Shown piece after piece: positions 1 through 64,000 of a stretch of DNA of 64,000 nt. Made by a program: the position numbers and the translations under genes. Origin of the DNA: Tsuneonella litorea (lineage in GTDB: Bacteria > Pseudomonadota > Alphaproteobacteria > Sphingomonadales > Sphingomonadaceae); NCBI RefSeq assembly GCF_025154015.1, contig NZ_JAOAMV010000001.1:186001-250000 (forward strand). Reading direction: 5' to 3'. The notes under the pieces are model-generated. The model was not told the DNA's origin. It saw nothing but the letters and a program-made list of their open reading frames with translations, and searched no databases. Every line of letters begins with the position of its first letter. The stretch's first letter is position 1.

Positions 1-772
1 CCAAGGCCGTCGCGCGGAGACGCACGTTTGGTGCCGGTTCAACCGCAAATGTCAGTCGGCCGGCGATGTATTTCATCGCTCCATTGCGGTCCCCCGGCCG
101 GGTCAGGCTGTATTGCCATCCGTCGCTGTCCTGAGCCGACAAGGCGAGGCGAACACCTGCTTTTTCACCGATCGGAGCACTGACGAAGGCATTGCCGGTA
201 AGGGTGTTGAATCGGCCGTAGCTGACGTCCGCACCGTATTGGAGCGTGCTGGTTGGTTTCGACGCAATGTAGTTGATCGCGCCTCCGGTGGCGTTCTGGC
301 CAAAGAGAATCCCCTGCGGCCCCTTGAGCGCTTCGACGCGGTCTAAGTCGAAGGCCGCATGTAAGGTTAGCACGGGGAAGGGAAGCGGAACCTCGTCCGT
401 ATAGACACTAACCGATGGATAAACGCCGAGGCTTTCTTCGTTAAAGCCGATGCCTCGGAGCGTGTAGATCGGAGTGCCCGCTCCGCTGTCTGCGAATTGA
501 AGACCGGGAACGGCCGCAGCGATGTCTTGCACTGATGTTATCTGCCGTTCCGCAAGCGCTTGGCTACCGATCGCGGTGACCGAAAGGCCGACGTCATTGA
601 GGTTCTGCTCACGCTTGTTGGCAGTGACGACGATCGCGTTCGCGTCGACCTGCGGAGTCTGCGACTGTGCGGGGTCTTGGCCTTCAGTATCCTGCGCATA
701 CGCCGCAGATGAAAGCCCAATGGCCATTGCGGCGACACCCGAAGTCCAAAGACGGGTCTGCTTTGCCTTCAC
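1..772 (-). CDS. TonB-dependent outer-membrane receptor, N-terminal part (truncated by window edge)
   Basis: This is the first 257 residues of an outer-membrane receptor that would import a substrate using energy from TonB-ExbBD. The start chosen is a GTG at 772, with a purine-rich GGGAGAGG a few bases upstream. Residues 1-26 form a signal peptide ending in AYA. A TonB-box-like AIVVTA follows, then a plug domain containing LRGIGFNEE and the conserved plug motif VEALKGPQGILFGQNATGGAINYI. The barrel begins near the window edge. The gene is divergent from the flavin monooxygenase gene at 956 and probably supplies the substrate of the catabolic cluster. The substrate cannot be read from the sequence. 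Confidence 0.9.
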   Translation of the reverse strand, partial: MKAKQTRLWTSGVAAMAIGLSSAAYAQDTEGQDPAQSQTPQVDANAIVVTANKREQNLNDVGLSVTAIGSQALAERQITSVQDIAAAVPGLQFADSGAGTPIYTLRGIGFNEESLGVYPSVSVYTDEVPLPFPVLTLHAAFDLDRVEALKGPQGILFGQNATGGAINYIASKPTSTLQYGADVSYGRFNTLTGNAFVSAPIGEKAGVRLALSAQDSDGWQYSLTRPGDRNGAMKYIAGRLTFAVEPAPNVRLRATAL

Positions 773-829
773 GATCCTCTCCCTTGCCCTCTCGCTTGTC
801 CAGAAGACACTCGGTCAACATTCCAATGA

Positions 830-844
830 GACAATTGTTAGACC
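830..844 (-). promoter_or_regulatory. Operator-like motif copy a (GGT-CTA-ACAATTG)
   Basis: On the minus strand this reads GGTCTAACAATTGTC. It lies just downstream of the candidate -10 of the receptor gene, so it would sit over the transcription start. It matches the cluster-wide pattern GGT-N3-ACAATTG seen at 884-898 and 25583-25597. The role as an operator is inferred from position and recurrence. Confidence 0.5.
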
Positions 845-847
845 TAT

Positions 848-876
848 GATTTGCCGCACTCTCAGTGGCGTGTCAA
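848..876 (-). promoter_or_regulatory. Candidate sigma70-like promoter for the TonB receptor
   Basis: Read on the minus strand, TTGACA (871-876) is followed after 17 bases by CAAATC (848-853). The -35 is perfect and the -10 is weak. It points toward the receptor start at 772. The weak -10 suggests activation or another sigma factor, or that the true -10 lies slightly downstream. Confidence 0.35.
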
Positions 877-883
877 TGCTTAC

Positions 884-898
884 GGTAGGACAATTGAC
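884..898 (+). promoter_or_regulatory. Operator-like motif copy b (GGT-AGG-ACAATTG)
   Basis: The sequence GGTAGGACAATTGAC overlaps the -35 hexamer of the promoter for the gene at 956. It matches 12 of 15 bases with the copy at 25583-25597, on the opposite strand. A protein bound here would be expected to repress by blocking the -35. Confidence 0.5.
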
Positions 899-921
899 AT
901 ATTTGGCGATTCCGGTATTTT
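894..921 (+). promoter_or_regulatory. Candidate promoter of the flavin monooxygenase gene
   Basis: TTGACA at 894-899, a 16-base spacer, and TATTTT at 916-921 place a start site near 928. That leaves a leader of about 28 bases before the ATG at 956. The -35 overlaps the operator-like motif. Confidence 0.5.
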
Positions 922-955
922 TCCGGGCACGTCAAAGGGACAGGATCTGAGAAAA

Positions 956-2593
956 ATGGCATATTCCTCGCGCGCAACCGAAGTCGATGCCGTCGTGATC
1001 GGTGCAGGATTTTCGGGACTTTACATGCTCCATCGCCTACGCGAGCAAGGGTACAGCACCCGCGTTTTCGACGCCGCGAAGGGTGTGGGGGGCACCTGGT
1101 ACTGGAACCGGTACCCGGGTGCCCGGTGCGATTCGGAGAGCCACTACTACTGCTATTCGTTCTCGGACGAGATCCGCAACGAGTGGAAGTGGAGCTGTCG
1201 CTACCCCGCGCAACCTGAGATCCTCGACTATCTCAATTTCGTCGCCGATCGGCTAGACCTGAAGAAGGACATCGACTTCAACACGCGGGTGACGGCCGGC
1301 ACCTATGACGAGAGCTTGCATCACTGGACGATCGAAACCGACACTGGCGAATCGGTCCGGGCCAAATTTCTCATTACCGCTGTGGGCAACACGTCCGCCC
1401 CTGCCCGGCCCAATCTTCCGGGGCTGGATACGTTTGCCGGCAAGGTCTATCACACCGCTCTCTGGCCACACGAAGGCGTGGACTTCACCGGCAAGCGGGT
1501 CGGCCTGATCGGGACGGGTTCCAGCGGCATCCAGAGCACCCCGATGATCGCCCAGCAGGCCGATCACCTGACCGTGTTCCAGCGAACCGCGAACTACAGC
1601 GTGCCGGCGAGGAACCACGCCCTGACCGACGAGATGCGGCGCGAGCAGAATGAGAAGTTCGCCGAGCTGCGTGCGCTCACGCTCAATTCACCGATCGGCA
1701 TGCCTTTCGAGCTGCCCGAAAAGTCAGCATTGGAACTGTCGTCGGAAGAGCGAACAGCCATGCTGGACAAGCTATGGGACAAAGGCGGCTTCCGCTTCAT
1801 GTTCACCAGTTTCACCGACATCGTCACCGATCCCGCGGCCAACGAGGTAGTCGCCGGATATATCGAGGACAAGATTCGCAGCACCGTCAACGATCCCGCG
1901 AAGGCCGACGTGCTCTGCGAGTTCAATCACGCGGTCGGGACCAAGCGACCGCCGATCGACACCGAATATTACGAGACCTTTAACCGCGACAACGTCTCGA
2001 TTGTCAGCATCCGGAAGAATCCCATCCGGGAGGTCACGGCAGACGGCCTGACGCTGGAAAACGGCGATCATCACGAACTCGACGCAATCGTCTTCGCGAC
2101 CGGCTTCGACACCGTCACCGGATCAATCCTCAAGCTCAACCTCACGGGTCGCAACGGCCAGACGCTTGCAGACAAGTGGAAGGACGGTCCTCGTGCCTAC
2201 CTCGGACTCGCCTCGGAGGGCTTTCCCAACCTATTCATGATCACTGGTCCACAAAGCCCAGCGATCCTCGTCAATTTTCCCGTCTGCATCGAGAAGCACG
2301 TCGACTGGGTAATCGACGCGATGGAGCACATGAAAAGGACCGGCGCCGTCGAGATGGAAGCTACGGCCCAGGACGAAGCAGCCTGGGTCGAGAAAATCTC
2401 CGCCGACGTGGAAGGAACCCTCATGACGAGCACGGACTCGTGGTACATGAACTCTAACATCCCGGGTAAACCGAAAGTCTTCACTGCCTACTTCCCCGGA
2501 ATGCCTTCCTATTCCGAAATCATCGACGAGGTCGCGGCCAACGGATACCCCGGTTTCAATCTGAGAACGCACGAGACGGCCGAGGCTGCCTGA
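956..2593 (+). CDS. Baeyer-Villiger-type flavin monooxygenase (cyclohexanone monooxygenase-like), 545 aa
   Basis: A cytosolic FAD- and NADPH-dependent type I Baeyer-Villiger monooxygenase that would insert oxygen next to a carbonyl and turn a ketone into an ester or lactone. The FAD Rossmann motif GAGFSG is at residues 16-21. The family signature follows as FAGKVYHTALWPHEG, then a second NADPH-binding GTGSSG, and also GGTWYWNRYPGARCD. Its 545 residues match the cyclohexanone monooxygenase size. The ATG at 956 is preferred over one at 851 because the earlier start would lie upstream of the candidate promoter and adds 35 residues with no family similarity. It is transcribed divergently from the receptor. 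The substrate is unknown. Confidence 0.9.
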   Translation: MAYSSRATEVDAVVIGAGFSGLYMLHRLREQGYSTRVFDAAKGVGGTWYWNRYPGARCDSESHYYCYSFSDEIRNEWKWSCRYPAQPEILDYLNFVADRLDLKKDIDFNTRVTAGTYDESLHHWTIETDTGESVRAKFLITAVGNTSAPARPNLPGLDTFAGKVYHTALWPHEGVDFTGKRVGLIGTGSSGIQSTPMIAQQADHLTVFQRTANYSVPARNHALTDEMRREQNEKFAELRALTLNSPIGMPFELPEKSALELSSEERTAMLDKLWDKGGFRFMFTSFTDIVTDPAANEVVAGYIEDKIRSTVNDPAKADVLCEFNHAVGTKRPPIDTEYYETFNRDNVSIVSIRKNPIREVTADGLTLENGDHHELDAIVFATGFDTVTGSILKLNLTGRNGQTLADKWKDGPRAYLGLASEGFPNLFMITGPQSPAILVNFPVCIEKHVDWVIDAMEHMKRTGAVEMEATAQDEAAWVEKISADVEGTLMTSTDSWYMNSNIPGKPKVFTAYFPGMPSYSEIIDEVAANGYPGFNLRTHETAEAA

Positions 2594-2623
2594 CGACGCC
2601 TCCCCTGGACAAACTTTCCCCTG

Positions 2624-2653
2624 ACGGCCGCGCATTTGCGCGGCCGTTTCTTT
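2624..2653 (+). terminator. Rho-independent terminator after the flavin monooxygenase gene
   Basis: Perfect 10-bp arms ACGGCCGCGC (2624-2633) and GCGCGGCCGT (2638-2647) flank an ATTT loop, and the tail is TTTCTTT. It sits 30 bases after the stop codon at 2593 and ends a single-gene transcript. Confidence 0.85.
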
Positions 2654-2715
2654 GGGTTCGATATTAGATGGTCTGGTAGCCCTCGAGGCCGCGCATCTTT
2701 CGCCTGTGCGATTCC

Positions 2716-5067
2716 TCAGGCGATCACGCCGTCTTCGACGAGTTGCGCGCTTTCGTCAGGAGAGAGGCCGAGCAGGCGCTGAAGCACGCTGTCGTTGTGC
2801 TCACCGATGATCGGACCACGCGTTCCTGTTGCGATCTTAATCCCGCTTATGTTCCACGGGGCGCGGAAGAGCGTTTCACCCCCCAAGCCCGGCAATTCGA
2901 CGACTTCTGCCATTTCGCGCGCGGCGATCTGCACGTCGGCCCACAGCCCATCGATGTCATTGACAGGTGAGGCTGGAACGCCCGCAGCGCGCAGGGAAGA
3001 AACCAGGGCGTCGCGATCATGCTTGACGCTCCACGCCTCGACCATGCGATCCAATTCAGCTCGAGACGCGATACGCGCGTGAGCTGAGGCGAAGCGCTGG
3101 TCTCGCGCCCAGGCCTCCTCGGGCGCGATCGCACAGAGCGCCTGCCAGTCGCGATCGTCCCTTACCGCCAGCGAAAGCCAGCGATCGTCTCCCTTTGCCG
3201 GATAAATGCCGTGTGGAGCCATCCCCGGATGAGAATTGCCGACAGGCTCTGGCTGGTGCCCGTCCAGTTGCGCTTGCAAGGCATAGGGGATCAGCGTGCA
3301 GAAGAGGGCTTCGGTCTGGGACAGGTCGATGTACGCGCCCTTCCCGGTCGCTTCGCGCCGCTCGAGCGCCGCGAACAGGGCGACGAGCGCGTGCACTGCG
3401 GCATTCGGATCGCCGAGCGCGAAATTCAGAGCGCCGGTTGGCTCTTCTCCCGGATAACCGACTAACGATTCGAGCCCCACGAAACTGGACATGGTGGGCG
3501 CATAGGTCCGCATGTCTGACGCCGGACCGAATTGTCCGGCACCCGACATCGCGACCATGATCAACCCCGGATTACCGGCGCTCAGCGTGTCGAATCCGAT
3601 GCCCGACCTTTCGAGCGAACCCGCCGACATGTTCTCCAACACCACGTCGCTGCTTGCTGCGAGCTGTCGGAGCAAGTCGACCGCGATCGGCTCCTTGAGA
3701 TTGAGCGTGATGCCCATCTTGCCCTTGTTGATCTGATGGAACATCGGCGACATATCCATCGTCTGCCCCTCGATCCGTTCTCCGTCGCGGATGATTACAC
3801 CGGACAGGCGCGAATTGTCGGGGCGCTTGCGGTGCTCGATCTTGATTACCTCGGCTCCGAACTGGGCGAGCATGCTGCCGACTTGCGGAGCGGACCAGAC
3901 CCAACCGAGATCGAGCACGCGCAATCCAGCCAGCGGCAGGTCGTCAGTCTCCTGGCGCGGTGAACCGACACAACTCAGCAGTGAACGAGCTTCGTTGGGG
4001 GCCTGTGACTCTCCGCGCGCTTGCGCGACGCGAAACGGCAAACCCGTTGCTGTCAGATTTCTGTCGCCGTGTGTCCACGAGCGCAGGAAATCGCGATGGG
4101 CGAATTGCGGTGTATCGAGAACCTCGGCTAGATCCCGCAACGGGGCGATGGTGAGGCGGAATCGGTCCGCTATCTCCTCGATCTCGGCTTTGGTGTGTTT
4201 AGCAAGCCATGGCTGGATCAGCGCGTCGACCTCCTCCGGATACTCCTGCCCCATCGCGCGCAATCGCTGGTATCGCGGTTCCTTCGTCCATTCGGGCGTC
4301 CCCATCGCCTCGACAAAGCGCTCCCATTCCGGACGCGTCCGCCCTGACAGGCAGACCGCTCCGTCCGCACAAGGGAGGATCACAAAGGGATAGGCGCCGC
4401 CGGATTGCGCGGCGCGGCGCCCTTCTCGCCGCCATTCCATTCCGTGATGGATATAGAAACGGCAATTCACCCCGACGTAATGGGCGAGCACATCAATGAG
4501 AGCGATGTCAACGACCCGCCCGCCGTCAGGTCGAGGGCCCGCCCTCCTCGCCAAAAGGCTGGCCGCCGCGAGGTGAGCGCCCGCCTGACATTCCAGGACG
4601 CCCGGAGGAATGGCGAGCGGGGGCCTTCCCTGTTCACCGAGCGCCCAGGACACCGACGCCTGGACTTGTGCGTCCAGCGGCACCGCAGCTGTCTTGGCCA
4701 AGGGGCCAGTCAGCCCGAAAACCGTCGATACCGCAACGACCGTTCCTGGGTGGAGCGCCACGAATCCCTCAGGTGATGCGCCCAGTATGGCAGTGAACAG
4801 GGTCGTGTCGTCCGAGATGACGATGTCGGCATTTTCCACAGCTTCGGAGATGTCGGCAGGGTCTAAGGGTTCTTTCCCTGCGGCGTAGTAGGCCAGCCCG
4901 AGAGTGATCGCGTCGCTCGGCCTACCTGCCGAGCGCCCTTTGGGGTCTTCGGCAGGCAAGCGGATGACGCGCGCGCCCATTTCGGACAGCAACCATCCGC
5001 AATAGGCACCCGCAACACCGCTGGAGATCTCGACGACGCGAAGCGGCTCACCTGGCACTTCGTTCAT
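2716..5067 (-). CDS. Tandem two-domain family III CoA-transferase (CaiB/BaiF), 783 aa
   Basis: Family III CoA-transferases move CoA between carboxylic acids. Most are about 400 residues, and this protein holds two copies. Domain 1 covers about residues 1-365 and domain 2 about 378-783. Domain 2 has the canonical opening GLRVLDLGWVWSAP and an aspartate at D553 in the position of the catalytic Asp (context LGDPNAAVHA). In domain 1 the equivalent position appears to be Glu159 (context VLECQAGAH), so that half may be inactive or structural. The ATG overlaps the TGA of the upstream CoA-transferase gene by 4 bp, so translation is probably coupled. It likely activates an acid intermediate of the local pathway. 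Confidence 0.88.
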   Translation of the reverse strand: MNEVPGEPLRVVEISSGVAGAYCGWLLSEMGARVIRLPAEDPKGRSAGRPSDAITLGLAYYAAGKEPLDPADISEAVENADIVISDDTTLFTAILGASPEGFVALHPGTVVAVSTVFGLTGPLAKTAAVPLDAQVQASVSWALGEQGRPPLAIPPGVLECQAGAHLAAASLLARRAGPRPDGGRVVDIALIDVLAHYVGVNCRFYIHHGMEWRREGRRAAQSGGAYPFVILPCADGAVCLSGRTRPEWERFVEAMGTPEWTKEPRYQRLRAMGQEYPEEVDALIQPWLAKHTKAEIEEIADRFRLTIAPLRDLAEVLDTPQFAHRDFLRSWTHGDRNLTATGLPFRVAQARGESQAPNEARSLLSCVGSPRQETDDLPLAGLRVLDLGWVWSAPQVGSMLAQFGAEVIKIEHRKRPDNSRLSGVIIRDGERIEGQTMDMSPMFHQINKGKMGITLNLKEPIAVDLLRQLAASSDVVLENMSAGSLERSGIGFDTLSAGNPGLIMVAMSGAGQFGPASDMRTYAPTMSSFVGLESLVGYPGEEPTGALNFALGDPNAAVHALVALFAALERREATGKGAYIDLSQTEALFCTLIPYALQAQLDGHQPEPVGNSHPGMAPHGIYPAKGDDRWLSLAVRDDRDWQALCAIAPEEAWARDQRFASAHARIASRAELDRMVEAWSVKHDRDALVSSLRAAGVPASPVNDIDGLWADVQIAAREMAEVVELPGLGGETLFRAPWNISGIKIATGTRGPIIGEHNDSVLQRLLGLSPDESAQLVEDGVIA

Positions 5068-6299
5068 CGCTCAACGCTCCGGCTTGCGGCGATCGACGCC
5101 GTCCCCTCGCCGACGATCTTCCTAATCTCTTCTTCATCGACGCCGCATTCGCGCAGGACCTCGAGAGTATGTTCGCCCAATCGAGGTGCGGGGCTTGCAA
5201 AGGGAACCGATTCCCCGTCGACCGCCCACGGCAGCCTGACATGCGGCACGCCGTCGAGCTCCAGGAACGTCCCGCGCTCGAGCGCGGCCTCGGATGCCAC
5301 GGCTTCTTCGAGGCCTGCGACCGGAGTAGCCGGAACGCCTCCGTCGTGAAGTCGCCCGACCCAAGTCGCAACGTCTGCTCCGGCTAGCGCCCGCCCGATT
5401 TCCACCGTCAATTCGGCATTGTTCCGGCTGCGATCGGCGACAGTGAGGAAACGGGGGTCCGCAACAAGTTCCTCGATGCCGATGACCTTGGCTACGCGTT
5501 CCCAAAGGCGCTGGTTCGGGGCGGCGATCATAAGATTGCCGTCGCGTGCGGGATAGACTTCGTAAGGTGCGGCGATCGGATTGCCCGAACCTGCTCTTGC
5601 CGGCCGCTTGCCCGACATCTTGGCCGCAGTCGCCTGGTAGGCGACGAGACTGAATGCGGTATCAACCAGCGCCGTTTCCATGCCCCGGATTTGCTGGCCA
5701 CGCTGCTTTGCGAGGACTGCGGCAAGAACCCCCATTGCCACCCATTGCCCGGTACCAAGGTCAACGACCGAAGGCGCGCAGCGCACCGGCGGCGCACCAT
5801 CGTGCCCGTTCATCATCATGATGCCCGTATACGCCTGCACAAGTGGGTCGTAGCCCGGGAGGCCGCTCCCGACGGGCCCCGCACCGAAGGCGTTGAGCGC
5901 ATAATAGAGGATATCGGGATTAACGGCACGCACGGCATCTTCGCCGATTCCAATCCGCTCCGCGACGCCGGGCCGCATGCTTTGAAGCAAGACGTCCGAC
6001 CGCGCGGCTAGCGTCAGCGCAGCTTTGCGTCCGCTTTCGGTTCCGAGGTCGAGAACGATCCCGCGCTTGCCCGCGTTCATGTGTCGATAGGCGATTCCGG
6101 TACCGTCGACTTCGGGAGGCCATGCTCGGGCATCGTCACCCGAAGGCGCCTCCACCTTGATCACATCCGCGCCAAGCTGGGCGAGAATCATCGTCGCAAA
6201 GGGACCCGCCATGTTTGACGAGAAATCAAGGATCCTGACACCCTCCAGCGGTGCGAACGTGCCGCTCCCATCCCCGCTTTCCTCGTCCACTTTTTTCAT
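5064..6299 (-). CDS. Family III CoA-transferase (CaiB/BaiF), 411 aa
   Basis: A single-domain family III CoA-transferase. The N-terminus LEGVRILDFSSNMAGPFATM and the segment LGADVIKVEAPSGDDAR are typical. The likely catalytic aspartate is D180 (context SVVDLGTGQW). The start is ATG 6299, giving MKKVDEES; a much longer upstream frame runs into the divergent gene and is not needed. It is first in a two-gene operon with the double-domain transferase at 2716-5067. It may form a hetero-oligomer with that protein, which would explain the degenerate half there. The acid substrate is unknown. Confidence 0.9.
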   Translation of the reverse strand: MKKVDEESGDGSGTFAPLEGVRILDFSSNMAGPFATMILAQLGADVIKVEAPSGDDARAWPPEVDGTGIAYRHMNAGKRGIVLDLGTESGRKAALTLAARSDVLLQSMRPGVAERIGIGEDAVRAVNPDILYYALNAFGAGPVGSGLPGYDPLVQAYTGIMMMNGHDGAPPVRCAPSVVDLGTGQWVAMGVLAAVLAKQRGQQIRGMETALVDTAFSLVAYQATAAKMSGKRPARAGSGNPIAAPYEVYPARDGNLMIAAPNQRLWERVAKVIGIEELVADPRFLTVADRSRNNAELTVEIGRALAGADVATWVGRLHDGGVPATPVAGLEEAVASEAALERGTFLELDGVPHVRLPWAVDGESVPFASPAPRLGEHTLEVLRECGVDEEEIRKIVGEGTASIAASRSVER

Positions 6300-6325
6300 G
6301 AATTGCCCTAGCAAGCTTGAATATC

Positions 6326-6338
6326 CTAATGTAGGACC
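6326..6338 (-). promoter_or_regulatory. Operator-like motif copy c (degenerate, GGT-CCT-ACATTAG)
   Basis: It lies in the 83-bp divergent gap between the CoA-transferase start (6299) and the ligase start (6383). The minus strand reads GGTCCTACATTAG, and the surrounding TCCTA-ATG-TAGGA (6324-6336) is an inverted repeat. It shares GGT-N3-ACA and the preceding CTAT with the better copies. Confidence 0.35.
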
Positions 6339-6382
6339 ATAGAAGGGCTGGCGAACCGATACAAGGGCAAAGGGCAATATAA

Positions 6383-8035
6383 ATGCAAACGATCGGCGCC
6401 CCTCGGGTTGCGAGCATCCGGCCAGTGGAATGGACGTTCGTCGAGGTATGGCAAACGGTCGCGGAACATGTTCCGGACCGACTCGCGCTGGCCCATGGCG
6501 ACGTCGCTTTGGACTGGAGCTGCTTCGATCGTCGCGCGGCCGGCATTGCATCGTCGCTGCTAAAAGCGGGGCTGCACCCGCAAGAGAAGGTCGCCCTCTA
6601 CCTCCATAACTCGCCCGCCTACATGGAAAGCGTCTATGCCAGCTTGAAGGCGCGTCTGGTCCCGGTAAACACCAATTACCGCTACACTGGCGACGAACTG
6701 GTACAGCTCTGGACGGATGCCGACGCCGTCGCAGTGATCTTCCACGGCGCTTTCGCCGAACAGGCCGACGCTGTGCGCGCGCGGTGTCCAGACATCAAGC
6801 TGTGGTTGTTCGTCGATGATGGGAAGAGCGCATGTCCGGTCTGGGCACAGCCTTACGAAGAAGCTGCGCAGCATCCTGACGAGGTTCGCGGCATTGTCGG
6901 TGCTCCGTCTGGCGACGATCAGATGCTGATCTACACCGGCGGAACGACGGGGCTTCCGCGTGGCGTGATGTGGCGCCAGCACGATCTCTATCTCGCGTCG
7001 AACGCGACCGGCGATCCCGACGTAGCCGACTATGATCACGTCCGCCGACGGCTCGAAGCGAACGCCCCGCCGGTGGGTTTGCCCGCCGCGCCGCTCATGC
7101 ACGGAACCGGATTCGTTTTCGCTGCGACCATCCTCAATCGCGGGGGAACGGTGGTGACCCTGCCGGGTATTTCGTTCGACGTCGAAGTCCTGCTCGACAC
7201 CATCGTCGCCCATGGCGTGACGGACCTCTGCATTGTGGGCGACGCATTCTGCCGCCCGATCGTCGACGCGCTCGACCGCGAACCGGGTCGCTGGAATCTC
7301 GGTCATCTGCGGGTAGTGTCGTCTTCCGGGATGGCATGGAGCGCCAGCGTGAAGGAGCGGGTACTGGTTCACGCGCCTTCCGCTCTGCTCATCGATTTTC
7401 TTAATTCGAGCGAGGCGAGCGGCATGGGCCGCTCATTGACTTCCAACCGGAAGAAGGCAGGCGGCGCGCGCTTCCAGCTCGGGAAAAATGCCTGCGTCAT
7501 TGATGACTCCGGCAACCCTCTCAAACCCGGCGATCCGAACCCCGGGCGTTTGGCGGTGCGCGGTCATATCCCGCTCGGGTATTACAAGGACCCCGTGAAG
7601 ACCGCCGCGACCTTCCCGGTCGTCGACGGCGTGCGCTATTCGATACCCGGTGACCTCGCGACGGTGGACTCAGACGGCGCCATCACCTTGCTCGGCCGTG
7701 GATCCACCTCGATCAACACGGGCGGAGAGAAGGTGTTTCCCGAGGAAGTCGAGGAGGCGATCGCAACGTGGCCGGGCGTTTACGATTCGCTGGTCGTCGG
7801 GGTTCCGCATGAGCGCTTCGGCCAAATGGTCGCCGCGATTGTCGCGAGCGAGCACGGTGATAATCTCGACATCGAGGGCTTGCGGGACCACCTGCGTAAG
7901 AGGTTGGCAGGGCACAAAATCCCTCGCGCGATCATGCCGGTCGAGTCGATTGGCCGGGGTCCGAATGGGAAGGCCGACCGGCCCGGGATTACGGCGCGAG
8001 TAATCGCGTGGCTCGAAACGGAGAACGCGACATGA
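6383..8035 (+). CDS. Acyl-CoA synthetase / AMP-dependent ligase, 550 aa
   Basis: Activates a carboxylic acid with ATP to an acyl-AMP and then to the CoA thioester. The phosphate-binding motif YTGGTTGLPRGV spans residues 184-195. Near the C-terminus STSINTGGEKVFPEEVEE and GPNGKADR give the hinge/C-terminal signature, including the catalytic lysine of PNGK. The length of 550 is standard. It is the first gene of an operon with the enoyl-CoA hydratase, whose ATG overlaps this stop by 4 bp, and the alcohol dehydrogenase. It diverges from the CoA-transferase operon across a gap holding an operator-like motif. Confidence 0.92.
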   Translation: MQTIGAPRVASIRPVEWTFVEVWQTVAEHVPDRLALAHGDVALDWSCFDRRAAGIASSLLKAGLHPQEKVALYLHNSPAYMESVYASLKARLVPVNTNYRYTGDELVQLWTDADAVAVIFHGAFAEQADAVRARCPDIKLWLFVDDGKSACPVWAQPYEEAAQHPDEVRGIVGAPSGDDQMLIYTGGTTGLPRGVMWRQHDLYLASNATGDPDVADYDHVRRRLEANAPPVGLPAAPLMHGTGFVFAATILNRGGTVVTLPGISFDVEVLLDTIVAHGVTDLCIVGDAFCRPIVDALDREPGRWNLGHLRVVSSSGMAWSASVKERVLVHAPSALLIDFLNSSEASGMGRSLTSNRKKAGGARFQLGKNACVIDDSGNPLKPGDPNPGRLAVRGHIPLGYYKDPVKTAATFPVVDGVRYSIPGDLATVDSDGAITLLGRGSTSINTGGEKVFPEEVEEAIATWPGVYDSLVVGVPHERFGQMVAAIVASEHGDNLDIEGLRDHLRKRLAGHKIPRAIMPVESIGRGPNGKADRPGITARVIAWLETENAT

Positions 8036-8850
8036 CCGCCAGCGAACCGCATGTGATCTTCAAGAAGCAGGATGGGATCGCCTACATCACGCTCAACAGG
8101 CCGGAAAAGCGCAATGCCTTCTCCCCGGAAATGCTGGTGCGCCTTTGCGACATTTGGCGCGACGTAGCCGCCGACAATTCCATCCGTGTCGCCCTAGTGA
8201 CCGGTGCCGGGAACCAAGCGTTCTCGTCAGGCGGCGATCTCGGTAGCGTCATCCCGCTGATGATGCGTACCCGCGAACCGGTGGGCGAATGGGAGGAACG
8301 GTTTTCGAGCGACCGGCGACAACTGTATCGCGCGATCCTGCGCGGGACGGAATTCTTCAAGCCGGTGGTCTCGGCGATCAACGGCCATGCACTCGCCGGG
8401 GGCGCGGAATTCGTACTCGCCACCGATATTCGCGTCATGGCCGAGACTGCCACGATTGGCGTGACCGAAGTGCGCCGCGGGCTGATAGCCGGGGGTGGAT
8501 CGCTGGTCCGGCTTGCGCGGCAGGTCCCCTGGGCGACCGCGATGGAACTCGCATTGGTGGGCGAACCGCTGACCGCCGCGCACGCGTTGGCGACGGGACT
8601 CGTGAACCGGGTCGTCTCGCAAGACCAGGTGCTCCCGATGGCCGAGGAACTGGCGCGCAAGATCAGCTTGGGCGCCCCCGTCGCACTCGCCAAAACCAAG
8701 GAAGCGATGGTTCGGTCGAACGGGCTGCCGTTCGACGAGGCGTTCAAGATTGAAGCGCAATGCACCAAGGACAACGCTGCTACCGCCGACGCGAAAGAAG
8801 GTCCCCGCGCATTTATGGAAAAGCGGCCCCCGGTCTACACGGGACAGTGA
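8032..8850 (+). CDS. Enoyl-CoA hydratase/isomerase family protein, 272 aa
   Basis: A crotonase-fold enzyme likely to hydrate an enoyl-CoA made by the local pathway. Oxyanion-hole segments are NQAFSSGGDL (residues 61-70) and INGHALAGGAEF. The two acidic positions used in hydratases appear as E126 and E146. The start is ATG 8032, overlapping the stop of the ligase as ATGA; an in-frame ATG at 8008 would lie inside the ligase gene. It could also be an isomerase or a ring-opening crotonase, since the fold is functionally broad. Confidence 0.9.
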   Translation: MTASEPHVIFKKQDGIAYITLNRPEKRNAFSPEMLVRLCDIWRDVAADNSIRVALVTGAGNQAFSSGGDLGSVIPLMMRTREPVGEWEERFSSDRRQLYRAILRGTEFFKPVVSAINGHALAGGAEFVLATDIRVMAETATIGVTEVRRGLIAGGGSLVRLARQVPWATAMELALVGEPLTAAHALATGLVNRVVSQDQVLPMAEELARKISLGAPVALAKTKEAMVRSNGLPFDEAFKIEAQCTKDNAATADAKEGPRAFMEKRPPVYTGQ

Positions 8851-8863
8851 GAGAGGAAGCGTT

Positions 8864-9913
8864 ATGAAGGGCGTAGTCTTTACCGGAGACAGCACACTCG
8901 AGCTGATCGAATTTCCCGATCCCGAGCCGGGCCCGCGCGACGTGGTGCTCGAAATCAAGGCCTCGGGCATGTGCGGCAGTGACCTCAAGCTTTATCGCCC
9001 GCCCGCAGGGGCCGCTTTCAAGGCACTCGGACTGGTCGACAACGGCGAACCGGTAATCGCCGGACACGAGCCGTGCGGGGTGATCGCCGCGGTTGGCAAG
9101 GACGTCGACCCGCGCACCGCCAAGGTTGGCGACCGGGTGACGCTCCATCACTACCGGGGCTGCATGACCTGCGCCGAATGTCGCAGCGGTTGGACGCAGA
9201 TGTGCGAACGGACCGCAACAATTTATGGCGTGACCGGGCATGGCGGCCACGCACCTTATATGCGCGCCGCAGCTGAAACCGTCTTCGCACTGCCGGACGA
9301 AGTTTCGTTCTCTACCGGCGCCGCGATCAGCTGCGGAACCGGCACCGCCTATGGTGCGCTGCTGCGGCTCGATCTGTCGGCGCGCGACACCATAGCGATC
9401 ATCGGCCAAGGCCCGGTCGGCCTTTCGGCCACGCAATTTGCCTCCGCCATGGGCGCGAAAGTGATTGCTGTCGATGTCAGCGCCGACCGTGCTGCGCTGG
9501 CAACTGAATTCGGCGCTGCGCACGCGATCGACTCGACTGCGGAAGATCCGGTCGAGGCCATCATGGCGCTGACCGGCGGCAAGGGTGTAAACAAGGCGCT
9601 CGACACTTCGGGCGCGCCCGCTGGCCGCCTCGCGGCGGTTCGGGGGGCGGCGCGTTGGGGTACGGTGTGCCTTGTCGGCGAGGGGGGCGAGATGACCCTC
9701 AACGTCAGTATCGACGTGATCCGCAAGCAGCTGACGATTGTCGGCTCTTGGACGGTCAACAGCGCCAAGCTAGCCGACTGCATCCGCTTCATCGCCGATC
9801 ATGGGCTGGAGGTGGACAAGCTGTTCACCGACGTCTGGAAGTTCGAACAAGCCGAGGAAGCCTACAAGGCATTCGACAAACAGGCCTCGGGGAAGGGAGT
9901 ATTCCTGAACTGA
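8864..9913 (+). CDS. Zinc-dependent alcohol dehydrogenase (MDR family), 349 aa
   Basis: A medium-chain dehydrogenase that would oxidise an alcohol to the aldehyde or ketone with NAD(P)+. Catalytic zinc ligands are C37 and H68-E69 (GHEPCG). The structural zinc lobe has C100, C103, C106 and C114. The nucleotide-binding GQGPVG is at 181-186. ATG 8864 follows AGAGGAAG at good spacing, 13 bases after the hydratase stop. Its place in a cluster with ketone carboxylases and Baeyer-Villiger enzymes suggests it makes the ketone from a secondary alcohol. Confidence 0.92.
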   Translation: MKGVVFTGDSTLELIEFPDPEPGPRDVVLEIKASGMCGSDLKLYRPPAGAAFKALGLVDNGEPVIAGHEPCGVIAAVGKDVDPRTAKVGDRVTLHHYRGCMTCAECRSGWTQMCERTATIYGVTGHGGHAPYMRAAAETVFALPDEVSFSTGAAISCGTGTAYGALLRLDLSARDTIAIIGQGPVGLSATQFASAMGAKVIAVDVSADRAALATEFGAAHAIDSTAEDPVEAIMALTGGKGVNKALDTSGAPAGRLAAVRGAARWGTVCLVGEGGEMTLNVSIDVIRKQLTIVGSWTVNSAKLADCIRFIADHGLEVDKLFTDVWKFEQAEEAYKAFDKQASGKGVFLN

Positions 9914-9920
9914 TTGAAGA

Positions 9921-9950
9921 GCATCCGGGCGGCCGAAGCCGTCGGGATGC
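9921..9950. terminator. Imperfect hairpin between convergent genes
   Basis: GCATCCGGGCGGC (9921-9933) and GCCGTCGGGATGC (9938-9950) pair with two mismatches around a CGAA loop, in the 46-bp gap between the dehydrogenase stop and the convergent aldehyde dehydrogenase stop. There is no T-run, so termination is plausible but unproven. Confidence 0.4.
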
Positions 9951-9959
9951 GTTCCGATG

Positions 9960-11435
9960 CTACTCCAGGTTTATCCAGACCGACTTGTTATAGAGGTATT
10001 CGCCCACATGGCGCGGGCCGCCCTTGGCACCATAGCCGCTCATCTTAAAGCCTTCGGTCGTGACCGCGGGTTCGGTGACGCCGTAGCAGTTGACCCACAT
10101 CATGCCGGTGCGCACATCGCGCGCGACACGGTGCGCGGTGCCGACGTCACGGGTCCAGACTGCGCCGCCGAGGCCGTACTGCGTGTCGTTAGCAAGGCGC
10201 ACCGCCTCCTCCTCGGTATCGAAGGCGATAATCGAGGCAACGGGGCCGAAGATCTCCTCGCGCGCAGTGCGCATGTCGTTGCTCATGCCACCCAGCACGG
10301 TGGGCGGAACGTAGAAACCTTCGGACAGCTCGCCGCCCAGCCGCTCGCCGCCTGAAACGATCTGCGCCCCCTCCTGCCGCGCTAGGTCGAAATAGCTCGA
10401 TACCGTGCCCAACTGCCGCTGTGACACGAGCGGTCCGAGTTGAGTTGTCGGATCGAGCGTGTCGCCGACCTTCAACGTCTTTCCAAAGGCTGCAAGTTGT
10501 TCGGTGAATTCCTCAACGATACTCCGTTGCACGAAAATGCGCGTGCCCGCGTAACAGATCTGGCCAGTGTTGTTGAAGCAGCCCATCCCAGCACCAGGCA
10601 CGGCCTGTTCAAGGTCCGCGTCGGCGAAAATGATGTCGGGCGACTTGCCGCCAAGCTCCACCGCGACGCGCTTCATATTGATGGCGGACGCTTCGATTAT
10701 CTTGCGCCCGGTAGCGGTCGAACCGGTGAAGGCGATCTTGTCTACGTTGGGATGGCCCGCAAGCCGTGCTCCGGCGGTCGCACCGTTGCCGGTGACGACG
10801 TTGATTACGCCGTCGGGCACGCCCGCTTCCTGCATGATTTCGGCAAAGCGCAGGACGCCGAGCGAGGCATCCTCGGCCGGCTTGAGCACCAGTGTGCAAC
10901 CGGTCGCCAGCGTCGGGCCGATGCTCCATAGCTGCGAGATCAACGGGCCGTTCCATGGGATGATTCCCCCCACAACACCGACCGGGGCGCGCAGCGTGTA
11001 GCTGAACTTGTCGCCGGGGAACGAATTGTGCGGAGTCTCGCCCGCCAGCGCTACCGCCTGCCCCGCGTAGAAGCGCAGCGCCTGTACGACCCACCGCTTG
11101 TAAGTGCTGGTCCGTGCGATGGGCGCGCCCATGTCTAGCGTTTCGAGCCGTGCCAGATCGTCGAAGTTGCGCTCGAATACGTCAATGATGTTGAGCATCA
11201 GTTCCTGCCGTTCGAACGGCTTGAACTTGCTCCACGGGCCCTCGAACGCCTTGCGCGCGGAAGCGACCGCCCGGTCGACATCCTCCTCCGCGCCCTCGGC
11301 CAACTGAGCGATGACCTTGCCAGTGGCGGGGTTCACGCTGTCGAAGGTCTTCCCCGAAAGTGCGTCGACCCATTGGCCGCCGATCAGCAGCTTCTTGGGC
11401 TTTCCGTCAAGAAAAGGGTGATGCGTATCGTTCAT
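9960..11435 (-). CDS. Aldehyde dehydrogenase family protein, 491 aa
   Basis: An NAD(P)+-dependent aldehyde dehydrogenase that would oxidise an aldehyde to the acid. The general base is E260 (VELGGKSP) and the nucleophile is C294 (NNTGQICYAG). A C-terminal FKMSGYGAKGG segment completes the family signature. The start at 11435 (MNDTHHPF) overlaps the stop of the carboxylase alpha-gamma gene as ATGA, making it the third gene of the operon starting at 15865. It probably handles an aldehyde released downstream of carboxylation or ring cleavage. Confidence 0.92.
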   Translation of the reverse strand: MNDTHHPFLDGKPKKLLIGGQWVDALSGKTFDSVNPATGKVIAQLAEGAEEDVDRAVASARKAFEGPWSKFKPFERQELMLNIIDVFERNFDDLARLETLDMGAPIARTSTYKRWVVQALRFYAGQAVALAGETPHNSFPGDKFSYTLRAPVGVVGGIIPWNGPLISQLWSIGPTLATGCTLVLKPAEDASLGVLRFAEIMQEAGVPDGVINVVTGNGATAGARLAGHPNVDKIAFTGSTATGRKIIEASAINMKRVAVELGGKSPDIIFADADLEQAVPGAGMGCFNNTGQICYAGTRIFVQRSIVEEFTEQLAAFGKTLKVGDTLDPTTQLGPLVSQRQLGTVSSYFDLARQEGAQIVSGGERLGGELSEGFYVPPTVLGGMSNDMRTAREEIFGPVASIIAFDTEEEAVRLANDTQYGLGGAVWTRDVGTAHRVARDVRTGMMWVNCYGVTEPAVTTEGFKMSGYGAKGGPRHVGEYLYNKSVWINLE

Positions 11436-13726
11436 GCCAGGCGCACCTCCAGTTGGATCGGCTCGGCGGCCTTTGAGACTTCCGCACAGACTTGCACATA
11501 GCAGCCGGGACAACAGAATCGCCGCAGGACGATCCTTTCATCGACAAAATTGTCGGGATCCACATTGGACGGGATGACCGTCACCGATCCCTCGTCCATC
11601 AGCGCGGCAGACTTGTAATCGCCGTCATTGCCGCAGTAGCGGTGCCCGCACTTGTCGCATTCCAACACTCGCTCGTCGCCCTTGTCAGCTGATGCGATAT
11701 AGGCGTGGACCAGCCGCCGCGGCTCTCCCGTCGCGGGCACGGGTGGATCGTTGTTGAGGCGGTTCGGCGCGGTCCAATTTGCCCGTTCGGCCAGCTGGGC
11801 CTTGCGCATTTCCGCCGTTTCGGCCTCTGATACCTCGCCGTTTGGCGTCAAGACGACGCCATAGATCGAACGGGCGGCTTCCTCCGACTGGTATCCGAGC
11901 CGCACGTCGCGCGCGACACGTGCGGGATCGCGCTCAAGCGGATCACCGTAACCACCCCCGCCGCCAACGCGGATTTCCATCACGTCCCCCGCATCGAGAG
12001 GTGCGCCGTTCGACTTGGCACGCAGCGGCACGTCGCTGTCCGACGTCAATTCTTCGATCCCTGCCGGGATGATGCGGTTGCCGACCTTTGCCATCAGGTC
12101 CGTCTTGTAACGAATCAGATAGTGGCCCGCGGGCGACGGCATCCCACCGAACAAGCCGGGCGCGTTTTGTGCCGAGATGCACTGCCCACCGGAATTCGTG
12201 ACCACGGTCATCGATTCCGATCGATACGGTGTCACCGCGGAACGGATGCCATTGCCGCCGCGCCATTCGCCCGGACCGCCGCCGTCGCAGTCTTCCTTGC
12301 GATAGAGGAACAGCAGCGGGTACCATTGTTCGACCAGCTCAACGTTCAGCACCATCGACAGCGGGCTGAAGGTCGGTCCCGCGGTGTCGACGCCGTCGCC
12401 AAACGAACGCGCGCCGGATCCCATGCCGAAGGCGTCGAGGATCGCTTGGCCGAAATACTTGCCGCGGTCGTCGAAGCCGATGAGTACCGGCAGCATGAAG
12501 TCGCCCGGCGATGCGACCAGATCCTTTCGCAGGTCGTCGTCGCAGGCCATCATCCGCGACAGGACTGTCTGGACCACGTTCATCATTGGGATCGCTTGGA
12601 GGATGCCCCCGCTGACCGCGGTGGGGTAGTCGACACATGTGAGCAGTCCGGGTGTCAGCTCGTAATCGATCTGCCGCTCGCAACCGCCGTAGGCGAACAT
12701 CTGCGCGTAGAGCATCGAAACCGAGATAATCCCGGTCACGGAACCCGAAAACGATGTGAAGGGAATGCCATTTGTACCCGGCGTCTGCGCATCCGTGCCC
12801 TCGTTATCGATCGTGATCCGATCACCCTTCTTCGTGACAGTGAAGACCGTCTTTTGCGTCGTGCGCTGGCCGGGCAGCGCTTCATCGAGATAACGGGTTT
12901 CCGACCACGTCCCGTCGGGGATGGCTAGAAGCTTCTCGCGGAAGCTTTCCTGCGCCTGGTCGAGCATCCGGCGCATCGCGGACTTGACGATCCCCGCGCC
13001 GTAGCGCTCGCACAGGCCGATAATCTGGTCGCGCGCCAGGACCACGCCTGCGATTTGGGCCCGCAGGTCGAGCGCAACGAGATCGGGCATGCGCGACTGG
13101 CGCAGATACAGTGCTTCCATCTCGGTGCGCATTTCACCGCGTTCAACCATTTTGAAAGGCGTCAGCACGACCGGGTCGGAATAGACGTCCTCCGCATTCT
13201 GCGGCCAGCCGCCCGGCACGATGCCGCCGAGGTCGTACTGATGCCCGGCATTCGCGACCCAGCCGAAAAGCTGGCCATCGACGATGATGGGAGCGGCGAA
13301 CATCACGTCCATCTGGTGGCAGGCGGCGATCCAAGGATCGTTGCAACAGAAGATGTCGCCTTCGAAAATGCCCGGCTTAGCGCTCAGATGCTCCATGATG
13401 TAGCGAATGCCCAACGGCGCGCCGGCATTAAGGAACTGCACATACGGCGCGTTGACGACGACCTCGGCATCCTCGGTCATAATGGTCATGTTGAAGTCGA
13501 GAGAGGCCAGCAGCGGCGAGCCAGAAATTCGCGTGATCGTGTCGCCGTGGGCCAAGTTGATGGTCCAAAGCTTCTGGCGCAGGACTTCGAACGTCACCGG
13601 GTCTAAATCGTCTTCGCACTCGGTGTGCAAATGAAGATCAGGCGAGACCCGGTCCATCCAGTCGGTCCGCGGCCTGTAGCTGTGGGTCTTGCCGTTCCAG
13701 TCGACCTTCGTGCTTTCCATGTTCAT
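11432..13726 (-). CDS. Acetone-carboxylase-like alpha subunit fused to a gamma-like zinc domain, copy 1 (HyuB family), 764 aa
   Basis: Residues 1 to about 650 belong to the hydantoinase B / acetone carboxylase alpha family. The segment CNDPWIAACHQMDV has H137 and D140, and AGHQYDLGG has H162. This spacing equals that of the Mn ligands I recall for acetone carboxylase alpha (His150, Asp153, His175). The last ~100 residues resemble the separate gamma subunit: CDKCGHRYC and CPGC give a four-Cys zinc ribbon. The product would carboxylate a ketone at ATP expense together with the HyuA-like partner encoded 12 bp upstream. The start codon ATG 13726 follows GAGAGGATC. The ketone substrate is not deducible. 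Confidence 0.85.
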   Translation of the reverse strand: MNMESTKVDWNGKTHSYRPRTDWMDRVSPDLHLHTECEDDLDPVTFEVLRQKLWTINLAHGDTITRISGSPLLASLDFNMTIMTEDAEVVVNAPYVQFLNAGAPLGIRYIMEHLSAKPGIFEGDIFCCNDPWIAACHQMDVMFAAPIIVDGQLFGWVANAGHQYDLGGIVPGGWPQNAEDVYSDPVVLTPFKMVERGEMRTEMEALYLRQSRMPDLVALDLRAQIAGVVLARDQIIGLCERYGAGIVKSAMRRMLDQAQESFREKLLAIPDGTWSETRYLDEALPGQRTTQKTVFTVTKKGDRITIDNEGTDAQTPGTNGIPFTSFSGSVTGIISVSMLYAQMFAYGGCERQIDYELTPGLLTCVDYPTAVSGGILQAIPMMNVVQTVLSRMMACDDDLRKDLVASPGDFMLPVLIGFDDRGKYFGQAILDAFGMGSGARSFGDGVDTAGPTFSPLSMVLNVELVEQWYPLLFLYRKEDCDGGGPGEWRGGNGIRSAVTPYRSESMTVVTNSGGQCISAQNAPGLFGGMPSPAGHYLIRYKTDLMAKVGNRIIPAGIEELTSDSDVPLRAKSNGAPLDAGDVMEIRVGGGGGYGDPLERDPARVARDVRLGYQSEEAARSIYGVVLTPNGEVSEAETAEMRKAQLAERANWTAPNRLNNDPPVPATGEPRRLVHAYIASADKGDERVLECDKCGHRYCGNDGDYKSAALMDEGSVTVIPSNVDPDNFVDERIVLRRFCCPGCYVQVCAEVSKAAEPIQLEVRLA

Positions 13727-13738
13727 TTCGCGATCCTC

Positions 13739-15865
13739 TCAGGCGACGTCGTGGAGGTCGATGACCACGCTGCCGGTCGTATCGATCCTAGCAGTGCAAT
13801 CGTGGGGGACGACGACGGTCGTGTCGGAATACTCGATGATCGCCGGCCCGGATGCTGTGGAGCCCACGCCGAGGCGGGGCCCTTCATAGATCCGGGCAGG
13901 CTCGGGTTCCTTGCCGCGACCATACCAAATGATGTCGCGCGTTCCTTTTACGGGGTCGGCATTGGCATTTTCATCACCATGCGCGATTTCACCGACCGTG
14001 AGGTCCGACAGTCGCGCCGTGCCGTGCACCGAAAGGCCAGTGAGGCCGAAGCCTGCCGCGGCGAAGCCGCTGCCCTTGCCGTAGAGCCGCTCGTATTCGG
14101 TCTCGAAGGTTTGCACGAGCGTCTCGACCGTGCCGGCATCGTATTCGCCGTCAGGCGCGGGGACTTCGACCTGATTGATCTGCAACGAATAGCGCAACTC
14201 GGCGAAGCGCTTGAGCACGATGTCCTTCGGCGCGACACCCTGCTTGATGAGTTTTTGCCTGACGCGCTCCTCCAACGCCGGCCATTCGGCATTGATAGCC
14301 GCCGGATCGAAAGGACTAGCGAGACCCATGCCGGTCTGTTCGGTCACCAGCGCCTCGGATGCGGAGATACCGAACGCCGACCAGCCGGCGGCAAGATTGC
14401 TCATCGGCACAACCACCGTCTTGAGACCGAGTTCGCGAGCGATCGCCGCGCCGTGGACGCCGCCTCCGCCGCCGAAACCGTATAGTATGAATTCGCGCGG
14501 GTCGTGGCCTTGTTGCGTTAGCGTCAGCCAGATCGAGTCCGCCATCTGGTTGTTGATGATCTGGATCGCGGCAGCGGCGGTCTCGCGGGCGTCGAGGCCG
14601 AGCGGCTCGCCAACCTGTGCCAACGCCGCCTCCGCTCCCGCAACGTCAAGCGTGATCTGACCCCCGAAGAAATACGCCGGGTCGAGAATGCCGAGAACGA
14701 CTGCGGCATCGGTCACCGTCGGCTGGGTCCCGCCTCGATTGAAACACACGGGGCCGGGCCGCGCACCGGCGCTGTCTGGGCCGACCTTGAGGATCCCGGT
14801 TTCGTTTCGGATTATGCTGCCACCCCCGGCACCGACTGAGCGAACGTCGAGCGTCGGGACGAAATATTCGAACTGGCCATAGCTCGCTGTCGGACGGCGA
14901 ACTGGTTTGCCATCGTAGATTGTCCCTACGTCGAGCGTGGTGCCGCCGATGTCCGCGGTAATCACGTTACGGCCGCCGCCGACCTCGGCGGTCTTCGCAA
15001 GGCTGGCGGCGCCGATCAGGCCAGCTACCGGGCCGGACCCGACCGTCAACACCGGCGCTTCGGCGGCGTGGTCGGAATCGATCAGGCCGCCCGCGCACGA
15101 CATGATTTGTAGCGACCGGGTATAGCCGTTCTGCTCGAGGTCGACTTCGAGCGCGTCGAGGTAGTTCCGCATAGGCGGCCCGATGAGCGCGTTGACGATG
15201 GTGGCGATGGTTCGCTCATATTCGCCTACGCGCGGGCTGATCTCCGACGAGATGCACACGAACAGGTCGGGCGCGATCTCGCGGACCAGCTCGCGCAGGC
15301 GCTTTTCGTGCGCGTCGTTGGCGGTCGACCAGATCAGCGAGATCGCGATCGCCTCGACACCCTTGTCGACCAGCCGCCGGATCGCGGCGCGAGCAGTATC
15401 CTCGTTAAGCTCGGCGAACACGCGACCGTCGAAGGTGATCCGCTCATCGATACCCTCGCACAAGTCCTTCGAGACCAGCGGCTCGGGTTTGGTCTGCGCA
15501 GCGACGTGGGCGATGTACTTCGCCGGCATGTATTTGAGCCGACTGCCGGCCTTCATGATGAACGTAGTGTCGCTGTGACCGCGGCTCGCCAGCAGGCCGA
15601 CCTTGGCCGTCTTGTGCTCCACGAGTGCGTTGGTACCCACGGTGCAGCCGTGATATACTTGGGCGTTGGCCAGCATATCCTGAAGCGATACGCCGTGCAT
15701 CTCGGCGGCGGTCCGCAACGAATTGATGAAGCCGGTCTGGAAGTCCGGCGGCGTCGAGGATGCCTTACCGATCCGGACTTCGGGCGGAGATCCGTCGTCC
15801 GACGTTTTCAATGCGACGCAGTCGGTAAATGTGCCGCCGATGTCGACACCTACGATGAAACGCAC
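13739..15865 (-). CDS. Acetone-carboxylase-like beta subunit (HyuA / oxoprolinase N-terminal family), copy 1, 708 aa
   Basis: An ATP-binding subunit of the actin-like-ATPase-fold hydantoinase A family, paired with the alpha-gamma protein encoded immediately downstream. The N-terminal phosphate-binding motif is DIGGTFTDC. Later motifs are DIGGTTLDVG and LYGFGGGGGVHG. The length of 708 is close to the roughly 715 residues of acetone carboxylase beta. In those enzymes this subunit phosphorylates the ketone enolate and bicarbonate. It heads the operon with the alpha-gamma gene and the aldehyde dehydrogenase. N-methylhydantoinase or oxoprolinase activity is a less likely alternative, because those systems have no gamma-like domain. 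Confidence 0.87.
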   Translation of the reverse strand: MRFIVGVDIGGTFTDCVALKTSDDGSPPEVRIGKASSTPPDFQTGFINSLRTAAEMHGVSLQDMLANAQVYHGCTVGTNALVEHKTAKVGLLASRGHSDTTFIMKAGSRLKYMPAKYIAHVAAQTKPEPLVSKDLCEGIDERITFDGRVFAELNEDTARAAIRRLVDKGVEAIAISLIWSTANDAHEKRLRELVREIAPDLFVCISSEISPRVGEYERTIATIVNALIGPPMRNYLDALEVDLEQNGYTRSLQIMSCAGGLIDSDHAAEAPVLTVGSGPVAGLIGAASLAKTAEVGGGRNVITADIGGTTLDVGTIYDGKPVRRPTASYGQFEYFVPTLDVRSVGAGGGSIIRNETGILKVGPDSAGARPGPVCFNRGGTQPTVTDAAVVLGILDPAYFFGGQITLDVAGAEAALAQVGEPLGLDARETAAAAIQIINNQMADSIWLTLTQQGHDPREFILYGFGGGGGVHGAAIARELGLKTVVVPMSNLAAGWSAFGISASEALVTEQTGMGLASPFDPAAINAEWPALEERVRQKLIKQGVAPKDIVLKRFAELRYSLQINQVEVPAPDGEYDAGTVETLVQTFETEYERLYGKGSGFAAAGFGLTGLSVHGTARLSDLTVGEIAHGDENANADPVKGTRDIIWYGRGKEPEPARIYEGPRLGVGSTASGPAIIEYSDTTVVVPHDCTARIDTTGSVVIDLHDVA

Positions 15866-15891
15866 GCGACTCTCCCACGCAGTATTTTAAT

Positions 15892-15906
15892 GGTCCAATA
15901 ATTAAA
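15892..15906 (+). promoter_or_regulatory. Operator-like motif copy d (degenerate, GGT-CCA-ATAATTA)
   Basis: It lies 27-41 bases upstream of the ATG at 15865. The plus strand reads GGTCCAATAATTAAA, and TTTAAT/ATTAAA arms around it form an inverted repeat. It is a weaker match to GGT-N3-ACAATTG, but again sits directly at an operon head. Confidence 0.35.
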
Positions 15907-15977
15907 CATTGGAACTTTGCTGCCCACGTGTCAAGCATCTGGACGGCATCCCGAAGGATCGGGCGAGACCCCGAATG

Positions 15978-18245
15978 TCAGGTGGCCGCCAGTCGCATCT
16001 CTTCGAAAACTGGCTCTCCCGCACGAGCAATGTCAGCGGACACCTGGGTCAGGCATCCGGGGCAGGCGAACAGACGCAGCACCATTTCGTCGTCGATGTA
16101 ACGCGCGGGATCGGGTGCGCTTGGAATAGTCGTGATCGCGACTTCTGTGACCAGCGCTCCGTCCTTGTAGCTGCCGGAAAACCCCGCCAATCGCTCGCCA
16201 CATTTCGCGCATGCAAGCACCCGTTCGCCATTCCGATCAGTTGCCACGACGTATTCGTGGATCGCCAAATCGGGCTCACCGGTTGCAAGCACCCGCGTCT
16301 CGTCGGACGTTTCGAGTTTGCGCCACTTACCCCGCGATTCGCGCAATCTGGACCGCGCGTTGCTGTCTTCCGGATCGAAGCCGTACACGTTCCGCGCGGC
16401 ATCGGGAGAAATCGCACCCAACTCGATGTCGCGCGCAACAAGCTGCGGATCGCGATCGAGCGGATCCCCGTAGCCGCCCCCTCCCCCGACGCGAAATTCG
16501 AAGATGTCCCCTTTGCTGAGCGGCGTCCCGTTCGACTTGGGTCCCAGCCATAGCGTTTCCTCTGCTGCTATGTCGAAGGCAGTCTGGGGCAATCGCTTGC
16601 CGGCCATTAGCGTCGCGAGCTCCGTTCCCTTGCGGATCACATAATGGCTGGCTGGGGACGGTAACCCACCCAATAAGCCCTGCCCGTTCTGGCTGGTCGC
16701 TCCTTGCCCGCCCGTATTGGTAACGATATCCATCGATTGCGCGCGATAGGGCGTGATGCCGAGCCGCAGACCGTTCCCGCCTCGCCATTTGCCGGCGCCG
16801 CCGCTGTCGGGATCGCTCCGGCGGTAGAGACAAAGTATCGGATACCACTGCTCCAGTTGCTCGGTGTTGAGGATCATCGACAGCGGACTGAAGTTGGGTC
16901 CTCCGGTGTCGACCCCGTCGCCGAACGAGCGCGCGCCGGACCCGCAGGCGAAGCCGTCGAGGATCGCTTGCCCGAAATACTCGCCCCGATCGTTGAAGCC
17001 GATCAGCACCGGCAACATGAATTCCGCACAGGGTGCGACGATGTCTCCCTTGAGTTCCTCGGACGCCGCCATCATGCGCGAGAGGACGGCCTGCATGGCG
17101 TTCATCATGGTCACGGCATGGAGGATCCCGCCACTGACCGCCGCCGGATAGTCGACGCACGTCAGCGTGCCCGGCGTAGCCTCGTAATCGATCTGCCGCT
17201 CACACCCCCCATAGGCAAAGAGCTGCTCATAGAGCATCGAAACCGAGATGATGCCGGTAATCGACCCAGCCCAGGTAACGAAGGGAATTCCATTGGTACC
17301 AGGGGTCTGGGCGTCGGTGCCGGCGTTCGAAATTGTCAGCCGGTCACCTTTCTTGGTCACCGATAACTGGGTACGCTGCGTGGTGCGGCTGAATGGCATC
17401 GGCTCATCGATGTACCGTGTCTCCGTCCAGGTTCCATCGGGAATCGAAAGCAGCTTCTTGCGGAAGCTTTCCTGCGCTTGGTCCACCATCTGGCGCATCG
17501 CCGCTTTGACCGTCGCCGCCCCGAAACGGCCACAAAGCTGCACGATCTGCTCGCGCGCGAAGCGTACGCCAGCCAGCTGTGCGCGGAGATCGAGCGCGAC
17601 CATATCGGGAAGGCGCGACTGGCGCAAATAGAGCGCCTCGAGGTCCCTGCGCATCACACCCTTCTCGACGAGCTTGAAGGGAGGCAGTACGACCGGATCG
17701 GAGTATACGTCTTCCGCGTTCTGCGGCCAACCGCCGGGAACGATGCCGCCCAGGTCATACTGGTGGCCTGCGTTGGCGGCCCAGCCGAACAGCTTGCCTT
17801 CGCAGAAAATAGGTGCCGCAAAAAGCACGTCCATCTGGTGGCACGCAGCGATCCACGGGTCGTTGCAGCAAAAGATGTCGCCTTCGTCGATTCCGGGCGC
17901 GGTCGAGTAGTTCTCCATGATGTACCTAATGCCGAGCGGTGCGCCCGCATTGAGGAACTGGATGTAAGGCGCGTTCATCACGACGTCGGCGTCTTCGGTC
18001 AGGATCGACATGTTGAAGTCGAGCGTGGCGAGGACAGGCGAGCCGGAGATCCGCGTGATCGTGTCTCCGTGCGCCAGGTTGATGGTCCAAAGCTTCTGCC
18101 GGATCACTTCGTAATCAGTCGGATCGAGCACCTCCGCTACGTCCTCGTGCAGTTCGAGCCTGTCATCGACACGGGCTTTCCAGTCTGCTGCGGGGCGATA
18201 GGAGTGAACCTTGCCGGACCAGGCCTTGGGATCAGGTTTCGTCAT
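15978..18245 (-). CDS. Acetone-carboxylase-like alpha subunit fused to a gamma-like zinc domain, copy 2 (HyuB family), 755 aa
   Basis: A second protein with the same architecture as the copy at 11432-13726. It has the alpha-type segments CNDPWIAACHQMDV and AGHQYDLGG, then a C-terminal zinc ribbon with CAKCGERL and CPGC. The central regions are strongly conserved between the copies, while the linker before the zinc domain differs. The start at 18245 (MTKPDPKAW) overlaps the upstream HyuA-like stop as ATGA; a longer frame to 18422 would run deep into that gene. With its partner it would form a second ketone carboxylase, perhaps for a different intermediate. Confidence 0.85.
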   Translation of the reverse strand: MTKPDPKAWSGKVHSYRPAADWKARVDDRLELHEDVAEVLDPTDYEVIRQKLWTINLAHGDTITRISGSPVLATLDFNMSILTEDADVVMNAPYIQFLNAGAPLGIRYIMENYSTAPGIDEGDIFCCNDPWIAACHQMDVLFAAPIFCEGKLFGWAANAGHQYDLGGIVPGGWPQNAEDVYSDPVVLPPFKLVEKGVMRRDLEALYLRQSRLPDMVALDLRAQLAGVRFAREQIVQLCGRFGAATVKAAMRQMVDQAQESFRKKLLSIPDGTWTETRYIDEPMPFSRTTQRTQLSVTKKGDRLTISNAGTDAQTPGTNGIPFVTWAGSITGIISVSMLYEQLFAYGGCERQIDYEATPGTLTCVDYPAAVSGGILHAVTMMNAMQAVLSRMMAASEELKGDIVAPCAEFMLPVLIGFNDRGEYFGQAILDGFACGSGARSFGDGVDTGGPNFSPLSMILNTEQLEQWYPILCLYRRSDPDSGGAGKWRGGNGLRLGITPYRAQSMDIVTNTGGQGATSQNGQGLLGGLPSPASHYVIRKGTELATLMAGKRLPQTAFDIAAEETLWLGPKSNGTPLSKGDIFEFRVGGGGGYGDPLDRDPQLVARDIELGAISPDAARNVYGFDPEDSNARSRLRESRGKWRKLETSDETRVLATGEPDLAIHEYVVATDRNGERVLACAKCGERLAGFSGSYKDGALVTEVAITTIPSAPDPARYIDDEMVLRLFACPGCLTQVSADIARAGEPVFEEMRLAAT

Positions 18246-20350
18246 TGTTTGCCTCCCACGGTCAAGACCACGCTTCCGGTATCGTGGATCGCCGCACTGT
18301 CGCCAGGGGCGACAAGAATGGTCGTGTCGGGAAATTCCAGGATCGCCGGCCCCTCGGCGCTCCACCCACGCCGCAACCGGGTGCCTTCGAAGATCGGCGT
18401 GGATTGCATGCCGGTGGCCCATCGCACGTCACGCTCGCGCTTGCCTGGAAAGTCCGCACCCGCGTCCCCCATCTCCACATTCTCGATGGCGACGTCGCTC
18501 ATAGGGCCGTGACCGCGCACTTCGAGGCTCGTCAGCTGCATTCCGGCAGCGGAATAGCCGCTGCCCTGCCCGAACAATCGCTCGTATTCCGCTTCGAAAA
18601 CCGCGACCATGCGCTCGACCCCACCGGCATCGTAATCCCCGCCTTCGACCGAGACCGCCACCTGGTTGGTCTGCAGAGCGTAGCGCAATTCCGCATGGTG
18701 GGAGAGTTCGATATCCTCGAGCGCGATGCCCTGGTTGGCAAGTTTGTCGAGCACACGCGCTTCGAGCCGGCGCCACTGTTCGTTGATGATGTCCGGATCG
18801 AACGGACTGGCCATGCTCATGCCCGCGCTTTCGTTGACGAGCGCATCCGAAGCGGCGATGCCGAAGGCCGACCATCCAGCAGCTAGGTCACTGAGCGGGA
18901 CGACGGCGGTGTGAATTCCTAGTTCGCGCGCGATCTCCCCGGCGTGCAGCCCGCCGCCCCCTCCGAAGCCGTAAAGCACGAAGTCACGCGCGTCGTAGCC
19001 TTGCTGGGTCAGGGTCAACCAGATCGCGTCCGCCATCTGGGCGTTGACGATGCGCATCGCAGATGCCGCCGCCTCCTCCGCACTCATGCCGAACGTCGCC
19101 CCAAGTTCCGAAAGAGCCTCGCGAGCGGGATCGATCGCAAGACGGATGCGCCCGCCGAAGAAATAGTCCGGATCGTAGTATCCGAGCAGGGCAGCGGCAT
19201 CGGTGACCGTGGGCAGCCTTCCTCCGCGCCCGAAGCAGATCGGTCCGGGATTGGCCGCCGCGCTGTCGGGACCGACCTTGAGCGCATTGTCGCCCGCGCG
19301 AATGATGCTGCCGCCGCCCGAACCGACCGAGCGGACGTCGAGTGTGGAGACAAAGTATTCGAACTGACCGTGGCTCGCCGTCGGACGCCTTATTGGCACC
19401 CCGTGGTGGATCGTTCCGATGTCGAGTGTCGTCCCTCCCACGTCCGCGGTCACGACGTTGGTGCTGCCGCCGACCTTGCTGAGCGAAAGGTTCGTCGCAC
19501 CGATCAGGCCGGCAACCGGTCCCGACCCGATCGTCAGAACGGGCAGCGAGCGGGCTAGGTCGGAATCGATCAGCCCGCCTGCGCACGACATGATCTGCAG
19601 CTTGCCCGAAAAACCGTTCGCTGCGAGGTCGCCCTCCAGCGCTTCGAGGTAATGCCGCATCGGCGGACCGATCATCGCGTTGATAACCGTGGCCACGGTG
19701 CGCTCGTATTCTCCCACTCGCGCGCTGACTTCCGATGAAATCGACACGAACAGGTTCGGCGCTATCTCGTTCACGAGATCGCGCAATCGACGCTCGTGCG
19801 AGGGATTCGCGGTCGACCAGATCAGGGAGATCGCGATTGCCTCGACGCCTTTGTCGACCAGCCGCACGATCGCTTCGCGAGCAAGGTCTTCGTTGAGATC
19901 GACGACCGCAGCCCCGTCGAAGGCGACACGCTCGTCGATTTCCTCGCACAACGCTCGCGGCACCAATGGCTCGGGCTTCGTCTGTTTTGCAACATGCGCA
20001 ATGTATTGCGAGGGCATCCACTTCAGCCGCGCCCCCGAGCGCATGATGAAGGTCGCATCGATGTGACCGCGGGTGGAGAGAAGGCCGACCCGCGCCGTCT
20101 TACCCTCCACCAGCGCGTTGGTCCCGACGGTGCAACCATGAAAAACACGTGCAGAACGGAGCAGCGCCTGCAGGGTGAGGTCGTGCCCCCGTGCTCCGGC
20201 TTCCAGCGCATGAAGGAAACCGGTCTGGAAGTCGGGCGGTGTCGAACTTGCCTTGCCGATTTCGACCGCGACGCCATTCTCGGCGGCCGTATCGAGCACT
20301 ACGCAGTCGGTGAAGGTTCCACCGATGTCGACTCCTACTATGTATTGCAA
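18242..20350 (-). CDS. Acetone-carboxylase-like beta subunit (HyuA family), copy 2, 702 aa
   Basis: The partner of the alpha-gamma protein encoded directly downstream. Motifs are DIGGTFTDC at the N-terminus, DVGGTTLDIG and LYGFGGGGGLH. The start is TTG at 20350: the frame reads TTG CAA TAC ATA GTA, and GGAAAGG lies 8 bases upstream, while no ATG is available near the conserved N-terminus. Only 74 bp separate it from the end of the MaoC operon on the same strand, so some read-through is possible. An operator-like box nevertheless lies in the gap. Confidence 0.86.
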   Translation of the reverse strand: MQYIVGVDIGGTFTDCVVLDTAAENGVAVEIGKASSTPPDFQTGFLHALEAGARGHDLTLQALLRSARVFHGCTVGTNALVEGKTARVGLLSTRGHIDATFIMRSGARLKWMPSQYIAHVAKQTKPEPLVPRALCEEIDERVAFDGAAVVDLNEDLAREAIVRLVDKGVEAIAISLIWSTANPSHERRLRDLVNEIAPNLFVSISSEVSARVGEYERTVATVINAMIGPPMRHYLEALEGDLAANGFSGKLQIMSCAGGLIDSDLARSLPVLTIGSGPVAGLIGATNLSLSKVGGSTNVVTADVGGTTLDIGTIHHGVPIRRPTASHGQFEYFVSTLDVRSVGSGGGSIIRAGDNALKVGPDSAAANPGPICFGRGGRLPTVTDAAALLGYYDPDYFFGGRIRLAIDPAREALSELGATFGMSAEEAAASAMRIVNAQMADAIWLTLTQQGYDARDFVLYGFGGGGGLHAGEIARELGIHTAVVPLSDLAAGWSAFGIAASDALVNESAGMSMASPFDPDIINEQWRRLEARVLDKLANQGIALEDIELSHHAELRYALQTNQVAVSVEGGDYDAGGVERMVAVFEAEYERLFGQGSGYSAAGMQLTSLEVRGHGPMSDVAIENVEMGDAGADFPGKRERDVRWATGMQSTPIFEGTRLRRGWSAEGPAILEFPDTTILVAPGDSAAIHDTGSVVLTVGGKQ

Positions 20351-20358
20351 TTAGAAGA

Positions 20359-20370
20359 CCTTTCCCGACC
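20359..20370 (-). promoter_or_regulatory. Operator-like half-motif copy e (CATAGGTC)
   Basis: The minus strand reads CATAGGTCGGG just upstream of the TTG start at 20350. Its left half CATAGGTC is identical to that of copy a (830-844), but the ACAATTG half is missing. A TATAAC that could serve as a -10 lies immediately upstream (20374-20379). Weakest of the set. Confidence 0.25.
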
Positions 20371-20424
20371 TATGTTATATTCCGCAAAAGCTTGAGTCGT
20401 GACCGGTGCAACCGGAAAAGACCA

Positions 20425-21564
20425 TCAGCTCGTGCTCGATTTGCGCGGCAGGATCACCGCCGCCTGCCCCTTGGCCGTGACCTCGCCCAATTGGTTCTGC
20501 ACCCAGACCTCCAGGTCGATAAGACCGCTCCCGTCTTCGACCCGCTTGTCCATGATCTGCGCGCGGCACCACGACACGTCGCCGAAGATGTTGGGCCGCC
20601 GGATGCTGACATTGAGGCGGCGTAGGAAGCCGTCGTCGCCCATCCAGTTAGTCATCAACTGGCCCATCCAGGAGATGCGTTGCGGGCCCACGTCGTATCC
20701 GCCCGGCATTCCGACATCGCGCGCCATCTTGCTTTCGGTGTGCCCACGTGCGGCGCTGTCTTGCGCGCCCGTCTCGGCATTTCGAAATGCATCGGCGGGA
20801 TGCCGCTTGCGGTGCATGACCGCGCGGCGGTGCGCTTGGTAGCTGTGCCCGCCGCCGGAGTACCAACAGATCATGTCGGTTATTGTCAGGGGGCCCTTGA
20901 GCATCGGCTGCAGTTCGGAGCCAACCTGGACATCCTCCCAGAACCGGGGCGCACTTCCACGCAATTCCTCGGTTTCGATGGCGAAGGCGATCTCTGCCAA
21001 TTCCTCGTCGGTATAGCTGTAAGTGGCGCGCGGCTTGTATTTGAGGCCGCCGCTGGCCTTACCGCGCGCCGTACGCGCCGTGCTGCCGTGGGCTCGGCAG
21101 ACCAATTTGCCCTCCTGGTTGGTGTAATTCGTTTCGCCCGTCTGGATGATGAATCTGGGTGCATTGCGCCCTTCCTTCTCGACCGCGTCCAGCAGCTTTG
21201 CCGTAACGGTGAAGCTATCCCGATGGCGGATCGGCTCGAACCATTCGAAATCCGTCCCGCCGTAAAGCCACTGGATACCCCGGAGCTTGGGGGCCACGAC
21301 GGTTGTGTCGATGGTATATAGAAAACATCCCGGCGCGAGTGCGCTGCCATGGCGTGACCGCCGGCCGTATGCGGGATCGGTGAACAGCGGATTGTCGTCG
21401 CCTATCCCCCAGCAGAATTGGCGAACGGCGTCGGGAGACGCTTCGGTGTTCCATTGTTGTCCGGTGCGCCGCAGCTCGACGCCGATCAGTTCGCGCGCTT
21501 CCTCCAGCGCGCCGGGCCACAGGGCCGGCGTCTGATTCTCATCCAAAGACCTGCTCTCGCTCAC
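20425..21564 (-). CDS. MaoC / FAS1-like double hot-dog hydratase, 379 aa
   Basis: A two-hot-dog protein of the acyl dehydratase group. The N-terminal half holds a FAS1-like dehydratase domain (QFCWGIGDDNPLFTDPAYG, ALAPGCFLY). The C-terminal half has a second hot-dog (PLTITDMICWYSGGGH to the end). It would add or remove water from a CoA thioester. The start is a GTG at 21564 overlapping the preceding stop as GTGA. A longer frame to 21666 lies entirely within the upstream gene. It is last of a four-gene operon with the ligase, thiolase and second hot-dog protein, and the two hot-dog proteins may work as a pair. Confidence 0.8.
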   Translation of the reverse strand: MSESRSLDENQTPALWPGALEEARELIGVELRRTGQQWNTEASPDAVRQFCWGIGDDNPLFTDPAYGRRSRHGSALAPGCFLYTIDTTVVAPKLRGIQWLYGGTDFEWFEPIRHRDSFTVTAKLLDAVEKEGRNAPRFIIQTGETNYTNQEGKLVCRAHGSTARTARGKASGGLKYKPRATYSYTDEELAEIAFAIETEELRGSAPRFWEDVQVGSELQPMLKGPLTITDMICWYSGGGHSYQAHRRAVMHRKRHPADAFRNAETGAQDSAARGHTESKMARDVGMPGGYDVGPQRISWMGQLMTNWMGDDGFLRRLNVSIRRPNIFGDVSWCRAQIMDKRVEDGSGLIDLEVWVQNQLGEVTAKGQAAVILPRKSSTS

Positions 21565-22418
21565 CACGCAGTCGCCTCGATCGCAAGGGCTCCGTTCGCA
21601 TCGCGGGCAGAAAGCGCGAAGCAATCGCCCTGTTTCGAGATCGACAGATATACTGGTGACCCGCAATAGATCGGCCCCCGGTTCCGACTGTCGAGGCCGG
21701 CCGGCTCGCGGCCGGCGTATTCGCGGAACATCTCCAGCAGGACCATCTGAGGCAGGCTGCCATTGACCACCAGTGCGGGATAGCCCTCGACCAAGGTCGC
21801 GTATGGGTGGTCGTAATGGATGCGATGCGGGTTGTCGGTGATCGCGGAATAGCGAAACAGCATTTCTTCCGTAGCCAGAAAGGTCCGCATAAGGGCATTC
21901 TCTGGAACATCATGTGTCGTGTCGATCGTTTGTGGGATTTCGAGCGGTTTCACACGGGCGGCCCCCTCAGTACTTGGACGAAGGACATATCTGACCGTCT
22001 CGGTGAGCACCTGCTGTCCGCTGTTTTCGAGCGTAATGACGTGCTCGACCTCCACGAGCGCAAATGAGCCCGAACGACCATTCTTCCGGACAACAGAACC
22101 GAGCGTGCTTCGTCGAACGACGGAGGCGCCGATGGGGATGTCACCCAGAAAAGCGATTTTCCTGCCTCCCATCATCAATCGGGGAAGCCCCAGGTCCGGC
22201 ATGTCGAAACCCAGTTCGGCCGCGCCATCGTGCCGCAGGCGGCTCTGCGATGTGGGCGGATTGAACATCAGGACGTGCCAGCCGCGTGGGAGGGGATCTC
22301 CTTGGGCCAGAGCTACGGACGGGCGATCGAGAAGCGCCGCCATGCGGCGTGCCAAGGTGAGCGAGCAGATGTCGTCCGCAACCTTGGCGAGCGAAGTAAC
22401 GGCCGCCTCCATGGTCAT
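21561..22418 (-). CDS. MaoC-like hydratase (mesaconyl-C4-CoA hydratase/HTD2-like), 285 aa
   Basis: A hot-dog-fold hydratase. The segment RYSAITDNPHRIHYDHPYA is characteristic of the HTD2/mesaconyl-C4-CoA hydratase-like group, with the Asp/His pair used in hydration. FAS1-like N-terminal features are present. The start is ATG 22418 overlapping the thiolase stop as ATGA; an ATG 6 bases downstream is an alternative. It likely hydrates an alpha,beta-unsaturated acyl-CoA in the same degradation sequence as its neighbours. The exact substrate is unclear. Confidence 0.82.
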   Translation of the reverse strand: MTMEAAVTSLAKVADDICSLTLARRMAALLDRPSVALAQGDPLPRGWHVLMFNPPTSQSRLRHDGAAELGFDMPDLGLPRLMMGGRKIAFLGDIPIGASVVRRSTLGSVVRKNGRSGSFALVEVEHVITLENSGQQVLTETVRYVLRPSTEGAARVKPLEIPQTIDTTHDVPENALMRTFLATEEMLFRYSAITDNPHRIHYDHPYATLVEGYPALVVNGSLPQMVLLEMFREYAGREPAGLDSRNRGPIYCGSPVYLSISKQGDCFALSARDANGALAIEATAW

Positions 22419-23878
22419 GCCACCAATAGTCCGCCAGCGGCTTTGACCGTGCGTCCCGCCCACTCGTCGGTTTCGAGCGAGCGGATCACTTCCGGTTGCT
22501 CGCACTTTATCAGCGCGCGCCGGCCGGGTGAGGTATCGATCAGCAGTACTGCGACTGGATCCAAGCCGCGTGCATGCACGACCGTGGAGCCGACTACCTT
22601 CCCCTCCCCGGCGAAGTCTATCGCGACTTCGACCTGCTCACTGCGCGCCGCGACGTCAGCCGTCACGTCAAGCCGCGCGAAGCCGCGTGTAGGCGGCTCC
22701 GCCGACCACAAGGCAAAAGCCTGCTTGGTCATGATCCCAGAGACGCAGGACAAAAGCGTCGTTTTCCCACCCCCTGCCCTCAACAGTTCCGCGGCCTTCG
22801 CCGTCGCCTGGAAAAAGTAGTTGTTGTAGGGACCGCCCGCGAACGGCATTCCGCCCGTGATTGTCAGGTCCCGTCCTTTCGGCACCCGCGCGGCCTCCGC
22901 GAAGCACTCGACCGCGACCGGGAAACAAGAATACAGTTCGAACAAGTCAATCTGTTCGGGGGATATCCCTGACTCGCGGAACAGGGCTTCTGCCGCCACT
23001 TCGGCACCGATGCAGCGGCCCGGATCCTTACGCGCCGAGAGCGCAACCATGTGATTGGATTCAACGCTGACGACCGGATAGACGCGGCGCGCCGGCTCGA
23101 TTCCCAGAGCGTCGGCCCTGTCCTCAGAGCATAGCAAGAGGGCGGCCGCCTGATCCACGTTCCAGGTGGAGCAATGCAACCGCGTGTAGGGAAAGGCCTG
23201 CATCGGATTGCGCGGGCCCGGTTCGCTTATCTCGCGTGGGCTCTTCTGGTCTCGAATCCAGGCGTCGGGATTGTTGGCAGCGATGGCGGAGAACCGGGCA
23301 TACATCTCCCCCAGGTGTTCGCGATGCGCTTCGATGCCGCGCCGCAGCGCGGCCCGGCGCGCACTGTCGGCGAGCGCGTAAAGACCTACGGGCATCTGCA
23401 TCCCTGCTGCCACTTCGGCCTCGTGGCGCAGTTCTTCGGCCGGCTCGAGGAGGATATCGGGATCGTCTTCTTGCGCGCGTTCCACCGCGAACTTGCCGGC
23501 AATCTTCGCCCGCAGAATGCGAAAGCCCGCGTCGGCGCCGGCCACGATGGCGCTGTCGATCCGGCCATCGGCAATGTCTTCGCAGGCGCGGGCAATCAGC
23601 GATTGCTGCAGTACGCCCACCGTCGAAAGAACGGTCTCAGCCCCACCGGCGCCGATTGCCGCGGCGATCGCGCCGGACGGGTTGCGGTAGCGCCAGCGAC
23701 CGCGAGGCACCGCTATCCGGCCGACCTCGCGGAGCAATTCAGGCTTCCCGCAGTCGGCGCCCGCCGCACGTGTCGCCTCGATCATCAGGTCGAGCGGCTC
23801 GAGCGCCTTGGTGTAATCCTCCTCGCGTCGCGTTGCGATGCCTACCCCGACGAGCACCGGGACACGGCGCCCGGTCAT
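22415..23878 (-). CDS. Thiolase-like protein (SCP-x/acetyl-CoA acetyltransferase family), 487 aa
   Basis: A thiolase-fold protein expected to cleave a beta-ketoacyl-CoA. Family segments are HCSTWNVDQAAALLLCS, ESNHMVALSARKD, DLFELYSCFPVAVECF and TITGGMPFAGGPYNN, and the C-terminus looks like an extra OB-type domain. In the region where thiolases carry the nucleophilic Cys, it reads STVGVLQQSL without a cysteine, as in some SCP2-thiolase relatives. It may therefore use a different mechanism (for example retro-aldol) or need a partner. It is the second gene of the ligase operon and overlaps both neighbours by 4 bp. Confidence 0.82.
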   Translation of the reverse strand: MTGRRVPVLVGVGIATRREEDYTKALEPLDLMIEATRAAGADCGKPELLREVGRIAVPRGRWRYRNPSGAIAAAIGAGGAETVLSTVGVLQQSLIARACEDIADGRIDSAIVAGADAGFRILRAKIAGKFAVERAQEDDPDILLEPAEELRHEAEVAAGMQMPVGLYALADSARRAALRRGIEAHREHLGEMYARFSAIAANNPDAWIRDQKSPREISEPGPRNPMQAFPYTRLHCSTWNVDQAAALLLCSEDRADALGIEPARRVYPVVSVESNHMVALSARKDPGRCIGAEVAAEALFRESGISPEQIDLFELYSCFPVAVECFAEAARVPKGRDLTITGGMPFAGGPYNNYFFQATAKAAELLRAGGGKTTLLSCVSGIMTKQAFALWSAEPPTRGFARLDVTADVAARSEQVEVAIDFAGEGKVVGSTVVHARGLDPVAVLLIDTSPGRRALIKCEQPEVIRSLETDEWAGRTVKAAGGLLVA

Positions 23879-25458
23879 GCGTCTGCTTCCAGACGCTGCG
23901 TCGCGGGAAGTGCCAATGCACGATCGCGCAAGGGCGCCTTCTGGATCTTGCCGTTCGCGTTGCGTGGCAACGGATCACACTCGACCTTGACAACGGCAGG
24001 GACCTTGTAATCCGACAGGCGCGCTGCACACCATTCGCGAACCGCCCGATCCGTGATGCTGCAGTCAGGATTGGAGACGAAAGCGATGACCTCCTCGTCG
24101 AGCAGCGGATCTGGCCTTCCGACCACCGCAACCTCGGTCACCCCAGTCATCGCTGTAATGACGTTCTCTACTTCCGCAGGATAGACCTTGAAGCCGCCCC
24201 GGATAATCATGTCTTTCTTACGATCGGCGATGCGAACATAGCCGTCGGCATCGACGCTGCCGATATCGCCCGACCGCCAATAGCCTCCCTCGAATGCCTT
24301 CTTTGTGGCCTCAGGGCTTCTCCAGTAACCGGGGGACACCATTGGCCCCGCGATCCAGAATTCGCCGTTTTCGCCGGCGGGAACCTCGCGACCGGCCTCG
24401 TCCATCACCCGGATGTCGCCGCACGCTACCACGCGGCCAATGCTGTCCGCGTGTGTCGTTCCTTCGCCCGGCGGCATGATCGTGGCAGGAGAGGTGGTTT
24501 CCGTCGCCCCGTATGCGTTGCACATCGCAAGGTCGGGGAAAGCCTGAGCGAACCGCTCGATCGTGGCTTCCGGCATGGGAGCGCCGCCGTAGGCTGCGAT
24601 CCGCCAACTCGCGAGCTTGAAGTCGGCCAAATCCGGCTCAAGGAGCAATAGCCCGTACATCGCCGGAACCATCAGGGCGTGGGTAATTGCGTGGTCCCTT
24701 GCAAGTCGAAGCGCCTCGTGGCGGTTAAACTCGGGCATCATCACCAGTTTTGCCCCTTGGAAGAGGAACGGCATCAGGACGCCACACAGTCCGCTTACAT
24801 GGGCCCAGGGGACGCAGAACAGCGTCGCCTCATTGTCTCCGAGATCAAATGCCTCGCGCCAATGCATGCATGAATGGACTACGCCGAGATGGGACAGCAT
24901 CGCGCCCTTCGGCCTTCCAGTGGTCCCCGACGTGTAAAGCAGGGCAAAGGTGGCTTCTTCCCGGATATCGCCAATGATAGGGGCCATGGCGCCCGCAGCC
25001 AGCGCCGCACGCCAGTCGGCCCTGCTCACATCCAGACGGCAGCGCGGCAATCCCTCGGCCTTTTCCAACTCAGACGTGAATTCCGGGCCGTGAATGACGG
25101 CGGAAGGCTCAGCATCGGCAAAGAAGTGCGATAGCTCCCCAGCGCGCGAGCGCGTCCCGAGTGCCACCAACACCGCGCCGAGCCGCACGATTGCAACAAC
25201 GGCACGTACCGCGTCGGCACCGTTATTGAGCATGACCGCAACCCGGTCACCTTGACCCACCCCGGCGTTCGCGAGCCAGTTGGCGAGCGAGGCAGATTCG
25301 CTATCGAGCCGACCGTAAGTAAGTTCCTCGCCGTTCTCGACGACTGCCACAGCGGAAGCATTCGCTGCCATGATGGCAGCCAAGCGCTGCCAGACGTTGG
25401 CGGGCCGGTCCGCGTAGCAGCGCATGATGCGGCCGAAATGCGCTTCCTTCCTTTGCAT
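23875..25458 (-). CDS. Acyl-CoA ligase (AMP-forming), 527 aa
   Basis: The second AMP-dependent ligase of the cluster. The phosphate-binding loop LLYTSGTTGRPKGAM is at about residues 173-187. NAYGATETTSPA is the adenine region. The end has DMIIRGGFKVYPAEVE and RNANGKIQKAPL with the catalytic lysine. ATG 25458 is preceded by AAGGGAAACG. It heads an operon with the thiolase and two hydratases, so it probably loads CoA onto the acid (perhaps the beta-keto acid from a carboxylase) that those enzymes then degrade. Confidence 0.92.
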   Translation of the reverse strand: MQRKEAHFGRIMRCYADRPANVWQRLAAIMAANASAVAVVENGEELTYGRLDSESASLANWLANAGVGQGDRVAVMLNNGADAVRAVVAIVRLGAVLVALGTRSRAGELSHFFADAEPSAVIHGPEFTSELEKAEGLPRCRLDVSRADWRAALAAGAMAPIIGDIREEATFALLYTSGTTGRPKGAMLSHLGVVHSCMHWREAFDLGDNEATLFCVPWAHVSGLCGVLMPFLFQGAKLVMMPEFNRHEALRLARDHAITHALMVPAMYGLLLLEPDLADFKLASWRIAAYGGAPMPEATIERFAQAFPDLAMCNAYGATETTSPATIMPPGEGTTHADSIGRVVACGDIRVMDEAGREVPAGENGEFWIAGPMVSPGYWRSPEATKKAFEGGYWRSGDIGSVDADGYVRIADRKKDMIIRGGFKVYPAEVENVITAMTGVTEVAVVGRPDPLLDEEVIAFVSNPDCSITDRAVREWCAARLSDYKVPAVVKVECDPLPRNANGKIQKAPLRDRALALPATQRLEADA

Positions 25459-25582
25459 CGTTTCCCTTGTCCGACTCTCGGCCCGATCCTTGCGCGCTTC
25501 AAACCCGCCTTCCGGTCAGGCAACCGGGCTAATTGACGATGCCTCGACCGGAGTAGCGTTAATATTGATTGGCCCTAGACAT

Positions 25583-25597
25583 GTCAATTGTTTTACC
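25583..25597 (-). promoter_or_regulatory. Operator-like motif copy f (GGT-AAA-ACAATTG)
   Basis: It lies between the divergent ligase (25458) and CoA-transferase (25612) genes. The minus strand reads GGTAAAACAATTGAC. Together with its flanks it agrees with copy b at 884-898 over a longer stretch, TAyGGTArrACAATTGACAT. It sits 15-29 bases before the CoA-transferase start. Confidence 0.5.
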
Positions 25598-25611
25598 ATA
25601 GAAAACGAGAG

Positions 25612-26862
25612 ATGTGGAAAGACATCGAGCCCGCGCCCAACCAGCATGCGGAGGAGGCCTACCTCCCCCTGCAGGGAATTCGTGTGCTGGATTTCTCAAA
25701 GATTCTCGCCGGCCCGCTGTGCACCCAATACTTGGCCGACCTCGGAGCCGACGTGATCAAGGTCGAGCCGCCGGGCGGCGATGACACGCGGCATTGGCCA
25801 CCGTTCGAAAACGGCGTCGGAACGATCTTCCTCGCCGTAAACCGCAACAAACGTTCGGTGATCCTAGACCTGCGTACGGCCCAAGGCCTCCAAGCGGCGC
25901 ACAGTTTGGCTCGTCGGGCGGACGTCGTTGTCGAATCGTTCGGACCGGGCGTAGCGGATCGGCTTGGGGTGGGATGGGCGGCGCTCAGCGGCGTCAATCC
26001 GCGGATAGTGTACGCCAGTATATCGGGGTACGGCAGCCGCGGTCCGATGAAGGAAGACAAGGGCTACGACCTGATCGCCCAAGCTTTCAGCGGCATGCTC
26101 TCACTCACGGGTGAACCCGGCGGGCCGCCGGCACGTACGCCGTTCTCTCCCGTCGATCAGGCCACGGGCCTGCACGCCGTCATCGGACTGATGGGCGGCC
26201 TGATGCAGCGCGATCGCACCGGGCGCGGAGTGAAGATCGAGGCATCGCTGTTCGATTCCGCCGTCGGATTTCTGGGCTACGTGCTGCAAAGCTATTGGCA
26301 GCGTGGGACTGAACCGGCCCGGCTAGGCTCAGGGCACGAGTCTCTTTGTCCCTACCAAGCCTTTGAGACCGCAGATGCGCCGATCATTCTTGGCATTGCC
26401 AATGACGCGCTTTGGCAGCGGTTCTGCGAGATCGCTGGCGAGCCTTCCCTGGCGGCCGACGCTCGCTTCGCGAAAGGCAGCGGGCGGGTCGATCACCGCG
26501 CGGAAGTGATCGAGCGCGTGTCGGCAATCCTCGAGACGCGCAAACGGGAAGACTGGCTCGCCGCCCTCTCGGCGAGCGCGATCCCGTGCTCCCCGGTGCA
26601 CACTCTCGGCGAACTTTCAGATCATGCCCAAACCAAGCAATCAGGGATGATCCTCCAGCGGGGCAAGTTTCGAACCGTCGCCTCGCCGCTTCGCGCGGCT
26701 GGAGAGCGGCCCGAAATCCGCTCGCTGCCTCCAAAGCTCGGCGAGCACACCAAGGAGATCCTGGCCGAACTCGAATTCCCGCCGGACGACCTGGCGCGCC
26801 TCGCTGGAGTCGGCGCGGGGGACGAGACAAGTTTGACGAGAAGACCTGGAGAGGACGCATGA
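25612..26862 (+). CDS. Family III CoA-transferase (CaiB/BaiF), 416 aa
   Basis: The third family III transferase of the cluster. It has GIRVLDFSKILAGPLCTQYL and LGADVIKVEPPGGDDTR at the N-terminus and the probable catalytic aspartate in PFSPVDQATGLHAV. ATG 25612 is chosen over an in-frame ATG at 25588, because the earlier one would lie within the operator-like motif and gives a non-conserved extension. The stop overlaps the start of the second flavin monooxygenase gene (ATGA). This ties CoA activation to ester or lactone formation in one operon. Confidence 0.88.
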   Translation: MWKDIEPAPNQHAEEAYLPLQGIRVLDFSKILAGPLCTQYLADLGADVIKVEPPGGDDTRHWPPFENGVGTIFLAVNRNKRSVILDLRTAQGLQAAHSLARRADVVVESFGPGVADRLGVGWAALSGVNPRIVYASISGYGSRGPMKEDKGYDLIAQAFSGMLSLTGEPGGPPARTPFSPVDQATGLHAVIGLMGGLMQRDRTGRGVKIEASLFDSAVGFLGYVLQSYWQRGTEPARLGSGHESLCPYQAFETADAPIILGIANDALWQRFCEIAGEPSLAADARFAKGSGRVDHRAEVIERVSAILETRKREDWLAALSASAIPCSPVHTLGELSDHAQTKQSGMILQRGKFRTVASPLRAAGERPEIRSLPPKLGEHTKEILAELEFPPDDLARLAGVGAGDETSLTRRPGEDA

Positions 26863-28682
26863 ACGCGGTGACGGACATTGAAAGCCGAATGGACGAACTC
26901 CACGCCAAGTATATCGAAGAGCGCAACAAGCGCCTGCGCAAGGACGGCGTCGAGCAATACGTAGAGATGGATCATCCTTTCATCGGCGACATCGAAGACC
27001 CTTATTGCGAACAACCGCTCGAGCGAGATGCCATCGTGGAGGACGTGGACGTCGTCGTGGTCGGGGGCGGGTTTTCCGGCCTGCTTCAGGCCGATGCGCT
27101 TTTAAAGCAGGGCGTGACGAATTTTCGCGTTATCGAGAAAGGCAGCAGCGTGGGCGGCACTTGGTACTGGAATCGGTATCCTGGATGCCGCTGCGACGTG
27201 GAGGCGTACAACTATCTGCCGCTGATCGAGGAACACGGGGAAATGCCGGCCGAGCGCTATTCGCGCGCACCCGACATCCTCGATCACGCGCGGCGCATCG
27301 CGAAACGAACTGGGATCGACGAGCGTACCCTGCTTCAGACCGGTGTATCCGGCGCGGAATGGGACGATAATCTCCAGCGCTGGATCGTTACGACCGATCG
27401 CGGGGATACTCTGCGCGCCAGGTTCATCAGCATGGCGGTCGGGGTGCTCAGCCGGCCCAAGTTGCCCGGGATCCCCGGTGCCAAAACTTTCAAGGGGCAC
27501 AGCTTCCACACTTCGCGCTGGGACTACGGCTACACCAAGGGAGACACCACCGGGGGCCTTGTCGGGCTGAAGGACAAGCGTGTTGCCATCATCGGCACCG
27601 GCGCAAGTGCGGTGCAGGCTATCCCCTACCTCGGCGAGTACTGCCAGCAATTATATGTGGTCCAGCGCACGCCCGCCGCGGTCGACGACCGCGAAAACGA
27701 GCCGACCGACCCGGAATGGTGGAACAGCCAGGAAGCCGGCTGGTGGGAAAAGCGAGCGCGCAATTTCGAGGGTTTCGTCAACTCGATCCCCCAGAAAGAG
27801 GACCTGGTGCAGGACGGCTGGACTCGCAACTGGGGCCGCATGACCGCGAAGATGTACGAGGGTAAGACACCCGAGGAAATGGCGCGCCTGCGCCAGATCG
27901 CCGATTACGAGAAGATGGAAACGATGCGCGCGCGGATCGATGAGCGGGTCGACGATCCCGCGACGGCCGAAGCGCTCAAGCCTTACTATAACTGGATGTG
28001 CAAGCGGCCGCTTTTCGTCGACGGCTATTTCGAGACCTATAATCGGCCCAACGTCCAGTTGATCGATACGCTGGGGAAGGGACTCGACCGGATTACCGAA
28101 ACGGGCATCGTCTACGACGGTAAGGAGTACGCCGTCGACTGCATTATCTACGCGAGCGGGTTTGAGGTGGCTTCCCCGCCAGACCGCACAGCAGGCTTTG
28201 ACATGAAAGGCGTCGGAAGCATCACCCTATCCGAGTACTGGAAGAACGGCCGCCGTTCGCTTCACGGAATGTTTGTCCACAAGTTTCCCAATATGGGCAT
28301 AATCAGCGGTTTGAAACAGGCCGGCATCACTTGGAATATCTGTTTCATGAACCGCAAGCAAGCCGAGCACTATGCCGCCTTGATCCGCCGCAACCTCGAC
28401 GCAGGCACCGACTTCGAGGTTACGAGCGAGGCCGAAGATCGCTGGCTCGAGGTGCTTAAGTCGAAAGCCATGGAAGACACGACATTCCTCCGCGAATGCA
28501 CACCTGGATACTACAATAACGAAGGGCGTAACGAGCGGGATTCGATTTGGCTCAGCAACTATGGCGGGGGCCCGTTCGAATACATGGATGTATTGCGGGA
28601 CTGGATCGAAGGCCCCGGGCCTTATGTGGACTTGAATCTGAAGCTGCACGTCGAAAGCTTGGCCGAAGCACCTTCTGCCTGA
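26859..28682 (+). CDS. Baeyer-Villiger-type flavin monooxygenase, long form, 607 aa
   Basis: A second type I Baeyer-Villiger monooxygenase, longer than the one at 956-2593. The extra ~60 N-terminal residues resemble the extended forms seen in cyclopentadecanone monooxygenase-like enzymes. Motifs are GGGFSG at 69-74, GGTWYWNRYPGCRCD, the family signature FKGHSFHTSRWDY, and GTGASA for the second nucleotide. The start overlaps the CoA-transferase stop as ATGA. Two divergent Baeyer-Villiger enzymes in one cluster suggest two oxidation steps, or broad ketone range. Substrate is unknown. Confidence 0.88.
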   Translation: MNAVTDIESRMDELHAKYIEERNKRLRKDGVEQYVEMDHPFIGDIEDPYCEQPLERDAIVEDVDVVVVGGGFSGLLQADALLKQGVTNFRVIEKGSSVGGTWYWNRYPGCRCDVEAYNYLPLIEEHGEMPAERYSRAPDILDHARRIAKRTGIDERTLLQTGVSGAEWDDNLQRWIVTTDRGDTLRARFISMAVGVLSRPKLPGIPGAKTFKGHSFHTSRWDYGYTKGDTTGGLVGLKDKRVAIIGTGASAVQAIPYLGEYCQQLYVVQRTPAAVDDRENEPTDPEWWNSQEAGWWEKRARNFEGFVNSIPQKEDLVQDGWTRNWGRMTAKMYEGKTPEEMARLRQIADYEKMETMRARIDERVDDPATAEALKPYYNWMCKRPLFVDGYFETYNRPNVQLIDTLGKGLDRITETGIVYDGKEYAVDCIIYASGFEVASPPDRTAGFDMKGVGSITLSEYWKNGRRSLHGMFVHKFPNMGIISGLKQAGITWNICFMNRKQAEHYAALIRRNLDAGTDFEVTSEAEDRWLEVLKSKAMEDTTFLRECTPGYYNNEGRNERDSIWLSNYGGGPFEYMDVLRDWIEGPGPYVDLNLKLHVESLAEAPSA

Positions 28683-28745
28683 TGCCTTGTTCGCGGGAAG
28701 AGGAGTCTGACCGGTGCCGCGCGCCGCAGTGATGGTGTTCGACCG

Positions 28746-29831
28746 ATGAGCAAAGAACACGCCGTCCAAGACGCCCAGGCTGCTTTTACCGGCACGGTCG
28801 AGCCAGTGGATGCCGACCGGCTCGACGAAGTCCGGCTCACGGCCTGGATGGAAGCGAACGTCGAAGGCTTTCGCGGGCCGCTCACGCAAGGCAAATTCAA
28901 AGGCGGGCAGTCCAATCCCACTTACAAGCTTTCAACGCCCTCAAGGAGCTACGTCCTGCGCCGCAAGCCCTTCGGCAAGCTGCTGCCGAGCGCGCACGCG
29001 GTCAATCGCGAGTTCAAGGTCCAGTCATGCCTTCACAAGGTCGGCTTTCCAGTCGCGCGGCAGTATGGCCTATGCACCGACGACGGCGTGATCGGTTCGT
29101 GGTTCTACGTTATGGATATGGTCGACGGGCGGACGAACTGGGACGGCGCAATGCCCGGCGCCTCGAGCGAAGAACGCCGCGCGGTCTACCGCACGATGAC
29201 CGATATCCTGGCGGCGCTCCACAACGTCGATCTCGCCGGGGCAGGGCTCGAAGATTACGGCAAACTCGGCAATTACTTCGGTCGTCAGGTCGACCGCTGG
29301 ACCAGGCAGTACCGGCTCTCGGAGACCGAGCACATGCCGGCGATGGAGAAGCTCATCGAATATCTTCCGGCGACGCTGCCCGAGCAAACCCGCACCAGTG
29401 TGGTCCACGGTGATTATCGGATCGACAACCTGATTTTTGCCCACGATCGCCCTAAGGTGCTCGCGGTGCTCGACTGGGAACTGTCGACGCTCGGCGATCC
29501 GCTGGCGGACTTCACTTATTTCTGCATGGCTTGGGTGACCGAGAACGGCGGACGATCGGGCGTCATGGACCTCAATCGAGCGGAACTCGGCATTCCGGAG
29601 CTCGACGAAGTGATCGAACTTTATTGCGCCGCGACCGGGCGCACCGACGTGCCCGACATGAACTGGTACTTCGCCTACAACCATTTCCGGCTGGCGGGCA
29701 TCCTGCAGGGCATCAAGAAGCGTGTGATCGACGGAACAGCCAGCTCGGCCCACGCCAAGGCGATGAGCGCGCGAGTCGAGCCACTGTCGCAGAGAGCGTG
29801 GAGCTTCGCCGAGAGGGCTGGCGTCAGGTGA
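28746..29831 (+). CDS. Aminoglycoside-phosphotransferase-fold kinase (ACAD10/11 N-terminal-like), 361 aa
   Basis: A protein-kinase-like-fold phosphotransferase with the catalytic loop VVHGDYRIDNLIF and the metal-binding VLDWELSTLGDPLADF. Relatives are the N-terminal kinase domain of ACAD10/11, which phosphorylates hydroxyacyl-CoA before elimination by an acyl-CoA dehydrogenase domain. Here no acyl-CoA dehydrogenase is present anywhere in the window, so the kinase stands alone. It follows the monooxygenase gene by 63 bp and is probably co-transcribed. Phosphorylation of a 4- or 3-hydroxyacyl-CoA from lactone opening is a reasonable inference. Confidence 0.8.
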   Translation: MSKEHAVQDAQAAFTGTVEPVDADRLDEVRLTAWMEANVEGFRGPLTQGKFKGGQSNPTYKLSTPSRSYVLRRKPFGKLLPSAHAVNREFKVQSCLHKVGFPVARQYGLCTDDGVIGSWFYVMDMVDGRTNWDGAMPGASSEERRAVYRTMTDILAALHNVDLAGAGLEDYGKLGNYFGRQVDRWTRQYRLSETEHMPAMEKLIEYLPATLPEQTRTSVVHGDYRIDNLIFAHDRPKVLAVLDWELSTLGDPLADFTYFCMAWVTENGGRSGVMDLNRAELGIPELDEVIELYCAATGRTDVPDMNWYFAYNHFRLAGILQGIKKRVIDGTASSAHAKAMSARVEPLSQRAWSFAERAGVR

Positions 29832-29901
29832 CACACCGGCGACGAATGAGGTTACGGGACGCTATCAATACAGGCTGTCGGCACGCCGCCGACTGGTCGC
29901 T

Positions 29902-30171
29902 GTGACTGTCCCAACGCGGAAAATGAAACCAAATATGTCAATCCAAATGGCAACACCCCCGAGCCCGACCAGTCTTTCAAGCGAGTCTCCGTGTACGAAA
30001 GGATGCTACCTCGGCCGTGCTCGACGCTGGTGCACTTCCTGCGGAAGGTCGGCCTCCGAGATTGGTCGCTGGGCAGATATGAGCGACGCCGAACGACAAT
30101 CGGTAAACAGCAAACTTTCGGCCCGCCTTGCCTTGATGAAGAACTCCAGTGGGCGATCGCAGAAGCACTAA
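29902..30171 (+). CDS. DUF1289 family protein, 89 aa
   Basis: A small cysteine-containing protein of the DUF1289 family. The conserved core is SPCTKGCYLGRARRWCTSCGR followed closely by SEIGRWADMSDAERQSV, which matches the family spacing of Cys residues and the EI-W-MSDAER tail. The start is uncertain: a GTG at 29902 gives 89 residues, and ATGs at 29923 and 29938 are alternatives. The family function is not established. It lies between the kinase and the transporter on the same strand. Confidence 0.7.
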   Translation: MTVPTRKMKPNMSIQMATPPSPTSLSSESPCTKGCYLGRARRWCTSCGRSASEIGRWADMSDAERQSVNSKLSARLALMKNSSGRSQKH

Positions 30172-30338
30172 CATCTCAGAGATTTTTGAGGGTAGCGGCT
30201 TCCGCGCGCTCCATCAGGTGGGTCGATTCATGGGCAACACTTCTCCGGCCCATCACCGGGCGCAGGTCGATCAGCGATTGGTAGGGATTGGCAAGACGGT
30301 GTCCTGGGATTCCGTACGCGAACGATGAAGAGAGCTCG

Positions 30339-31592
30339 ATGAGTCTGACGATCCATCCCGAGATGCGCCGAAATCTCCGCCTTCTGGGGGCTGCGGCTCT
30401 TGGTCTCTCGGTGGGCATGCTTTCAGGACTGTTCTATAGCATGGGCACCCTCATGCCCGCGTGGGAGGCCGAGTTCGGCTGGAGCCGGGGGGACATGTCG
30501 TTGTCGCTCACGTTCGCGACGCTTGCGATGTTCGTCTGCGGGACTTTTGGCGGAAGGCTCGGCGACCGCTACGGCGCAGCGCGCGTTGGGGCGTCGAGCC
30601 TACTGACCTACGGGCTGTTGTTCGCGCTGTTTCCCTACGTTCTGAGCGACGTAACACATCTCTGGATCGGGTATGTGGTCCTCGCGATAATTGGGGTGCC
30701 GTCGACCGCTATCATCATGATTAGACCGATAACCTCTGCTTTCGACGCGAGGCGGGGGCTGGCGATGGGCATTGCGATGACAGGCGCCGGAGTTGCGGGT
30801 TTCTGGATCCCGCAGTACGTCGCCTACATCATCGAAATCCGCGACTGGCGTACCGCGATGTCCGCCTTAGGGGCCTTGGCTTGCCTTGCCGCACCGCTCA
30901 TTTGGCTTGGGTTCCGCAATCAGGACGCGGTACATCGCGCAGCAGATCGATCGGCCGAGCAAGGGGTCGAATTTGCGGTAGCAGTCAGGACGCTCCGGTT
31001 CTGGATTCTATCGATAATGGCGATCGCAATGTCACTCGGCGTTGGCGGTCTGGTAGTTCATTTCGTTCCGCTGTTCACTGACTTGGGGGCGGAGACTTTA
31101 CGTGCCGCTCAGATTGCGTCTCTCTTGGGCCTCGCCAGCGTAGCAGGCCGGATCGCGGTGGGGATGCTCCTGGATCGCTATCCGGCGCAATTTGTGACCA
31201 CGGCGACATTGCTGATGGCGGCCGCGGGGGCCATGTTGCTTTACAGCTTCGGTCTTACGCTGGCCCCGCTGTCCGTCATGATGCTCGGGCTTGCGGCAGG
31301 GGCAGAAGTTGATCTGATCGCCTATCTTTGCTCGCGCCACTTCGGAACGCGGGCCTACGGCGCGATCTATGGGTGGCAGTACAGCATTTTCGTGCTCGGA
31401 TACGGCCTTAGTCCATTCTTGGTGGGACTGTCTCGCGACGCATTCGGAAACTACGATTCCGCACTCATTGGAAGCATGCTTGCGGTGGGCACTGCAGGGC
31501 TCCTTGCCATATTTCTCAAGCTTCCGAAGCCGGCGCCTGTGGCCGTCGCATTGACAAACGAAATTTCCGCACAATCTCGATATACAGGGTGA
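30339..31592 (+). CDS. MFS transporter, 417 aa
   Basis: A major facilitator superfamily permease of about 12 membrane segments, most like the monocarboxylate/oxalate-formate antiporter type. The N-terminus starts a first helix at about residue 13. The loop 2-3 signature appears as GGRLGDRYGAARVG. ATG 30339 is preceded by GAAGAGAG. As the last gene on this side of the catabolic cluster, it probably imports the organic acid or ketone substrate, or exports an intermediate, across the inner membrane. Substrate cannot be assigned. Confidence 0.88.
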   Translation: MSLTIHPEMRRNLRLLGAAALGLSVGMLSGLFYSMGTLMPAWEAEFGWSRGDMSLSLTFATLAMFVCGTFGGRLGDRYGAARVGASSLLTYGLLFALFPYVLSDVTHLWIGYVVLAIIGVPSTAIIMIRPITSAFDARRGLAMGIAMTGAGVAGFWIPQYVAYIIEIRDWRTAMSALGALACLAAPLIWLGFRNQDAVHRAADRSAEQGVEFAVAVRTLRFWILSIMAIAMSLGVGGLVVHFVPLFTDLGAETLRAAQIASLLGLASVAGRIAVGMLLDRYPAQFVTTATLLMAAAGAMLLYSFGLTLAPLSVMMLGLAAGAEVDLIAYLCSRHFGTRAYGAIYGWQYSIFVLGYGLSPFLVGLSRDAFGNYDSALIGSMLAVGTAGLLAIFLKLPKPAPVAVALTNEISAQSRYTG

Positions 31593-31918
31593 TCGTCAGG
31601 TCCGAAGGCGGCCACCATCATTTCATCTGACGCTTCGGTTTGCAGACCGGTCGCCAGGGCCGAGACCCGTAATCGACCGTCGATCTAGATAGTTCGCTGG
31701 AGCCGGTGCTAGTTGGGGCCTTACGAAGGACTTGCATCTTTGGACCTCGACGGTTGGTCGGTCCTGCGACCGGATATTGAGCCAGGACTAAAAGCGAGAC
31801 GCAAAATGGCAGTCTCTTGACCGGTATTCACGCCTCGAGCGTTAGGATTGCGCGGATGGGGGACGCGTCTCGAGGCGCCGCCGTCCCGCGCACGGTTAGG
31901 ATCGCAACTGATTTTATG
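31593..31918. other. Intergenic stretch without a recognisable gene
   Basis: This gap of 326 bases lies between the transporter and the truncated restriction-modification gene. I see no credible coding frame, tRNA, or strong terminator. It marks the boundary between the catabolic cluster and the mosaic accessory region. Confidence 0.5.
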
Positions 31919-32786
31919 TTAAGCCGCCGCCTCTGATTGCGGTCGCTCGGAGGCTCGCATGGCCTCAGTGATCGCCACGGTATCTACGCTCACCCGCACT
32001 ACCTTGGCGAGTAGCTCGATCATGCTCTCTTTGTAATCCGCGAAACGGTAGGTGTTGAACTTCTCGCGGATGGTCGCATCGCGAGGGGTCTTCTCCTTGT
32101 GCTGGTCGAGCACCCAGTCGATTGCACTGCGGTTGCCGAGGCGATAATTCCACGCCTCGCGCGGGATGCCGGTGATCTGCGTGTCGGCATCGACCACCAC
32201 CAGCCCCTTGTCGGGATGCGACTTGAGCACCGGCTTGGGATGCGAGCCTTCTGCGCGCTTGGGATCGGGCGTGTCGATCCGCTCGACCGGCCACGGTGCC
32301 ACTTCCTCGTAGCCGATGTGCAGCGCCATCAGCGCCTCGCCCCACGCGGCCCACTGCGCGAAGTCGGGATAGAATGGGATGCGCGGGAACTCGCGCTTGA
32401 GGTTCAGCGCATACTTCTCGCGATAGACCGGGTCGTGAAGCACGGCATAGCAGTAGGCAAAGATCGCATCCTTGGTGACGCCCTTCTTTCCGTACTCAGC
32501 GGTGAACTTGTTGAGCCCCCAGTCAGTAACGTTATCGGTTGCCTCGTCGCCAGGAAAGACCATCCGCGGGACCGCCTTATGTCCATCTGATGTTGAGCCG
32601 AAATGAAAGTCGATGGGCAGATCGCTCGCGAACGGCGTCCAGTCCGCTCGCGATGATGTATCTGGAAAGGTTATTGCTCGATTTGCTTGCCTTTTCGGAA
32701 AAAATTGAAAATTAGACGCAGGCTCGTCAATCAGGAGCGCTGACCTATAAATTCTTCGTTCAGCAAAAGGCCTATAATTTACGGTC
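31919..32786 (-). pseudogene. C-terminal fragment of the type ISP-like restriction-modification gene, cut off by the transposon
   Basis: This is the 3' part of the gene whose 5' part is at 35287-37517. Joining 35294 directly to 32786 (one target duplication kept) continues in frame: GAA TTT TCG ACC GTA AAT TAT AGG reads E-F-S-T-V-N-Y-R, followed by PFAERRIYR, close to the YRPFDxRWxYY motif of type ISP enzymes. The downstream part, including WAAWGEALMALHIGYE and LDQHKEKTPRDATI, is the DNA-specificity region. An internal ATG at 32563 could still start a 214-residue fragment, but no promoter is evident. Without the methyltransferase part it should not act alone. Confidence 0.88.
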
Positions 32787-32794
32787 GAAAATTC
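32787..32794 (+). repeat. 8-bp target-site duplication, left copy
   Basis: GAAAATTC immediately outside the left inverted repeat; identical to 35287-35294. It is AT-rich and palindromic, and 8 bp is the size expected for IS1595-family insertion. Confidence 0.9.
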
Positions 32795-32817
32795 GGCAAT
32801 TATATACTTTACTTAGC
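32795..32817 (+). repeat. Left terminal inverted repeat of the transposon
   Basis: It starts GGCAATTATATACTTT and ends ACTTAGC. It is the exact reverse complement of 35264-35286 over 23 bases. Confidence 0.93.
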
Positions 32818-32834
32818 GCCGAGAGATTCGCTAC

Positions 32835-33017
32835 ATGGATACCGACAGGCCGGCACTTGCTGAGATAGAGATTACCCCCCTGATGGTTCAGAGGGGCGCA
32901 GAGGCTTTAGCAGACTCTCACGAGACCTCTTTAGCCTATCAGGCCAAGTCGGTTTTTGAAGCGATGCTAGCGGTTTCGCCTCTGGTTGCGCGTAGCGCGC
33001 CAGAGCATTGCGAGTGA
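32835..33017 (+). CDS. Possible small passenger protein, 60 aa
   Basis: A 60-residue frame starting 18 bp inside the left inverted repeat. Its sequence IEITPLMVQRGAEALAD...SVFEAMLAVSP resembles the short 'ITPEMIEAG...IFRAML' proteins common in phages and mobile DNA. Against it, 146 bp overlap antisense the 3' end of the HEPN-like gene (32872-33507). Either both are real, or this one is a chance frame. No function can be assigned. Confidence 0.35.
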   Translation: MDTDRPALAEIEITPLMVQRGAEALADSHETSLAYQAKSVFEAMLAVSPLVARSAPEHCE

Positions 33018-33507
33018 CTACGCGCGCTATCGCTTGACCATACTGTTCTAGCGCGAAGCAGTGCCGGGTGAACGCGGCTAGGTCCGCCATCGTCAGCTCA
33101 TGTTTGATGTAGGAATAGCCACCTTTCACATCGAGACCGAAGAGTATCGCCCGATAGTCGCCATGGTCGGCATCTTTCCCGACGCCGCGCGTTTGATGGA
33201 CGTAGAAGTTTCGATACGATCGCAAGCGATCTAAGCCCTCGGCAAAGTGCTCCACATGATCGGCGCGCTCATGCGCGAGATCGTTTTCAATGCTCTTTAT
33301 GAACTGACAGACGGTGCGGATGGCATCTACGAGAGACGCGTTGCCAAGCTGATAGATCGCTATGGTTGAGCCGACGCCCCCGGCTGAAAGTGATGTGAGG
33401 ATTTCCCTCGCCGCCTCTTCGGCGTTGTTCCAGGCCACAATGGCGCGGGTGTATGCTACACAGAAGGCGGCATAGTCGTTTTCGTAAAGAGGCTCTTCCA
33501 TGGCCAA
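32872..33507 (-). CDS. Hypothetical HEPN-like passenger protein of the transposon, 211 aa
   Basis: Mostly helical protein with R99-N-F-Y-V-H104, the RNxxxH arrangement typical of HEPN ribonuclease or nucleotide-transfer domains, set between predicted helices (residues 80-110). The rest is not recognised, and the C-terminal 40 residues are Pro/Lys/Arg-rich. The start is probably TTG 33507, with AGGA 7 bases upstream; ATG 33501 is the alternative. It is head-to-head with a 49-residue gene whose start overlaps this one. A toxin role is conceivable but rests only on the short motif. Confidence 0.6.
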   Translation of the reverse strand: MAMEEPLYENDYAAFCVAYTRAIVAWNNAEEAAREILTSLSAGGVGSTIAIYQLGNASLVDAIRTVCQFIKSIENDLAHERADHVEHFAEGLDRLRSYRNFYVHQTRGVGKDADHGDYRAILFGLDVKGGYSYIKHELTMADLAAFTRHCFALEQYGQAIARVVTRNALARYAQPEAKPLASLQKPTWPDRLKRSRESLLKPLRPSEPSGG

Positions 33508-33649
33508 GTCCGATCCTGAAACCTATTCCGATGAGGAAACCAAAGCGCGGGCCGAGGCCGCGCTAAAGCGGATGCTGGCAACGCCGCACAAGCCGCACGA
33601 GAAGCTCAAGAAGGGGGCTAAGCCCGCTTCGCGTCGGGCCAAAGGCTGA
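33500..33649 (+). CDS. Small charged passenger protein, 49 aa
   Basis: A 49-residue protein (MAKSDPETYSDEETKARAEAA and so on). It has an acidic N-terminus containing YSDEETKARAEAALKRML, then a basic tail rich in Lys, Pro and His. Similar YSxEETxxRxEAALxRML proteins recur in alphaproteobacterial mobile DNA. AGAGG lies 7 bases before the ATG. Its start overlaps the divergent HEPN-like gene by 8 bp, and its end overlaps the convergent gene at 33618 by 32 bp. It could be a regulator or antidote for the HEPN-like protein; that is speculation from the arrangement. Confidence 0.5.
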   Translation: MAKSDPETYSDEETKARAEAALKRMLATPHKPHEKLKKGAKPASRRAKG

Positions 33650-33926
33650 AAAGGTCGGCGTCCCGCACTGTGCCGATAACGCGCGCTGATTTGTAGTCAG
33701 TCATCGCCAGCAAGGCGACGTCAGTATTCGTATCTATGGCGTCCGATATCAGTGCTGCAATGTCGCCAATGGCAACCTCGGAGCGAAACAGGATGAACGA
33801 GGTGGGTTCGACCCACCATTTCCCTCCCGTTGTGCAGTCGGAAATCGTCGATTTGAGCGCGTCATAGCGGCGCTGCCAAGAGCCGTTTTTCTCGAGCCGG
33901 AACGTCAACCAATACAAGTCTGCCAT
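33618..33926 (-). CDS. Hypothetical passenger protein, 102 aa
   Basis: Begins MADLYWLTFRLEKNGSWQRRYDAL and continues with TTGGKWWVEPTSFILF. A beta-strand/helix alternation suggests a small ferredoxin-like fold of the kind seen in Cas2/VapD-type or SinR-like small proteins, but no catalytic residues can be confirmed. ATG 33926 follows GGGAGGATG; longer frames upstream lack support. It lies between the HEPN-like and zinc-ribbon genes on the same strand as the transposase. Confidence 0.55.
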   Translation of the reverse strand: MADLYWLTFRLEKNGSWQRRYDALKSTISDCTTGGKWWVEPTSFILFRSEVAIGDIAALISDAIDTNTDVALLAMTDYKSARVIGTVRDADLFSLWPDAKRA

Positions 33927-33979
33927 GCCACATCCTCCCGATGGAGCCGGAAATGCGTATCGAGCGAACCCTGATCGAC

Positions 33980-34195
33980 CTATCCCGGCTTGAAGCCCTT
34001 GACCTTGCTGAACCGCTTGACGAGTTCCGCCTTCGCAAGCTCCACAGCGCCGGATTTGTAATCGCCCCAAGTGATGAGGGGTTGCCCGCATCCGTCGCAA
34101 GTAATCCAAGCGTCGTCGGGTGCGTCGTCGGGCACCGAGAAGGCGGTGCTACCGCACTTATTGCACTCACCTTCGATGGTAAGAAGATCGACCAT
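33980..34195 (-). CDS. Zinc-ribbon passenger protein, 71 aa
   Basis: A short protein with two CxxC pairs, CNKCGS and CDGCGQ, separated by 17 residues, which should bind one zinc. The C-terminal half is a basic helix (ELAKAELVKRF). GAGGGG lies a few bases before the ATG. Zinc ribbons of this type often bind nucleic acid, though the role here is unknown. It is encoded between the 102-residue gene and the transposase, all on the minus strand. Confidence 0.6.
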   Translation of the reverse strand: MVDLLTIEGECNKCGSTAFSVPDDAPDDAWITCDGCGQPLITWGDYKSGAVELAKAELVKRFSKVKGFKPG

Positions 34196-34308
34196 TTCGA
34201 AATCCCCTCAACAAGTGCGGAAAGACTAGAACCGACTGCGCCAGAGTCGAGTCTTACCGTGTCCAGCGCTTGCGGCGCTGGCCAATGTGACGAGGTATCT
34301 CTGCCAGC

Positions 34309-35223
34309 TTAGGCGGCGAGTCTATCAGTCCGCCGATAGGTGAGGCGGCGTCCGATGCCACCGCGCAGGATTTCATTGGCGCGCTCCGCATCGGTAAGTT
34401 CGCGGGTGTTGTAGCGCAGATCGAACTCGGCGCAGTAGCGGCCAAGGTGCGCCTCGCTCATGTGGTGATAGGTGCCGATCACGCCGCGCTTGAAGATCGA
34501 GAAGAAGTTCTCGGCGGTGTTGCTGTGCTTGAAGCCGCCGTAGGTGACATACTCGGCGGCGCTGTGGTTCACCGTGTAGTGCTTGTGCATCTCGCGGCCA
34601 ACGGCGGTGTAAACGGGGCTTTCGTCCGTCATCAGGTGGGCCGAGCGGTCCACATTGACGACGATAAGCGAGCGGACGTTGCCAGCGTTGACGTTGGCGA
34701 CATGGAACGAACGGGCAATGCCCTCGCGCTCGACAAGGGCGACAACGGCTTTCTTCTTGGCGGGCTTGCGAGTGGCGCGGTTCTTGGCCTTGCCGCCGAC
34801 ATAGGTTTCATCGGCTTCGACAACGCCGCTCTTGCCGCCCATCGGGCCGGTGGGGGCCGCACCGTCCATAGCCTCACGGATACGGTGGCAGAGGAACCAC
34901 GCCGACTTGTAGGTGACACCGAGCATACGGGCCATCTGCGAGGCGCTCATGCCCTTCTTGGAAGCGGCCATGATGTGGGTCGCGAGCAGCCACTTGTGGA
35001 GCGGAATGTGCGAACGCTCCATGACGGTGCCAGTGCGAACGGTGAACTTGTCACGGCAGTCATTGCAGAGGAACATACCGGCCTGGGTCTTGCCGCCCAT
35101 CTTGCGGACAGCAAGCGAACCACAGTGAGGGCATACCGGCTCGCCGTTCCAACGCTGCGCTTCGATGTGCGCGGTGGCCTTGGCTTCGTCGTGGAAGATG
35201 GGGTTGCAGATATCGGTAATCAT
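34309..35223 (-). CDS. IS1595-family (ISXO2-like) transposase, 304 aa
   Basis: Catalyses movement of the surrounding element. An N-terminal zinc ribbon has C31, C34, C53 and C56 (CPHCG, CNDC). A helix-turn-helix follows (MSASQMARMLGVTYKSAWFL). The ISXO2-like catalytic domain carries D138 (VVEADETYVGG), D200 (LMTDES) and the N235/E238 region (SNTAENFFSIFKRG). AAGGAA 8 bases before ATG 35223 supports that start over an ATG at 35259. The gene is intact, so the element may still be mobile. Confidence 0.93.
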   Translation of the reverse strand: MITDICNPIFHDEAKATAHIEAQRWNGEPVCPHCGSLAVRKMGGKTQAGMFLCNDCRDKFTVRTGTVMERSHIPLHKWLLATHIMAASKKGMSASQMARMLGVTYKSAWFLCHRIREAMDGAAPTGPMGGKSGVVEADETYVGGKAKNRATRKPAKKKAVVALVEREGIARSFHVANVNAGNVRSLIVVNVDRSAHLMTDESPVYTAVGREMHKHYTVNHSAAEYVTYGGFKHSNTAENFFSIFKRGVIGTYHHMSEAHLGRYCAEFDLRYNTRELTDAERANEILRGGIGRRLTYRRTDRLAA

Positions 35224-35263
35224 GGCGGCGTTCCTTCTAGGAACCGTATGCCCGATCACCCCT

Positions 35264-35286
35264 GCTAAGTAAAGTATATAATTGCC
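35264..35286 (-). repeat. Right terminal inverted repeat of the transposon
   Basis: Exact reverse complement of 32795-32817. It ends 41 bp upstream of the transposase start and probably contains or abuts its promoter. Confidence 0.93.
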
Positions 35287-35294
35287 GAAAATTC
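35287..35294 (+). repeat. 8-bp target-site duplication, right copy
   Basis: GAAAATTC directly outside the right inverted repeat, identical to 32787-32794. Confidence 0.9.
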
Positions 35295-37517
35295 CTTCCC
35301 GCTGAAGCTGTCGCGAACGCCGGATTTTCTTCTCTTTTTAAGATTGCGCGACCACTTTATGGAGGTGTCGAACTTTTTCCCGTCCCTATGGGCATTGTAG
35401 ATGCTACCGAAAAAGGAGATTTTTGAACTGACGTCGGCGTCCTTAATCCCATAAACCCACGAATCTCGGGCAGTGTTGATGCCGTTGGTGAACTCCCGAA
35501 AGATTGCGTCGATGCCCCTCGGGCCCTTCGCCTTCTTTGTTTTCTCACTTATCATCGGAATATGTTGACCGAAGTCCGGGTGACCGGGGTCGATCCAGTA
35601 CCCCAAATTGTCTGGTCTGACCTCTGTGGCTGATACATCGCCAAGGTTACCGTGAGCGATTGCTGAAAGCTTGTCCTCGAGAGCAAGCGTGTGAGATTGG
35701 GAACCGTAGTGGATTCGGTCCGCACTAGATTTCTTCTTTTTCACCAGGAAGCAAATCGCGACGCCCGTTGATATGCCGAAGACGTTTGCGCCGCCGCCAT
35801 CTCCTTTCTGCTTCCAATCGCCACCTAGATCGCAGACCCAAATCTCGGCGAAGTCCCGCAGTGCAAGTTTTCGAAAACCGTCGTATGTTTTCGCCCACAA
35901 AAAACTACGGTTCGTAATGAATGCAACAATACCTTCGTCAGACAAACGATCTGCAGCCCAGCGATAAAATCTCGCATACATGTCATAGGCTTTGGGCTTC
36001 TTAGCATTGGACTCTTTGATATACGTGTTCTTGATGCGCTTATCGATGTGTCCGTAGGCACGATTCTTGTTGTCGTCATTCTCGTTTTGCTGGTTGGCGT
36101 TGTAGGGCGGGTTGCCGATGATCACGCTGATCTTGCGCCGGTTCTGCCGTTTGATCCGCTCGATATTCTCGTCGCTCAGGCTTCCAAGCAGGTCGAACTG
36201 GTGCCCCGAATGAATCCCCAGGGCGTCGACATTGTCGAGCGTGTCCACAAGGCACAGGTTCTCGAACTCGGCGAACTGCCCGGTGATCGCCTGGTAGGTC
36301 GCCTCGATGTTCAGATTGGCGACGTAGTACGGCAGGATCGCCACCTCATTGGCATGCAGTTCCTCCTTGTACTTGTGCCGCAGCTTGTCGTGGTTGCCGC
36401 GGAAGTGCTCGAGCAATTCGACGATGAAGGTCCCGGTGCCGGTCGCCGGGTCGAGGATCTCCACTCCCCGGTCGATCAGGTTCTTGCCGAAGTGCTTTTC
36501 GCACAACCAGTCGGCGCTGCGGATCATGAAGCGCACAATCTCGCCCGGGGTATAGACCACACCGAGCCGGTCCGCTGCCTTGCGGTTGTAGGCCTTGTAG
36601 AAGTCCTCGTAGAGCGCCTTCAGGAAGCCCTGCTTCTCGCTGTGGCTCTGGATCAGCGCGGCTGTGCTGGCGATGCCGGCATAATAGGGCGCCAAGGCAC
36701 GTAGCAGAGTGGATTTCTCGCCCCGTTTGAACAGGACGTCTTCTAGCTTCTTCAACTCGGCAGCAACGTTGTTCTGCTGGTGGAAGTCGGGGTTGTCGAA
36801 GACCTTGGCGAAGATGTCTTCGGTCAGGATGTGCTGGATCAGCATTTCCCGCACGTCGTCTTCGCTGACCGCCGGGTTGATCGCATCGCGCGCGTGCTTG
36901 AGAAAGGCCTGCGCGGCGGCAGCGAATTCGCGTGACTGGGCGTTCTTCTCCGCGATTCGTTCGCGCAGCGCTGCGAGGACATGGGGCAAGTCGGCGGCGA
37001 ACTGCTTCACCGCTTTGTTGAAGTCAGCGACTTCCTTCCGCTCGTGCGCGAAGAATACAGTCAGCAAATTGAGCAGGCTGTCGTCGTCCGCCTGCATCTT
37101 GGCGCGCAGGACTTCCGCCCCGTCCTGCCACAGGATAGCGGTGGCATCGTCGGTGAAGACGATGTTGTCTTTCGGGTACCCCTTGCGGAACTTGGCTTCG
37201 ATCTCCTTGTCGAGATCGTCGCTCTCGTCCTTCGCTTCCCAGTATCCAAACGGCACGCGCAGGCCGTGGAGCAGCGCGCCATCGACGTAGATGCGCGTCA
37301 TCTGCTTCGTCAAAATGTCGTGTTCGGCAATGAATTGCAGATCTTGTGCGCGACCCCAGCGCTTTAGCAGGTCCTTGAACGCCTCCCGCAGCACGCTTTC
37401 GCGCCGGCTACCCGAAGCCGCCCTAAGTCGGTCGAGCTCGGCGCGATACTCGTTGATCAGATGCTGGCTCAAGCACACCCCCTCAGTCGCGAGTAGGGCT
37501 AGAGGCTTTCCAGGCAT
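35287..37517 (-). pseudogene. N-terminal part of a type ISP-like restriction-modification enzyme, disrupted by the transposon
   Basis: This encodes about 744 residues of a single-chain restriction-methylation enzyme before running 6 codons into the transposon and stopping. Residues D79 and E94-x-K96 (FGYWEAKD) form a PD-(D/E)xK nuclease. No helicase follows. The methyltransferase has DPATGTGTF at 356-364 and catalytic NPPY at 469-472, an adenine-N6 type. With the fragment at 31919-32786 the intact gene would encode 1032 residues. The 5' end is uncertain: ATG 37517, GTG 37478 or TTG 37472 (LSQHLINEY, preceded by GAGGGGG). A truncated protein retaining nuclease and methylase but lacking the target-recognition part could still be made. 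Confidence 0.87.
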
Positions 37518-37651
37518 TTGTCAGCCGACGAACTCCGCGCGAATGTCGCGGCTTGGGCCGGTAGAAGACCGTCCGGTTCTGGTGATCAAACCGAGGAAGC
37601 GGGCATTCGCAGGCCGGGCAGCCATATGTCGCTGCGAGACGTTCTCCTCAT

Positions 37652-38443
37652 ATGACCATGCACCACACGCGCTCAGGCCGCGGGAAACCCCTTCTGCTCA
37701 TCCATGGCTTGGGGGGAAGCCACCGCTCCTGGGACACGGTTTTTACCTCTCTCGCCAAAGAGCGGGACGTGATTGCACTCGACCTGCCCGGCCACGGACA
37801 AACCCCTGCAGAGGCCGATAGCGGCACGTTCGATGGCTTGGCACGCAGCGTTGAGGATTGGTTGGCCAAGGAGGATCTCGAAGGGATCGATATGGTTGGC
37901 AGCTCGATGGGCGCTCGCCTCGTGCTCGAGATGGCACGGCGCGGTCGCGCCGGGGCGGTCGTCGTGCTCGATCCGGGCGGGTTCTGGCAAGGCTGGGAAC
38001 GCACGTTCTTCAGGACCACCATAACGGCGTCGATTGCAGTCGTGCGGGCGATGCAACCAGTGCTTCCTGCCATCACCAAGAATATCGCCGGCCGGACCGC
38101 GCTCATGCTTCAGCTTTCTGCAAAGCCTTGGGCGCTGCATCCCTCTTTGGTTTTGAACGAACTGCGGTCGTTCGCTGGTACGTCTACCTTCGACTCGCTG
38201 GTGAAGGACCTTGCTACCAGTCCAATGCAGGAAGGCCCTGCGGCCAATGGTGCGCCCGTCGTCATCGGCTGGGGCCGCAAGGATCGACTGTGTCTTCCTG
38301 CGCAAGCGAGCCGAGCGATGAATGCATTTCCAAAGGCAAAAATGCACTGGTTCGCGCAGAGCGGACATTTCCCGATGTGGGATCAACCAATGGATACAAT
38401 CCAGGTGATCCTCGACGCCACGGGTCGGCCGGCATACGCATGA
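37652..38443 (+). CDS. Alpha/beta hydrolase, 263 aa
   Basis: A cytosolic alpha/beta-hydrolase-fold esterase or related enzyme. The oxyanion segment is LLIHGLGGSHRSW. The nucleophile is S85 in GSSMG, the acid probably lies in GWGRKDRL and the base in SGHFPMWDQP. Start ATG 37652; a second ATG 6 bases later is possible, and no strong ribosome-binding site precedes either. It stands alone, divergent from the restriction-modification gene. A lactonase role for the Baeyer-Villiger products is possible, but the gene is 6 kb away from that cluster and lacks its operator motif. Confidence 0.85.
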   Translation: MTMHHTRSGRGKPLLLIHGLGGSHRSWDTVFTSLAKERDVIALDLPGHGQTPAEADSGTFDGLARSVEDWLAKEDLEGIDMVGSSMGARLVLEMARRGRAGAVVVLDPGGFWQGWERTFFRTTITASIAVVRAMQPVLPAITKNIAGRTALMLQLSAKPWALHPSLVLNELRSFAGTSTFDSLVKDLATSPMQEGPAANGAPVVIGWGRKDRLCLPAQASRAMNAFPKAKMHWFAQSGHFPMWDQPMDTIQVILDATGRPAYA

Positions 38444-38713
38444 CGCTCCAGCAGGTGGCGGACACCGGATAGCAAAAGGGCAAGCTTACTGAGGCGTTGG
38501 CAGCTTCTGGCTCCCCTAACGCTTTGAGCCGCCTTTAGGGAGTGGCCGCATCACGGAAAAGGCAGTTGCCCATTTCGGAGCCAGGCTTCGCAACCGGGAG
38601 CAAACGCTGTTTTTGTGCCCGTTTCCTGACTCTCGAATGCACGATGACAGCCCGACAGATTGTGGGCTTACGTGGCGCGGGAAATCGTGCTCGCTTAGCC
38701 CCTTCGCTCGAGG

Positions 38714-39409
38714 TTAGGCGGCCTCTGCGACCGACTCGCCATCCGTGAGCACATATCCGCGGCCCCAGATCGTCTGGATGTAATTGTCGCCGCCACATGC
38801 GTGGCTGAGCTTCTTACGTAGCTTGCAGATAAACACGTCGATGATCTTCAGTTCGGGCTCGTCCATCCCGCCGTAGAGGTGGTTGAGGAACATGTCCTTT
38901 GTGATGGTGGTCCCCTTCCGGAGGCTGAGGAGCTCGATAATAGCGTATTCCTTGCCGGTTAGGTGGACCCGAGCGCCATCGACCTCGACGGTCTTGGCGT
39001 CGAGGTTCACCGCCAGCTTGCCGGTGCGGATGACCGATTGCGAATGGCCCTTGGAGCGGCGGACGACCGCATGGATCCGCGCCACCAGTTCCTCGCGGTG
39101 GAACGGCTTGGTCACGTAGTCGTCGGCACCGAAACCGAAGCTGCGGATCTTCCAGTCCATGTCCGCCAACCCCGAAAGGATCAGCACCGGCGTCTGCACC
39201 TTCGCGACACGTAACTTTTTGAGAACGTCATGTCCGTGCATGTCGGGCAGGTTCAGATCGAGCAGGATGATGTCGTAATCGTAGAGCTTGCCGAGATCAC
39301 AGCCCTCCTCGCCGAGATCGGTCGAGTAGACGTTGAAGCCTTCGATCGTGAGCATAATCTCGATCGCGCGTGCCGTTGTCGGCTCGTCCTCGATCAGCAG
39401 TACGCGCAT
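38714..39409 (-). CDS. ctrA: Cell-cycle response regulator CtrA, 231 aa
   Basis: An OmpR-type two-component regulator that controls cell-cycle, motility and related genes in alphaproteobacteria. The receiver domain has the acidic pocket around E7-D8-E9, the phospho-acceptor D51 ([10 protein letters not shown]) and K101 (YVTKPF). The C-terminal winged helix includes [17 protein letters not shown] and [12 protein letters not shown]. The sequence is very close to CtrA throughout. ATG 39409 is preferred to an ATG at 39496, since the extension lacks conservation. A CtrA-like box lies upstream, so it probably autoregulates. Confidence 0.95.
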
Positions 39410-39456
39410 CCTCTTTCCCCTCGTGTCCCGGATTACGAGGATTTGAAGGAAATTGG

Positions 39457-39471
39457 TTAACAAGATGCTAA
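39457..39471 (-). promoter_or_regulatory. CtrA-like binding box upstream of ctrA
   Basis: On the minus strand the sequence is TTAG-N7-TTAA, one base off the TTAA-N7-TTAA consensus for CtrA. It lies about 48 bp upstream of the ctrA ATG. Known alphaproteobacterial ctrA genes are autoregulated, which fits. Confidence 0.5.
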
Positions 39472-39599
39472 AGGAGACGAAGACACGGACTGCCACGTTG
39501 GCCCGTTACGAATGGTTAGCGAGTGTAATTGAAAATCTCGGCTTTCTCGCGCATAGATACTGACCTCAACTCCTTCAGAAAAGAAAAGAGATTATCGAT

Positions 39600-40064
39600 T
39601 TGGCAAACGAACTCGACACCGATGTGGCCGAAATGCTTATCACGCTCACCGCGGACATCGTCTCCGCGCACGTCGCCAACAATACCATCGCCATAGATGA
39701 CGTGCCGCGACTGGTTCGGTCTGTTCACGATGCACTCGCAAGCCTCGGTAGCGCCGCCGAAAAAGAGGAAGAGTTGCCGCCCCCGGCCGTCTCGATCCGC
39801 TCTTCGGTGAAGAAGGACCATCTCGTCTGCCTCGAGGACGGCAAGAAGATGAAGATGCTCAAGCGCCACCTGATGACCGAACACGGGATGACCCCCGACG
39901 AATATCGCCAGCGCTGGGGCCTTAGTGCCGACTATCCCATGGTCGCGCCCGACTATGCAGCAACCCGCCGCGATCTCGCCCTGAAGATCGGCCTCGGTCG
40001 CAAGCCCAACCAGAAGCGCGGTCGGCGCAAGGGCAGCGGCGAAAAGCGCGCTGAAACAAAGTAG
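39600..40064 (+). CDS. MucR/Ros family transcriptional regulator, 154 aa
   Basis: A small DNA-binding regulator that typically controls surface polysaccharide, motility or cell-cycle genes. The N-terminal LITLTADIVSAHVANNT is the oligomerisation region typical of MucR. The zinc-finger-like region reads CLEDGKKMKMLKRHLMTEHGMTPDEYRQRWGL, where the first Cys is retained and the histidine pair is HLMTEH. The C-terminus is Arg/Lys-rich. The start appears to be TTG 39600; the next in-frame ATG (39633) would delete part of the conserved helix. It is divergent from ctrA, 190 bp away. Confidence 0.88.
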   Translation: MANELDTDVAEMLITLTADIVSAHVANNTIAIDDVPRLVRSVHDALASLGSAAEKEEELPPPAVSIRSSVKKDHLVCLEDGKKMKMLKRHLMTEHGMTPDEYRQRWGLSADYPMVAPDYAATRRDLALKIGLGRKPNQKRGRRKGSGEKRAETK

Positions 40065-40284
40065 AGTTCCTCGCTGAGGTCAGGCTCTTATTGCCGAAGC
40101 GATTGCCGAGCGCCGGACTGATCCTCGGTCTCTTGCCACTCTCCGCAGTCTTTCAGCGGCTCTCATTCTAGCTGACTTGCTGTCCCAACGGCCGCCGGCC
40201 AGTAGCATGGCGTAGATATACGCACGCGGGCTTATCTCTTCATCAAGCAAACTGCGCGATTAACCTCGAAAACGGAGGTCGCGC

Positions 40285-40758
40285 GTGCTCCCCAGGATTG
40301 CCTACATCTCCGAAGCTGCGGAGGACAGCGAGCGTCGCGGTGCGTCACGGCGGACCGTTTACCTGCCAGCACGGAACGTTCCACCGGCGCGGGGGCCGCG
40401 CGCGATCCTCCTCGACCTGTCAGAAACCGGCCTTCGCCTGCAATGCCGTTCCTTGCCTCAGGTGGGCGAAGTGATCCTCGTCGACCTTCCGCTTACGGGA
40501 CAGGTGTCCGCGCGGGTCGTCTGGCTCTCCGGGGATCAATGCGGTGCAGAGTTTGAGCGACCAGTGAGCAAGGGTGCCGTCAGCGCTGCGGTCCTGTCAT
40601 CGCCGCCCAATGAGCGGCCGACTGCTGCGGCTTACGAGACCGAGGAGCCGAAGGTCGAGCTGGTGCCCATCCGCGCGGAATGGGCCCTCATGATGCTATT
40701 GCCGTTTGTTCTGCTCTTGCTCTTCGCGCTCGCCTTCCTGCCGATGAGCGGGTTCTAG
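40285..40758 (+). CDS. PilZ-domain protein with a C-terminal membrane anchor, 157 aa
   Basis: Residues 17-100 form a PilZ domain: RRTVYLPAR, then LLDLSETGLRLQC (the DxSxxGxxl motif), VSARVVWLSGDQCGAEF. PilZ domains usually bind cyclic di-GMP. After an acidic linker, residues 133-154 are a hydrophobic helix, so the domain would face the cytoplasm at the inner membrane. The start is a GTG at 40285 with GGAGGT at ideal spacing. The RxxxR motif before the DLSETG part is partly present (RRGASRR). Confidence 0.8.
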   Translation: MLPRIAYISEAAEDSERRGASRRTVYLPARNVPPARGPRAILLDLSETGLRLQCRSLPQVGEVILVDLPLTGQVSARVVWLSGDQCGAEFERPVSKGAVSAAVLSSPPNERPTAAAYETEEPKVELVPIRAEWALMMLLPFVLLLLFALAFLPMSGF

Positions 40759-40889
40759 CCGGGTCAAACGCTCCCGAAGCGGATTTACCGACCCGCAACA
40801 CTCGCATGTCATAACTACCTCCCACCGCAAGGCCTGACGCGTTACGCGGTGAACAAGAAGCCTTCTAATGTCTGGAAACGCCTGTTTGG

Positions 40890-40917
40890 GCCCGGCCACC
40901 ATCGAGCGTTGCCGGGC
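40890..40917 (+). terminator. Possible terminator hairpin after the PilZ gene
   Basis: GCCCGGC (40890-40896) and GCCGGGC (40911-40917) can pair, and the following bases are TCATTTCTT. It could end transcription of the upstream PilZ gene, although it lies 130 bp after the stop. Confidence 0.35.
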
Positions 40918-40969
40918 TCATTTCTTGTAACCGGCTGAAAACGCAAGCTGTCGTTCTGGTACAATCCCG

Positions 40970-41076
40970 GCGTGCGATTGGCGCTAATGGGAACCAGCGA
41001 CCCGAAGGGCTGAAGCGATTCGGACCCTCTCCTAGGAGGCCCCGCCTTCAATCTCGTCGGCGGGGCCCCTTTTTTT
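40970..41076 (+). ncRNA. Candidate small RNA of about 105 nt
   Basis: There is no coding frame here, but a TACAAT (40960-40965) precedes the stretch and a strong intrinsic terminator ends it (41038-41076). A weak -35 CTGAAA lies 19 bases upstream of TACAAT. Internal stems are visible: CCGAA/TTCGG around 41001-41022 and the self-complementary CTCCTAGGAG (41028-41037), whose CUCC could pair with ribosome-binding sites. I cannot match it to a named RNA family. Confidence 0.35.
41038..41076 (+). terminator. Strong intrinsic terminator
   Basis: GGCCCCGCC (41038-41046) pairs perfectly with GGCGGGGCC (41059-41067), and a run of seven T follows (41070-41076). It points rightward. The nearest plus-strand gene ends almost 280 bases earlier, which is why a separate short transcript is suspected. 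Confidence 0.88.
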
Positions 41077-41123
41077 CAGAGGTCGACTGCGCGCCGAACC
41101 CGCGGGGCCATTTCTTCGCAGCG

Positions 41124-41348
41124 TCACAGGCCGGCGTAGATCCCTTCGCGCACCGCGTCGGCGGTGCAACTCGCCCCGAGTTTCTTCATCAGCGACGCCC
41201 GCACGGCCAGCGCGTGAGCCTCCCCCTTTCCGAGGCGGAAAGCGATCGTCTGCTGGGACTCGCCCGCGACGAGGCAGGTCAGCACATCGTATTCGTCTTC
41301 CGTAAGAAGATCGGCGATGGATGGCTTGCGGGCCATTGGCTGGGGCAT
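41124..41348 (-). CDS. Small LuxR-type helix-turn-helix protein, 74 aa
   Basis: Essentially a bare GerE/LuxR-type DNA-binding domain: LTEDEYDVLTCLVAGESQQTIAFRLGKGEAHALAVRASLMKKLGASCTADAV, with the recognition helix and the K-L-G-A turn in place. There is no sensory domain. ATG 41348 follows TGAGGAG at good spacing. It may act as a dimeric regulator or as an accessory to another LuxR protein. Its targets are unknown. Confidence 0.7.
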   Translation of the reverse strand: MPQPMARKPSIADLLTEDEYDVLTCLVAGESQQTIAFRLGKGEAHALAVRASLMKKLGASCTADAVREGIYAGL

Positions 41349-41659
41349 CTTGGCTCCTCAGACTGGTGACGCGATCAAGGTATGAAGTCGCAGGTCTGCC
41401 CGAAGGTTCCCTCAAAGAAGAGCGCATCATAGAGATGCTTCACGGTTCGGCCTTGTCCCCACACATCATCGCTCTAGGGTGCAAGCAACGCCAGGCGCCC
41501 TTCGGGACGCTAAAATAGGAAGAGGACGACCTGGCAGGCCCTGTTAGCGCAGAGGCAGGGCCACCTCCAACCTCGTCACACATCGGATTTGGACCGCTTC
41601 TCGGCCGTTTGCCGAACGGCAGGTTCTAGACGAGCTATTGTGCGAAACGGACATTCGAT
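41349..41659. other. Intergenic stretch with a hairpin upstream of the RelA/SpoT-like gene
   Basis: This gap of 311 bases has no convincing gene. It contains an inverted repeat GGCCCTG (41537-41543) / CAGGGCC (41556-41562) and a second GCCGTT/AACGGC stem further on. The region marks the junction between resident genes and the probable integrated island. Confidence 0.4.
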
Positions 41660-44600
41660 ATGCCTCGTTTTGCCGATCTGGATGCGGGCCGGGAGCGCGG
41701 AATGACCTTCGACGAATATCAGACCGGTGGGATGGCGCTATATGCCGACTTCGCCGAGGCGGTGTCGGACATCCTCGAGGCCGCGATCGCCGAGCAACGC
41801 GACCTTTGCCTGCAGAACATCCAGTGCCGCGCGAAGGAACCAGCGTCGCTCGAGGCGAAGCTCGCCAGGGCCGGGGCGAAGGCCGACACGCCGATCGGCG
41901 ACCTCGCCAAGGACGTCGCGGGCTGCCGCGTGATCCTCTACACCAACGGCGACGTCGAGCGGTTCCGGAATAGCGGCATCCTGCGCGACAACTTCGACGT
42001 CGACTACGATCGCTCCAAGATGCACTACCCCGAGAGCAAGGAGGAGGGCGCCGAATTCTTCATATCGGAGAACTGGGTGGTGACGCTGAGCGAGGCTCGC
42101 TGCGCGCTCCCCGAATACCGCCGGTTCGCCGGACTGCGCTGCGAGATCCAGATCCAAACGATCCTCGACCACGCTTGGGCCGAGATGGCGCACGACACCA
42201 TCTACAAGCCGATGACCGACGTGGGGTTCGGGGTCGCGAAGATCGAGGCGATGCGTAAGCGTCTGCGCAAGGTGATGCAGGAACACCTCCAGCCGGCGGG
42301 CTACGCCTTCGACAAGATCGCCAGCGACTATGCCCAACTGCGCGACGGCAAGGAAATGTTCGACGGCGACGCCCTCGCGGCGATCCGCGGCTGCGACGAC
42401 CGCAACAGCCTCGAGGAGACGGTCGAGCGCTACTCGAACTTCGTGCTGCCCCACTTCGATGAGTACGTCGCCGCCGCGCCCGACATCATCGACACGATGT
42501 CCGACGCGGCGATGCGCGCGCCCGGGATGCCCGAGGTGCCACTCAGGTACTTTAACCGCGAATATCCCGGCACCAGGGCGCATGCGGTCATCGTCAAGAT
42601 CTGCCGGATCCTGGAAAGCGGTTATCTGCTCTACGCGGCGCCGGAGCGGATGTTCGACGCCGTGATCGCCATGCGAAGCGCCGCCGCCACGGACGACGAG
42701 CGCAAGCCGATCGACGATCTCGCCCGGCGGTTCGCCCAGTATGACCTCCATGCCTGGAAGAGGGTCGGGCCGGGAATCCAGCGGGTGATCGTCGACAGGA
42801 TCGCCGGGATGGAGGATGCCTCCCTGGTCGAAGCCGCCGCTAGCGCCACCATCATGCTGAAGGAGACCCTCTCGAGCACGGTGACCGGCACCAGCTGGAA
42901 GGCCGACGCGATGCTGCTTCACAACGGATCGGTCGTCGTCACCGACGAGCTGAAGCAGATTCGCCGCGATGCGCTGGGACAGCTCGAGCGCCTGCACGGG
43001 CTCCTCGCCGACGACGGGGCGAAGGGCAACGTGCGGCACGCCATGCTCGCCGCGGGCAGCACGCCGAACAACGCCGGCTACACCGATCAGCTCGGCGAGG
43101 TCATCATGGACGACCTCGCACGGGTCATGGGGTTCTTCGCCGGGGTGATCCCCGGGCTCGGGCTCGAGGCAAGGCGGCATCTCGAAGTCGCCGTCCACCA
43201 GCGATACTACGCCTACCACGCGCTGCCGCCCGCCATGGCTGGTAACGCCGCGCTGGTGGCAGCGCAGGGGCGGCTGCTCGAGGCGTTCGCCGACGTCCGT
43301 GCCGCGCTAGACGCCGATCCCGAACTGGCCCGCTACCGGCTGCTCGTCGGCTACGACAGCGTGACCACGAGCATGTGGGCGAAGCCGGGCTTCGACTACG
43401 AGGCGAGGAAGGAAGAGCGGTTCGCCGGCATCGAAGCGCTGATCGCGGAAGTCACGGCCGACACGTCGGACGAGTGGCTCGCGCGGCTCGAGCGCTTCGT
43501 CGAGACGCGCAGCAGCGATGGGGCGACGTTCATTGGACTCCAGGATTTCATCAAGCGGCTCGCGACGACCCAGCCCGACATCTTGCTGTCGTGGTTGCCC
43601 CGGCTCAGCGACCGCCTCGCGGCATGGCTGCCAGGCATGCTCCACGGACTCTGGGAAGCCGGCCGCGGCCCGGACATAGACCGCCTGCTAGAGGGCTGGA
43701 TCGGCGAGGACCGGCACCTGTCCTCGATCGCCTACTACCTGCAGTTCGCCGAGGCGTTCCGGTTCGACCTGCTGGCCACCATCACCGCTAAGGGGCTGGC
43801 CGCGGCGGACGACGCGATCCTGCACAACGCCGCCATCGCCGCCGCCCGGCAGTCGGCGAAGCATCCGCAGGGCCTGTTCGACGAGATCTACCTGCCGGCC
43901 GCGCGGTCGCTGGCGTCACGCGGCGTGTTCAGCTGGACCGGCGGCATGTTCAACTGGGACCAGGTCGAGCTGCTCAAGGGACTCTCCGCCGAGCAGCTCG
44001 ACCCGCTGCTCGCGCTGATGACCGACATGCCGCGCCTGGGCAGCGACGGCGAGGCGATGCTCGCCGTCATCGCGGCGGAGCACGTCCATGCAGTCATCGA
44101 TCTGATCGGCCGGCGCTTCCAGCACGACAGCAAGAACGGGGACATCCGCTACGAAGACCTGCCGCACGGCCTCCACTACCTGCGCGCGCCGCTCGCGGCG
44201 GCCCCGGGCGAGATCGTGGCGGCAGCGCGGGCGTGGTTCGACGCCAATCCGGCTTTCTCGCAGTTCCACGGCGGCCGGCTGATCGCCGAGCTCTTCCCCA
44301 ACTTGGAGCATCCGCTCTATCCGCTGCTCTACGGCCAGCTCGAGCAGGGTCGGGAGGGCATCGACTTCGTACTCTCGGTGCTGAGGGCCTACGAGGGCGA
44401 GAAGTTCCTGCATCCGCTGCTGCGCGCGATCGTCGGTTTCCTGCCCACGGACGACGAGCTGCTGAACATCGTCGACATCGTCATCGACTCGAGCGGCGTG
44501 CTCGTCGGCGAATACGGCTCCGTCGAGGCGCAGGAGGCGCGCAAGGCCCTCGTCGCCGAGTGGGAAGCCGACGAGAACGAGGCCGTGCGCGACTTCGCCG

Positions 44601-44698
44601 CGCGCTTCATCAGGTCGGCGGACAACCAGTTGGCGATGGAGCGGCGCCGGGCCGACCGGACCGTCGCGCTGCGCAACATCGAGTTCGACGGCGAGTAA
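41660..44698 (+). CDS. Very large RelA/SpoT-domain protein with an uncharacterised C-terminal region, 1012 aa
   Basis: Residues about 40-210 form a RelA/SpoT nucleotide pyrophosphokinase-like domain. Key parts are R57-x-K59 with S63 and K67 (CRAKEPASLEAKL), DLAKDVAGCRVILY (D85, R90), E162-I-Q-I-Q-T and H171-A-W-A-E with H178. The usual GYRSxH loop is replaced by FFISENW, so the substrate-stacking Tyr is missing. The other ~800 residues look all-helical, possibly repeat-like, and I do not recognise them. It may alter nucleotides or tRNA as an abortive-infection or toxin-type effector. It has no obvious antitoxin partner besides the XRE gene nearby. The start could be ATG 41702, which has a better ribosome-binding site. 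Confidence 0.8.
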   Translation: MPRFADLDAGRERGMTFDEYQTGGMALYADFAEAVSDILEAAIAEQRDLCLQNIQCRAKEPASLEAKLARAGAKADTPIGDLAKDVAGCRVILYTNGDVERFRNSGILRDNFDVDYDRSKMHYPESKEEGAEFFISENWVVTLSEARCALPEYRRFAGLRCEIQIQTILDHAWAEMAHDTIYKPMTDVGFGVAKIEAMRKRLRKVMQEHLQPAGYAFDKIASDYAQLRDGKEMFDGDALAAIRGCDDRNSLEETVERYSNFVLPHFDEYVAAAPDIIDTMSDAAMRAPGMPEVPLRYFNREYPGTRAHAVIVKICRILESGYLLYAAPERMFDAVIAMRSAAATDDERKPIDDLARRFAQYDLHAWKRVGPGIQRVIVDRIAGMEDASLVEAAASATIMLKETLSSTVTGTSWKADAMLLHNGSVVVTDELKQIRRDALGQLERLHGLLADDGAKGNVRHAMLAAGSTPNNAGYTDQLGEVIMDDLARVMGFFAGVIPGLGLEARRHLEVAVHQRYYAYHALPPAMAGNAALVAAQGRLLEAFADVRAALDADPELARYRLLVGYDSVTTSMWAKPGFDYEARKEERFAGIEALIAEVTADTSDEWLARLERFVETRSSDGATFIGLQDFIKRLATTQPDILLSWLPRLSDRLAAWLPGMLHGLWEAGRGPDIDRLLEGWIGEDRHLSSIAYYLQFAEAFRFDLLATITAKGLAAADDAILHNAAIAAARQSAKHPQGLFDEIYLPAARSLASRGVFSWTGGMFNWDQVELLKGLSAEQLDPLLALMTDMPRLGSDGEAMLAVIAAEHVHAVIDLIGRRFQHDSKNGDIRYEDLPHGLHYLRAPLAAAPGEIVAAARAWFDANPAFSQFHGGRLIAELFPNLEHPLYPLLYGQLEQGREGIDFVLSVLRAYEGEKFLHPLLRAIVGFLPTDDELLNIVDIVIDSSGVLVGEYGSVEAQEARKALVAEWEADENEAVRDFAARFIRSADNQLAMERRRADRTVALRNIEFDGE

Positions 44699-44820
44699 AT
44701 GGCTAATTCAGAGCAATTACTCGCGTGAATTGCGACGCGGCTCACAAGCGGTTTTTCAACTCATGGCGGCGGCTATTAGGGTTAATGTTGGCGCAGTTAC
44801 ATGACCGCTTATGGGGTGCG

Positions 44821-44858
44821 AAGCAGCCGATAGGGATTTTCTGAGCGGACGGCTGCTT
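44821..44858. repeat. Inverted repeat downstream of the RelA/SpoT-like gene
   Basis: AAGCAGCCG (44821-44829) is the perfect complement of CGGCTGCTT (44850-44858), with a 20-base loop. The flanking sequence (CATTCACCG, GACCGATTATAGGGCG) looks like a dispersed intergenic repeat of sphingomonads. Termination is possible as the right arm ends in TTTC. Confidence 0.45.
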
Positions 44859-44924
44859 TCGGGCATTCACCGTTCTGGCCGGAATGACCGATTATAGGGC
44901 GCCTTTCGGACGCTTCAGAGGTGC

Positions 44925-45173
44925 TCAAGCGGAGAGTGTCTTGCTCACCAGCTCCGGAGCAGTGCCGCTGCCAATAAAGTGGATCCCCTCTGCTCGAAGC
45001 GCTTTCAGAACACGATCAATCACATAGTCACTGACCTTTTCTCCCTGCTCCAACCTCCGCAGAGACGAGAGGCTGATCCCGGCGAGACTAGCCAGCTCTT
45101 CCCGCGAGATGTTCAATAGACCTCGCGCGGCGACGCACGAATGGCCCGAAAGCTGGAAGGCGAGCGAATCCAT
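44925..45173 (-). CDS. XRE-family helix-turn-helix regulator, 82 aa
   Basis: A compact Cro/CI-type DNA-binding protein: ARGLLNISREELASLAGISLSSLRRLEQGEKVSDYVIDRVLKALRAEGIHF. Start ATG 45173 is chosen because the 44 residues encoded upstream are unlike this family. It is convergent with the RelA/SpoT-like gene and divergent from the recombinase module, so it may control one or both. It could equally be the regulator that keeps the island quiet. Confidence 0.78.
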   Translation of the reverse strand: MDSLAFQLSGHSCVAARGLLNISREELASLAGISLSSLRRLEQGEKVSDYVIDRVLKALRAEGIHFIGSGTAPELVSKTLSA

Positions 45174-45234
45174 CCGCTGATTATGCGAAAGCTGCGGCTG
45201 GACTGCTAGCCACATTCGAGCATGTGTCGCTGAT

Positions 45235-45459
45235 ATGGCGAGGCGAGAACGCAGCGATACTCCCGATCTGGTGCAGCACCTCCTGCTTGAGGCCGGAAGG
45301 CTCATGGAAGACGCCGCCCCTGATCTTGCGCTCGCCAGATCCGACGATCCTCTGGTTCAGGAAGCGCGGATCGAACGCGTCGTGCAACTCTCCGATAGTC
45401 TCCGTTCGCTGGCGCAAGCTGCGAGGGTTCTTCATCGGGCGGCCTCTGGCTGGGACTGA
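45235..45459 (+). CDS. Hypothetical protein, 74 aa, before the recombinase module
   Basis: A short helical protein (LVQHLLLEAGRLMEDAAPDLALAR, then VQEARIERVVQLSDSLRSLAQAARVLHRA). Proteins of this look often precede DUF3489/DUF2924/recombinase groups in alphaproteobacteria, which favours it being real. No clear ribosome-binding site precedes ATG 45235, and I recognise no domain. Confidence 0.5.
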   Translation: MARRERSDTPDLVQHLLLEAGRLMEDAAPDLALARSDDPLVQEARIERVVQLSDSLRSLAQAARVLHRAASGWD

Positions 45460-45618
45460 TCAAAGCGAAATCCATTCGACTTCGTGCTCCAAGCAAGCAT
45501 TGGTCTTCATGTGAATCGCTGCCAGCCTCATTGGCGGCAGCAGCCCTGATCGGCTCGATCGGCAGGGCTCTGGGTGGTGGGAGCAGCGATGGCCGCTGGT
45601 CCGACAGGAGCACCATCC

Positions 45619-46014
45619 ATGACAAAGACTGCCAACAACACGCCTAAGAAAAAGCCACGCCGGATGGCGCGGGAGCCTCAGCCGAAGATCACCCCAGTGG
45701 CGGCATCAGCGGGGACGGCCGATCACGCCAACCATGCTTCCGCCTTGCCATCAGCGAGCGATGCCAAGCCGCCGACGAAGACGGCTGCGATCCTGGGCCT
45801 ACTCACGCGAAGTGAAGGCGCAACGCTGGATCAGCTTGTCGAGGCGACCGGGTGGCTGCCGCACACCACTCGGGCAGCGCTGACGGGCCTCAAGAAGAAG
45901 GGCTTTGAGATCACCAGCATCAAGGTTGACGGTGTGCGCACGTACCGGGTGACCGATAAGCGTGAGCTCGGCGCTGCTGACGAACGCCAACCCGCCGGAA
46001 CCATCGACGCATGA
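45619..46014 (+). CDS. DUF3489 domain protein, 131 aa
   Basis: A basic, low-complexity N-terminus is followed by the DUF3489 core TKTAAILGLLTRSEGATLDQLVEATGWLPHTTRAALTGLKKKGFEITSIKVDGVRTYRV, a winged-helix-like module. ATG 45619 follows AGGAG at normal spacing; an upstream in-frame ATG (45574) is less well supported. The stop overlaps the DUF2924 start by 4 bp. The family is almost always found with DUF2924 and a large serine recombinase, so a role in excision or integration control is likely but undefined. Confidence 0.82.
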   Translation: MTKTANNTPKKKPRRMAREPQPKITPVAASAGTADHANHASALPSASDAKPPTKTAAILGLLTRSEGATLDQLVEATGWLPHTTRAALTGLKKKGFEITSIKVDGVRTYRVTDKRELGAADERQPAGTIDA

Positions 46015-46466
46015 CCATCGAACAGCGCGTCGCGGCCATTGCAGCGATGCCCTCTGCCGAGCGCAAGGCGGAGTGGCATCGCCGCATGGGCACAGCCGCA
46101 CCTCCGGCTTTCGGCGCGGGCCTGCTGGCCCGCGCCCTTGCGCATGATGTCCAGGTCAAGGCACTGGGCGGCGGTCTGACCAAGGCCGAGCTGCGCCGTC
46201 TTGCTCAGCTCAACAGCAAGGATGATCGTGTTCGCGACGGCGCAGCAGCCGGTCCGGTCAAGCCCGGCACATGGCTATCGCGTACCTGGCACGGCGAAGT
46301 CCACCAGGTCGTCGTGCTCGAAGGCAGCTACGAGTACAGGGGAGTGCGCTATCGCTCGCTGTCCGAGATCGCCCGGCTCATCACCGGTACGCAGTGGTCG
46401 GGGCCGCGCTTCTTTGGCCTGCACAGCCCGCGGCTCGGCAAACTGGCAGTGCGGCGCGATGGCTAG
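46011..46466 (+). CDS. DUF2924 domain protein, 151 aa
   Basis: The conserved features are the helical N-terminal part (GLLARALAHDVQVKALGGG) and the C-terminal beta-rich unit GTWLSRTWHGEVHQVVVLEGSYEYRGVRYRSLSEIARLITGTQWSGPRFFGL, which reads like a small nucleic-acid-binding domain. It overlaps DUF3489 by 4 bp and the recombinase by 8 bp, indicating a translationally coupled three-gene unit. It probably helps the recombinase as a directionality or accessory factor; that is inferred from linkage. Confidence 0.85.
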   Translation: MTIEQRVAAIAAMPSAERKAEWHRRMGTAAPPAFGAGLLARALAHDVQVKALGGGLTKAELRRLAQLNSKDDRVRDGAAAGPVKPGTWLSRTWHGEVHQVVVLEGSYEYRGVRYRSLSEIARLITGTQWSGPRFFGLHSPRLGKLAVRRDG

Positions 46467-48129
46467 CGAGTCTCCCAAGCGCCTGCGCTGCGCCATTTAC
46501 ACGCGCAAGAGCACTGAGGAGGGGCTCGAGAAAGCGTTCAATAGCCTCGATGCACAGCGTGAAGCCTGTGCTGCCTACATTCTGTCCCAGCGACATGAAG
46601 GGTGGTCCTTGCTGCCGGACCTCTACGACGACGGCGGGTTCACAGGGGGCAACATGGACCGTCCTGGACTCCAGCAGCTGCTCGCCGATGTTCGCAGCGG
46701 CAAGGTCGACGTGGTCGTCGTCTACAAGGTCGATCGGTTGACCCGCAGCCTCGCCGACTTTGCCAAGATAGTTGAGGTGCTTGATGAGATGGGCGCCTCC
46801 TTTGTCAGCGTCACGCAGGCGTTCAACACCACCAGTTCGATGGGCAGGCTGACCCTCAACGTGCTCCTCTCGTTTGCGCAGTTCGAGCGCGAGGTCATCT
46901 CAGAGCGCATCCGCGACAAGGTCGCTGCCTCGAAGGCGAAGGGCATGTGGATGGGCGGTCCCGTGGCGCTCGGGTACCGAGTTGAGGACCGCAGGCTGGT
47001 TGTGGTGTCTCAAGAGGCTGAGACTGTCCGCAATATCATGCGGCGCTACCTGAAATCGCAGAACATCTTCGAGCTGCTCGATGAACTCGAGCGCGACGGC
47101 ATTGTTAGCAAGAAAGTGAAAGGACGCGACGGCACGTTCCGCGGCGGAGTGCCTTTCAAGCGGGGAGCGCTCTACCACCTGCTCTCCAATCGCCTCTACC
47201 TCGGGCTGACAATGCATAAGGGCAAGGCTTACGAGGGGCAGCACGACGCGATCGTCGATGCCGAGTTGTTCGACGCGGTGCAGGCCAAGCTCGCCGAACG
47301 AACTAACCCGCGGACTTCCGCCAAGGCGCAGCGCCGAGTCAGTTTGCTAGCCGGAATGATTTGCGACGAGCACGATCGGCCGATGTCGCCCTACCACACC
47401 CGCAACCACGGCCGACGCTACAGCTACTACGCTTCAAACCGTGGCGACGGTTCGCGAGAGCAGTCATTGCGGCTGCCAGCAGGCGAGCTTGATGCAGGCG
47501 TTCGCACGGCATTATCCGCGCTGCTCTCGAATTCGCAGGTTCTGCATCGCCAACATCAGTTGCTCGACCCGGCCCAGCTGTTCGCCTTGCTCGATCACTG
47601 CGCAGACCTCGCCGAACGACTTCGGACGATGACCATCGCCGAGATCCGCTTGCTGCTCGGCCAGCTCGATCTGCGGGTGGTGGTCAGCCGCGATTGCCTC
47701 ATGGCGACCATAAGCTCGAGATCCCTGCTCGCGCTGGCAGAAATTGAGAGCGAGGTTGATAGCCGCATCCATCTGGCGGTGCCGGCAACCACCGATTGGT
47801 TCGGACACGAACAGCGCCTCCGACTTGAACCGCCCAGCAATGGCGCCGCCCCTCCCGATCACCGTCTGGTCGAACTGGCGGCTCGCGGGTTCGCATCGCG
47901 CGACCAGCTACTCGCGATGACGGCTGACGAGTTGGCCTCCATGCCTGTCACTCAGCACAGGCATCTCGAGCGGACTGCGCGGCTGGCCTATCTCGCGCCG
48001 GACATTGTTCGCGCCATAGCCGATGGACGCCAACCCAAGTCACTAACCGCGCGTAAGCTCGCGCGGCTGGGATCGCTGCCGATGGAATGGTCCGAGCAGC
48101 GCGCCATGCTCGGCTTCGCAGCCGACTGA
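46459..48129 (+). CDS. Large serine recombinase, 556 aa
   Basis: A site-specific DNA recombinase. The catalytic serine is S18 (AIYTRKSTEEG). The resolvase domain continues with VVVYKVDRLTRSLADF and FERE(V)ISERIRDK. A recombinase domain and zinc-ribbon part follow (SLLAGMICDEHDRPMSPYHTRNHGRRYSYYASNR, where only one Cys is retained), then a long C-terminal region. ATG 46459 overlaps the upstream stop by 8 bp. Its gene ends 190 bp from a tRNA-Lys gene, so it probably integrated the neighbouring island. Confidence 0.92.
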   Translation: MASESPKRLRCAIYTRKSTEEGLEKAFNSLDAQREACAAYILSQRHEGWSLLPDLYDDGGFTGGNMDRPGLQQLLADVRSGKVDVVVVYKVDRLTRSLADFAKIVEVLDEMGASFVSVTQAFNTTSSMGRLTLNVLLSFAQFEREVISERIRDKVAASKAKGMWMGGPVALGYRVEDRRLVVVSQEAETVRNIMRRYLKSQNIFELLDELERDGIVSKKVKGRDGTFRGGVPFKRGALYHLLSNRLYLGLTMHKGKAYEGQHDAIVDAELFDAVQAKLAERTNPRTSAKAQRRVSLLAGMICDEHDRPMSPYHTRNHGRRYSYYASNRGDGSREQSLRLPAGELDAGVRTALSALLSNSQVLHRQHQLLDPAQLFALLDHCADLAERLRTMTIAEIRLLLGQLDLRVVVSRDCLMATISSRSLLALAEIESEVDSRIHLAVPATTDWFGHEQRLRLEPPSNGAAPPDHRLVELAARGFASRDQLLAMTADELASMPVTQHRHLERTARLAYLAPDIVRAIADGRQPKSLTARKLARLGSLPMEWSEQRAMLGFAAD

Positions 48130-48318
48130 CCGCAAATCACGTTTTAGGACGCGATTTCGAACTCGGAGAATCTCGGACGATTTGCCGGCTCCGGCGCGTG
48201 CCAGAGTGTCTCTATCCCACAAACCTGGCGGAACGAGCCCGCAAGAATGGCGGAATTCCGGGAGTTCTTGGCGCAGTTCTCCGGCGGCCGATGAATCCGG
48301 GAATTCGGTGTGACTGCG

Positions 48319-48394
48319 TGGTGAGCCCTGCTGGGTTCGAACCAGCGACCTACTGATTAAAAGTCAGTTGCTCTACCGACTGAGCTAAGGGCCC
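48319..48394 (-). tRNA. tRNA-Lys (anticodon TTT)
   Basis: On the minus strand it begins GGGCCCTTAGCTCAGTCGGT and ends AGGGCTCACCA. The acceptor stem GGGCCCT/AGGGCTC has one G-T pair. The anticodon arm is ACTGA-CTTTTAA-TCAGT, giving UUU, and the T arm is GCTGG-TTCGAAC-CCAGC. The 3' CCA is encoded. It separates the recombinase island from the chromosomal backbone. Confidence 0.96.
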
Positions 48395-48420
48395 GACGCA
48401 ACCGTGCGGCAGGCGGGGCC

Positions 48421-48915
48421 CTAGGCCAGCGGATTGCCGCGGGTCAAGCGCGCATGGAGATGGGCAAGGGTCAGGCCTGTCAGCGGGTCGCGCCACTCGG
48501 GTGCGATCGCCGCGGCCGGCCTCAGGACGAAGGCGCGGCGGCGGAACAGCGGGTGCGGCACCACGAGGCGGTCGCTGGCCCACGCCCCCCCGCTCCACAG
48601 GATCAGGTCGAGGTCGAGCACCCGGGCGCCCCACCGCGCGCCGCGCCGGCGGCGGCCGAAATCGCGCTCGATGGCCTGCAGCACGTCGAGCAGCCCTTCG
48701 GGCGCCAGCGCGCTGGCGATCACGGCGGCGGCGTTGGCGTAGCGGCGGCGCGAGGGGCCGAGCGGGACGCTCGCGATCACCGGCGAGGCGACCTCGACGC
48801 GGGCGCCGGCCTTGTCCAGTGCCGCGAGCGCCGCGGCGATCACACTTCGCGGGTTGCCGTAGCGGGGATGCCGCACGTTCGACCCCAGCGCGACCAGGTA
48901 GCGGTGCGCGGTCAG
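48421..48915 (-). CDS. folK: 2-amino-4-hydroxy-6-hydroxymethyldihydropteridine pyrophosphokinase (folate synthesis), 164 aa
   Basis: Transfers pyrophosphate from ATP to hydroxymethyldihydropterin in folate biosynthesis. Motifs are YLVALGSN at the N-terminus, a pterin-binding SVPLGPSRRRYANAA, and the signature WGARVLDLDLILW followed by VPHPLFRRRAFVL. No ATG, GTG or TTG is near the conserved start; the frame reads CTG ACC GCG CAC CGC TAC CTG GTC. The CTG overlaps the amidase TGA as CTGA, with GAGGA just upstream, so it is probably a CTG start. It is the second gene of an operon with the amidase. Confidence 0.88.
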   Translation of the reverse strand: MTAHRYLVALGSNVRHPRYGNPRSVIAAALAALDKAGARVEVASPVIASVPLGPSRRRYANAAAVIASALAPEGLLDVLQAIERDFGRRRRGARWGARVLDLDLILWSGGAWASDRLVVPHPLFRRRAFVLRPAAAIAPEWRDPLTGLTLAHLHARLTRGNPLA

Positions 48916-49775
48916 ACGTCCTCGCAGATCCGGCCGTAGAGCTGCGGGCGCCGGTCGCGGAAGAACCCCATGCCCGCGCGGTGCCTCGCCGCCCGGTCGA
49001 GGTCGATCGTGGCCACGAGAGCGCCGGCTTCCGCGGCTCCGTATTCGCAATGGAAATCGCCCCACTCGTCGGTCACGAAACTGTGGCCGTAGAACGTCTG
49101 CCCGTCTTCGGTGCCGATGCGGTTGGCGGCGATAACCGGCATGCAGTTCGACACCGCATGGCCGAGCATGGCGCGGCGCCACATCCGGCTGGTATCGAGC
49201 GCGGCATCGTAGGGTTCGGAACCGATCGCGGTGGGATAGAACAGGAGTTCGGCACCCATCAGCGCCATGACCCGCGCGCTTTCGGGATACCACTGGTCCC
49301 AGCAGATGCCGACGCCGATGCGGGTCCCGAACACGTCCCACACCTTGAACCCGTCGTTGCCGGGCCGGAAATAGTACTTTTCCTCATAGCCGGGGCCGTC
49401 GGGAATGTGGCTCTTGCGGTAGGTGCCCATGATCTCGCCGTCGGCGCCGATCATTGCCAGCGTGTTGTAGTAATGGTGCCCGTCGCGCTCGAAGAAGCTG
49501 GTGGGGATCGCGACCCGGAGCGCCTTGGCGAGCTTCTGCATCGCCAGGACCGAGGGGTCGTCCAGCGTCGGTCGCGCCCGCGCGAAGAAGGCCTCCTCCT
49601 CCACCTTGCAGAAGTAGGGCCCGGAGAAGAGTTCGGGCGGGAGGATTACCTGCGCTCCCTTGTTCGCAGCGTCCTCGACCAACGAGGAAACGGCGGCGAT
49701 GTTCGCCGCCGCGTCGTCGGACGAGAGGTCGAGCTGAAGCGCGGCGACGGTGAGGGTGCGTTCGCTGGAGGCCAT
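48912..49775 (-). CDS. aguB: N-carbamoylputrescine amidase, 287 aa
   Basis: A nitrilase-superfamily amidase that hydrolyses N-carbamoylputrescine to putrescine, CO2 and ammonia. The catalytic triad is E48 (LPPELFSGPYF), K122 (YRKSHIPDGPGY) and C159 (GICWDQWYPE). The length and the HIPDGPGYEEKYYFRPG stretch match AguB closely. The usual partner agmatine deiminase is not in the window. It is upstream of folK, with stop and presumed start overlapping. Confidence 0.92.
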   Translation of the reverse strand: MASSERTLTVAALQLDLSSDDAAANIAAVSSLVEDAANKGAQVILPPELFSGPYFCKVEEEAFFARARPTLDDPSVLAMQKLAKALRVAIPTSFFERDGHHYYNTLAMIGADGEIMGTYRKSHIPDGPGYEEKYYFRPGNDGFKVWDVFGTRIGVGICWDQWYPESARVMALMGAELLFYPTAIGSEPYDAALDTSRMWRRAMLGHAVSNCMPVIAANRIGTEDGQTFYGHSFVTDEWGDFHCEYGAAEAGALVATIDLDRAARHRAGMGFFRDRRPQLYGRICEDV

Positions 49776-49844
49776 GCCCGCGGCCTATTTCTCCCGCGGC
49801 GCGAAGTCCACCCGAATGCGCCGTTCACCGCCCCGCGGCGCGCC

Positions 49845-50663
49845 TCAGCGCTTGCGGAACAGCAAGGTCATCCGGTCGCTCTCGCCCAGGGTGCGCAGAT
49901 CGTCACGTTTCGTGCGCAGGGTGGGCGGCATCTCCCACACGCCCTCGGGGTAATCGGCGGTATCGCGCGGGTTGGCGTTGATCTCGCTTGCGCCGACGAG
50001 GTCGAACCCCATCGCCTCGACGAAACCGACAACGTCCGACTGGCGCAGGTATCCCCTGGTGCCGTTGCTGTAGTCGCCATCAGCCCACTCGGGTGCGCGG
50101 TGCTGAACGATCCCGAGCATGCCCCCGGGCTTCAGCAGATCGCGCATCGCCTTCAGTTCGCTGTCGGCAAAGTTCCAGCGCATCATGTTGTGCATCATGC
50201 GTATGACCAGGATCCGGTCGAAGGTGCCCTTGTCGGCGTCGGTGATCCCGTCGAGCGTGAGCGCCGATGTGCCCGCTGCGGGACGCGCGGTCCAGCCCTC
50301 CACCTTTGCCGCAAAGCCCGCCGCGCCCTGGCGAATGCCTTCCCGCGTCTTTTCGTCGAAGATACCCTCCTCGGGCGTGAAATAGAGCCCGACCAGCCGC
50401 CCCTTCGGGCTCAGGTAGTTGCCGAGCACGCGGGAGTACCATCCGCCGCCGGGCGCATATTCGCCGACCTTCATGTCGGGCTCGACCTGGAAGAAGGCGA
50501 GCGTTTCGGCCGGGTGGCGATACTGGTCGCGCGCCGCGTCCTGCGCGCGGTTGTCGCGCGCCAGCGCGGCCGCAGCTGCCGCCTCGATCGAAACCGGGTC
50601 GTGAGCGGCCGCAGGGGCCGCCAGCAGGAGCGAGAGGGCAAGAAAAGTGTAACCTGAACGCAC
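49845..50663 (-). CDS. Exported SAM-dependent methyltransferase-like protein, 272 aa
   Basis: A class I methyltransferase fold with MKVGEYAPGGGWYSRVLGNYL as motif I and LKPGGMLGIVQHRA later, following an N-terminal signal-like segment (YTFLALSLLLAAPAAAHD). GTG 50663 is chosen because GGGAGAG precedes it and it begins the signal peptide. A secreted methyltransferase is odd since SAM is cytosolic; this group of periplasmic methyltransferase-like proteins is widespread but of unknown function. It may have lost catalysis. Confidence 0.78.
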   Translation of the reverse strand: MRSGYTFLALSLLLAAPAAAHDPVSIEAAAAAALARDNRAQDAARDQYRHPAETLAFFQVEPDMKVGEYAPGGGWYSRVLGNYLSPKGRLVGLYFTPEEGIFDEKTREGIRQGAAGFAAKVEGWTARPAAGTSALTLDGITDADKGTFDRILVIRMMHNMMRWNFADSELKAMRDLLKPGGMLGIVQHRAPEWADGDYSNGTRGYLRQSDVVGFVEAMGFDLVGASEINANPRDTADYPEGVWEMPPTLRTKRDDLRTLGESDRMTLLFRKR

Positions 50664-50762
50664 GAATACTCTCCCGAAAAGCCAGGATCGCAAGAGTAGC
50701 CGCAACCCGCCGGCTGACAAGGGGAACCAGGCTTCCTATCTCCCCCACCAAAGGAGAATGGC

Positions 50763-51296
50763 ATGAGCGAACAGGCAATCGTCGCAGGCGGATGCTTCTG
50801 GTGTACCGAGGCAGTCTTCCGCGACGTCGTCGGAGTGAGCGCGGTCGAGAGCGGGTATATCGGCGGCCACGTCGAGAACCCGAGTTACAAGGAGGTATGT
50901 TCGGGCAGCACCGGCCACGCGGAAGCCATCCGGGTCACCTATGACCCCGCCTCGATCACATTGCCGGAAATCTACGACGTCTTCCTCGGCACCCACGATC
51001 CGACCCAGCTCAATCGCCAGGGCAACGATGTCGGCACGCAGTACCGCAGCGCGATCTTTCCGCTCGACGACGCCCAGCGCGCCGAGGCGGAGGCCGCCAT
51101 CGCGCGCTGGAACGACGAGCATCCGGGCCAGCAGGCGGTGACCACGATCGAGGGGCCGGGCGAATGGTACCCGGCCGAGGATTACCACCAGGAGTACTGG
51201 GAGGGCGAAGGCAAGAGCAATCCCTATTGCCTCGCGGTCATTCCGCCCAAGCTGATGAAGCTCAGGAAGAGCTTCCAGGACAAGGTGAAGGCCTAG
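50763..51296 (+). CDS. msrA: Peptide methionine sulfoxide reductase A, 177 aa
   Basis: Reduces the S-form of methionine sulfoxide in proteins. The catalytic GGCFWCTEA has C11. The tail GPGEWYPAEDYHQEYWE is the other family hallmark, and GNDVGTQYRSAI is also present. ATG 50763 follows AAAGGAGAATGGC with a near-consensus ribosome-binding site. It converges with the rRNA methyltransferase gene, the two stop codons overlapping by 4 bp. Confidence 0.95.
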   Translation: MSEQAIVAGGCFWCTEAVFRDVVGVSAVESGYIGGHVENPSYKEVCSGSTGHAEAIRVTYDPASITLPEIYDVFLGTHDPTQLNRQGNDVGTQYRSAIFPLDDAQRAEAEAAIARWNDEHPGQQAVTTIEGPGEWYPAEDYHQEYWEGEGKSNPYCLAVIPPKLMKLRKSFQDKVKA

Positions 51297-52525
51297 CTCC
51301 GCCGCCAGCGCGCGGCGAAGAAGCCGTCGATGCCGCCCGCTTCGCCGAGCATCGACGGCTCGGTCCGCAGCCAGCCCTCGGGCGTCGGCGCAAGGCCGGC
51401 GGGCAGTTCGCCGGCCTCGACCGGAAGCGGATCGAGCGCGACGCCCGCGGCGCGCGCCTCGCCCTCTTCCGGCTCGAGCGAACAGGTCGCGTAGACCAGC
51501 GTGCCGCCGGGGGCGAGCCAGCCGGCCGCGCGGTCCAGCAGCGCGGCCTGCAGCTCGGCCATCTCCTCGATCTGGCGCGGCCCGATGCGGTGGAGCACGT
51601 CGGGATGGCGCCGGCAGGTGCCGGTCGCGGTGCACGGCGCGTCGAGCAGGATCGCGTCCCACGTGCGGCCCGGCTTCCACGCCAGCGCGTCGGCAGCGAC
51701 GACCTCGGCGGACAGGCCGGTCCTCTCGAGGTTCTCGACCAGCCGGTCGAGCCGCTTGAGGCTCTTGTCGACGCTGGTCACCTGCCAGCCTGCGGCAGCA
51801 AGCTGAAGCGTCTTGCCGCCGGGCGCGGCGCACAGGTCGAGCACGGTCCGGCCCTCCCCCGCCCCAAGCAGCCTGCCGGGCAGTGACGCGGCGAGATCCT
51901 GGACCCACCATGCCCCGGCGTCGAACCCGGCGAGGCGTTCGACCGCGGTGCCCCGGGGCAGGCGGACATGGCCGGGGGCCAGCGTCATCCCGCCCAGCTC
52001 CTTCGCCCAGCGGTCGGTCTCGCGCCGGTCCCCGAGCGCGAGGTCAAGCGGCGGCGGCTCGGCCAGCGCGGCGGCGATCGGCGCGGCGCGCTCGCCCCAG
52101 CGACGTGCCACCGGTTCCGGCAGCGTCGGCACCGCGGGTAGCGAAACCCCGCGCTTCACCAGCGCCGAGAACACCCCGTGCGCCAGCCGCCGCGGACCGC
52201 CGGCAAGCAGTTCGAGCCCGGTCGCGATCGCGGCGTGTGGCGGGGTGTCGAGGCGCAGGACCTGCGCGAGCATCATCCGCAGCACCATGCGCGGCTTGGC
52301 GTCGTGGGGAAGATTCTGCTTGGTGGCGCTGTCGATCAGGGCGTCGAGATCGACCAGCCAGCGCAAGGTCTCGCTGGCGATCGCGCGGGCGAGGCCGCGG
52401 TCGCTCGGCGTCAGGCCCTTCGCATGGGCGCGCTCGGCCATCTCGAGCGTCTCGCCCCGGCGCAACACCGCGTCGAGCATGCGGAGCGCAGCGGCGCGCG
52501 CGGGGAGACCCTGAACCTTTGCCAT
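51293..52525 (-). CDS. RsmB/NOP-family RNA cytosine-5 methyltransferase, 410 aa
   Basis: Methylates cytosine in RNA, most likely 16S rRNA. An N-terminal NusB-like helical domain (residues 1-130) is followed by the Rossmann methyltransferase: VLDLCAAPGGKTLQLA binds SAM, DAPCTATGTCRRHPDV is motif IV and YATCSLEPEEGE carries the catalytic cysteine. ATG 52525 gives MAKVQGLPARAAA; a longer frame to 52615 has a non-homologous extension. It faces the SDHAF4-like gene divergently. Confidence 0.9.
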   Translation of the reverse strand: MAKVQGLPARAAALRMLDAVLRRGETLEMAERAHAKGLTPSDRGLARAIASETLRWLVDLDALIDSATKQNLPHDAKPRMVLRMMLAQVLRLDTPPHAAIATGLELLAGGPRRLAHGVFSALVKRGVSLPAVPTLPEPVARRWGERAAPIAAALAEPPPLDLALGDRRETDRWAKELGGMTLAPGHVRLPRGTAVERLAGFDAGAWWVQDLAASLPGRLLGAGEGRTVLDLCAAPGGKTLQLAAAGWQVTSVDKSLKRLDRLVENLERTGLSAEVVAADALAWKPGRTWDAILLDAPCTATGTCRRHPDVLHRIGPRQIEEMAELQAALLDRAAGWLAPGGTLVYATCSLEPEEGEARAAGVALDPLPVEAGELPAGLAPTPEGWLRTEPSMLGEAGGIDGFFAARWRRS

Positions 52526-52580
52526 GCCCGTGCCCCTATCGGCGATTGCACCCGGGCGCCAGCGCGCCCATCTTGGCCGC

Positions 52581-52754
52581 ATGAGCCAGCCAAATGGCGA
52601 TGGGCGCGCCACCAAACGCCCCGAGACGTTCGAGAAGCCCGCTCACTGGACGAGCGATCCCGCGCCCGAGCCCGCGCCGCCGACAGTGGACGAGGACCTC
52701 AGCCCGACCCGCTACGGCGACTGGGTTAAGGACGGGATAGCGATCGATTTCTAG
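52581..52754 (+). CDS. SDHAF4-like protein (DUF1674), 57 aa
   Basis: A small protein ending in PTRYGDWVKDGIAIDF, the conserved core of SDHAF4/DUF1674, which helps flavinate and assemble the succinate dehydrogenase SdhA subunit. The N-terminal part is rich in Pro and Glu. Start ATG 52581 (MSQPNGDGR). Its stop overlaps the convergent P450 stop by 4 bp. The family link is strong even though the protein is short. Confidence 0.85.
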   Translation: MSQPNGDGRATKRPETFEKPAHWTSDPAPEPAPPTVDEDLSPTRYGDWVKDGIAIDF

Positions 52755-54169
52755 AGCGGGCGAAGCGCGATCCTGAGACCATCCCTGGGCTTGGGGATCG
52801 GCCACGGCTGCCATTCCGGCGCGTAGCCATCGGCAACCTCGATGTGGTAACGCTGGAGCAGCTGCGCCATGAGGATCTTCACCTGCATGTAGGCAAAGTG
52901 CAGGCCCAGGCACATGTGCGCCCCGCCGCCGAACGGGATCCAGGCATACTTGTGCCGCGCCTTCACCTTGTCGGGCGTGAAGCGCATCGGGTCGAAGGTG
53001 TCCGGGCTGTCCCAGTATTGCTCCATGTGGTGCGTCAGGTGCGCGTTGAACCCGCACGCCGCACCCGCGGGTATGTGAACCCCGTTGAATTCGAAGCTGC
53101 GCAGCGCGCGCCGCGGGATCGAGGGCACCGGGGTGATCAGCCGCAGTGCCTCCTTGAACGCCATCTCGAGCAGATCGAACTTCGGCAGATCGTCGTATGT
53201 CGCGCCGCGCGGCTTGCCGTGGCTGTCCGGCCCGCCGGTCACCGCGAAGGCCTCCTGCCGGACCTTCTCCTGCCATTCGGGATGCCTGGCGAGCAGCCAG
53301 ACCAGGCTCGTCGCGGACGAGGTGATGGTGTCGTGCGCGGCCATCATCAGGAAGTTCATGTGGTCGACGACCTCGTCGACCGGCAGCATTTCCCCGTCCT
53401 CGCGTGTGGCGGTGGCGAACTGGCTGAACATGTCCTGCCCCAGCCCCTCGCCCGCGCGGCGCTTGAGGGTCTGCTTCGTGAAGTAGTCCACGAGGAATGC
53501 GCGTCCCTTCACGCCCTTGCGCATCTGGGTGAACGGCAGCGGCTTGCGGACCGGGGTCACCGAGGCGGCGACCATGTCGACGAACGCCTGGTTGATCCGG
53601 TCGGCCTCAGGACCCCAGGGAAGGCCAAGGAAGCTGTCGGCGGCAAGGTCGAGCGTCAGCTTCTTGATCGCCGGGTAGAACAGCATCTCGCCGTTCCACC
53701 GCGCCACCTCTTCCGCGATCCCCCGGTCGAGGGCGTCGGCGTAATGGCGCATCGGCTCGGGCTTGAAGGCGATCGACAGCGCGCGCCGGTCGGCCCGGTG
53801 GTGGTCGAAGTCGAGCAGCATCAGCCCGCGCGGGAACAGCTGGTGCAGGGTCGGGCCCCAGCCCTGTTCGCTCGAGAAGATCTTGTCGCGGTCGAACAGC
53901 AGCAGCTCGTTCGCCTCGGCCCCGATCAGCATGATGTGCCAGTAGCCCAGGGTCTTGTTCTTGTAGACCGGGCCGTATTCGCGGAACATGCGCCAGTGGA
54001 AGCCGTGCGGATCGGCGAGCATTCGGAACAGGTTGCCGACGACCGGCGGCCCGGATTCGCCGGGAATGTGAGCGACATCGGCGTCGGTCAGTCGCCCTTC
54101 GGACCAATGCGACGGGGGTGCTTGTGTCGGCTGGTGAGCCGCGAGGATCGGTTCGGCGAGGCTGGCCAC
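52751..54169 (-). CDS. Cytochrome P450, 472 aa
   Basis: A soluble bacterial P450 monooxygenase. The I-helix has the oxygen-binding AAHDTITSS, the K-helix has E-x-x-R in FKEALRLITP, and the heme-binding loop is FGGGAHMCLG with Cys420. The start is GTG 54169, with AGGAG just upstream. No ferredoxin or reductase gene is next to it. A perfect palindrome in its upstream region hints at repression by a TetR-type regulator. The substrate is unknown; relatives oxidise alkanes, terpenes or steroids. Confidence 0.92.
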   Translation of the reverse strand: MASLAEPILAAHQPTQAPPSHWSEGRLTDADVAHIPGESGPPVVGNLFRMLADPHGFHWRMFREYGPVYKNKTLGYWHIMLIGAEANELLLFDRDKIFSSEQGWGPTLHQLFPRGLMLLDFDHHRADRRALSIAFKPEPMRHYADALDRGIAEEVARWNGEMLFYPAIKKLTLDLAADSFLGLPWGPEADRINQAFVDMVAASVTPVRKPLPFTQMRKGVKGRAFLVDYFTKQTLKRRAGEGLGQDMFSQFATATREDGEMLPVDEVVDHMNFLMMAAHDTITSSATSLVWLLARHPEWQEKVRQEAFAVTGGPDSHGKPRGATYDDLPKFDLLEMAFKEALRLITPVPSIPRRALRSFEFNGVHIPAGAACGFNAHLTHHMEQYWDSPDTFDPMRFTPDKVKARHKYAWIPFGGGAHMCLGLHFAYMQVKILMAQLLQRYHIEVADGYAPEWQPWPIPKPRDGLRIALRPL

Positions 54170-54185
54170 GGGTAGCTCCTGACAA

Positions 54186-54201
54186 CTTACATGGTTGTAA
54201 G
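54186..54201. promoter_or_regulatory. Palindromic operator-like site upstream of the P450 gene
   Basis: CTTACA-TGGT-TGTAAG, a perfect inverted repeat with 6-bp arms, 16 bp upstream of the GTG at 54169 and inside the 36-bp gap to hemH. The form is typical of TetR-family operators. No TetR gene is in the window. Confidence 0.5.
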
Positions 54202-54205
54202 CCCG

Positions 54206-55228
54206 CTAGAGCCACCCGGCAAGCTCGCGGCGGACGATCGTTTCGAGCATCGCCATCCCCGCATCGCCCGCGTTGAGGCAGGACAGCGCCGCGAACTGCG
54301 CGCCGCCAGCCTCGAGGAACTGTTCGCGGCCGCGGATCGCCAGCTCCTCGAGCGTTTCGAGGCAATCGGCGGAAAAGCCCGGCGCCGCGACCACGAGACG
54401 CTTCGTGCCCGCGCGGGCCTCTTCCTCGATGACGACATCGGTGGCGGGCTCCAGCCACTTCGCACGCCCGAACCGGCTCTGGAAGGTCGTGACGATCCGT
54501 AGGTCCCGGCGGTCCAGAGCTGCCTCGAGCAAGCGCGCCGTCTTTCGGCAGTGACAGTGGTAGGGATCGCCCAGTTCGAGCGTGCGCTGCGGCATTCCGT
54601 GGAAACTGAGCAGCATGACCTCGGGCGCGAAGTCGAGCCGGTCGAGCTGCGCGGAGAGATCGGCGGCGAGTGCGTCGATGTAGGCAGGATCGTCGTGATA
54701 GGGCGGCAGGGTGCGCAGTGCGGGTTGCCAACGCATTGTCCGCAGCTTGTCCGCAGCCTTGTCCACCACGGTCGCCGTGGTCGCGCCGCTGTATTGCGGA
54801 TAGAGCGGCGCGAGGAGGATCCGGTCGCACCCGGCGTCCATCAGCGCCTGCAGTTCGTCGCCGATCGAGGGGCGGCCGTATCGCATCGCGTAGCGCACGA
54901 TCACGCCTGCGCCGAGGCGGTCCTGCAGGCCTGCCGCCTGCGCCTTCGTGATCGCGGCGAGCGGCGAACCCTCCTCGGTCCAGACCTGGCCATAGGCTTC
55001 CGCGCTCTTCTTCGGCCGCGTGTTGAGGATGATCCCGCGCAGGATCGGCTGCCACAGAAGCGCGGGGATCTCGACCACTCGGCGATCGGACAGAAACTCG
55101 CCGAGGTAACGCTTGACGCTGGCCGGGTCGGGCGCGTCGGGCGTGCCCAGATTCACGACGAGCACGCCGATCCGGCCGCTCCTGACGGGCGGGTGGTCGG
55201 CGGGAAGCGATTGCGGTTGCCAGGTCAT
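54206..55228 (-). CDS. hemH: Ferrochelatase, 340 aa
   Basis: Inserts Fe2+ into protoporphyrin IX, the last step of heme synthesis. Family signatures are VLVVNLGTPDAPDPASVKRYLGEFLSDRRVVEIP, LLSFHGMPQR with the catalytic His, and TTFQSRFGRAKWLEP. The ATG at 55228 overlaps the stop of the molybdopterin-binding subunit gene by 4 bp. A longer frame continuing to 57190 is only an open frame antiparallel to, or out of phase with, that gene. Its adjacency to a P450 gene on the same strand may be functional (heme supply) or chance. Confidence 0.95.
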   Translation of the reverse strand: MTWQPQSLPADHPPVRSGRIGVLVVNLGTPDAPDPASVKRYLGEFLSDRRVVEIPALLWQPILRGIILNTRPKKSAEAYGQVWTEEGSPLAAITKAQAAGLQDRLGAGVIVRYAMRYGRPSIGDELQALMDAGCDRILLAPLYPQYSGATTATVVDKAADKLRTMRWQPALRTLPPYHDDPAYIDALAADLSAQLDRLDFAPEVMLLSFHGMPQRTLELGDPYHCHCRKTARLLEAALDRRDLRIVTTFQSRFGRAKWLEPATDVVIEEEARAGTKRLVVAAPGFSADCLETLEELAIRGREQFLEAGGAQFAALSCLNAGDAGMAMLETIVRRELAGWL

Positions 55229-57504
55229 AGGCCCTCGGACAGCAGGGGAAGGCGGCGCAGGCGCAGGCCGGTCGCCGAATGGAGCGCGTTGGCGATGGCG
55301 GGGGGTGCCACGGCAACGCCGATCTCGCCGGGATCGGCGGGTTCGCCTTCGCCGGGAATGAAGTCGACCGCGATCTCGGGGCTGTCGGCGAGCGCGGGCA
55401 ACCCAAGCGCGCCGAGCCGGCTCGTGGTCGGAAGTCCCGATTGGAACTGGAGCGCCGAGCCGGTCGCGAGGCCCACGCCGAAGATCAGACCACCCTCGAT
55501 CTGCTGACGGGCGATGTCGAGATTGACGATCCGCCCCAGGTCGACCGCCACGCTGAGTTTCTCGACGCGCACCCCGCCCTCGCCCGCCCGTGCCGAAGCG
55601 ACGCAGGCGATCCGCGCCACCGGGCCCCCGCTTTCCGGATCGCCGATGCGCCAGCACGCGATGCCATTGCCGCTCTGGCCCGATCCGCCGTCCCATTCGC
55701 CAAGGCGCGCGGCACGCTGGAGGCATTCGGCAAGGCGCGGGTCGCTGCCCAGCAGCGCCATGCGGAAGCCCAGTGGCTCGCGCCCGACGCGCGCGGCCAG
55801 TTCGTCGATGAAACTTTCGGTGATGAAGGCGAGGTATCCGTGCGCGTTGCCGCGCAGCCGCCCGCTGGGCAGGCCGACGTCGACCGGGACATGGTCGATC
55901 GCCACGTCGGGGATGGCATAGGGCGTGGTCGCCCCTTCGAAGGCGAGCGGGTCGGGCGCCGCAGCGGCGGCCCGGCGCGCGGCCAGCGCGGTCTTGTTGC
56001 CGAACAGGCGGGCCCCGAACTCGGCGGTGGTAGATGGCATCGCGACCCGCAGCCGCAACGCAGTCGGCGTTCCGTCTTCCTGCGCGGTCCACGCGCTGGC
56101 GAGCGCGGCGAGCGGGGCGCGCGGGCGCCCGCCGACGTGTTCCTGCCAGCGCGACCAGACGAGCTGGACCGGCGCTCCAGCGGCCTTGGCGATCACCGCC
56201 GCCTGGATCGCGTGATCGTGTTCCAGCCGCCGGTCGAAGCTGCCGCCCGCGGCCATCGGATAGAGCACCGCGTCTTCTGCCGACAGTCCGACCGCCTTCG
56301 CTGCAGCCGCCTTGGCCAGCGCCGGCGCCTGCGAAGCGACCCAGAGTTCCAGCTTGCCGTCCGCAAGCCGGGCGGTTGCGGTCGCGGTCTCGATCGTCGC
56401 GTGCGTTGCCGGCGCGATCTCGTAGCGGTGTGTGACCGTGGGCTCGCCCTTGCCGGAATCGCCCGCGCCGCGGGTGGCGATGCGGCTCGCTTCCCCTACG
56501 GTCAGCGCGGCGTCGAGCGCGTCGTCGATCCGCTCGCTCCCGGCACGGCCGGTGGTCTGCCAGACCGGACTCATCGCCGACAGCGCCTGTTCCGCTGCCC
56601 ACCAGGTGTCGGCCACCGCGGCGAGCCAGCCGCGCGACCTGACCACCGCACGCAGGCCGCGGACTGTCGCGCCCGCCGCCTCGTCGAATCCCTCGAGTTC
56701 GGTATCGCCGATGGGCCCCTGCCTTATCGCGGCGTAGAGCATTCCCGGCAGGCGAATGTCGCCCGCGAAGGGGAACGTGCCGTCGACCTTGGCCGGCAGG
56801 TCGAGCCGCGGATAGACAAGGCTCTCGATCTCTCCGCTCGCGGCGGGCGCCTCGGCGTAGGGTTCGGGCCGGACCGGCGGCGGATCGGGCGGGTCGTAGC
56901 TCGATGCGTGCTCGGCGAGTGCCGCGAAGCTCAGGTGCCGGCCCGCGTGGACGACGATCCCGTCGCGGACTTCGCACTCCTCCCACGAAACGTCCCACCT
57001 GTCGGCAGCGGCCATGCACAGCATCGCGCGCGCCGCCGCCGCCGCTTCGCGCGCGGGGCCTTCGTAGGCAGCGAGCGAGCTTCCCTCGGCGGTCGCGGTA
57101 AAGCCGGTCGATTCGGCCCACCGCCGCGTGACCAGCTTGCGCGGATCGTCGGCCAGCCCGGACGCGAAGGGCATCCACAGCGGTGCCCACTTCGCCGCAA
57201 GCGGCAGGTTGGGATAGGCACCCGAAACGGGAGCCGGCTCAACCGCGACCGTGCGCCAGTCGGCGCCCAGTTCGGCCGCGACGATCTGGGGGAGCACCGT
57301 GGTCACCCCCTGCCCCATTTCAAGCTGCGGGACTGCCACCGTGACAACGCCGTCACGCCCGATCTTGAGCCACGACGAATAGGCCCACTCGCCGCGGCCC
57401 GGGGTCAGCGGAGCGCGGTATTCGCGCGGCCAGAGTGCCCACGCGACCACCAGCCCGCCGCCCACCGCGGCGCCTGCAAGAAGGCCCCGGCGGCTGACCT
57501 GCAT
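55225..57504 (-). CDS. Tat-exported molybdopterin-binding oxidoreductase subunit (IorB-like, xanthine dehydrogenase family), 759 aa
   Basis: The large subunit of an aldehyde-oxidase/xanthine-dehydrogenase-type enzyme, nearest to isoquinoline 1-oxidoreductase beta. A Tat-type signal begins QVSRRGLLAGAAVGGGLVVAW. Family blocks are LEMGQGVTTVLPQIVAAELGADW, the middle AAGGSFDRRLEHDHAIQAA and the C-terminal cofactor region. The usual small [2Fe-2S] subunit and a MobA-like maturation gene are not adjacent. It overlaps hemH at its 3' end and follows mrp by 3 bp, forming mrp-(Mo subunit)-hemH. The substrate is probably an aldehyde or N-heterocycle in the periplasm. Confidence 0.85.
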   Translation of the reverse strand: MQVSRRGLLAGAAVGGGLVVAWALWPREYRAPLTPGRGEWAYSSWLKIGRDGVVTVAVPQLEMGQGVTTVLPQIVAAELGADWRTVAVEPAPVSGAYPNLPLAAKWAPLWMPFASGLADDPRKLVTRRWAESTGFTATAEGSSLAAYEGPAREAAAAARAMLCMAAADRWDVSWEECEVRDGIVVHAGRHLSFAALAEHASSYDPPDPPPVRPEPYAEAPAASGEIESLVYPRLDLPAKVDGTFPFAGDIRLPGMLYAAIRQGPIGDTELEGFDEAAGATVRGLRAVVRSRGWLAAVADTWWAAEQALSAMSPVWQTTGRAGSERIDDALDAALTVGEASRIATRGAGDSGKGEPTVTHRYEIAPATHATIETATATARLADGKLELWVASQAPALAKAAAAKAVGLSAEDAVLYPMAAGGSFDRRLEHDHAIQAAVIAKAAGAPVQLVWSRWQEHVGGRPRAPLAALASAWTAQEDGTPTALRLRVAMPSTTAEFGARLFGNKTALAARRAAAAAPDPLAFEGATTPYAIPDVAIDHVPVDVGLPSGRLRGNAHGYLAFITESFIDELAARVGREPLGFRMALLGSDPRLAECLQRAARLGEWDGGSGQSGNGIACWRIGDPESGGPVARIACVASARAGEGGVRVEKLSVAVDLGRIVNLDIARQQIEGGLIFGVGLATGSALQFQSGLPTTSRLGALGLPALADSPEIAVDFIPGEGEPADPGEIGVAVAPPAIANALHSATGLRLRRLPLLSEGL

Positions 57505-57507
57505 CGC

Positions 57508-58476
57508 TTACGCCGACCTCTCGTCGAGCCAGGCGGAAACCTTCGCAGCGATCGCGGTGAACGTGTCCGCCACCTCGCTCTCGCCCGCCGCGGGCGGTTC
57601 GCCGGCGTCGCTCGCTTCGCGCAAGGCGAGGGTGAGCGGAATGCGCCCGAGGAAGGGCAGTCCTGCGGCTGCGGCCGCGGTTTCTACGCCCCCGCGGCCG
57701 AACGGGTCGCTCACCTCGCCGCAATGCGGGCAAGCATAGCCGGCCATGTTCTCGACCAGCCCGATCACCGGGACCGGCCCCTTGGCGAACAGCTCCGCGG
57801 CGCGCTGCGCGTCGATCAGAGCAAGGTCCTGCGGGGTGGAAACGATCACCGCGCCCGCCGGCCGGTGCTTCTGCAGCATGGTGATCTGCACGTCGCCGGT
57901 ACCCGGCGGGAGGTCGAGCAGCAGCACCTCGACGTCGCCCCAATCCGCTTCGATCAACTGCCCCAGTGCACCAGAGGCCATCGGCCCGCGCCAGGCGAGC
58001 GCCTTGCCCGGCTCGACCAGGTGGCCCATCGACAGCATCGGCACGCCGAACCGGCTCTCGACCGGCACCAGCTTCTCGCCGCGCGCCTCGGGCCGCACGC
58101 CCTCGGTGTCGAGCAGTGTCGGCTGGCTGGGGCCGTAGATGTCGGCATCGACGAGGCCGACCTTGCGGCCCATCCGGGCCAGCGCGACCGCGAGGTTGGC
58201 GGTGAGCGTCGACTTGCCGACGCCGCCCTTGCCCGATCCGACCGCGACGATCACCGGCGCGGCAGGCTTGTCGCTCATCACCGCGATCCGCACCTCGGTC
58301 ACGCCCTCGACCTCGCCGAGCAGGTCCTTCACCGCATTCTCGAGGTCGCCCCGGCCGCCCGGCGCAAGACCCGTCCCGTCAAGGATCACGGTAACCGTCC
58401 CGTCGCGCAGTTTGAGCGACCGCACCCGCGTCGCGATTGTCCGGGGCAGGCGATCCTTCAGCGTACTCTCGTCCAT
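57508..58476 (-). CDS. mrp: Mrp/NBP35-family iron-sulfur carrier ATPase (ApbC), 322 aa
   Basis: A P-loop ATPase that delivers iron-sulfur clusters. An N-terminal DUF59-like domain (residues 1-65) precedes the deviant Walker A VGSGKGGVGKST (80-91), LVDADIYGPSQPTLLD, and the metal-binding CxxC in GYACPHCGE. ATG 58476; the frame is complete. It is divergent from hflK across a 75-bp gap and upstream of the molybdenum-enzyme gene, for which its cluster-delivery activity may matter. Confidence 0.95.
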   Translation of the reverse strand: MDESTLKDRLPRTIATRVRSLKLRDGTVTVILDGTGLAPGGRGDLENAVKDLLGEVEGVTEVRIAVMSDKPAAPVIVAVGSGKGGVGKSTLTANLAVALARMGRKVGLVDADIYGPSQPTLLDTEGVRPEARGEKLVPVESRFGVPMLSMGHLVEPGKALAWRGPMASGALGQLIEADWGDVEVLLLDLPPGTGDVQITMLQKHRPAGAVIVSTPQDLALIDAQRAAELFAKGPVPVIGLVENMAGYACPHCGEVSDPFGRGGVETAAAAAGLPFLGRIPLTLALREASDAGEPPAAGESEVADTFTAIAAKVSAWLDERSA

Positions 58477-58551
58477 AGGACCGCGGCACTAGCAGCAAAA
58501 TCGCGAGCGCAACCCCTGTTTTTCCGTCCCGGCGTACCTATAAGTGACCCC

Positions 58552-59727
58552 ATGGACATGAAGGATGGGTTGGGACGCGTTATCGGCCTCGCGATGGCCG
58601 GCAAGAGCCCGTGGGGCTCCAAGCCCGGCGGCGGCAAGACGCCTGGCGAGGAACCGGAAACCGGCGCTGCGGACGACGGGGCTGCGAGCCCCGACGAACC
58701 GGCGGCGGACAAGCCCGCACGCAAGGGACCGCGCAATCCGTGGCTCCCTTCCGGCGATGAACCGCGCCGGTCGGCCAGCATCGAGGACATCTTCAAGCAC
58801 CGCGGCCCCGAAGGCCCGCGCCGCCGGATCGGTGGCGGAGGGGGCGGACCGGGCTTTCGCCTGCCCGAGCGGCCCGGCGGCGGGAGCTGGTTTCCCTTCG
58901 CAGTCGGGGCGATCGTGCTCGTCTGGCTGGGCGTGTCGATGGTCCACCAGGTCGGCCCCAAGGAAGAAGGCATCGTCACCACCTTCGGCCAGTACTCGCG
59001 CACCCTGACGCCGGGCCTCAACACCACGTTGCCGTGGCCGATCCAGCAGGTCGACATCGAGGAAGTCAGCCAGTTCCGCGACGAGCAGATCCCCGAAGGC
59101 ACGGCGCAGAAGCTGATGCTGACCGGCGACCAGAACCTCGTCGACCTCAGCTACAACGTCCGCTGGTCGATCAAGGACCTCAAGCAGTTCCGCTTCCAGC
59201 TCAAGGACCCCGAAGAGACCCTGCGCGACGTGGCCGAGGCCGCGATGCGCGCATCGGTCGCGCAGAAGTCACTCGACGAGGTGCTGTCGGGCGCCGGCCG
59301 TGCCGACATCGAGGGTTCGGTCATGCGGCGTATGCAGGCGATCCTCGACACCTACCGCTCGGGCATCGCGGTCCAGGGCGTCCAGATCAGGAAGACCGAT
59401 CCGCCAAAGGAAGTCGAGGAGGCGTTCAAGGACGTGTCGGCCGCTCAGCAGGACGCCGACGCCGAGATCAACCGGGCCGAAGCCTACGCGCAACAGGTTC
59501 TCGCCCGCGCGCAGGGTGACGCGGCCAGCTTCGACAAGATCTACGAGCAGTACCGTTTGGCCCCCGACGTGACCAAGCGGCGGCTCTACTACGAGACGAT
59601 GGAGCGCGTGTTGCGCAACAACGACAAGACCGTGATCGAAGCGCAGGGGGTCACGCCCTACCTGCCGCTTCCCGAACTCAAGCGGCGCGCCCAGGCGGCG
59701 GGCCAGTCCGCGGCGGGAGACCAGTGA
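58552..59727 (+). CDS. hflK: HflK, membrane protein of the FtsH regulatory complex, 391 aa
   Basis: A band-7/SPFH protein which with HflC forms a membrane cage around the FtsH protease. The long Gly/Pro-rich N-terminus (residues 1-100) is followed by one transmembrane helix (FPFAVGAIVLVWLGVSMV) and the SPFH domain EEGIVTTFGQYSRTLTPGLNTTLPWP. The C-terminal coiled region contains INRAEAYAQQVLARAQGDA. Start candidates are 58552, 58558 and 58594 (MAGKSPWGS), none with a strong ribosome-binding site. The stop TGA overlaps the hflC start. Confidence 0.93.
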   Translation: MDMKDGLGRVIGLAMAGKSPWGSKPGGGKTPGEEPETGAADDGAASPDEPAADKPARKGPRNPWLPSGDEPRRSASIEDIFKHRGPEGPRRRIGGGGGGPGFRLPERPGGGSWFPFAVGAIVLVWLGVSMVHQVGPKEEGIVTTFGQYSRTLTPGLNTTLPWPIQQVDIEEVSQFRDEQIPEGTAQKLMLTGDQNLVDLSYNVRWSIKDLKQFRFQLKDPEETLRDVAEAAMRASVAQKSLDEVLSGAGRADIEGSVMRRMQAILDTYRSGIAVQGVQIRKTDPPKEVEEAFKDVSAAQQDADAEINRAEAYAQQVLARAQGDAASFDKIYEQYRLAPDVTKRRLYYETMERVLRNNDKTVIEAQGVTPYLPLPELKRRAQAAGQSAAGDQ

Positions 59728-60575
59728 TGGAAGGCTTCTGGGAAACCCATAAGACCTCGATCGTCGCGGTCGCCCTCGCGCTCGTAGCGCTGTGGTCGAG
59801 CGTGGTCGTCGTGCCCGAGACGCAGGAAGCGGTGATCATCCAGGCGGGCCGTCCCGACCGGGTCGCCAACCGCTTTCAGCCGGACAAGCCCTATGGCGAA
59901 ACCGGCGCCGGCATCGTCCTGCGGATCCCGTTCTACGAGCGGGTCGAGCGGATCGACAAGCGGGTGCTCAAGATCGACATGGAACCGCAGACGGTCCTGT
60001 CGACCGACCAGCTCCGCCTCAACGTCGATGCCTATGCCCGGTACCGGATCATTGACCCGGTCAGGATGGTCCAGACCGCCGGCACGCTGCCGACGGTGGA
60101 CAGCCAGCTGTCGCAGATCCTTTCGTCGGTGGTGCGGCAGGAACTCGGCCGGCGCAGCTTCGCCTCGCTGCTCACCGCCGAGCGCGGGACGACGATGGCG
60201 AACATCACCCGCAAGCTCGACGAGCAGGCCCGCAAGTACGGCGCGCAGGTGATCGACGTGCGGATCAAGCAGGCCGACCTGCCTGACGGCAGCCCGCTGA
60301 TCTCAGCCTTCCGGCGCATGGAAACGGCGCGCCAGCAGGAAGCCGCGACCTTGCGCGCGCAGGGCCAGAAGAACGGCCAGATCATCCGCGCCGAGGCCGA
60401 CGCACAGGCCGCCAAGATCTACGCCGAAGCCTATGGCAAGGACCCGCAGTTCTACGATTTCTATCGCGCCATGCAGAGCTACGACACGACCTTCGCGGCG
60501 GACTCCAAGTCCGGGAGCACCTTCGTGCTCGACCCGAGCAACGAGTACCTGAAGCAGTTCCGCGGATCGCGTTGA
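59727..60575 (+). CDS. hflC: HflC, partner of HflK, 282 aa
   Basis: A SPFH-domain membrane protein with an N-terminal anchor (SIVAVALALVALWSSVVVVP) and the family block ETQEAVIIQAGRPDR. The helical segment EADAQAAKIYAEAYGKDPQFYDFYRAMQSY closes the protein. ATG 59727 shares its first base with the last base of the hflK stop; GTG 59724 would add one residue. It acts with HflK to restrain FtsH and is followed by degP, a usual order in this group. Confidence 0.94.
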   Translation: MEGFWETHKTSIVAVALALVALWSSVVVVPETQEAVIIQAGRPDRVANRFQPDKPYGETGAGIVLRIPFYERVERIDKRVLKIDMEPQTVLSTDQLRLNVDAYARYRIIDPVRMVQTAGTLPTVDSQLSQILSSVVRQELGRRSFASLLTAERGTTMANITRKLDEQARKYGAQVIDVRIKQADLPDGSPLISAFRRMETARQQEAATLRAQGQKNGQIIRAEADAQAAKIYAEAYGKDPQFYDFYRAMQSYDTTFAADSKSGSTFVLDPSNEYLKQFRGSR

Positions 60576-60648
60576 GCGTTCGTCGGTATGTTCAATGAGG
60601 GTTAAGCCCCGCGGGCGAGAGTGCGCGCCCGAGGGAGAATTGGAAGAG

Positions 60649-62205
<1,557 letters not shown>

Positions 62206-62230
62206 GCAGCACGCGAAGCGGCCGACAGGC

Positions 62231-62257
62231 CCCCGCCTGGCAGCACGCCGGGCGGGG
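62231..62257. terminator. GC-rich hairpin between convergent degP and PilZ genes
   Basis: CCCCGCC (62231-62237) pairs with GGCGGGG (62251-62257); there is no T-run. It lies between two converging genes and may slow transcription on both strands. Confidence 0.35.
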
Positions 62258-62283
62258 ATATTCCCTGGACCCGCCGAACCTGG

Positions 62284-62736
62284 CTAGGCCGCACGGCCCA
62301 GAACGACCCGCAGCCAGTGGGGCAGGCGGCACATCTGGCCCTGGGCGACCGGTCCGGCGCTGGATGCGGGTCCGGCATCCACGACCACACCCACAGCCGG
62401 TTCGATGCCCAGTGCGGCGGCGAGGCTTCCCGGCAGTGCCTCGTCGAACCGGATTCCCGCCGTGCGTGGCTGTGCCCATACGACTTGGCCCGACAATCGC
62501 CGGTCCGGCCCGAAATCGAGGGTCACCGTGGCGCCGACGGGCACGGCGAGTCCGCCGACCCGGATCCGGCAACCTGTGCGCGAAACGTCGATCAGCGTGA
62601 CCCGGTGGGGACTGGCGGGTATCCGCGCGATGGCCGAAGCGCCCGACTCGATGCGCGCGTCGCCGCGGCGATCGCACGCCTGTCCCGGTTCACCCTTGAG
62701 CGGCTCGTCCTGCCCGGCGTGCATCCGTGGGCCCAT
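62284..62736 (-). CDS. PilZ-domain protein, 150 aa
   Basis: Central residues 40-105 form a PilZ domain: HRVTLIDVSRTGCRIRVGG (the DxSxxGxxI motif), LDFGPDRRLSGQVVWAQPRTAGIRFDEAL. The C-terminal 45 residues are unassigned. ATG 62736 gives 150 residues; ATG 62724 (MHAGQDEP) is an alternative, neither with a good ribosome-binding site. It is the second of two tandem PilZ genes, likely binding cyclic di-GMP or serving as adaptor. Confidence 0.75.
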   Translation of the reverse strand: MGPRMHAGQDEPLKGEPGQACDRRGDARIESGASAIARIPASPHRVTLIDVSRTGCRIRVGGLAVPVGATVTLDFGPDRRLSGQVVWAQPRTAGIRFDEALPGSLAAALGIEPAVGVVVDAGPASSAGPVAQGQMCRLPHWLRVVLGRAA

Positions 62737-62747
62737 CGATCGCGAGG

Positions 62748-63071
62748 TCAGGTGTCCGATGCCTCGGGCGGATGGGACCGCACGACGTGATCGAGGACCG
62801 CCGGATGAAGCGGGCGATCGAAGCGGAAGCCGGCATTGGTGCAGTTCGCCCAGCAGACCTCGGCCCCCAGCATTTCGAGCCCCCCGATCTTGAGGCTGAA
62901 TCCCGTGCCACCGGCGAGCGGGCGCGATTGCAACGATGCGTTGAAGCCGTGGGTCGAAAGGTCGACGATTCCCACGGCCTGGCGCGCGCCGCGGCTGCTT
63001 TTCAATTGTCCTTCGAGCGACGTGCTGTGCCGCATTGCCGTGCGTCGCTCGGCCTTTGAGCCTGGTTTCAT
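62748..63071 (-). CDS. PilZ-domain protein, 107 aa
   Basis: A minimal PilZ domain: MRHSTSLEGQLKSS, VGIVDLSTHGFNASL and MLGAEVCWANCTNAGFRF. GGAAGGAAG precedes ATG 63071. It lies 11 bp before the other PilZ gene, so the pair is likely one transcript. Similar paired short PilZ proteins are common in this lineage, with no certain role. Confidence 0.8.
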   Translation of the reverse strand: MKPGSKAERRTAMRHSTSLEGQLKSSRGARQAVGIVDLSTHGFNASLQSRPLAGGTGFSLKIGGLEMLGAEVCWANCTNAGFRFDRPLHPAVLDHVVRSHPPEASDT

Positions 63072-63193
63072 TTTTACGCTCTTCCTTCCTGATGAAGAAT
63101 TGAGAGCGACCGTGTGTTATTTCGCCGCAATGGAGCGAATTACTTGAAGGACTCGTTAATTGCTGCCGACGACGACAGAATCGAGACAATTTT

Positions 63194-64000
63194 CTAGTTG
63201 CCTGGAGGGCGCTGAGCGGGTGCAGCCGAGGGCGGCACCGCGGTTTGCCGGGGACGCGGCACGGCAGGCGGCGACGGAGGCCGCACGCCGGTGGCGCGGT
63301 CGAGGAAATCGTCGCTCGCCGCCTGGGTCGCCTCATCGGGCGGTCCCGGCCGCCGCGCCGGAACGCCGGGGACCTGCTCGCCCTCGACGGGAAAGGGGTC
63401 AGGGGGCTGGGACTGACCGGGTCCGGGACGCGAAGGCTCGACGAGATTGCCTTGCTCGTCGATGTAATAGTAATCGTCCGGGTTGCCGCCGAACAGGTAT
63501 TCCTCGTCGGGTTCCAGTTGCCAGTCGGGCAGTTTGAGATCGGTGTCGAACGCCTCGACCGGCCGGTCCTTGACCGCGTACTTCATGTAGGCGGCGAAGG
63601 CGCGCGCCGGGGCGGTGCCACCGTGCAGGCCGGAAACCGGCTTCGCATCGTCGCGGCCCATCCAGACCCCGGTGGTGATCCCGCTCGAAAAGCCGAGGAA
63701 CCATCCATCCTTGCTCGAACTCGTAGTGCCGGTCTTGCCCGCGACCGGCCGCCCGATCTGCGCGGCACGCCCGGTGCCGGTGCTGACCGCGGTCTGCAAG
63801 AGGTCGGTCATTCCCGCCGCCACATAATCTGGCACAAGCCGTGTCGAGCGCGCCTGTTCGTGCTGGTAGAGCACGTCGCCGGCGGTCGTGGTCACCTTGA
63901 CGATGCCGAACGGCTCGAGGCTCATCCCGCCCGCGCCCACTTCGGCAAAGGCGCGGGTCAGGTCGATCACGCGGACTTCACTGGTACCCAGCACCATCGC
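63194..64000 (-). CDS. Penicillin-binding protein 1A, C-terminal part (cut by the window edge)
   Basis: The C-terminal transpeptidase part of a class A penicillin-binding protein, which cross-links peptidoglycan in the periplasm. The KTG box is GKTGTTSSSKD, followed by GVWMGRDDAKPV and the HGGTAPARAFAAYM stretch. A Pro-rich tail of about 90 residues (PPDEATQAAS, RPPSPPAVPRPR) ends the protein. The catalytic SxxK and SxN boxes lie beyond the window. Confidence 0.92.
   Translation of the reverse strand, partial: AMVLGTSEVRVIDLTRAFAEVGAGGMSLEPFGIVKVTTTAGDVLYQHEQARSTRLVPDYVAAGMTDLLQTAVSTGTGRAAQIGRPVAGKTGTTSSSKDGWFLGFSSGITTGVWMGRDDAKPVSGLHGGTAPARAFAAYMKYAVKDRPVEAFDTDLKLPDWQLEPDEEYLFGGNPDDYYYIDEQGNLVEPSRPGPGQSQPPDPFPVEGEQVPGVPARRPGPPDEATQAASDDFLDRATGVRPPSPPAVPRPRQTAVPPSAAPAQRPPGN

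Follow-up and report, generated by a model that had tools for sequence, protein, structure and literature searches.

The locus examined here raises the question of why one operator-like motif recurs in front of the operons of a catabolic gene cluster, and which regulator would read it. A sequence-only reading of the window, i.e., the whole 64-kb stretch of DNA that was analysed, had assigned the motif GGT-N3-ACAATTG to the upstream gaps of all seven operons and of the receptor gene, and had seen no regulator gene in the cluster. The repeated motif is real, and the earlier observation largely holds. We put at about 0.88 the probability that the motif is the operator of a GntR/FCD regulator encoded directly left of the window, and that bound copies would repress the cluster.

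Genes of the catabolic cluster

The TonB-dependent receptor gene (1..772, minus) continues left of the window; it has 829 codons including the stop and no inner stop, and its product matches the Plug (3.4e-15) and beta-barrel (1.9e-36) domains. To its right follow Baeyer-Villiger monooxygenase 1 (956..2593, plus), the nearest solved relatives of which are steroid and phenylacetone monooxygenase; a CaiB and a fused CaiB-CaiB class III CoA transferase (2716..6299, minus); acyl-CoA ligase 1 with enoyl-CoA hydratase-like and zinc alcohol dehydrogenase-like genes (6383..9913, plus); an aldehyde dehydrogenase with HydB1 and HydA1, an acetone/acetophenone-carboxylase-like pair (9960..15865, minus); HydB2, HydA2, two dehydratase-like genes (PF13452, called MaoC-like), a thiolase-like gene and acyl-CoA ligase 2 (15978..25458, minus), read as one operon; and CaiB3, Baeyer-Villiger monooxygenase 2 and an APH-like kinase (25612..29831, plus). 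Left of the window, on the minus strand, lies a mutase operon encoding a B12-binding small subunit, MeaB and a large subunit whose nearest solved relative is 2-hydroxyisobutyryl-CoA mutase (4r3u; 2.1e-109). With two Baeyer-Villiger monooxygenases, CoA transferases, acetone-carboxylase-like enzymes and a B12 mutase, the cluster is probably ketone-degrading. A literature search of titles and abstract openings, including few subscription journals, found no publication on this cluster or its regulator.

Occurrence of the motif

In a pattern scan of the 64-kb window, exact copies of GGTNNNACAATTG were found at 832-844 (minus), 884-896 (plus) and 25585-25597 (minus), which bears out the three good copies reported near 830, 884 and 25583, and there was no fourth. 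In first- to third-order Markov simulations, the mean was 0.025-0.065 exact copies per 64 kb (about 0.05), and none of 600 simulated windows held three or more. With two mismatches allowed, the window held no excess of the pattern (19 copies against 26.6 expected), and TGGTNNNACMATTG with two mismatches occurred 372 times in this genome, as compared to 517 times for the reversed control. Since loose matching is unenriched, weak copies cannot be supported or rejected by matching alone.

The genome as a whole, scanned by pattern, contained eight exact copies, four of which fell inside 28 kb, a span (28.3 kb) that is defined by the matches themselves. The four exact copies outside the cluster are a small number, near the level of relatives without the regulator described below. 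In ten relatives of the genus, all devoid of the regulator at E values up to 1e-20, exact GGTNNNACMATTGA had seven copies in sum, versus five in this genome, three of them in the cluster. All four non-cluster copies sit in reading frames that run for 285 codons or more without a stop, a weak sign of coding sequence.

A GntR/FCD regulator left of the window

The window contains no regulator gene of the cluster because the cluster extends beyond its left edge. Beyond that edge, and contrary to the claim that the cluster contains no such gene, a GntR/FCD regulator is encoded inside it at C11:183389-184174 (plus), between the TonB receptor gene and the B12-mutase operon, its gene starting 2.6 kb left of the window. 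The N-terminus is a GntR winged helix-turn-helix (PF00392, E 3.3e-16, 59.1 bits vs. a cut-off of 27), and the C-terminus is an FCD ligand domain (PF07729, E 4.7e-21, 75.9 bits vs. 24.3). As regards the named GntR groups (PdhR, LldR, GlcC, NanR, FadR), the protein scored below the cut-off of all 25 NCBIfam models listed, the best scores among these being NanR (102.8 of 260 bits) and PdhR (97.2 of 330). Two further motif copies are found in its promoter gap, shared with the mutase operon, 2.7 kb left of the window: O1 (C11:183274-183290), a CTATGGT-CAA-ACCATAG palindrome with perfect 7-bp arms, and O2 (C11:183298-183313), GGTCTAACAATTGAC, at a spacing of 20-22 bp.

The published operator consensus of the FadR subfamily is TKGT-N3-ACMA, and a preference for G/C next to GT has been ascribed in this subfamily to Arg at position 28, Ser 40 and Gly 59 of the HTH; these correspond to R55, S67 and G86 of the present regulator, if its HTH is placed ungapped at offset 20 to E. 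coli FadR. The consensus of the orthologous sites, CTATGGTCCAACAATTGACTTG, fits TKGT-N3-ACMA in full, as do two of the seven sites of this cluster, namely O1 (TGGTCAAACCA) and O7 (TGGTAAAACAA); the others deviate at one position, which is the first T in O2, O3 and O4, the last A in O5, and the C of AC in O6.

Individual operators and their conservation

A weight matrix was trained on 15 sites, all from orthologous clusters, chosen by the pattern GGTNNNAC[AC]ATTG, itself derived from the motif of the first reading; a sixteenth match (G098, contig C61) was left out, as no link to the cluster was seen. The ortholog sites counted are not statistically independent, and G099 and G292, having an identical contig, were counted once as one genome. 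Ortholog gene matches were taken above 45% identity, and the searches for the mutase, HydA1, HydB1 and the fused CaiB were repeated without that filter. While the genome-wide scan was by pattern, the matrix was applied to 80 kb and to selected sites. The six best matches in the 80 kb all belonged to the cluster, with scores of 17.3-34.4, versus 5.7-16.0 for the four exact copies elsewhere (C1:10548, 16.0; C31:45689, 11.2; C30:133424, 8.2; C22:215876, 5.7). The C1:10548 copy comes near the weakest of the six (17.3).

Three strong sites in the window scored 34.4, 31.0 and 19.0, where 0.00, 0.00 and 0.03 matches, respectively, are expected at such scores in 80 kb. The highest is O7 (25582..25601, minus), in the divergent gap between the acyl-CoA ligase 2 operon and the CaiB3-BVMO2-APH operon; the second is O4 (880..899, plus), before Baeyer-Villiger monooxygenase 1 (start 956); and the third is O3 (832..848, minus), before the receptor gene (GTG at 772). 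The three weaker copies of the first reading fared unequally. The one at 6326, here O5 (6326..6342, CTAATGT-AGG-ACCATAG), in the divergent gap of CaiB (minus) and acyl-CoA ligase 1 (plus), scored 9.8, a level at which 80 kb should hold 2.6 matches by chance; nevertheless it is a real site, since CTAATGTAGGACCATAG is identical in this genome, G292 and G368 (17/17 columns) inside an otherwise diverged gap (20/74). The one at 15892, here O6 (15888..15904, TAATGGT-CCA-ATAATTA), before the HydA1-HydB1-aldehyde dehydrogenase operon (GTG at 15865, minus), scored 8.0, which is not significant by score alone (5.5 expected in 80 kb); judged by sequence comparison it is probably real, because G368 has CTAATTGTAGGACCATA at the same position, a comparison of two genomes. 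The third, at 20359 (20348..20370, minus), reached a best score of 1.3, was not supported and was rejected; it lies in a 74-bp gap between the same-strand genes MaoC-like 1 and HydA2, which had no counterpart for comparison. The gap of the MFS gene (29831-30288) likewise had no site, its best score being 5.9. The assignment to all seven operons and the receptor gene is thus to be narrowed to the receptor and six of the seven operons, served by four gaps in the window, to which the regulator/mutase gap outside adds its sites.

Conservation of the sites in homologous clusters, named by the first reading as a check, was evident in aligned gaps of three orthologous clusters. Wherever the gap was readable, sites were kept in all three for the regulator gap and the receptor/BVMO1 gap, in G292 and G368 for the CaiB/ligase 1 gap, and in G292 and G098 for the ligase 2/CaiB3 gap. 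Summed over four gaps, 92 of 104 motif columns were identical, versus 141 of 433 other columns, the motif columns having been marked after inspecting the alignments. In G368, the regulator adjoins CaiB3 instead of the mutase, and a site is present in that gap; no mutase match was found in 67 kb of this genome at E values up to 1e-5.

Promoter geometry and proposed mechanism

In 12 of 17 sites, a TA begins 16-17 nt past the TTGA-- hexamer (2.3 sites on average in shuffles, p 0.0002); this spacing was chosen once the sequences had been seen. The right half-site of O4 overlaps the -35 hexamer TTGACA at 894-899, with TATTTT (916-921) as -10, and at O7, TTGACA (25587-25582) and TATTAA (25564-25559) form the -35/-10 pair of the minus-strand operon. 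O2 had no good -10 at 16-18 nt. O3 would cover the start site of the promoter TTGACA(876)-N19-AATCAT(851), which needs a 19-nt spacer. The promoter matching was run without a background control. With a TA at this distance in 12 of 17 sites, the right half-site seems to serve as a -35 box as well, a layout that speaks for repression through promoter occlusion. The idea of one shared regulator, probably repressing, with some sites over the -35, gains backing from phylogenetic footprinting and promoter geometry alike.

We infer from these features that the regulator binds the sites, that it represses and does not activate, that it acts cooperatively and that an inducer releases it. The full operator would be approximately YTATGGT-N3-ACMATTG/ACCATAR, a FadR-type palindrome (TGGT-N3-ACCA), with one regulator dimer probably occupying each copy. 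In many promoter gaps, its right half-site would form one piece with the -35 hexamer (ACAA-TTGAC[A/T]); the sites of the receptor and HydA1 promoters would lie over the expected start of transcription. In either position the regulator, once bound, ought to stand in the way of RNA polymerase. The pair O1 and O2, at their spacing of 20-22 bp, suggests that the regulator controls both divergent units cooperatively, its own gene included. The inducer, probably a carboxylate or a CoA ester bound in the FCD domain, would be an intermediate of the pathway. By releasing the regulator it would switch on the mutase along with the receptor, the monooxygenases, the CoA transferases, the ligases and the carboxylase-like enzymes.

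Alternative explanations

E. coli FadR activates some promoters and represses others. It is unlikely, albeit the least unlikely of the alternatives, that the sites here serve activation, or that the regulator has such mixed effects; the double sites in the receptor/BVMO1 gap, which by their positions are 45-52 bp apart in four clusters, would allow the latter, and promoter-embedded sites could also suit an activator, but many promoters have the right half-site on a -35-like box, and two have the site on their expected start, which is a repressor's geometry. Less probable still is that a different regulator, encoded elsewhere, binds the sites, and that the adjacent GntR protein controls only something else. 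The genome does encode others, e.g., a LacI-type regulator 11-12 kb further left; however, the motif agrees with the consensus of the FadR subfamily and with the recognition residues, and in each of the four clusters it lies in the promoter gap of the GntR gene itself. Moreover, among the matches listed, with at most six and two candidates per genome scored, the regulator (E up to 1e-40) and the fused CaiB (E up to 1e-200) were found in exactly the same three genomes out of 396 sampled in the order.

The recurrence could also reflect a strong promoter element common to the genes, TTGACA preceded by an AT-rich stretch, and no operator, as the 12 of 17 sites with a spaced TA would fit; this is very improbable, given that O1 and O5 are palindromic and lack TTGAC, that O5 is fully identical in three genomes, that GGT-N3-AC is conserved although outside the -35, and that the copies are concentrated in this cluster. 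Chance recurrence in AT-rich gaps, with which the unenriched two-mismatch pattern would agree, is practically negligible in view of the three exact copies against about 0.05 expected and of conservation across three other clusters, which refutes it for O1-O5 and O7, O6 resting on one other genome.

Relation to known systems

The repressor model describes what is probably a local GntR/FadR-type regulon, by its sequence features an ordinary kind of control, over a little-known, uncharacterised catabolic cluster. The local regulons of the FadR subfamily (PdhR, LldR, GlcC) likewise combine a GntR HTH with an FCD domain, a TKGT/ACMA palindrome whose GT and AC are 3 nt apart, a motif in the regulator's divergent gap, and double sites at near-constant spacing. 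Unlike them, the present regulator has no NCBIfam cut-off match among the 25 models listed, the cluster is an uncharacterised one for ketones and CoA esters, and the right half-site is fused to a -35-like box. More tentatively, and at slightly less than even odds, the GntR/FCD switch may be dedicated to an undescribed branched/alicyclic-ketone pathway that includes class III CoA transferases, acetone-carboxylase-like enzymes, both Baeyer-Villiger monooxygenases and a 2-hydroxyisobutyryl-CoA-type B12 mutase, with operators that evolved by merger of half-site and -35 and are read by both RNA polymerase and repressor.

For this rare cluster, the analysis names the regulator that probably serves it, together with seven operators and the genes that would make up the regulon. 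The co-regulated gene set offers a working definition of the pathway, from which growth or reporter tests can seek its substrate; the case also shows how a window edge can hide a regulator.

Among more distant regulators (34-44% identical), four of nine loci had matrix matches of 17-26, and five had no convincing site. Three of the regulators, FCD proteins of Rhodococcus/Mycobacterium plasmids (L026, L027, L028), are 40-44% identical to the one here; by annotation, none of their stretches has a Baeyer-Villiger monooxygenase or acetone-type carboxylase gene, unlike this cluster. The L028 regulator has CaiB-type CoA transferases nearby, as here, and no convincing site, while those of L026 and L027 adjoin acyl-CoA dehydrogenase, thiolase and HMG-CoA lyase genes. 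In L027, a match of 13.5 lies about 30 bp before the regulator and the best match (25.9) about 140 nt inside an annotated gene; in L026, an enoyl-CoA hydratase gene is preceded by a 65-bp gap that holds a match of 18.5.

Recurrence of the motif and the missing regulator

Exact copies of the operator-like motif GGT-N3-ACAATTG number three in the window, exactly where the sequence-only reading had located its strong copies, and no other exact copy occurs there. Markov simulations of the window gave a mean of 0.025-0.065 copies per window, and at least three in none of 600 simulated windows. The whole genome (3.03 Mb) holds eight, four of which fall within 28.3 kb (C11:183298-211597; binomial p about 5e-7, the span being set by the hits themselves), one of these lying just left of the window start at C11:186001. 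The pattern GGTNNNACMATTGA occurs five times in this genome, and three of these copies belong to the cluster, versus seven times summed over ten genus relatives, in which the regulator described below was not found at E up to 1e-20. One motif copy outside the cluster, at C1:10547-10560 (L003:2048-2061), has a matrix score of 16.0 and lies inside a 395-codon stop-free frame.

The catabolic cluster extends leftward beyond the window edge (stretch L001). There, beyond the gene for a TonB receptor with Plug and beta-barrel domains (829 codons including the stop, without internal stops), lies a plus-strand gene, C11:183389-184174, whose product carries a GntR domain (3.3e-16) and an FCD domain (4.7e-21). 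The earlier claim that the cluster contains no regulator gene thus arose from the cut at the window's left end. Divergent from the regulator is an AdoCbl-dependent mutase operon (L001:9368-13259), encoding an acyl-CoA mutase large subunit, for which the nearest solved relative is 2-hydroxyisobutyryl-CoA mutase (2.1e-109), a B12-binding small subunit, MeaB and a short-chain dehydrogenase. The 129-bp gap between them contains an exact motif copy and, 20 bp away, the palindrome O1, CTATGGT-CAA-ACCATAG, with perfect 7-bp arms. Taken together, a local GntR/FadR-type regulon of an ordinary kind over the cluster is well supported.

Conservation of the sites in other clusters

Three further clusters were retrieved: G098, a Caenibius MAG (L023/L032/L030), G292, which is the same as G099 (L024/L035/L036), and G368 (L037-L040), with regulators respectively 83%, 83% and 69-70% identical to that of T. 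litorea; aligned DNA blocks of the G098 and G292 clusters are 67-76% identical. The motif is present in the regulator gap of all three, with two copies in G098 and G292 and one in G368. In all four clusters the receptor/BVMO1 gap carries a pair of copies; the CaiB/ligase 1 gap has the motif in G292 and G368, its G098 counterpart being outside the stretches fetched, and the ligase 2/CaiB3 gap has it in G292 and G098. When the counts for four gaps, each aligned in three genomes, are added up, 92 of the 104 motif columns are identical versus 141 of 433 in the rest of the gaps; the alignment of homologous upstream regions that the sequence-only reading had proposed as a check bears out the sites. 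In G368 the regulator is relocated beside CaiB3, and the motif is present in the new regulator/CaiB3 gap; the 67 kb retrieved from this genome yielded no mutase match. G292 has an extra copy (site 3720) before a metallo-beta-lactamase-fold gene (L035:2739-3773), possibly a lactonase, and G098 has the same copy in the same place, while the T. litorea cluster has none at that position.

A matrix trained on 15 sites from the three other clusters, and on none from T. litorea, was applied to 80 kb of the latter. The top six hits were the putative operators O7 (25582-25601; 34.4), O4 (880-899; 31.0), O2 (left of the window; 29.0), O3 (832-848; 19.0) and O1, hit on both strands (17.8 and 17.3), followed by a hit of 13.7 at 48377. 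Since the scores of two weaker sites, O5 (6326-6342; 9.8, 2.6 expected) and O6 (15888-15904; 8.0, 5.5 expected), were non-significant, these were judged by conservation: O5 is identical at 17 of 17 columns in three genomes, versus 20 of 74 other columns of the same gap, and O6 has a recognisable counterpart in G368. Two of the three weak copies suggested from sequence are thereby retained. The third, at 20359-20370, was rejected as an operator: the best matrix score of its region is 1.3, and the region sits in a 74-bp gap that separates two genes on the same strand, so HydA2-HydB2 is taken to form the end of the ligase 2 operon.

Linking the sites to the regulator

The regulator and a fused CaiB gene co-occur in the same three of 396 genomes sampled in the order, T. 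litorea included, and neither was found in the eight other same-genus genomes listed among them. In PMC4494728, the FadR-subfamily operator consensus is given as TKGT/ACMA, with 3 nt from GT to AC in most members, and Arg, Ser and Gly at HTH positions 28, 40 and 59 are associated with a preference for G/C beside GT. With that numbering (FadR Ser-7 as 0), an offset of 20 to E. coli FadR (1hw1) and an HTH assumed to be ungapped, these positions map to R55, S67 and G86 of the regulator, so that TGGT/ACCA would be expected, matching O1. The TKGT/ACMA consensus is fully fitted by two of the seven T. litorea sites, the other five being off at one position. That paper reads double sites at constant spacing as a cooperative class, which the paired sites of the regulator gaps (spacings 20, 22 and 22 bp) resemble.

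Among nine loci of more distant regulators, matrix hits of 17-26 were found in four (L018, L019, L026 and L027, the first two being near relatives) and none such in five (L020, L021, L022, L025 and L028). The hit is upstream of the regulator in L018 and L019; in L026 it falls in a gap of 65 bp that precedes an enoyl-CoA hydratase gene. L027 has its hit of 25.9 within an annotated hypothetical gene, some 140 nt in, plus a weaker hit (13.5) that precedes the regulator by about 30 bp.

Promoter geometry

In 12 of 17 GGTNNNACMATTGA sites from the four clusters, TA begins 16 or 17 nt past the TTGA-- hexamer, against an average of 2.3 after shuffling (p 0.0002, a spacing chosen after looking and a count in which related sites are not independent). 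In the window, BVMO1 has TTGACA-N16-TATTTT as its promoter candidate, and the ligase 2 operon has TTGACA-N17-TATTAA. From this spacing and these matches, the right half-site ACAATTGAC is probably half-site and -35 at once; O1 and O5 retain the ACCATAG half. For the receptor, with a spacer of 19, and HydA1, with one of 15 or 18, TTGACA lies upstream and the putative operator would cover the expected start, as judged by consensus match without a background control. Operator and -35 would merge at two promoters and the start would be covered at two others, in agreement with the repression suggested earlier. The best reading is that the bound regulator would repress by promoter occlusion and would also control its own gene.

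The predicted regulon and its surroundings

The predicted regulon comprises two Baeyer-Villiger monooxygenases (BVMOs), class III CoA transferases, two AMP-forming ligases, two dehydratase-like proteins, a thiolase-like protein, dehydrogenases, two acetone/acetophenone-carboxylase-like pairs and the TonB receptor. The nearest solved relatives of BVMO1 (956-2593) are steroid and phenylacetone monooxygenases, and that of BVMO2 (27042-28682), which is 5mq6/PtlE-like, is 5mq6; the two represent different subgroups within one likely regulon. The fused CoA transferase (2716-5067) has two CaiB domains in one chain. The HydA/HydB pairs (11432-15865 and 15978-20350) are paralogous, with an acetone-carboxylase-gamma-like HydB tail; the G368 stretch has a single pair, nearer the first T. 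litorea pair, and no such pair was found on the 31.6-kb G292 contig at E up to 1e-5. A reasonable guess at the pathway substrate, though an inference only, would be a branched or alicyclic ketone.

Beside the cluster, window positions 35265-48129 encode a type ISP restriction-modification-like methylase, a 1012-aa RelA/SpoT-domain protein and a serine recombinase, and look like a mobile or defence region. To the left of the cluster, a DNA methylase with a ParB-like N-terminus (L001:5261-6571) could likewise point to mobile DNA on this flank.
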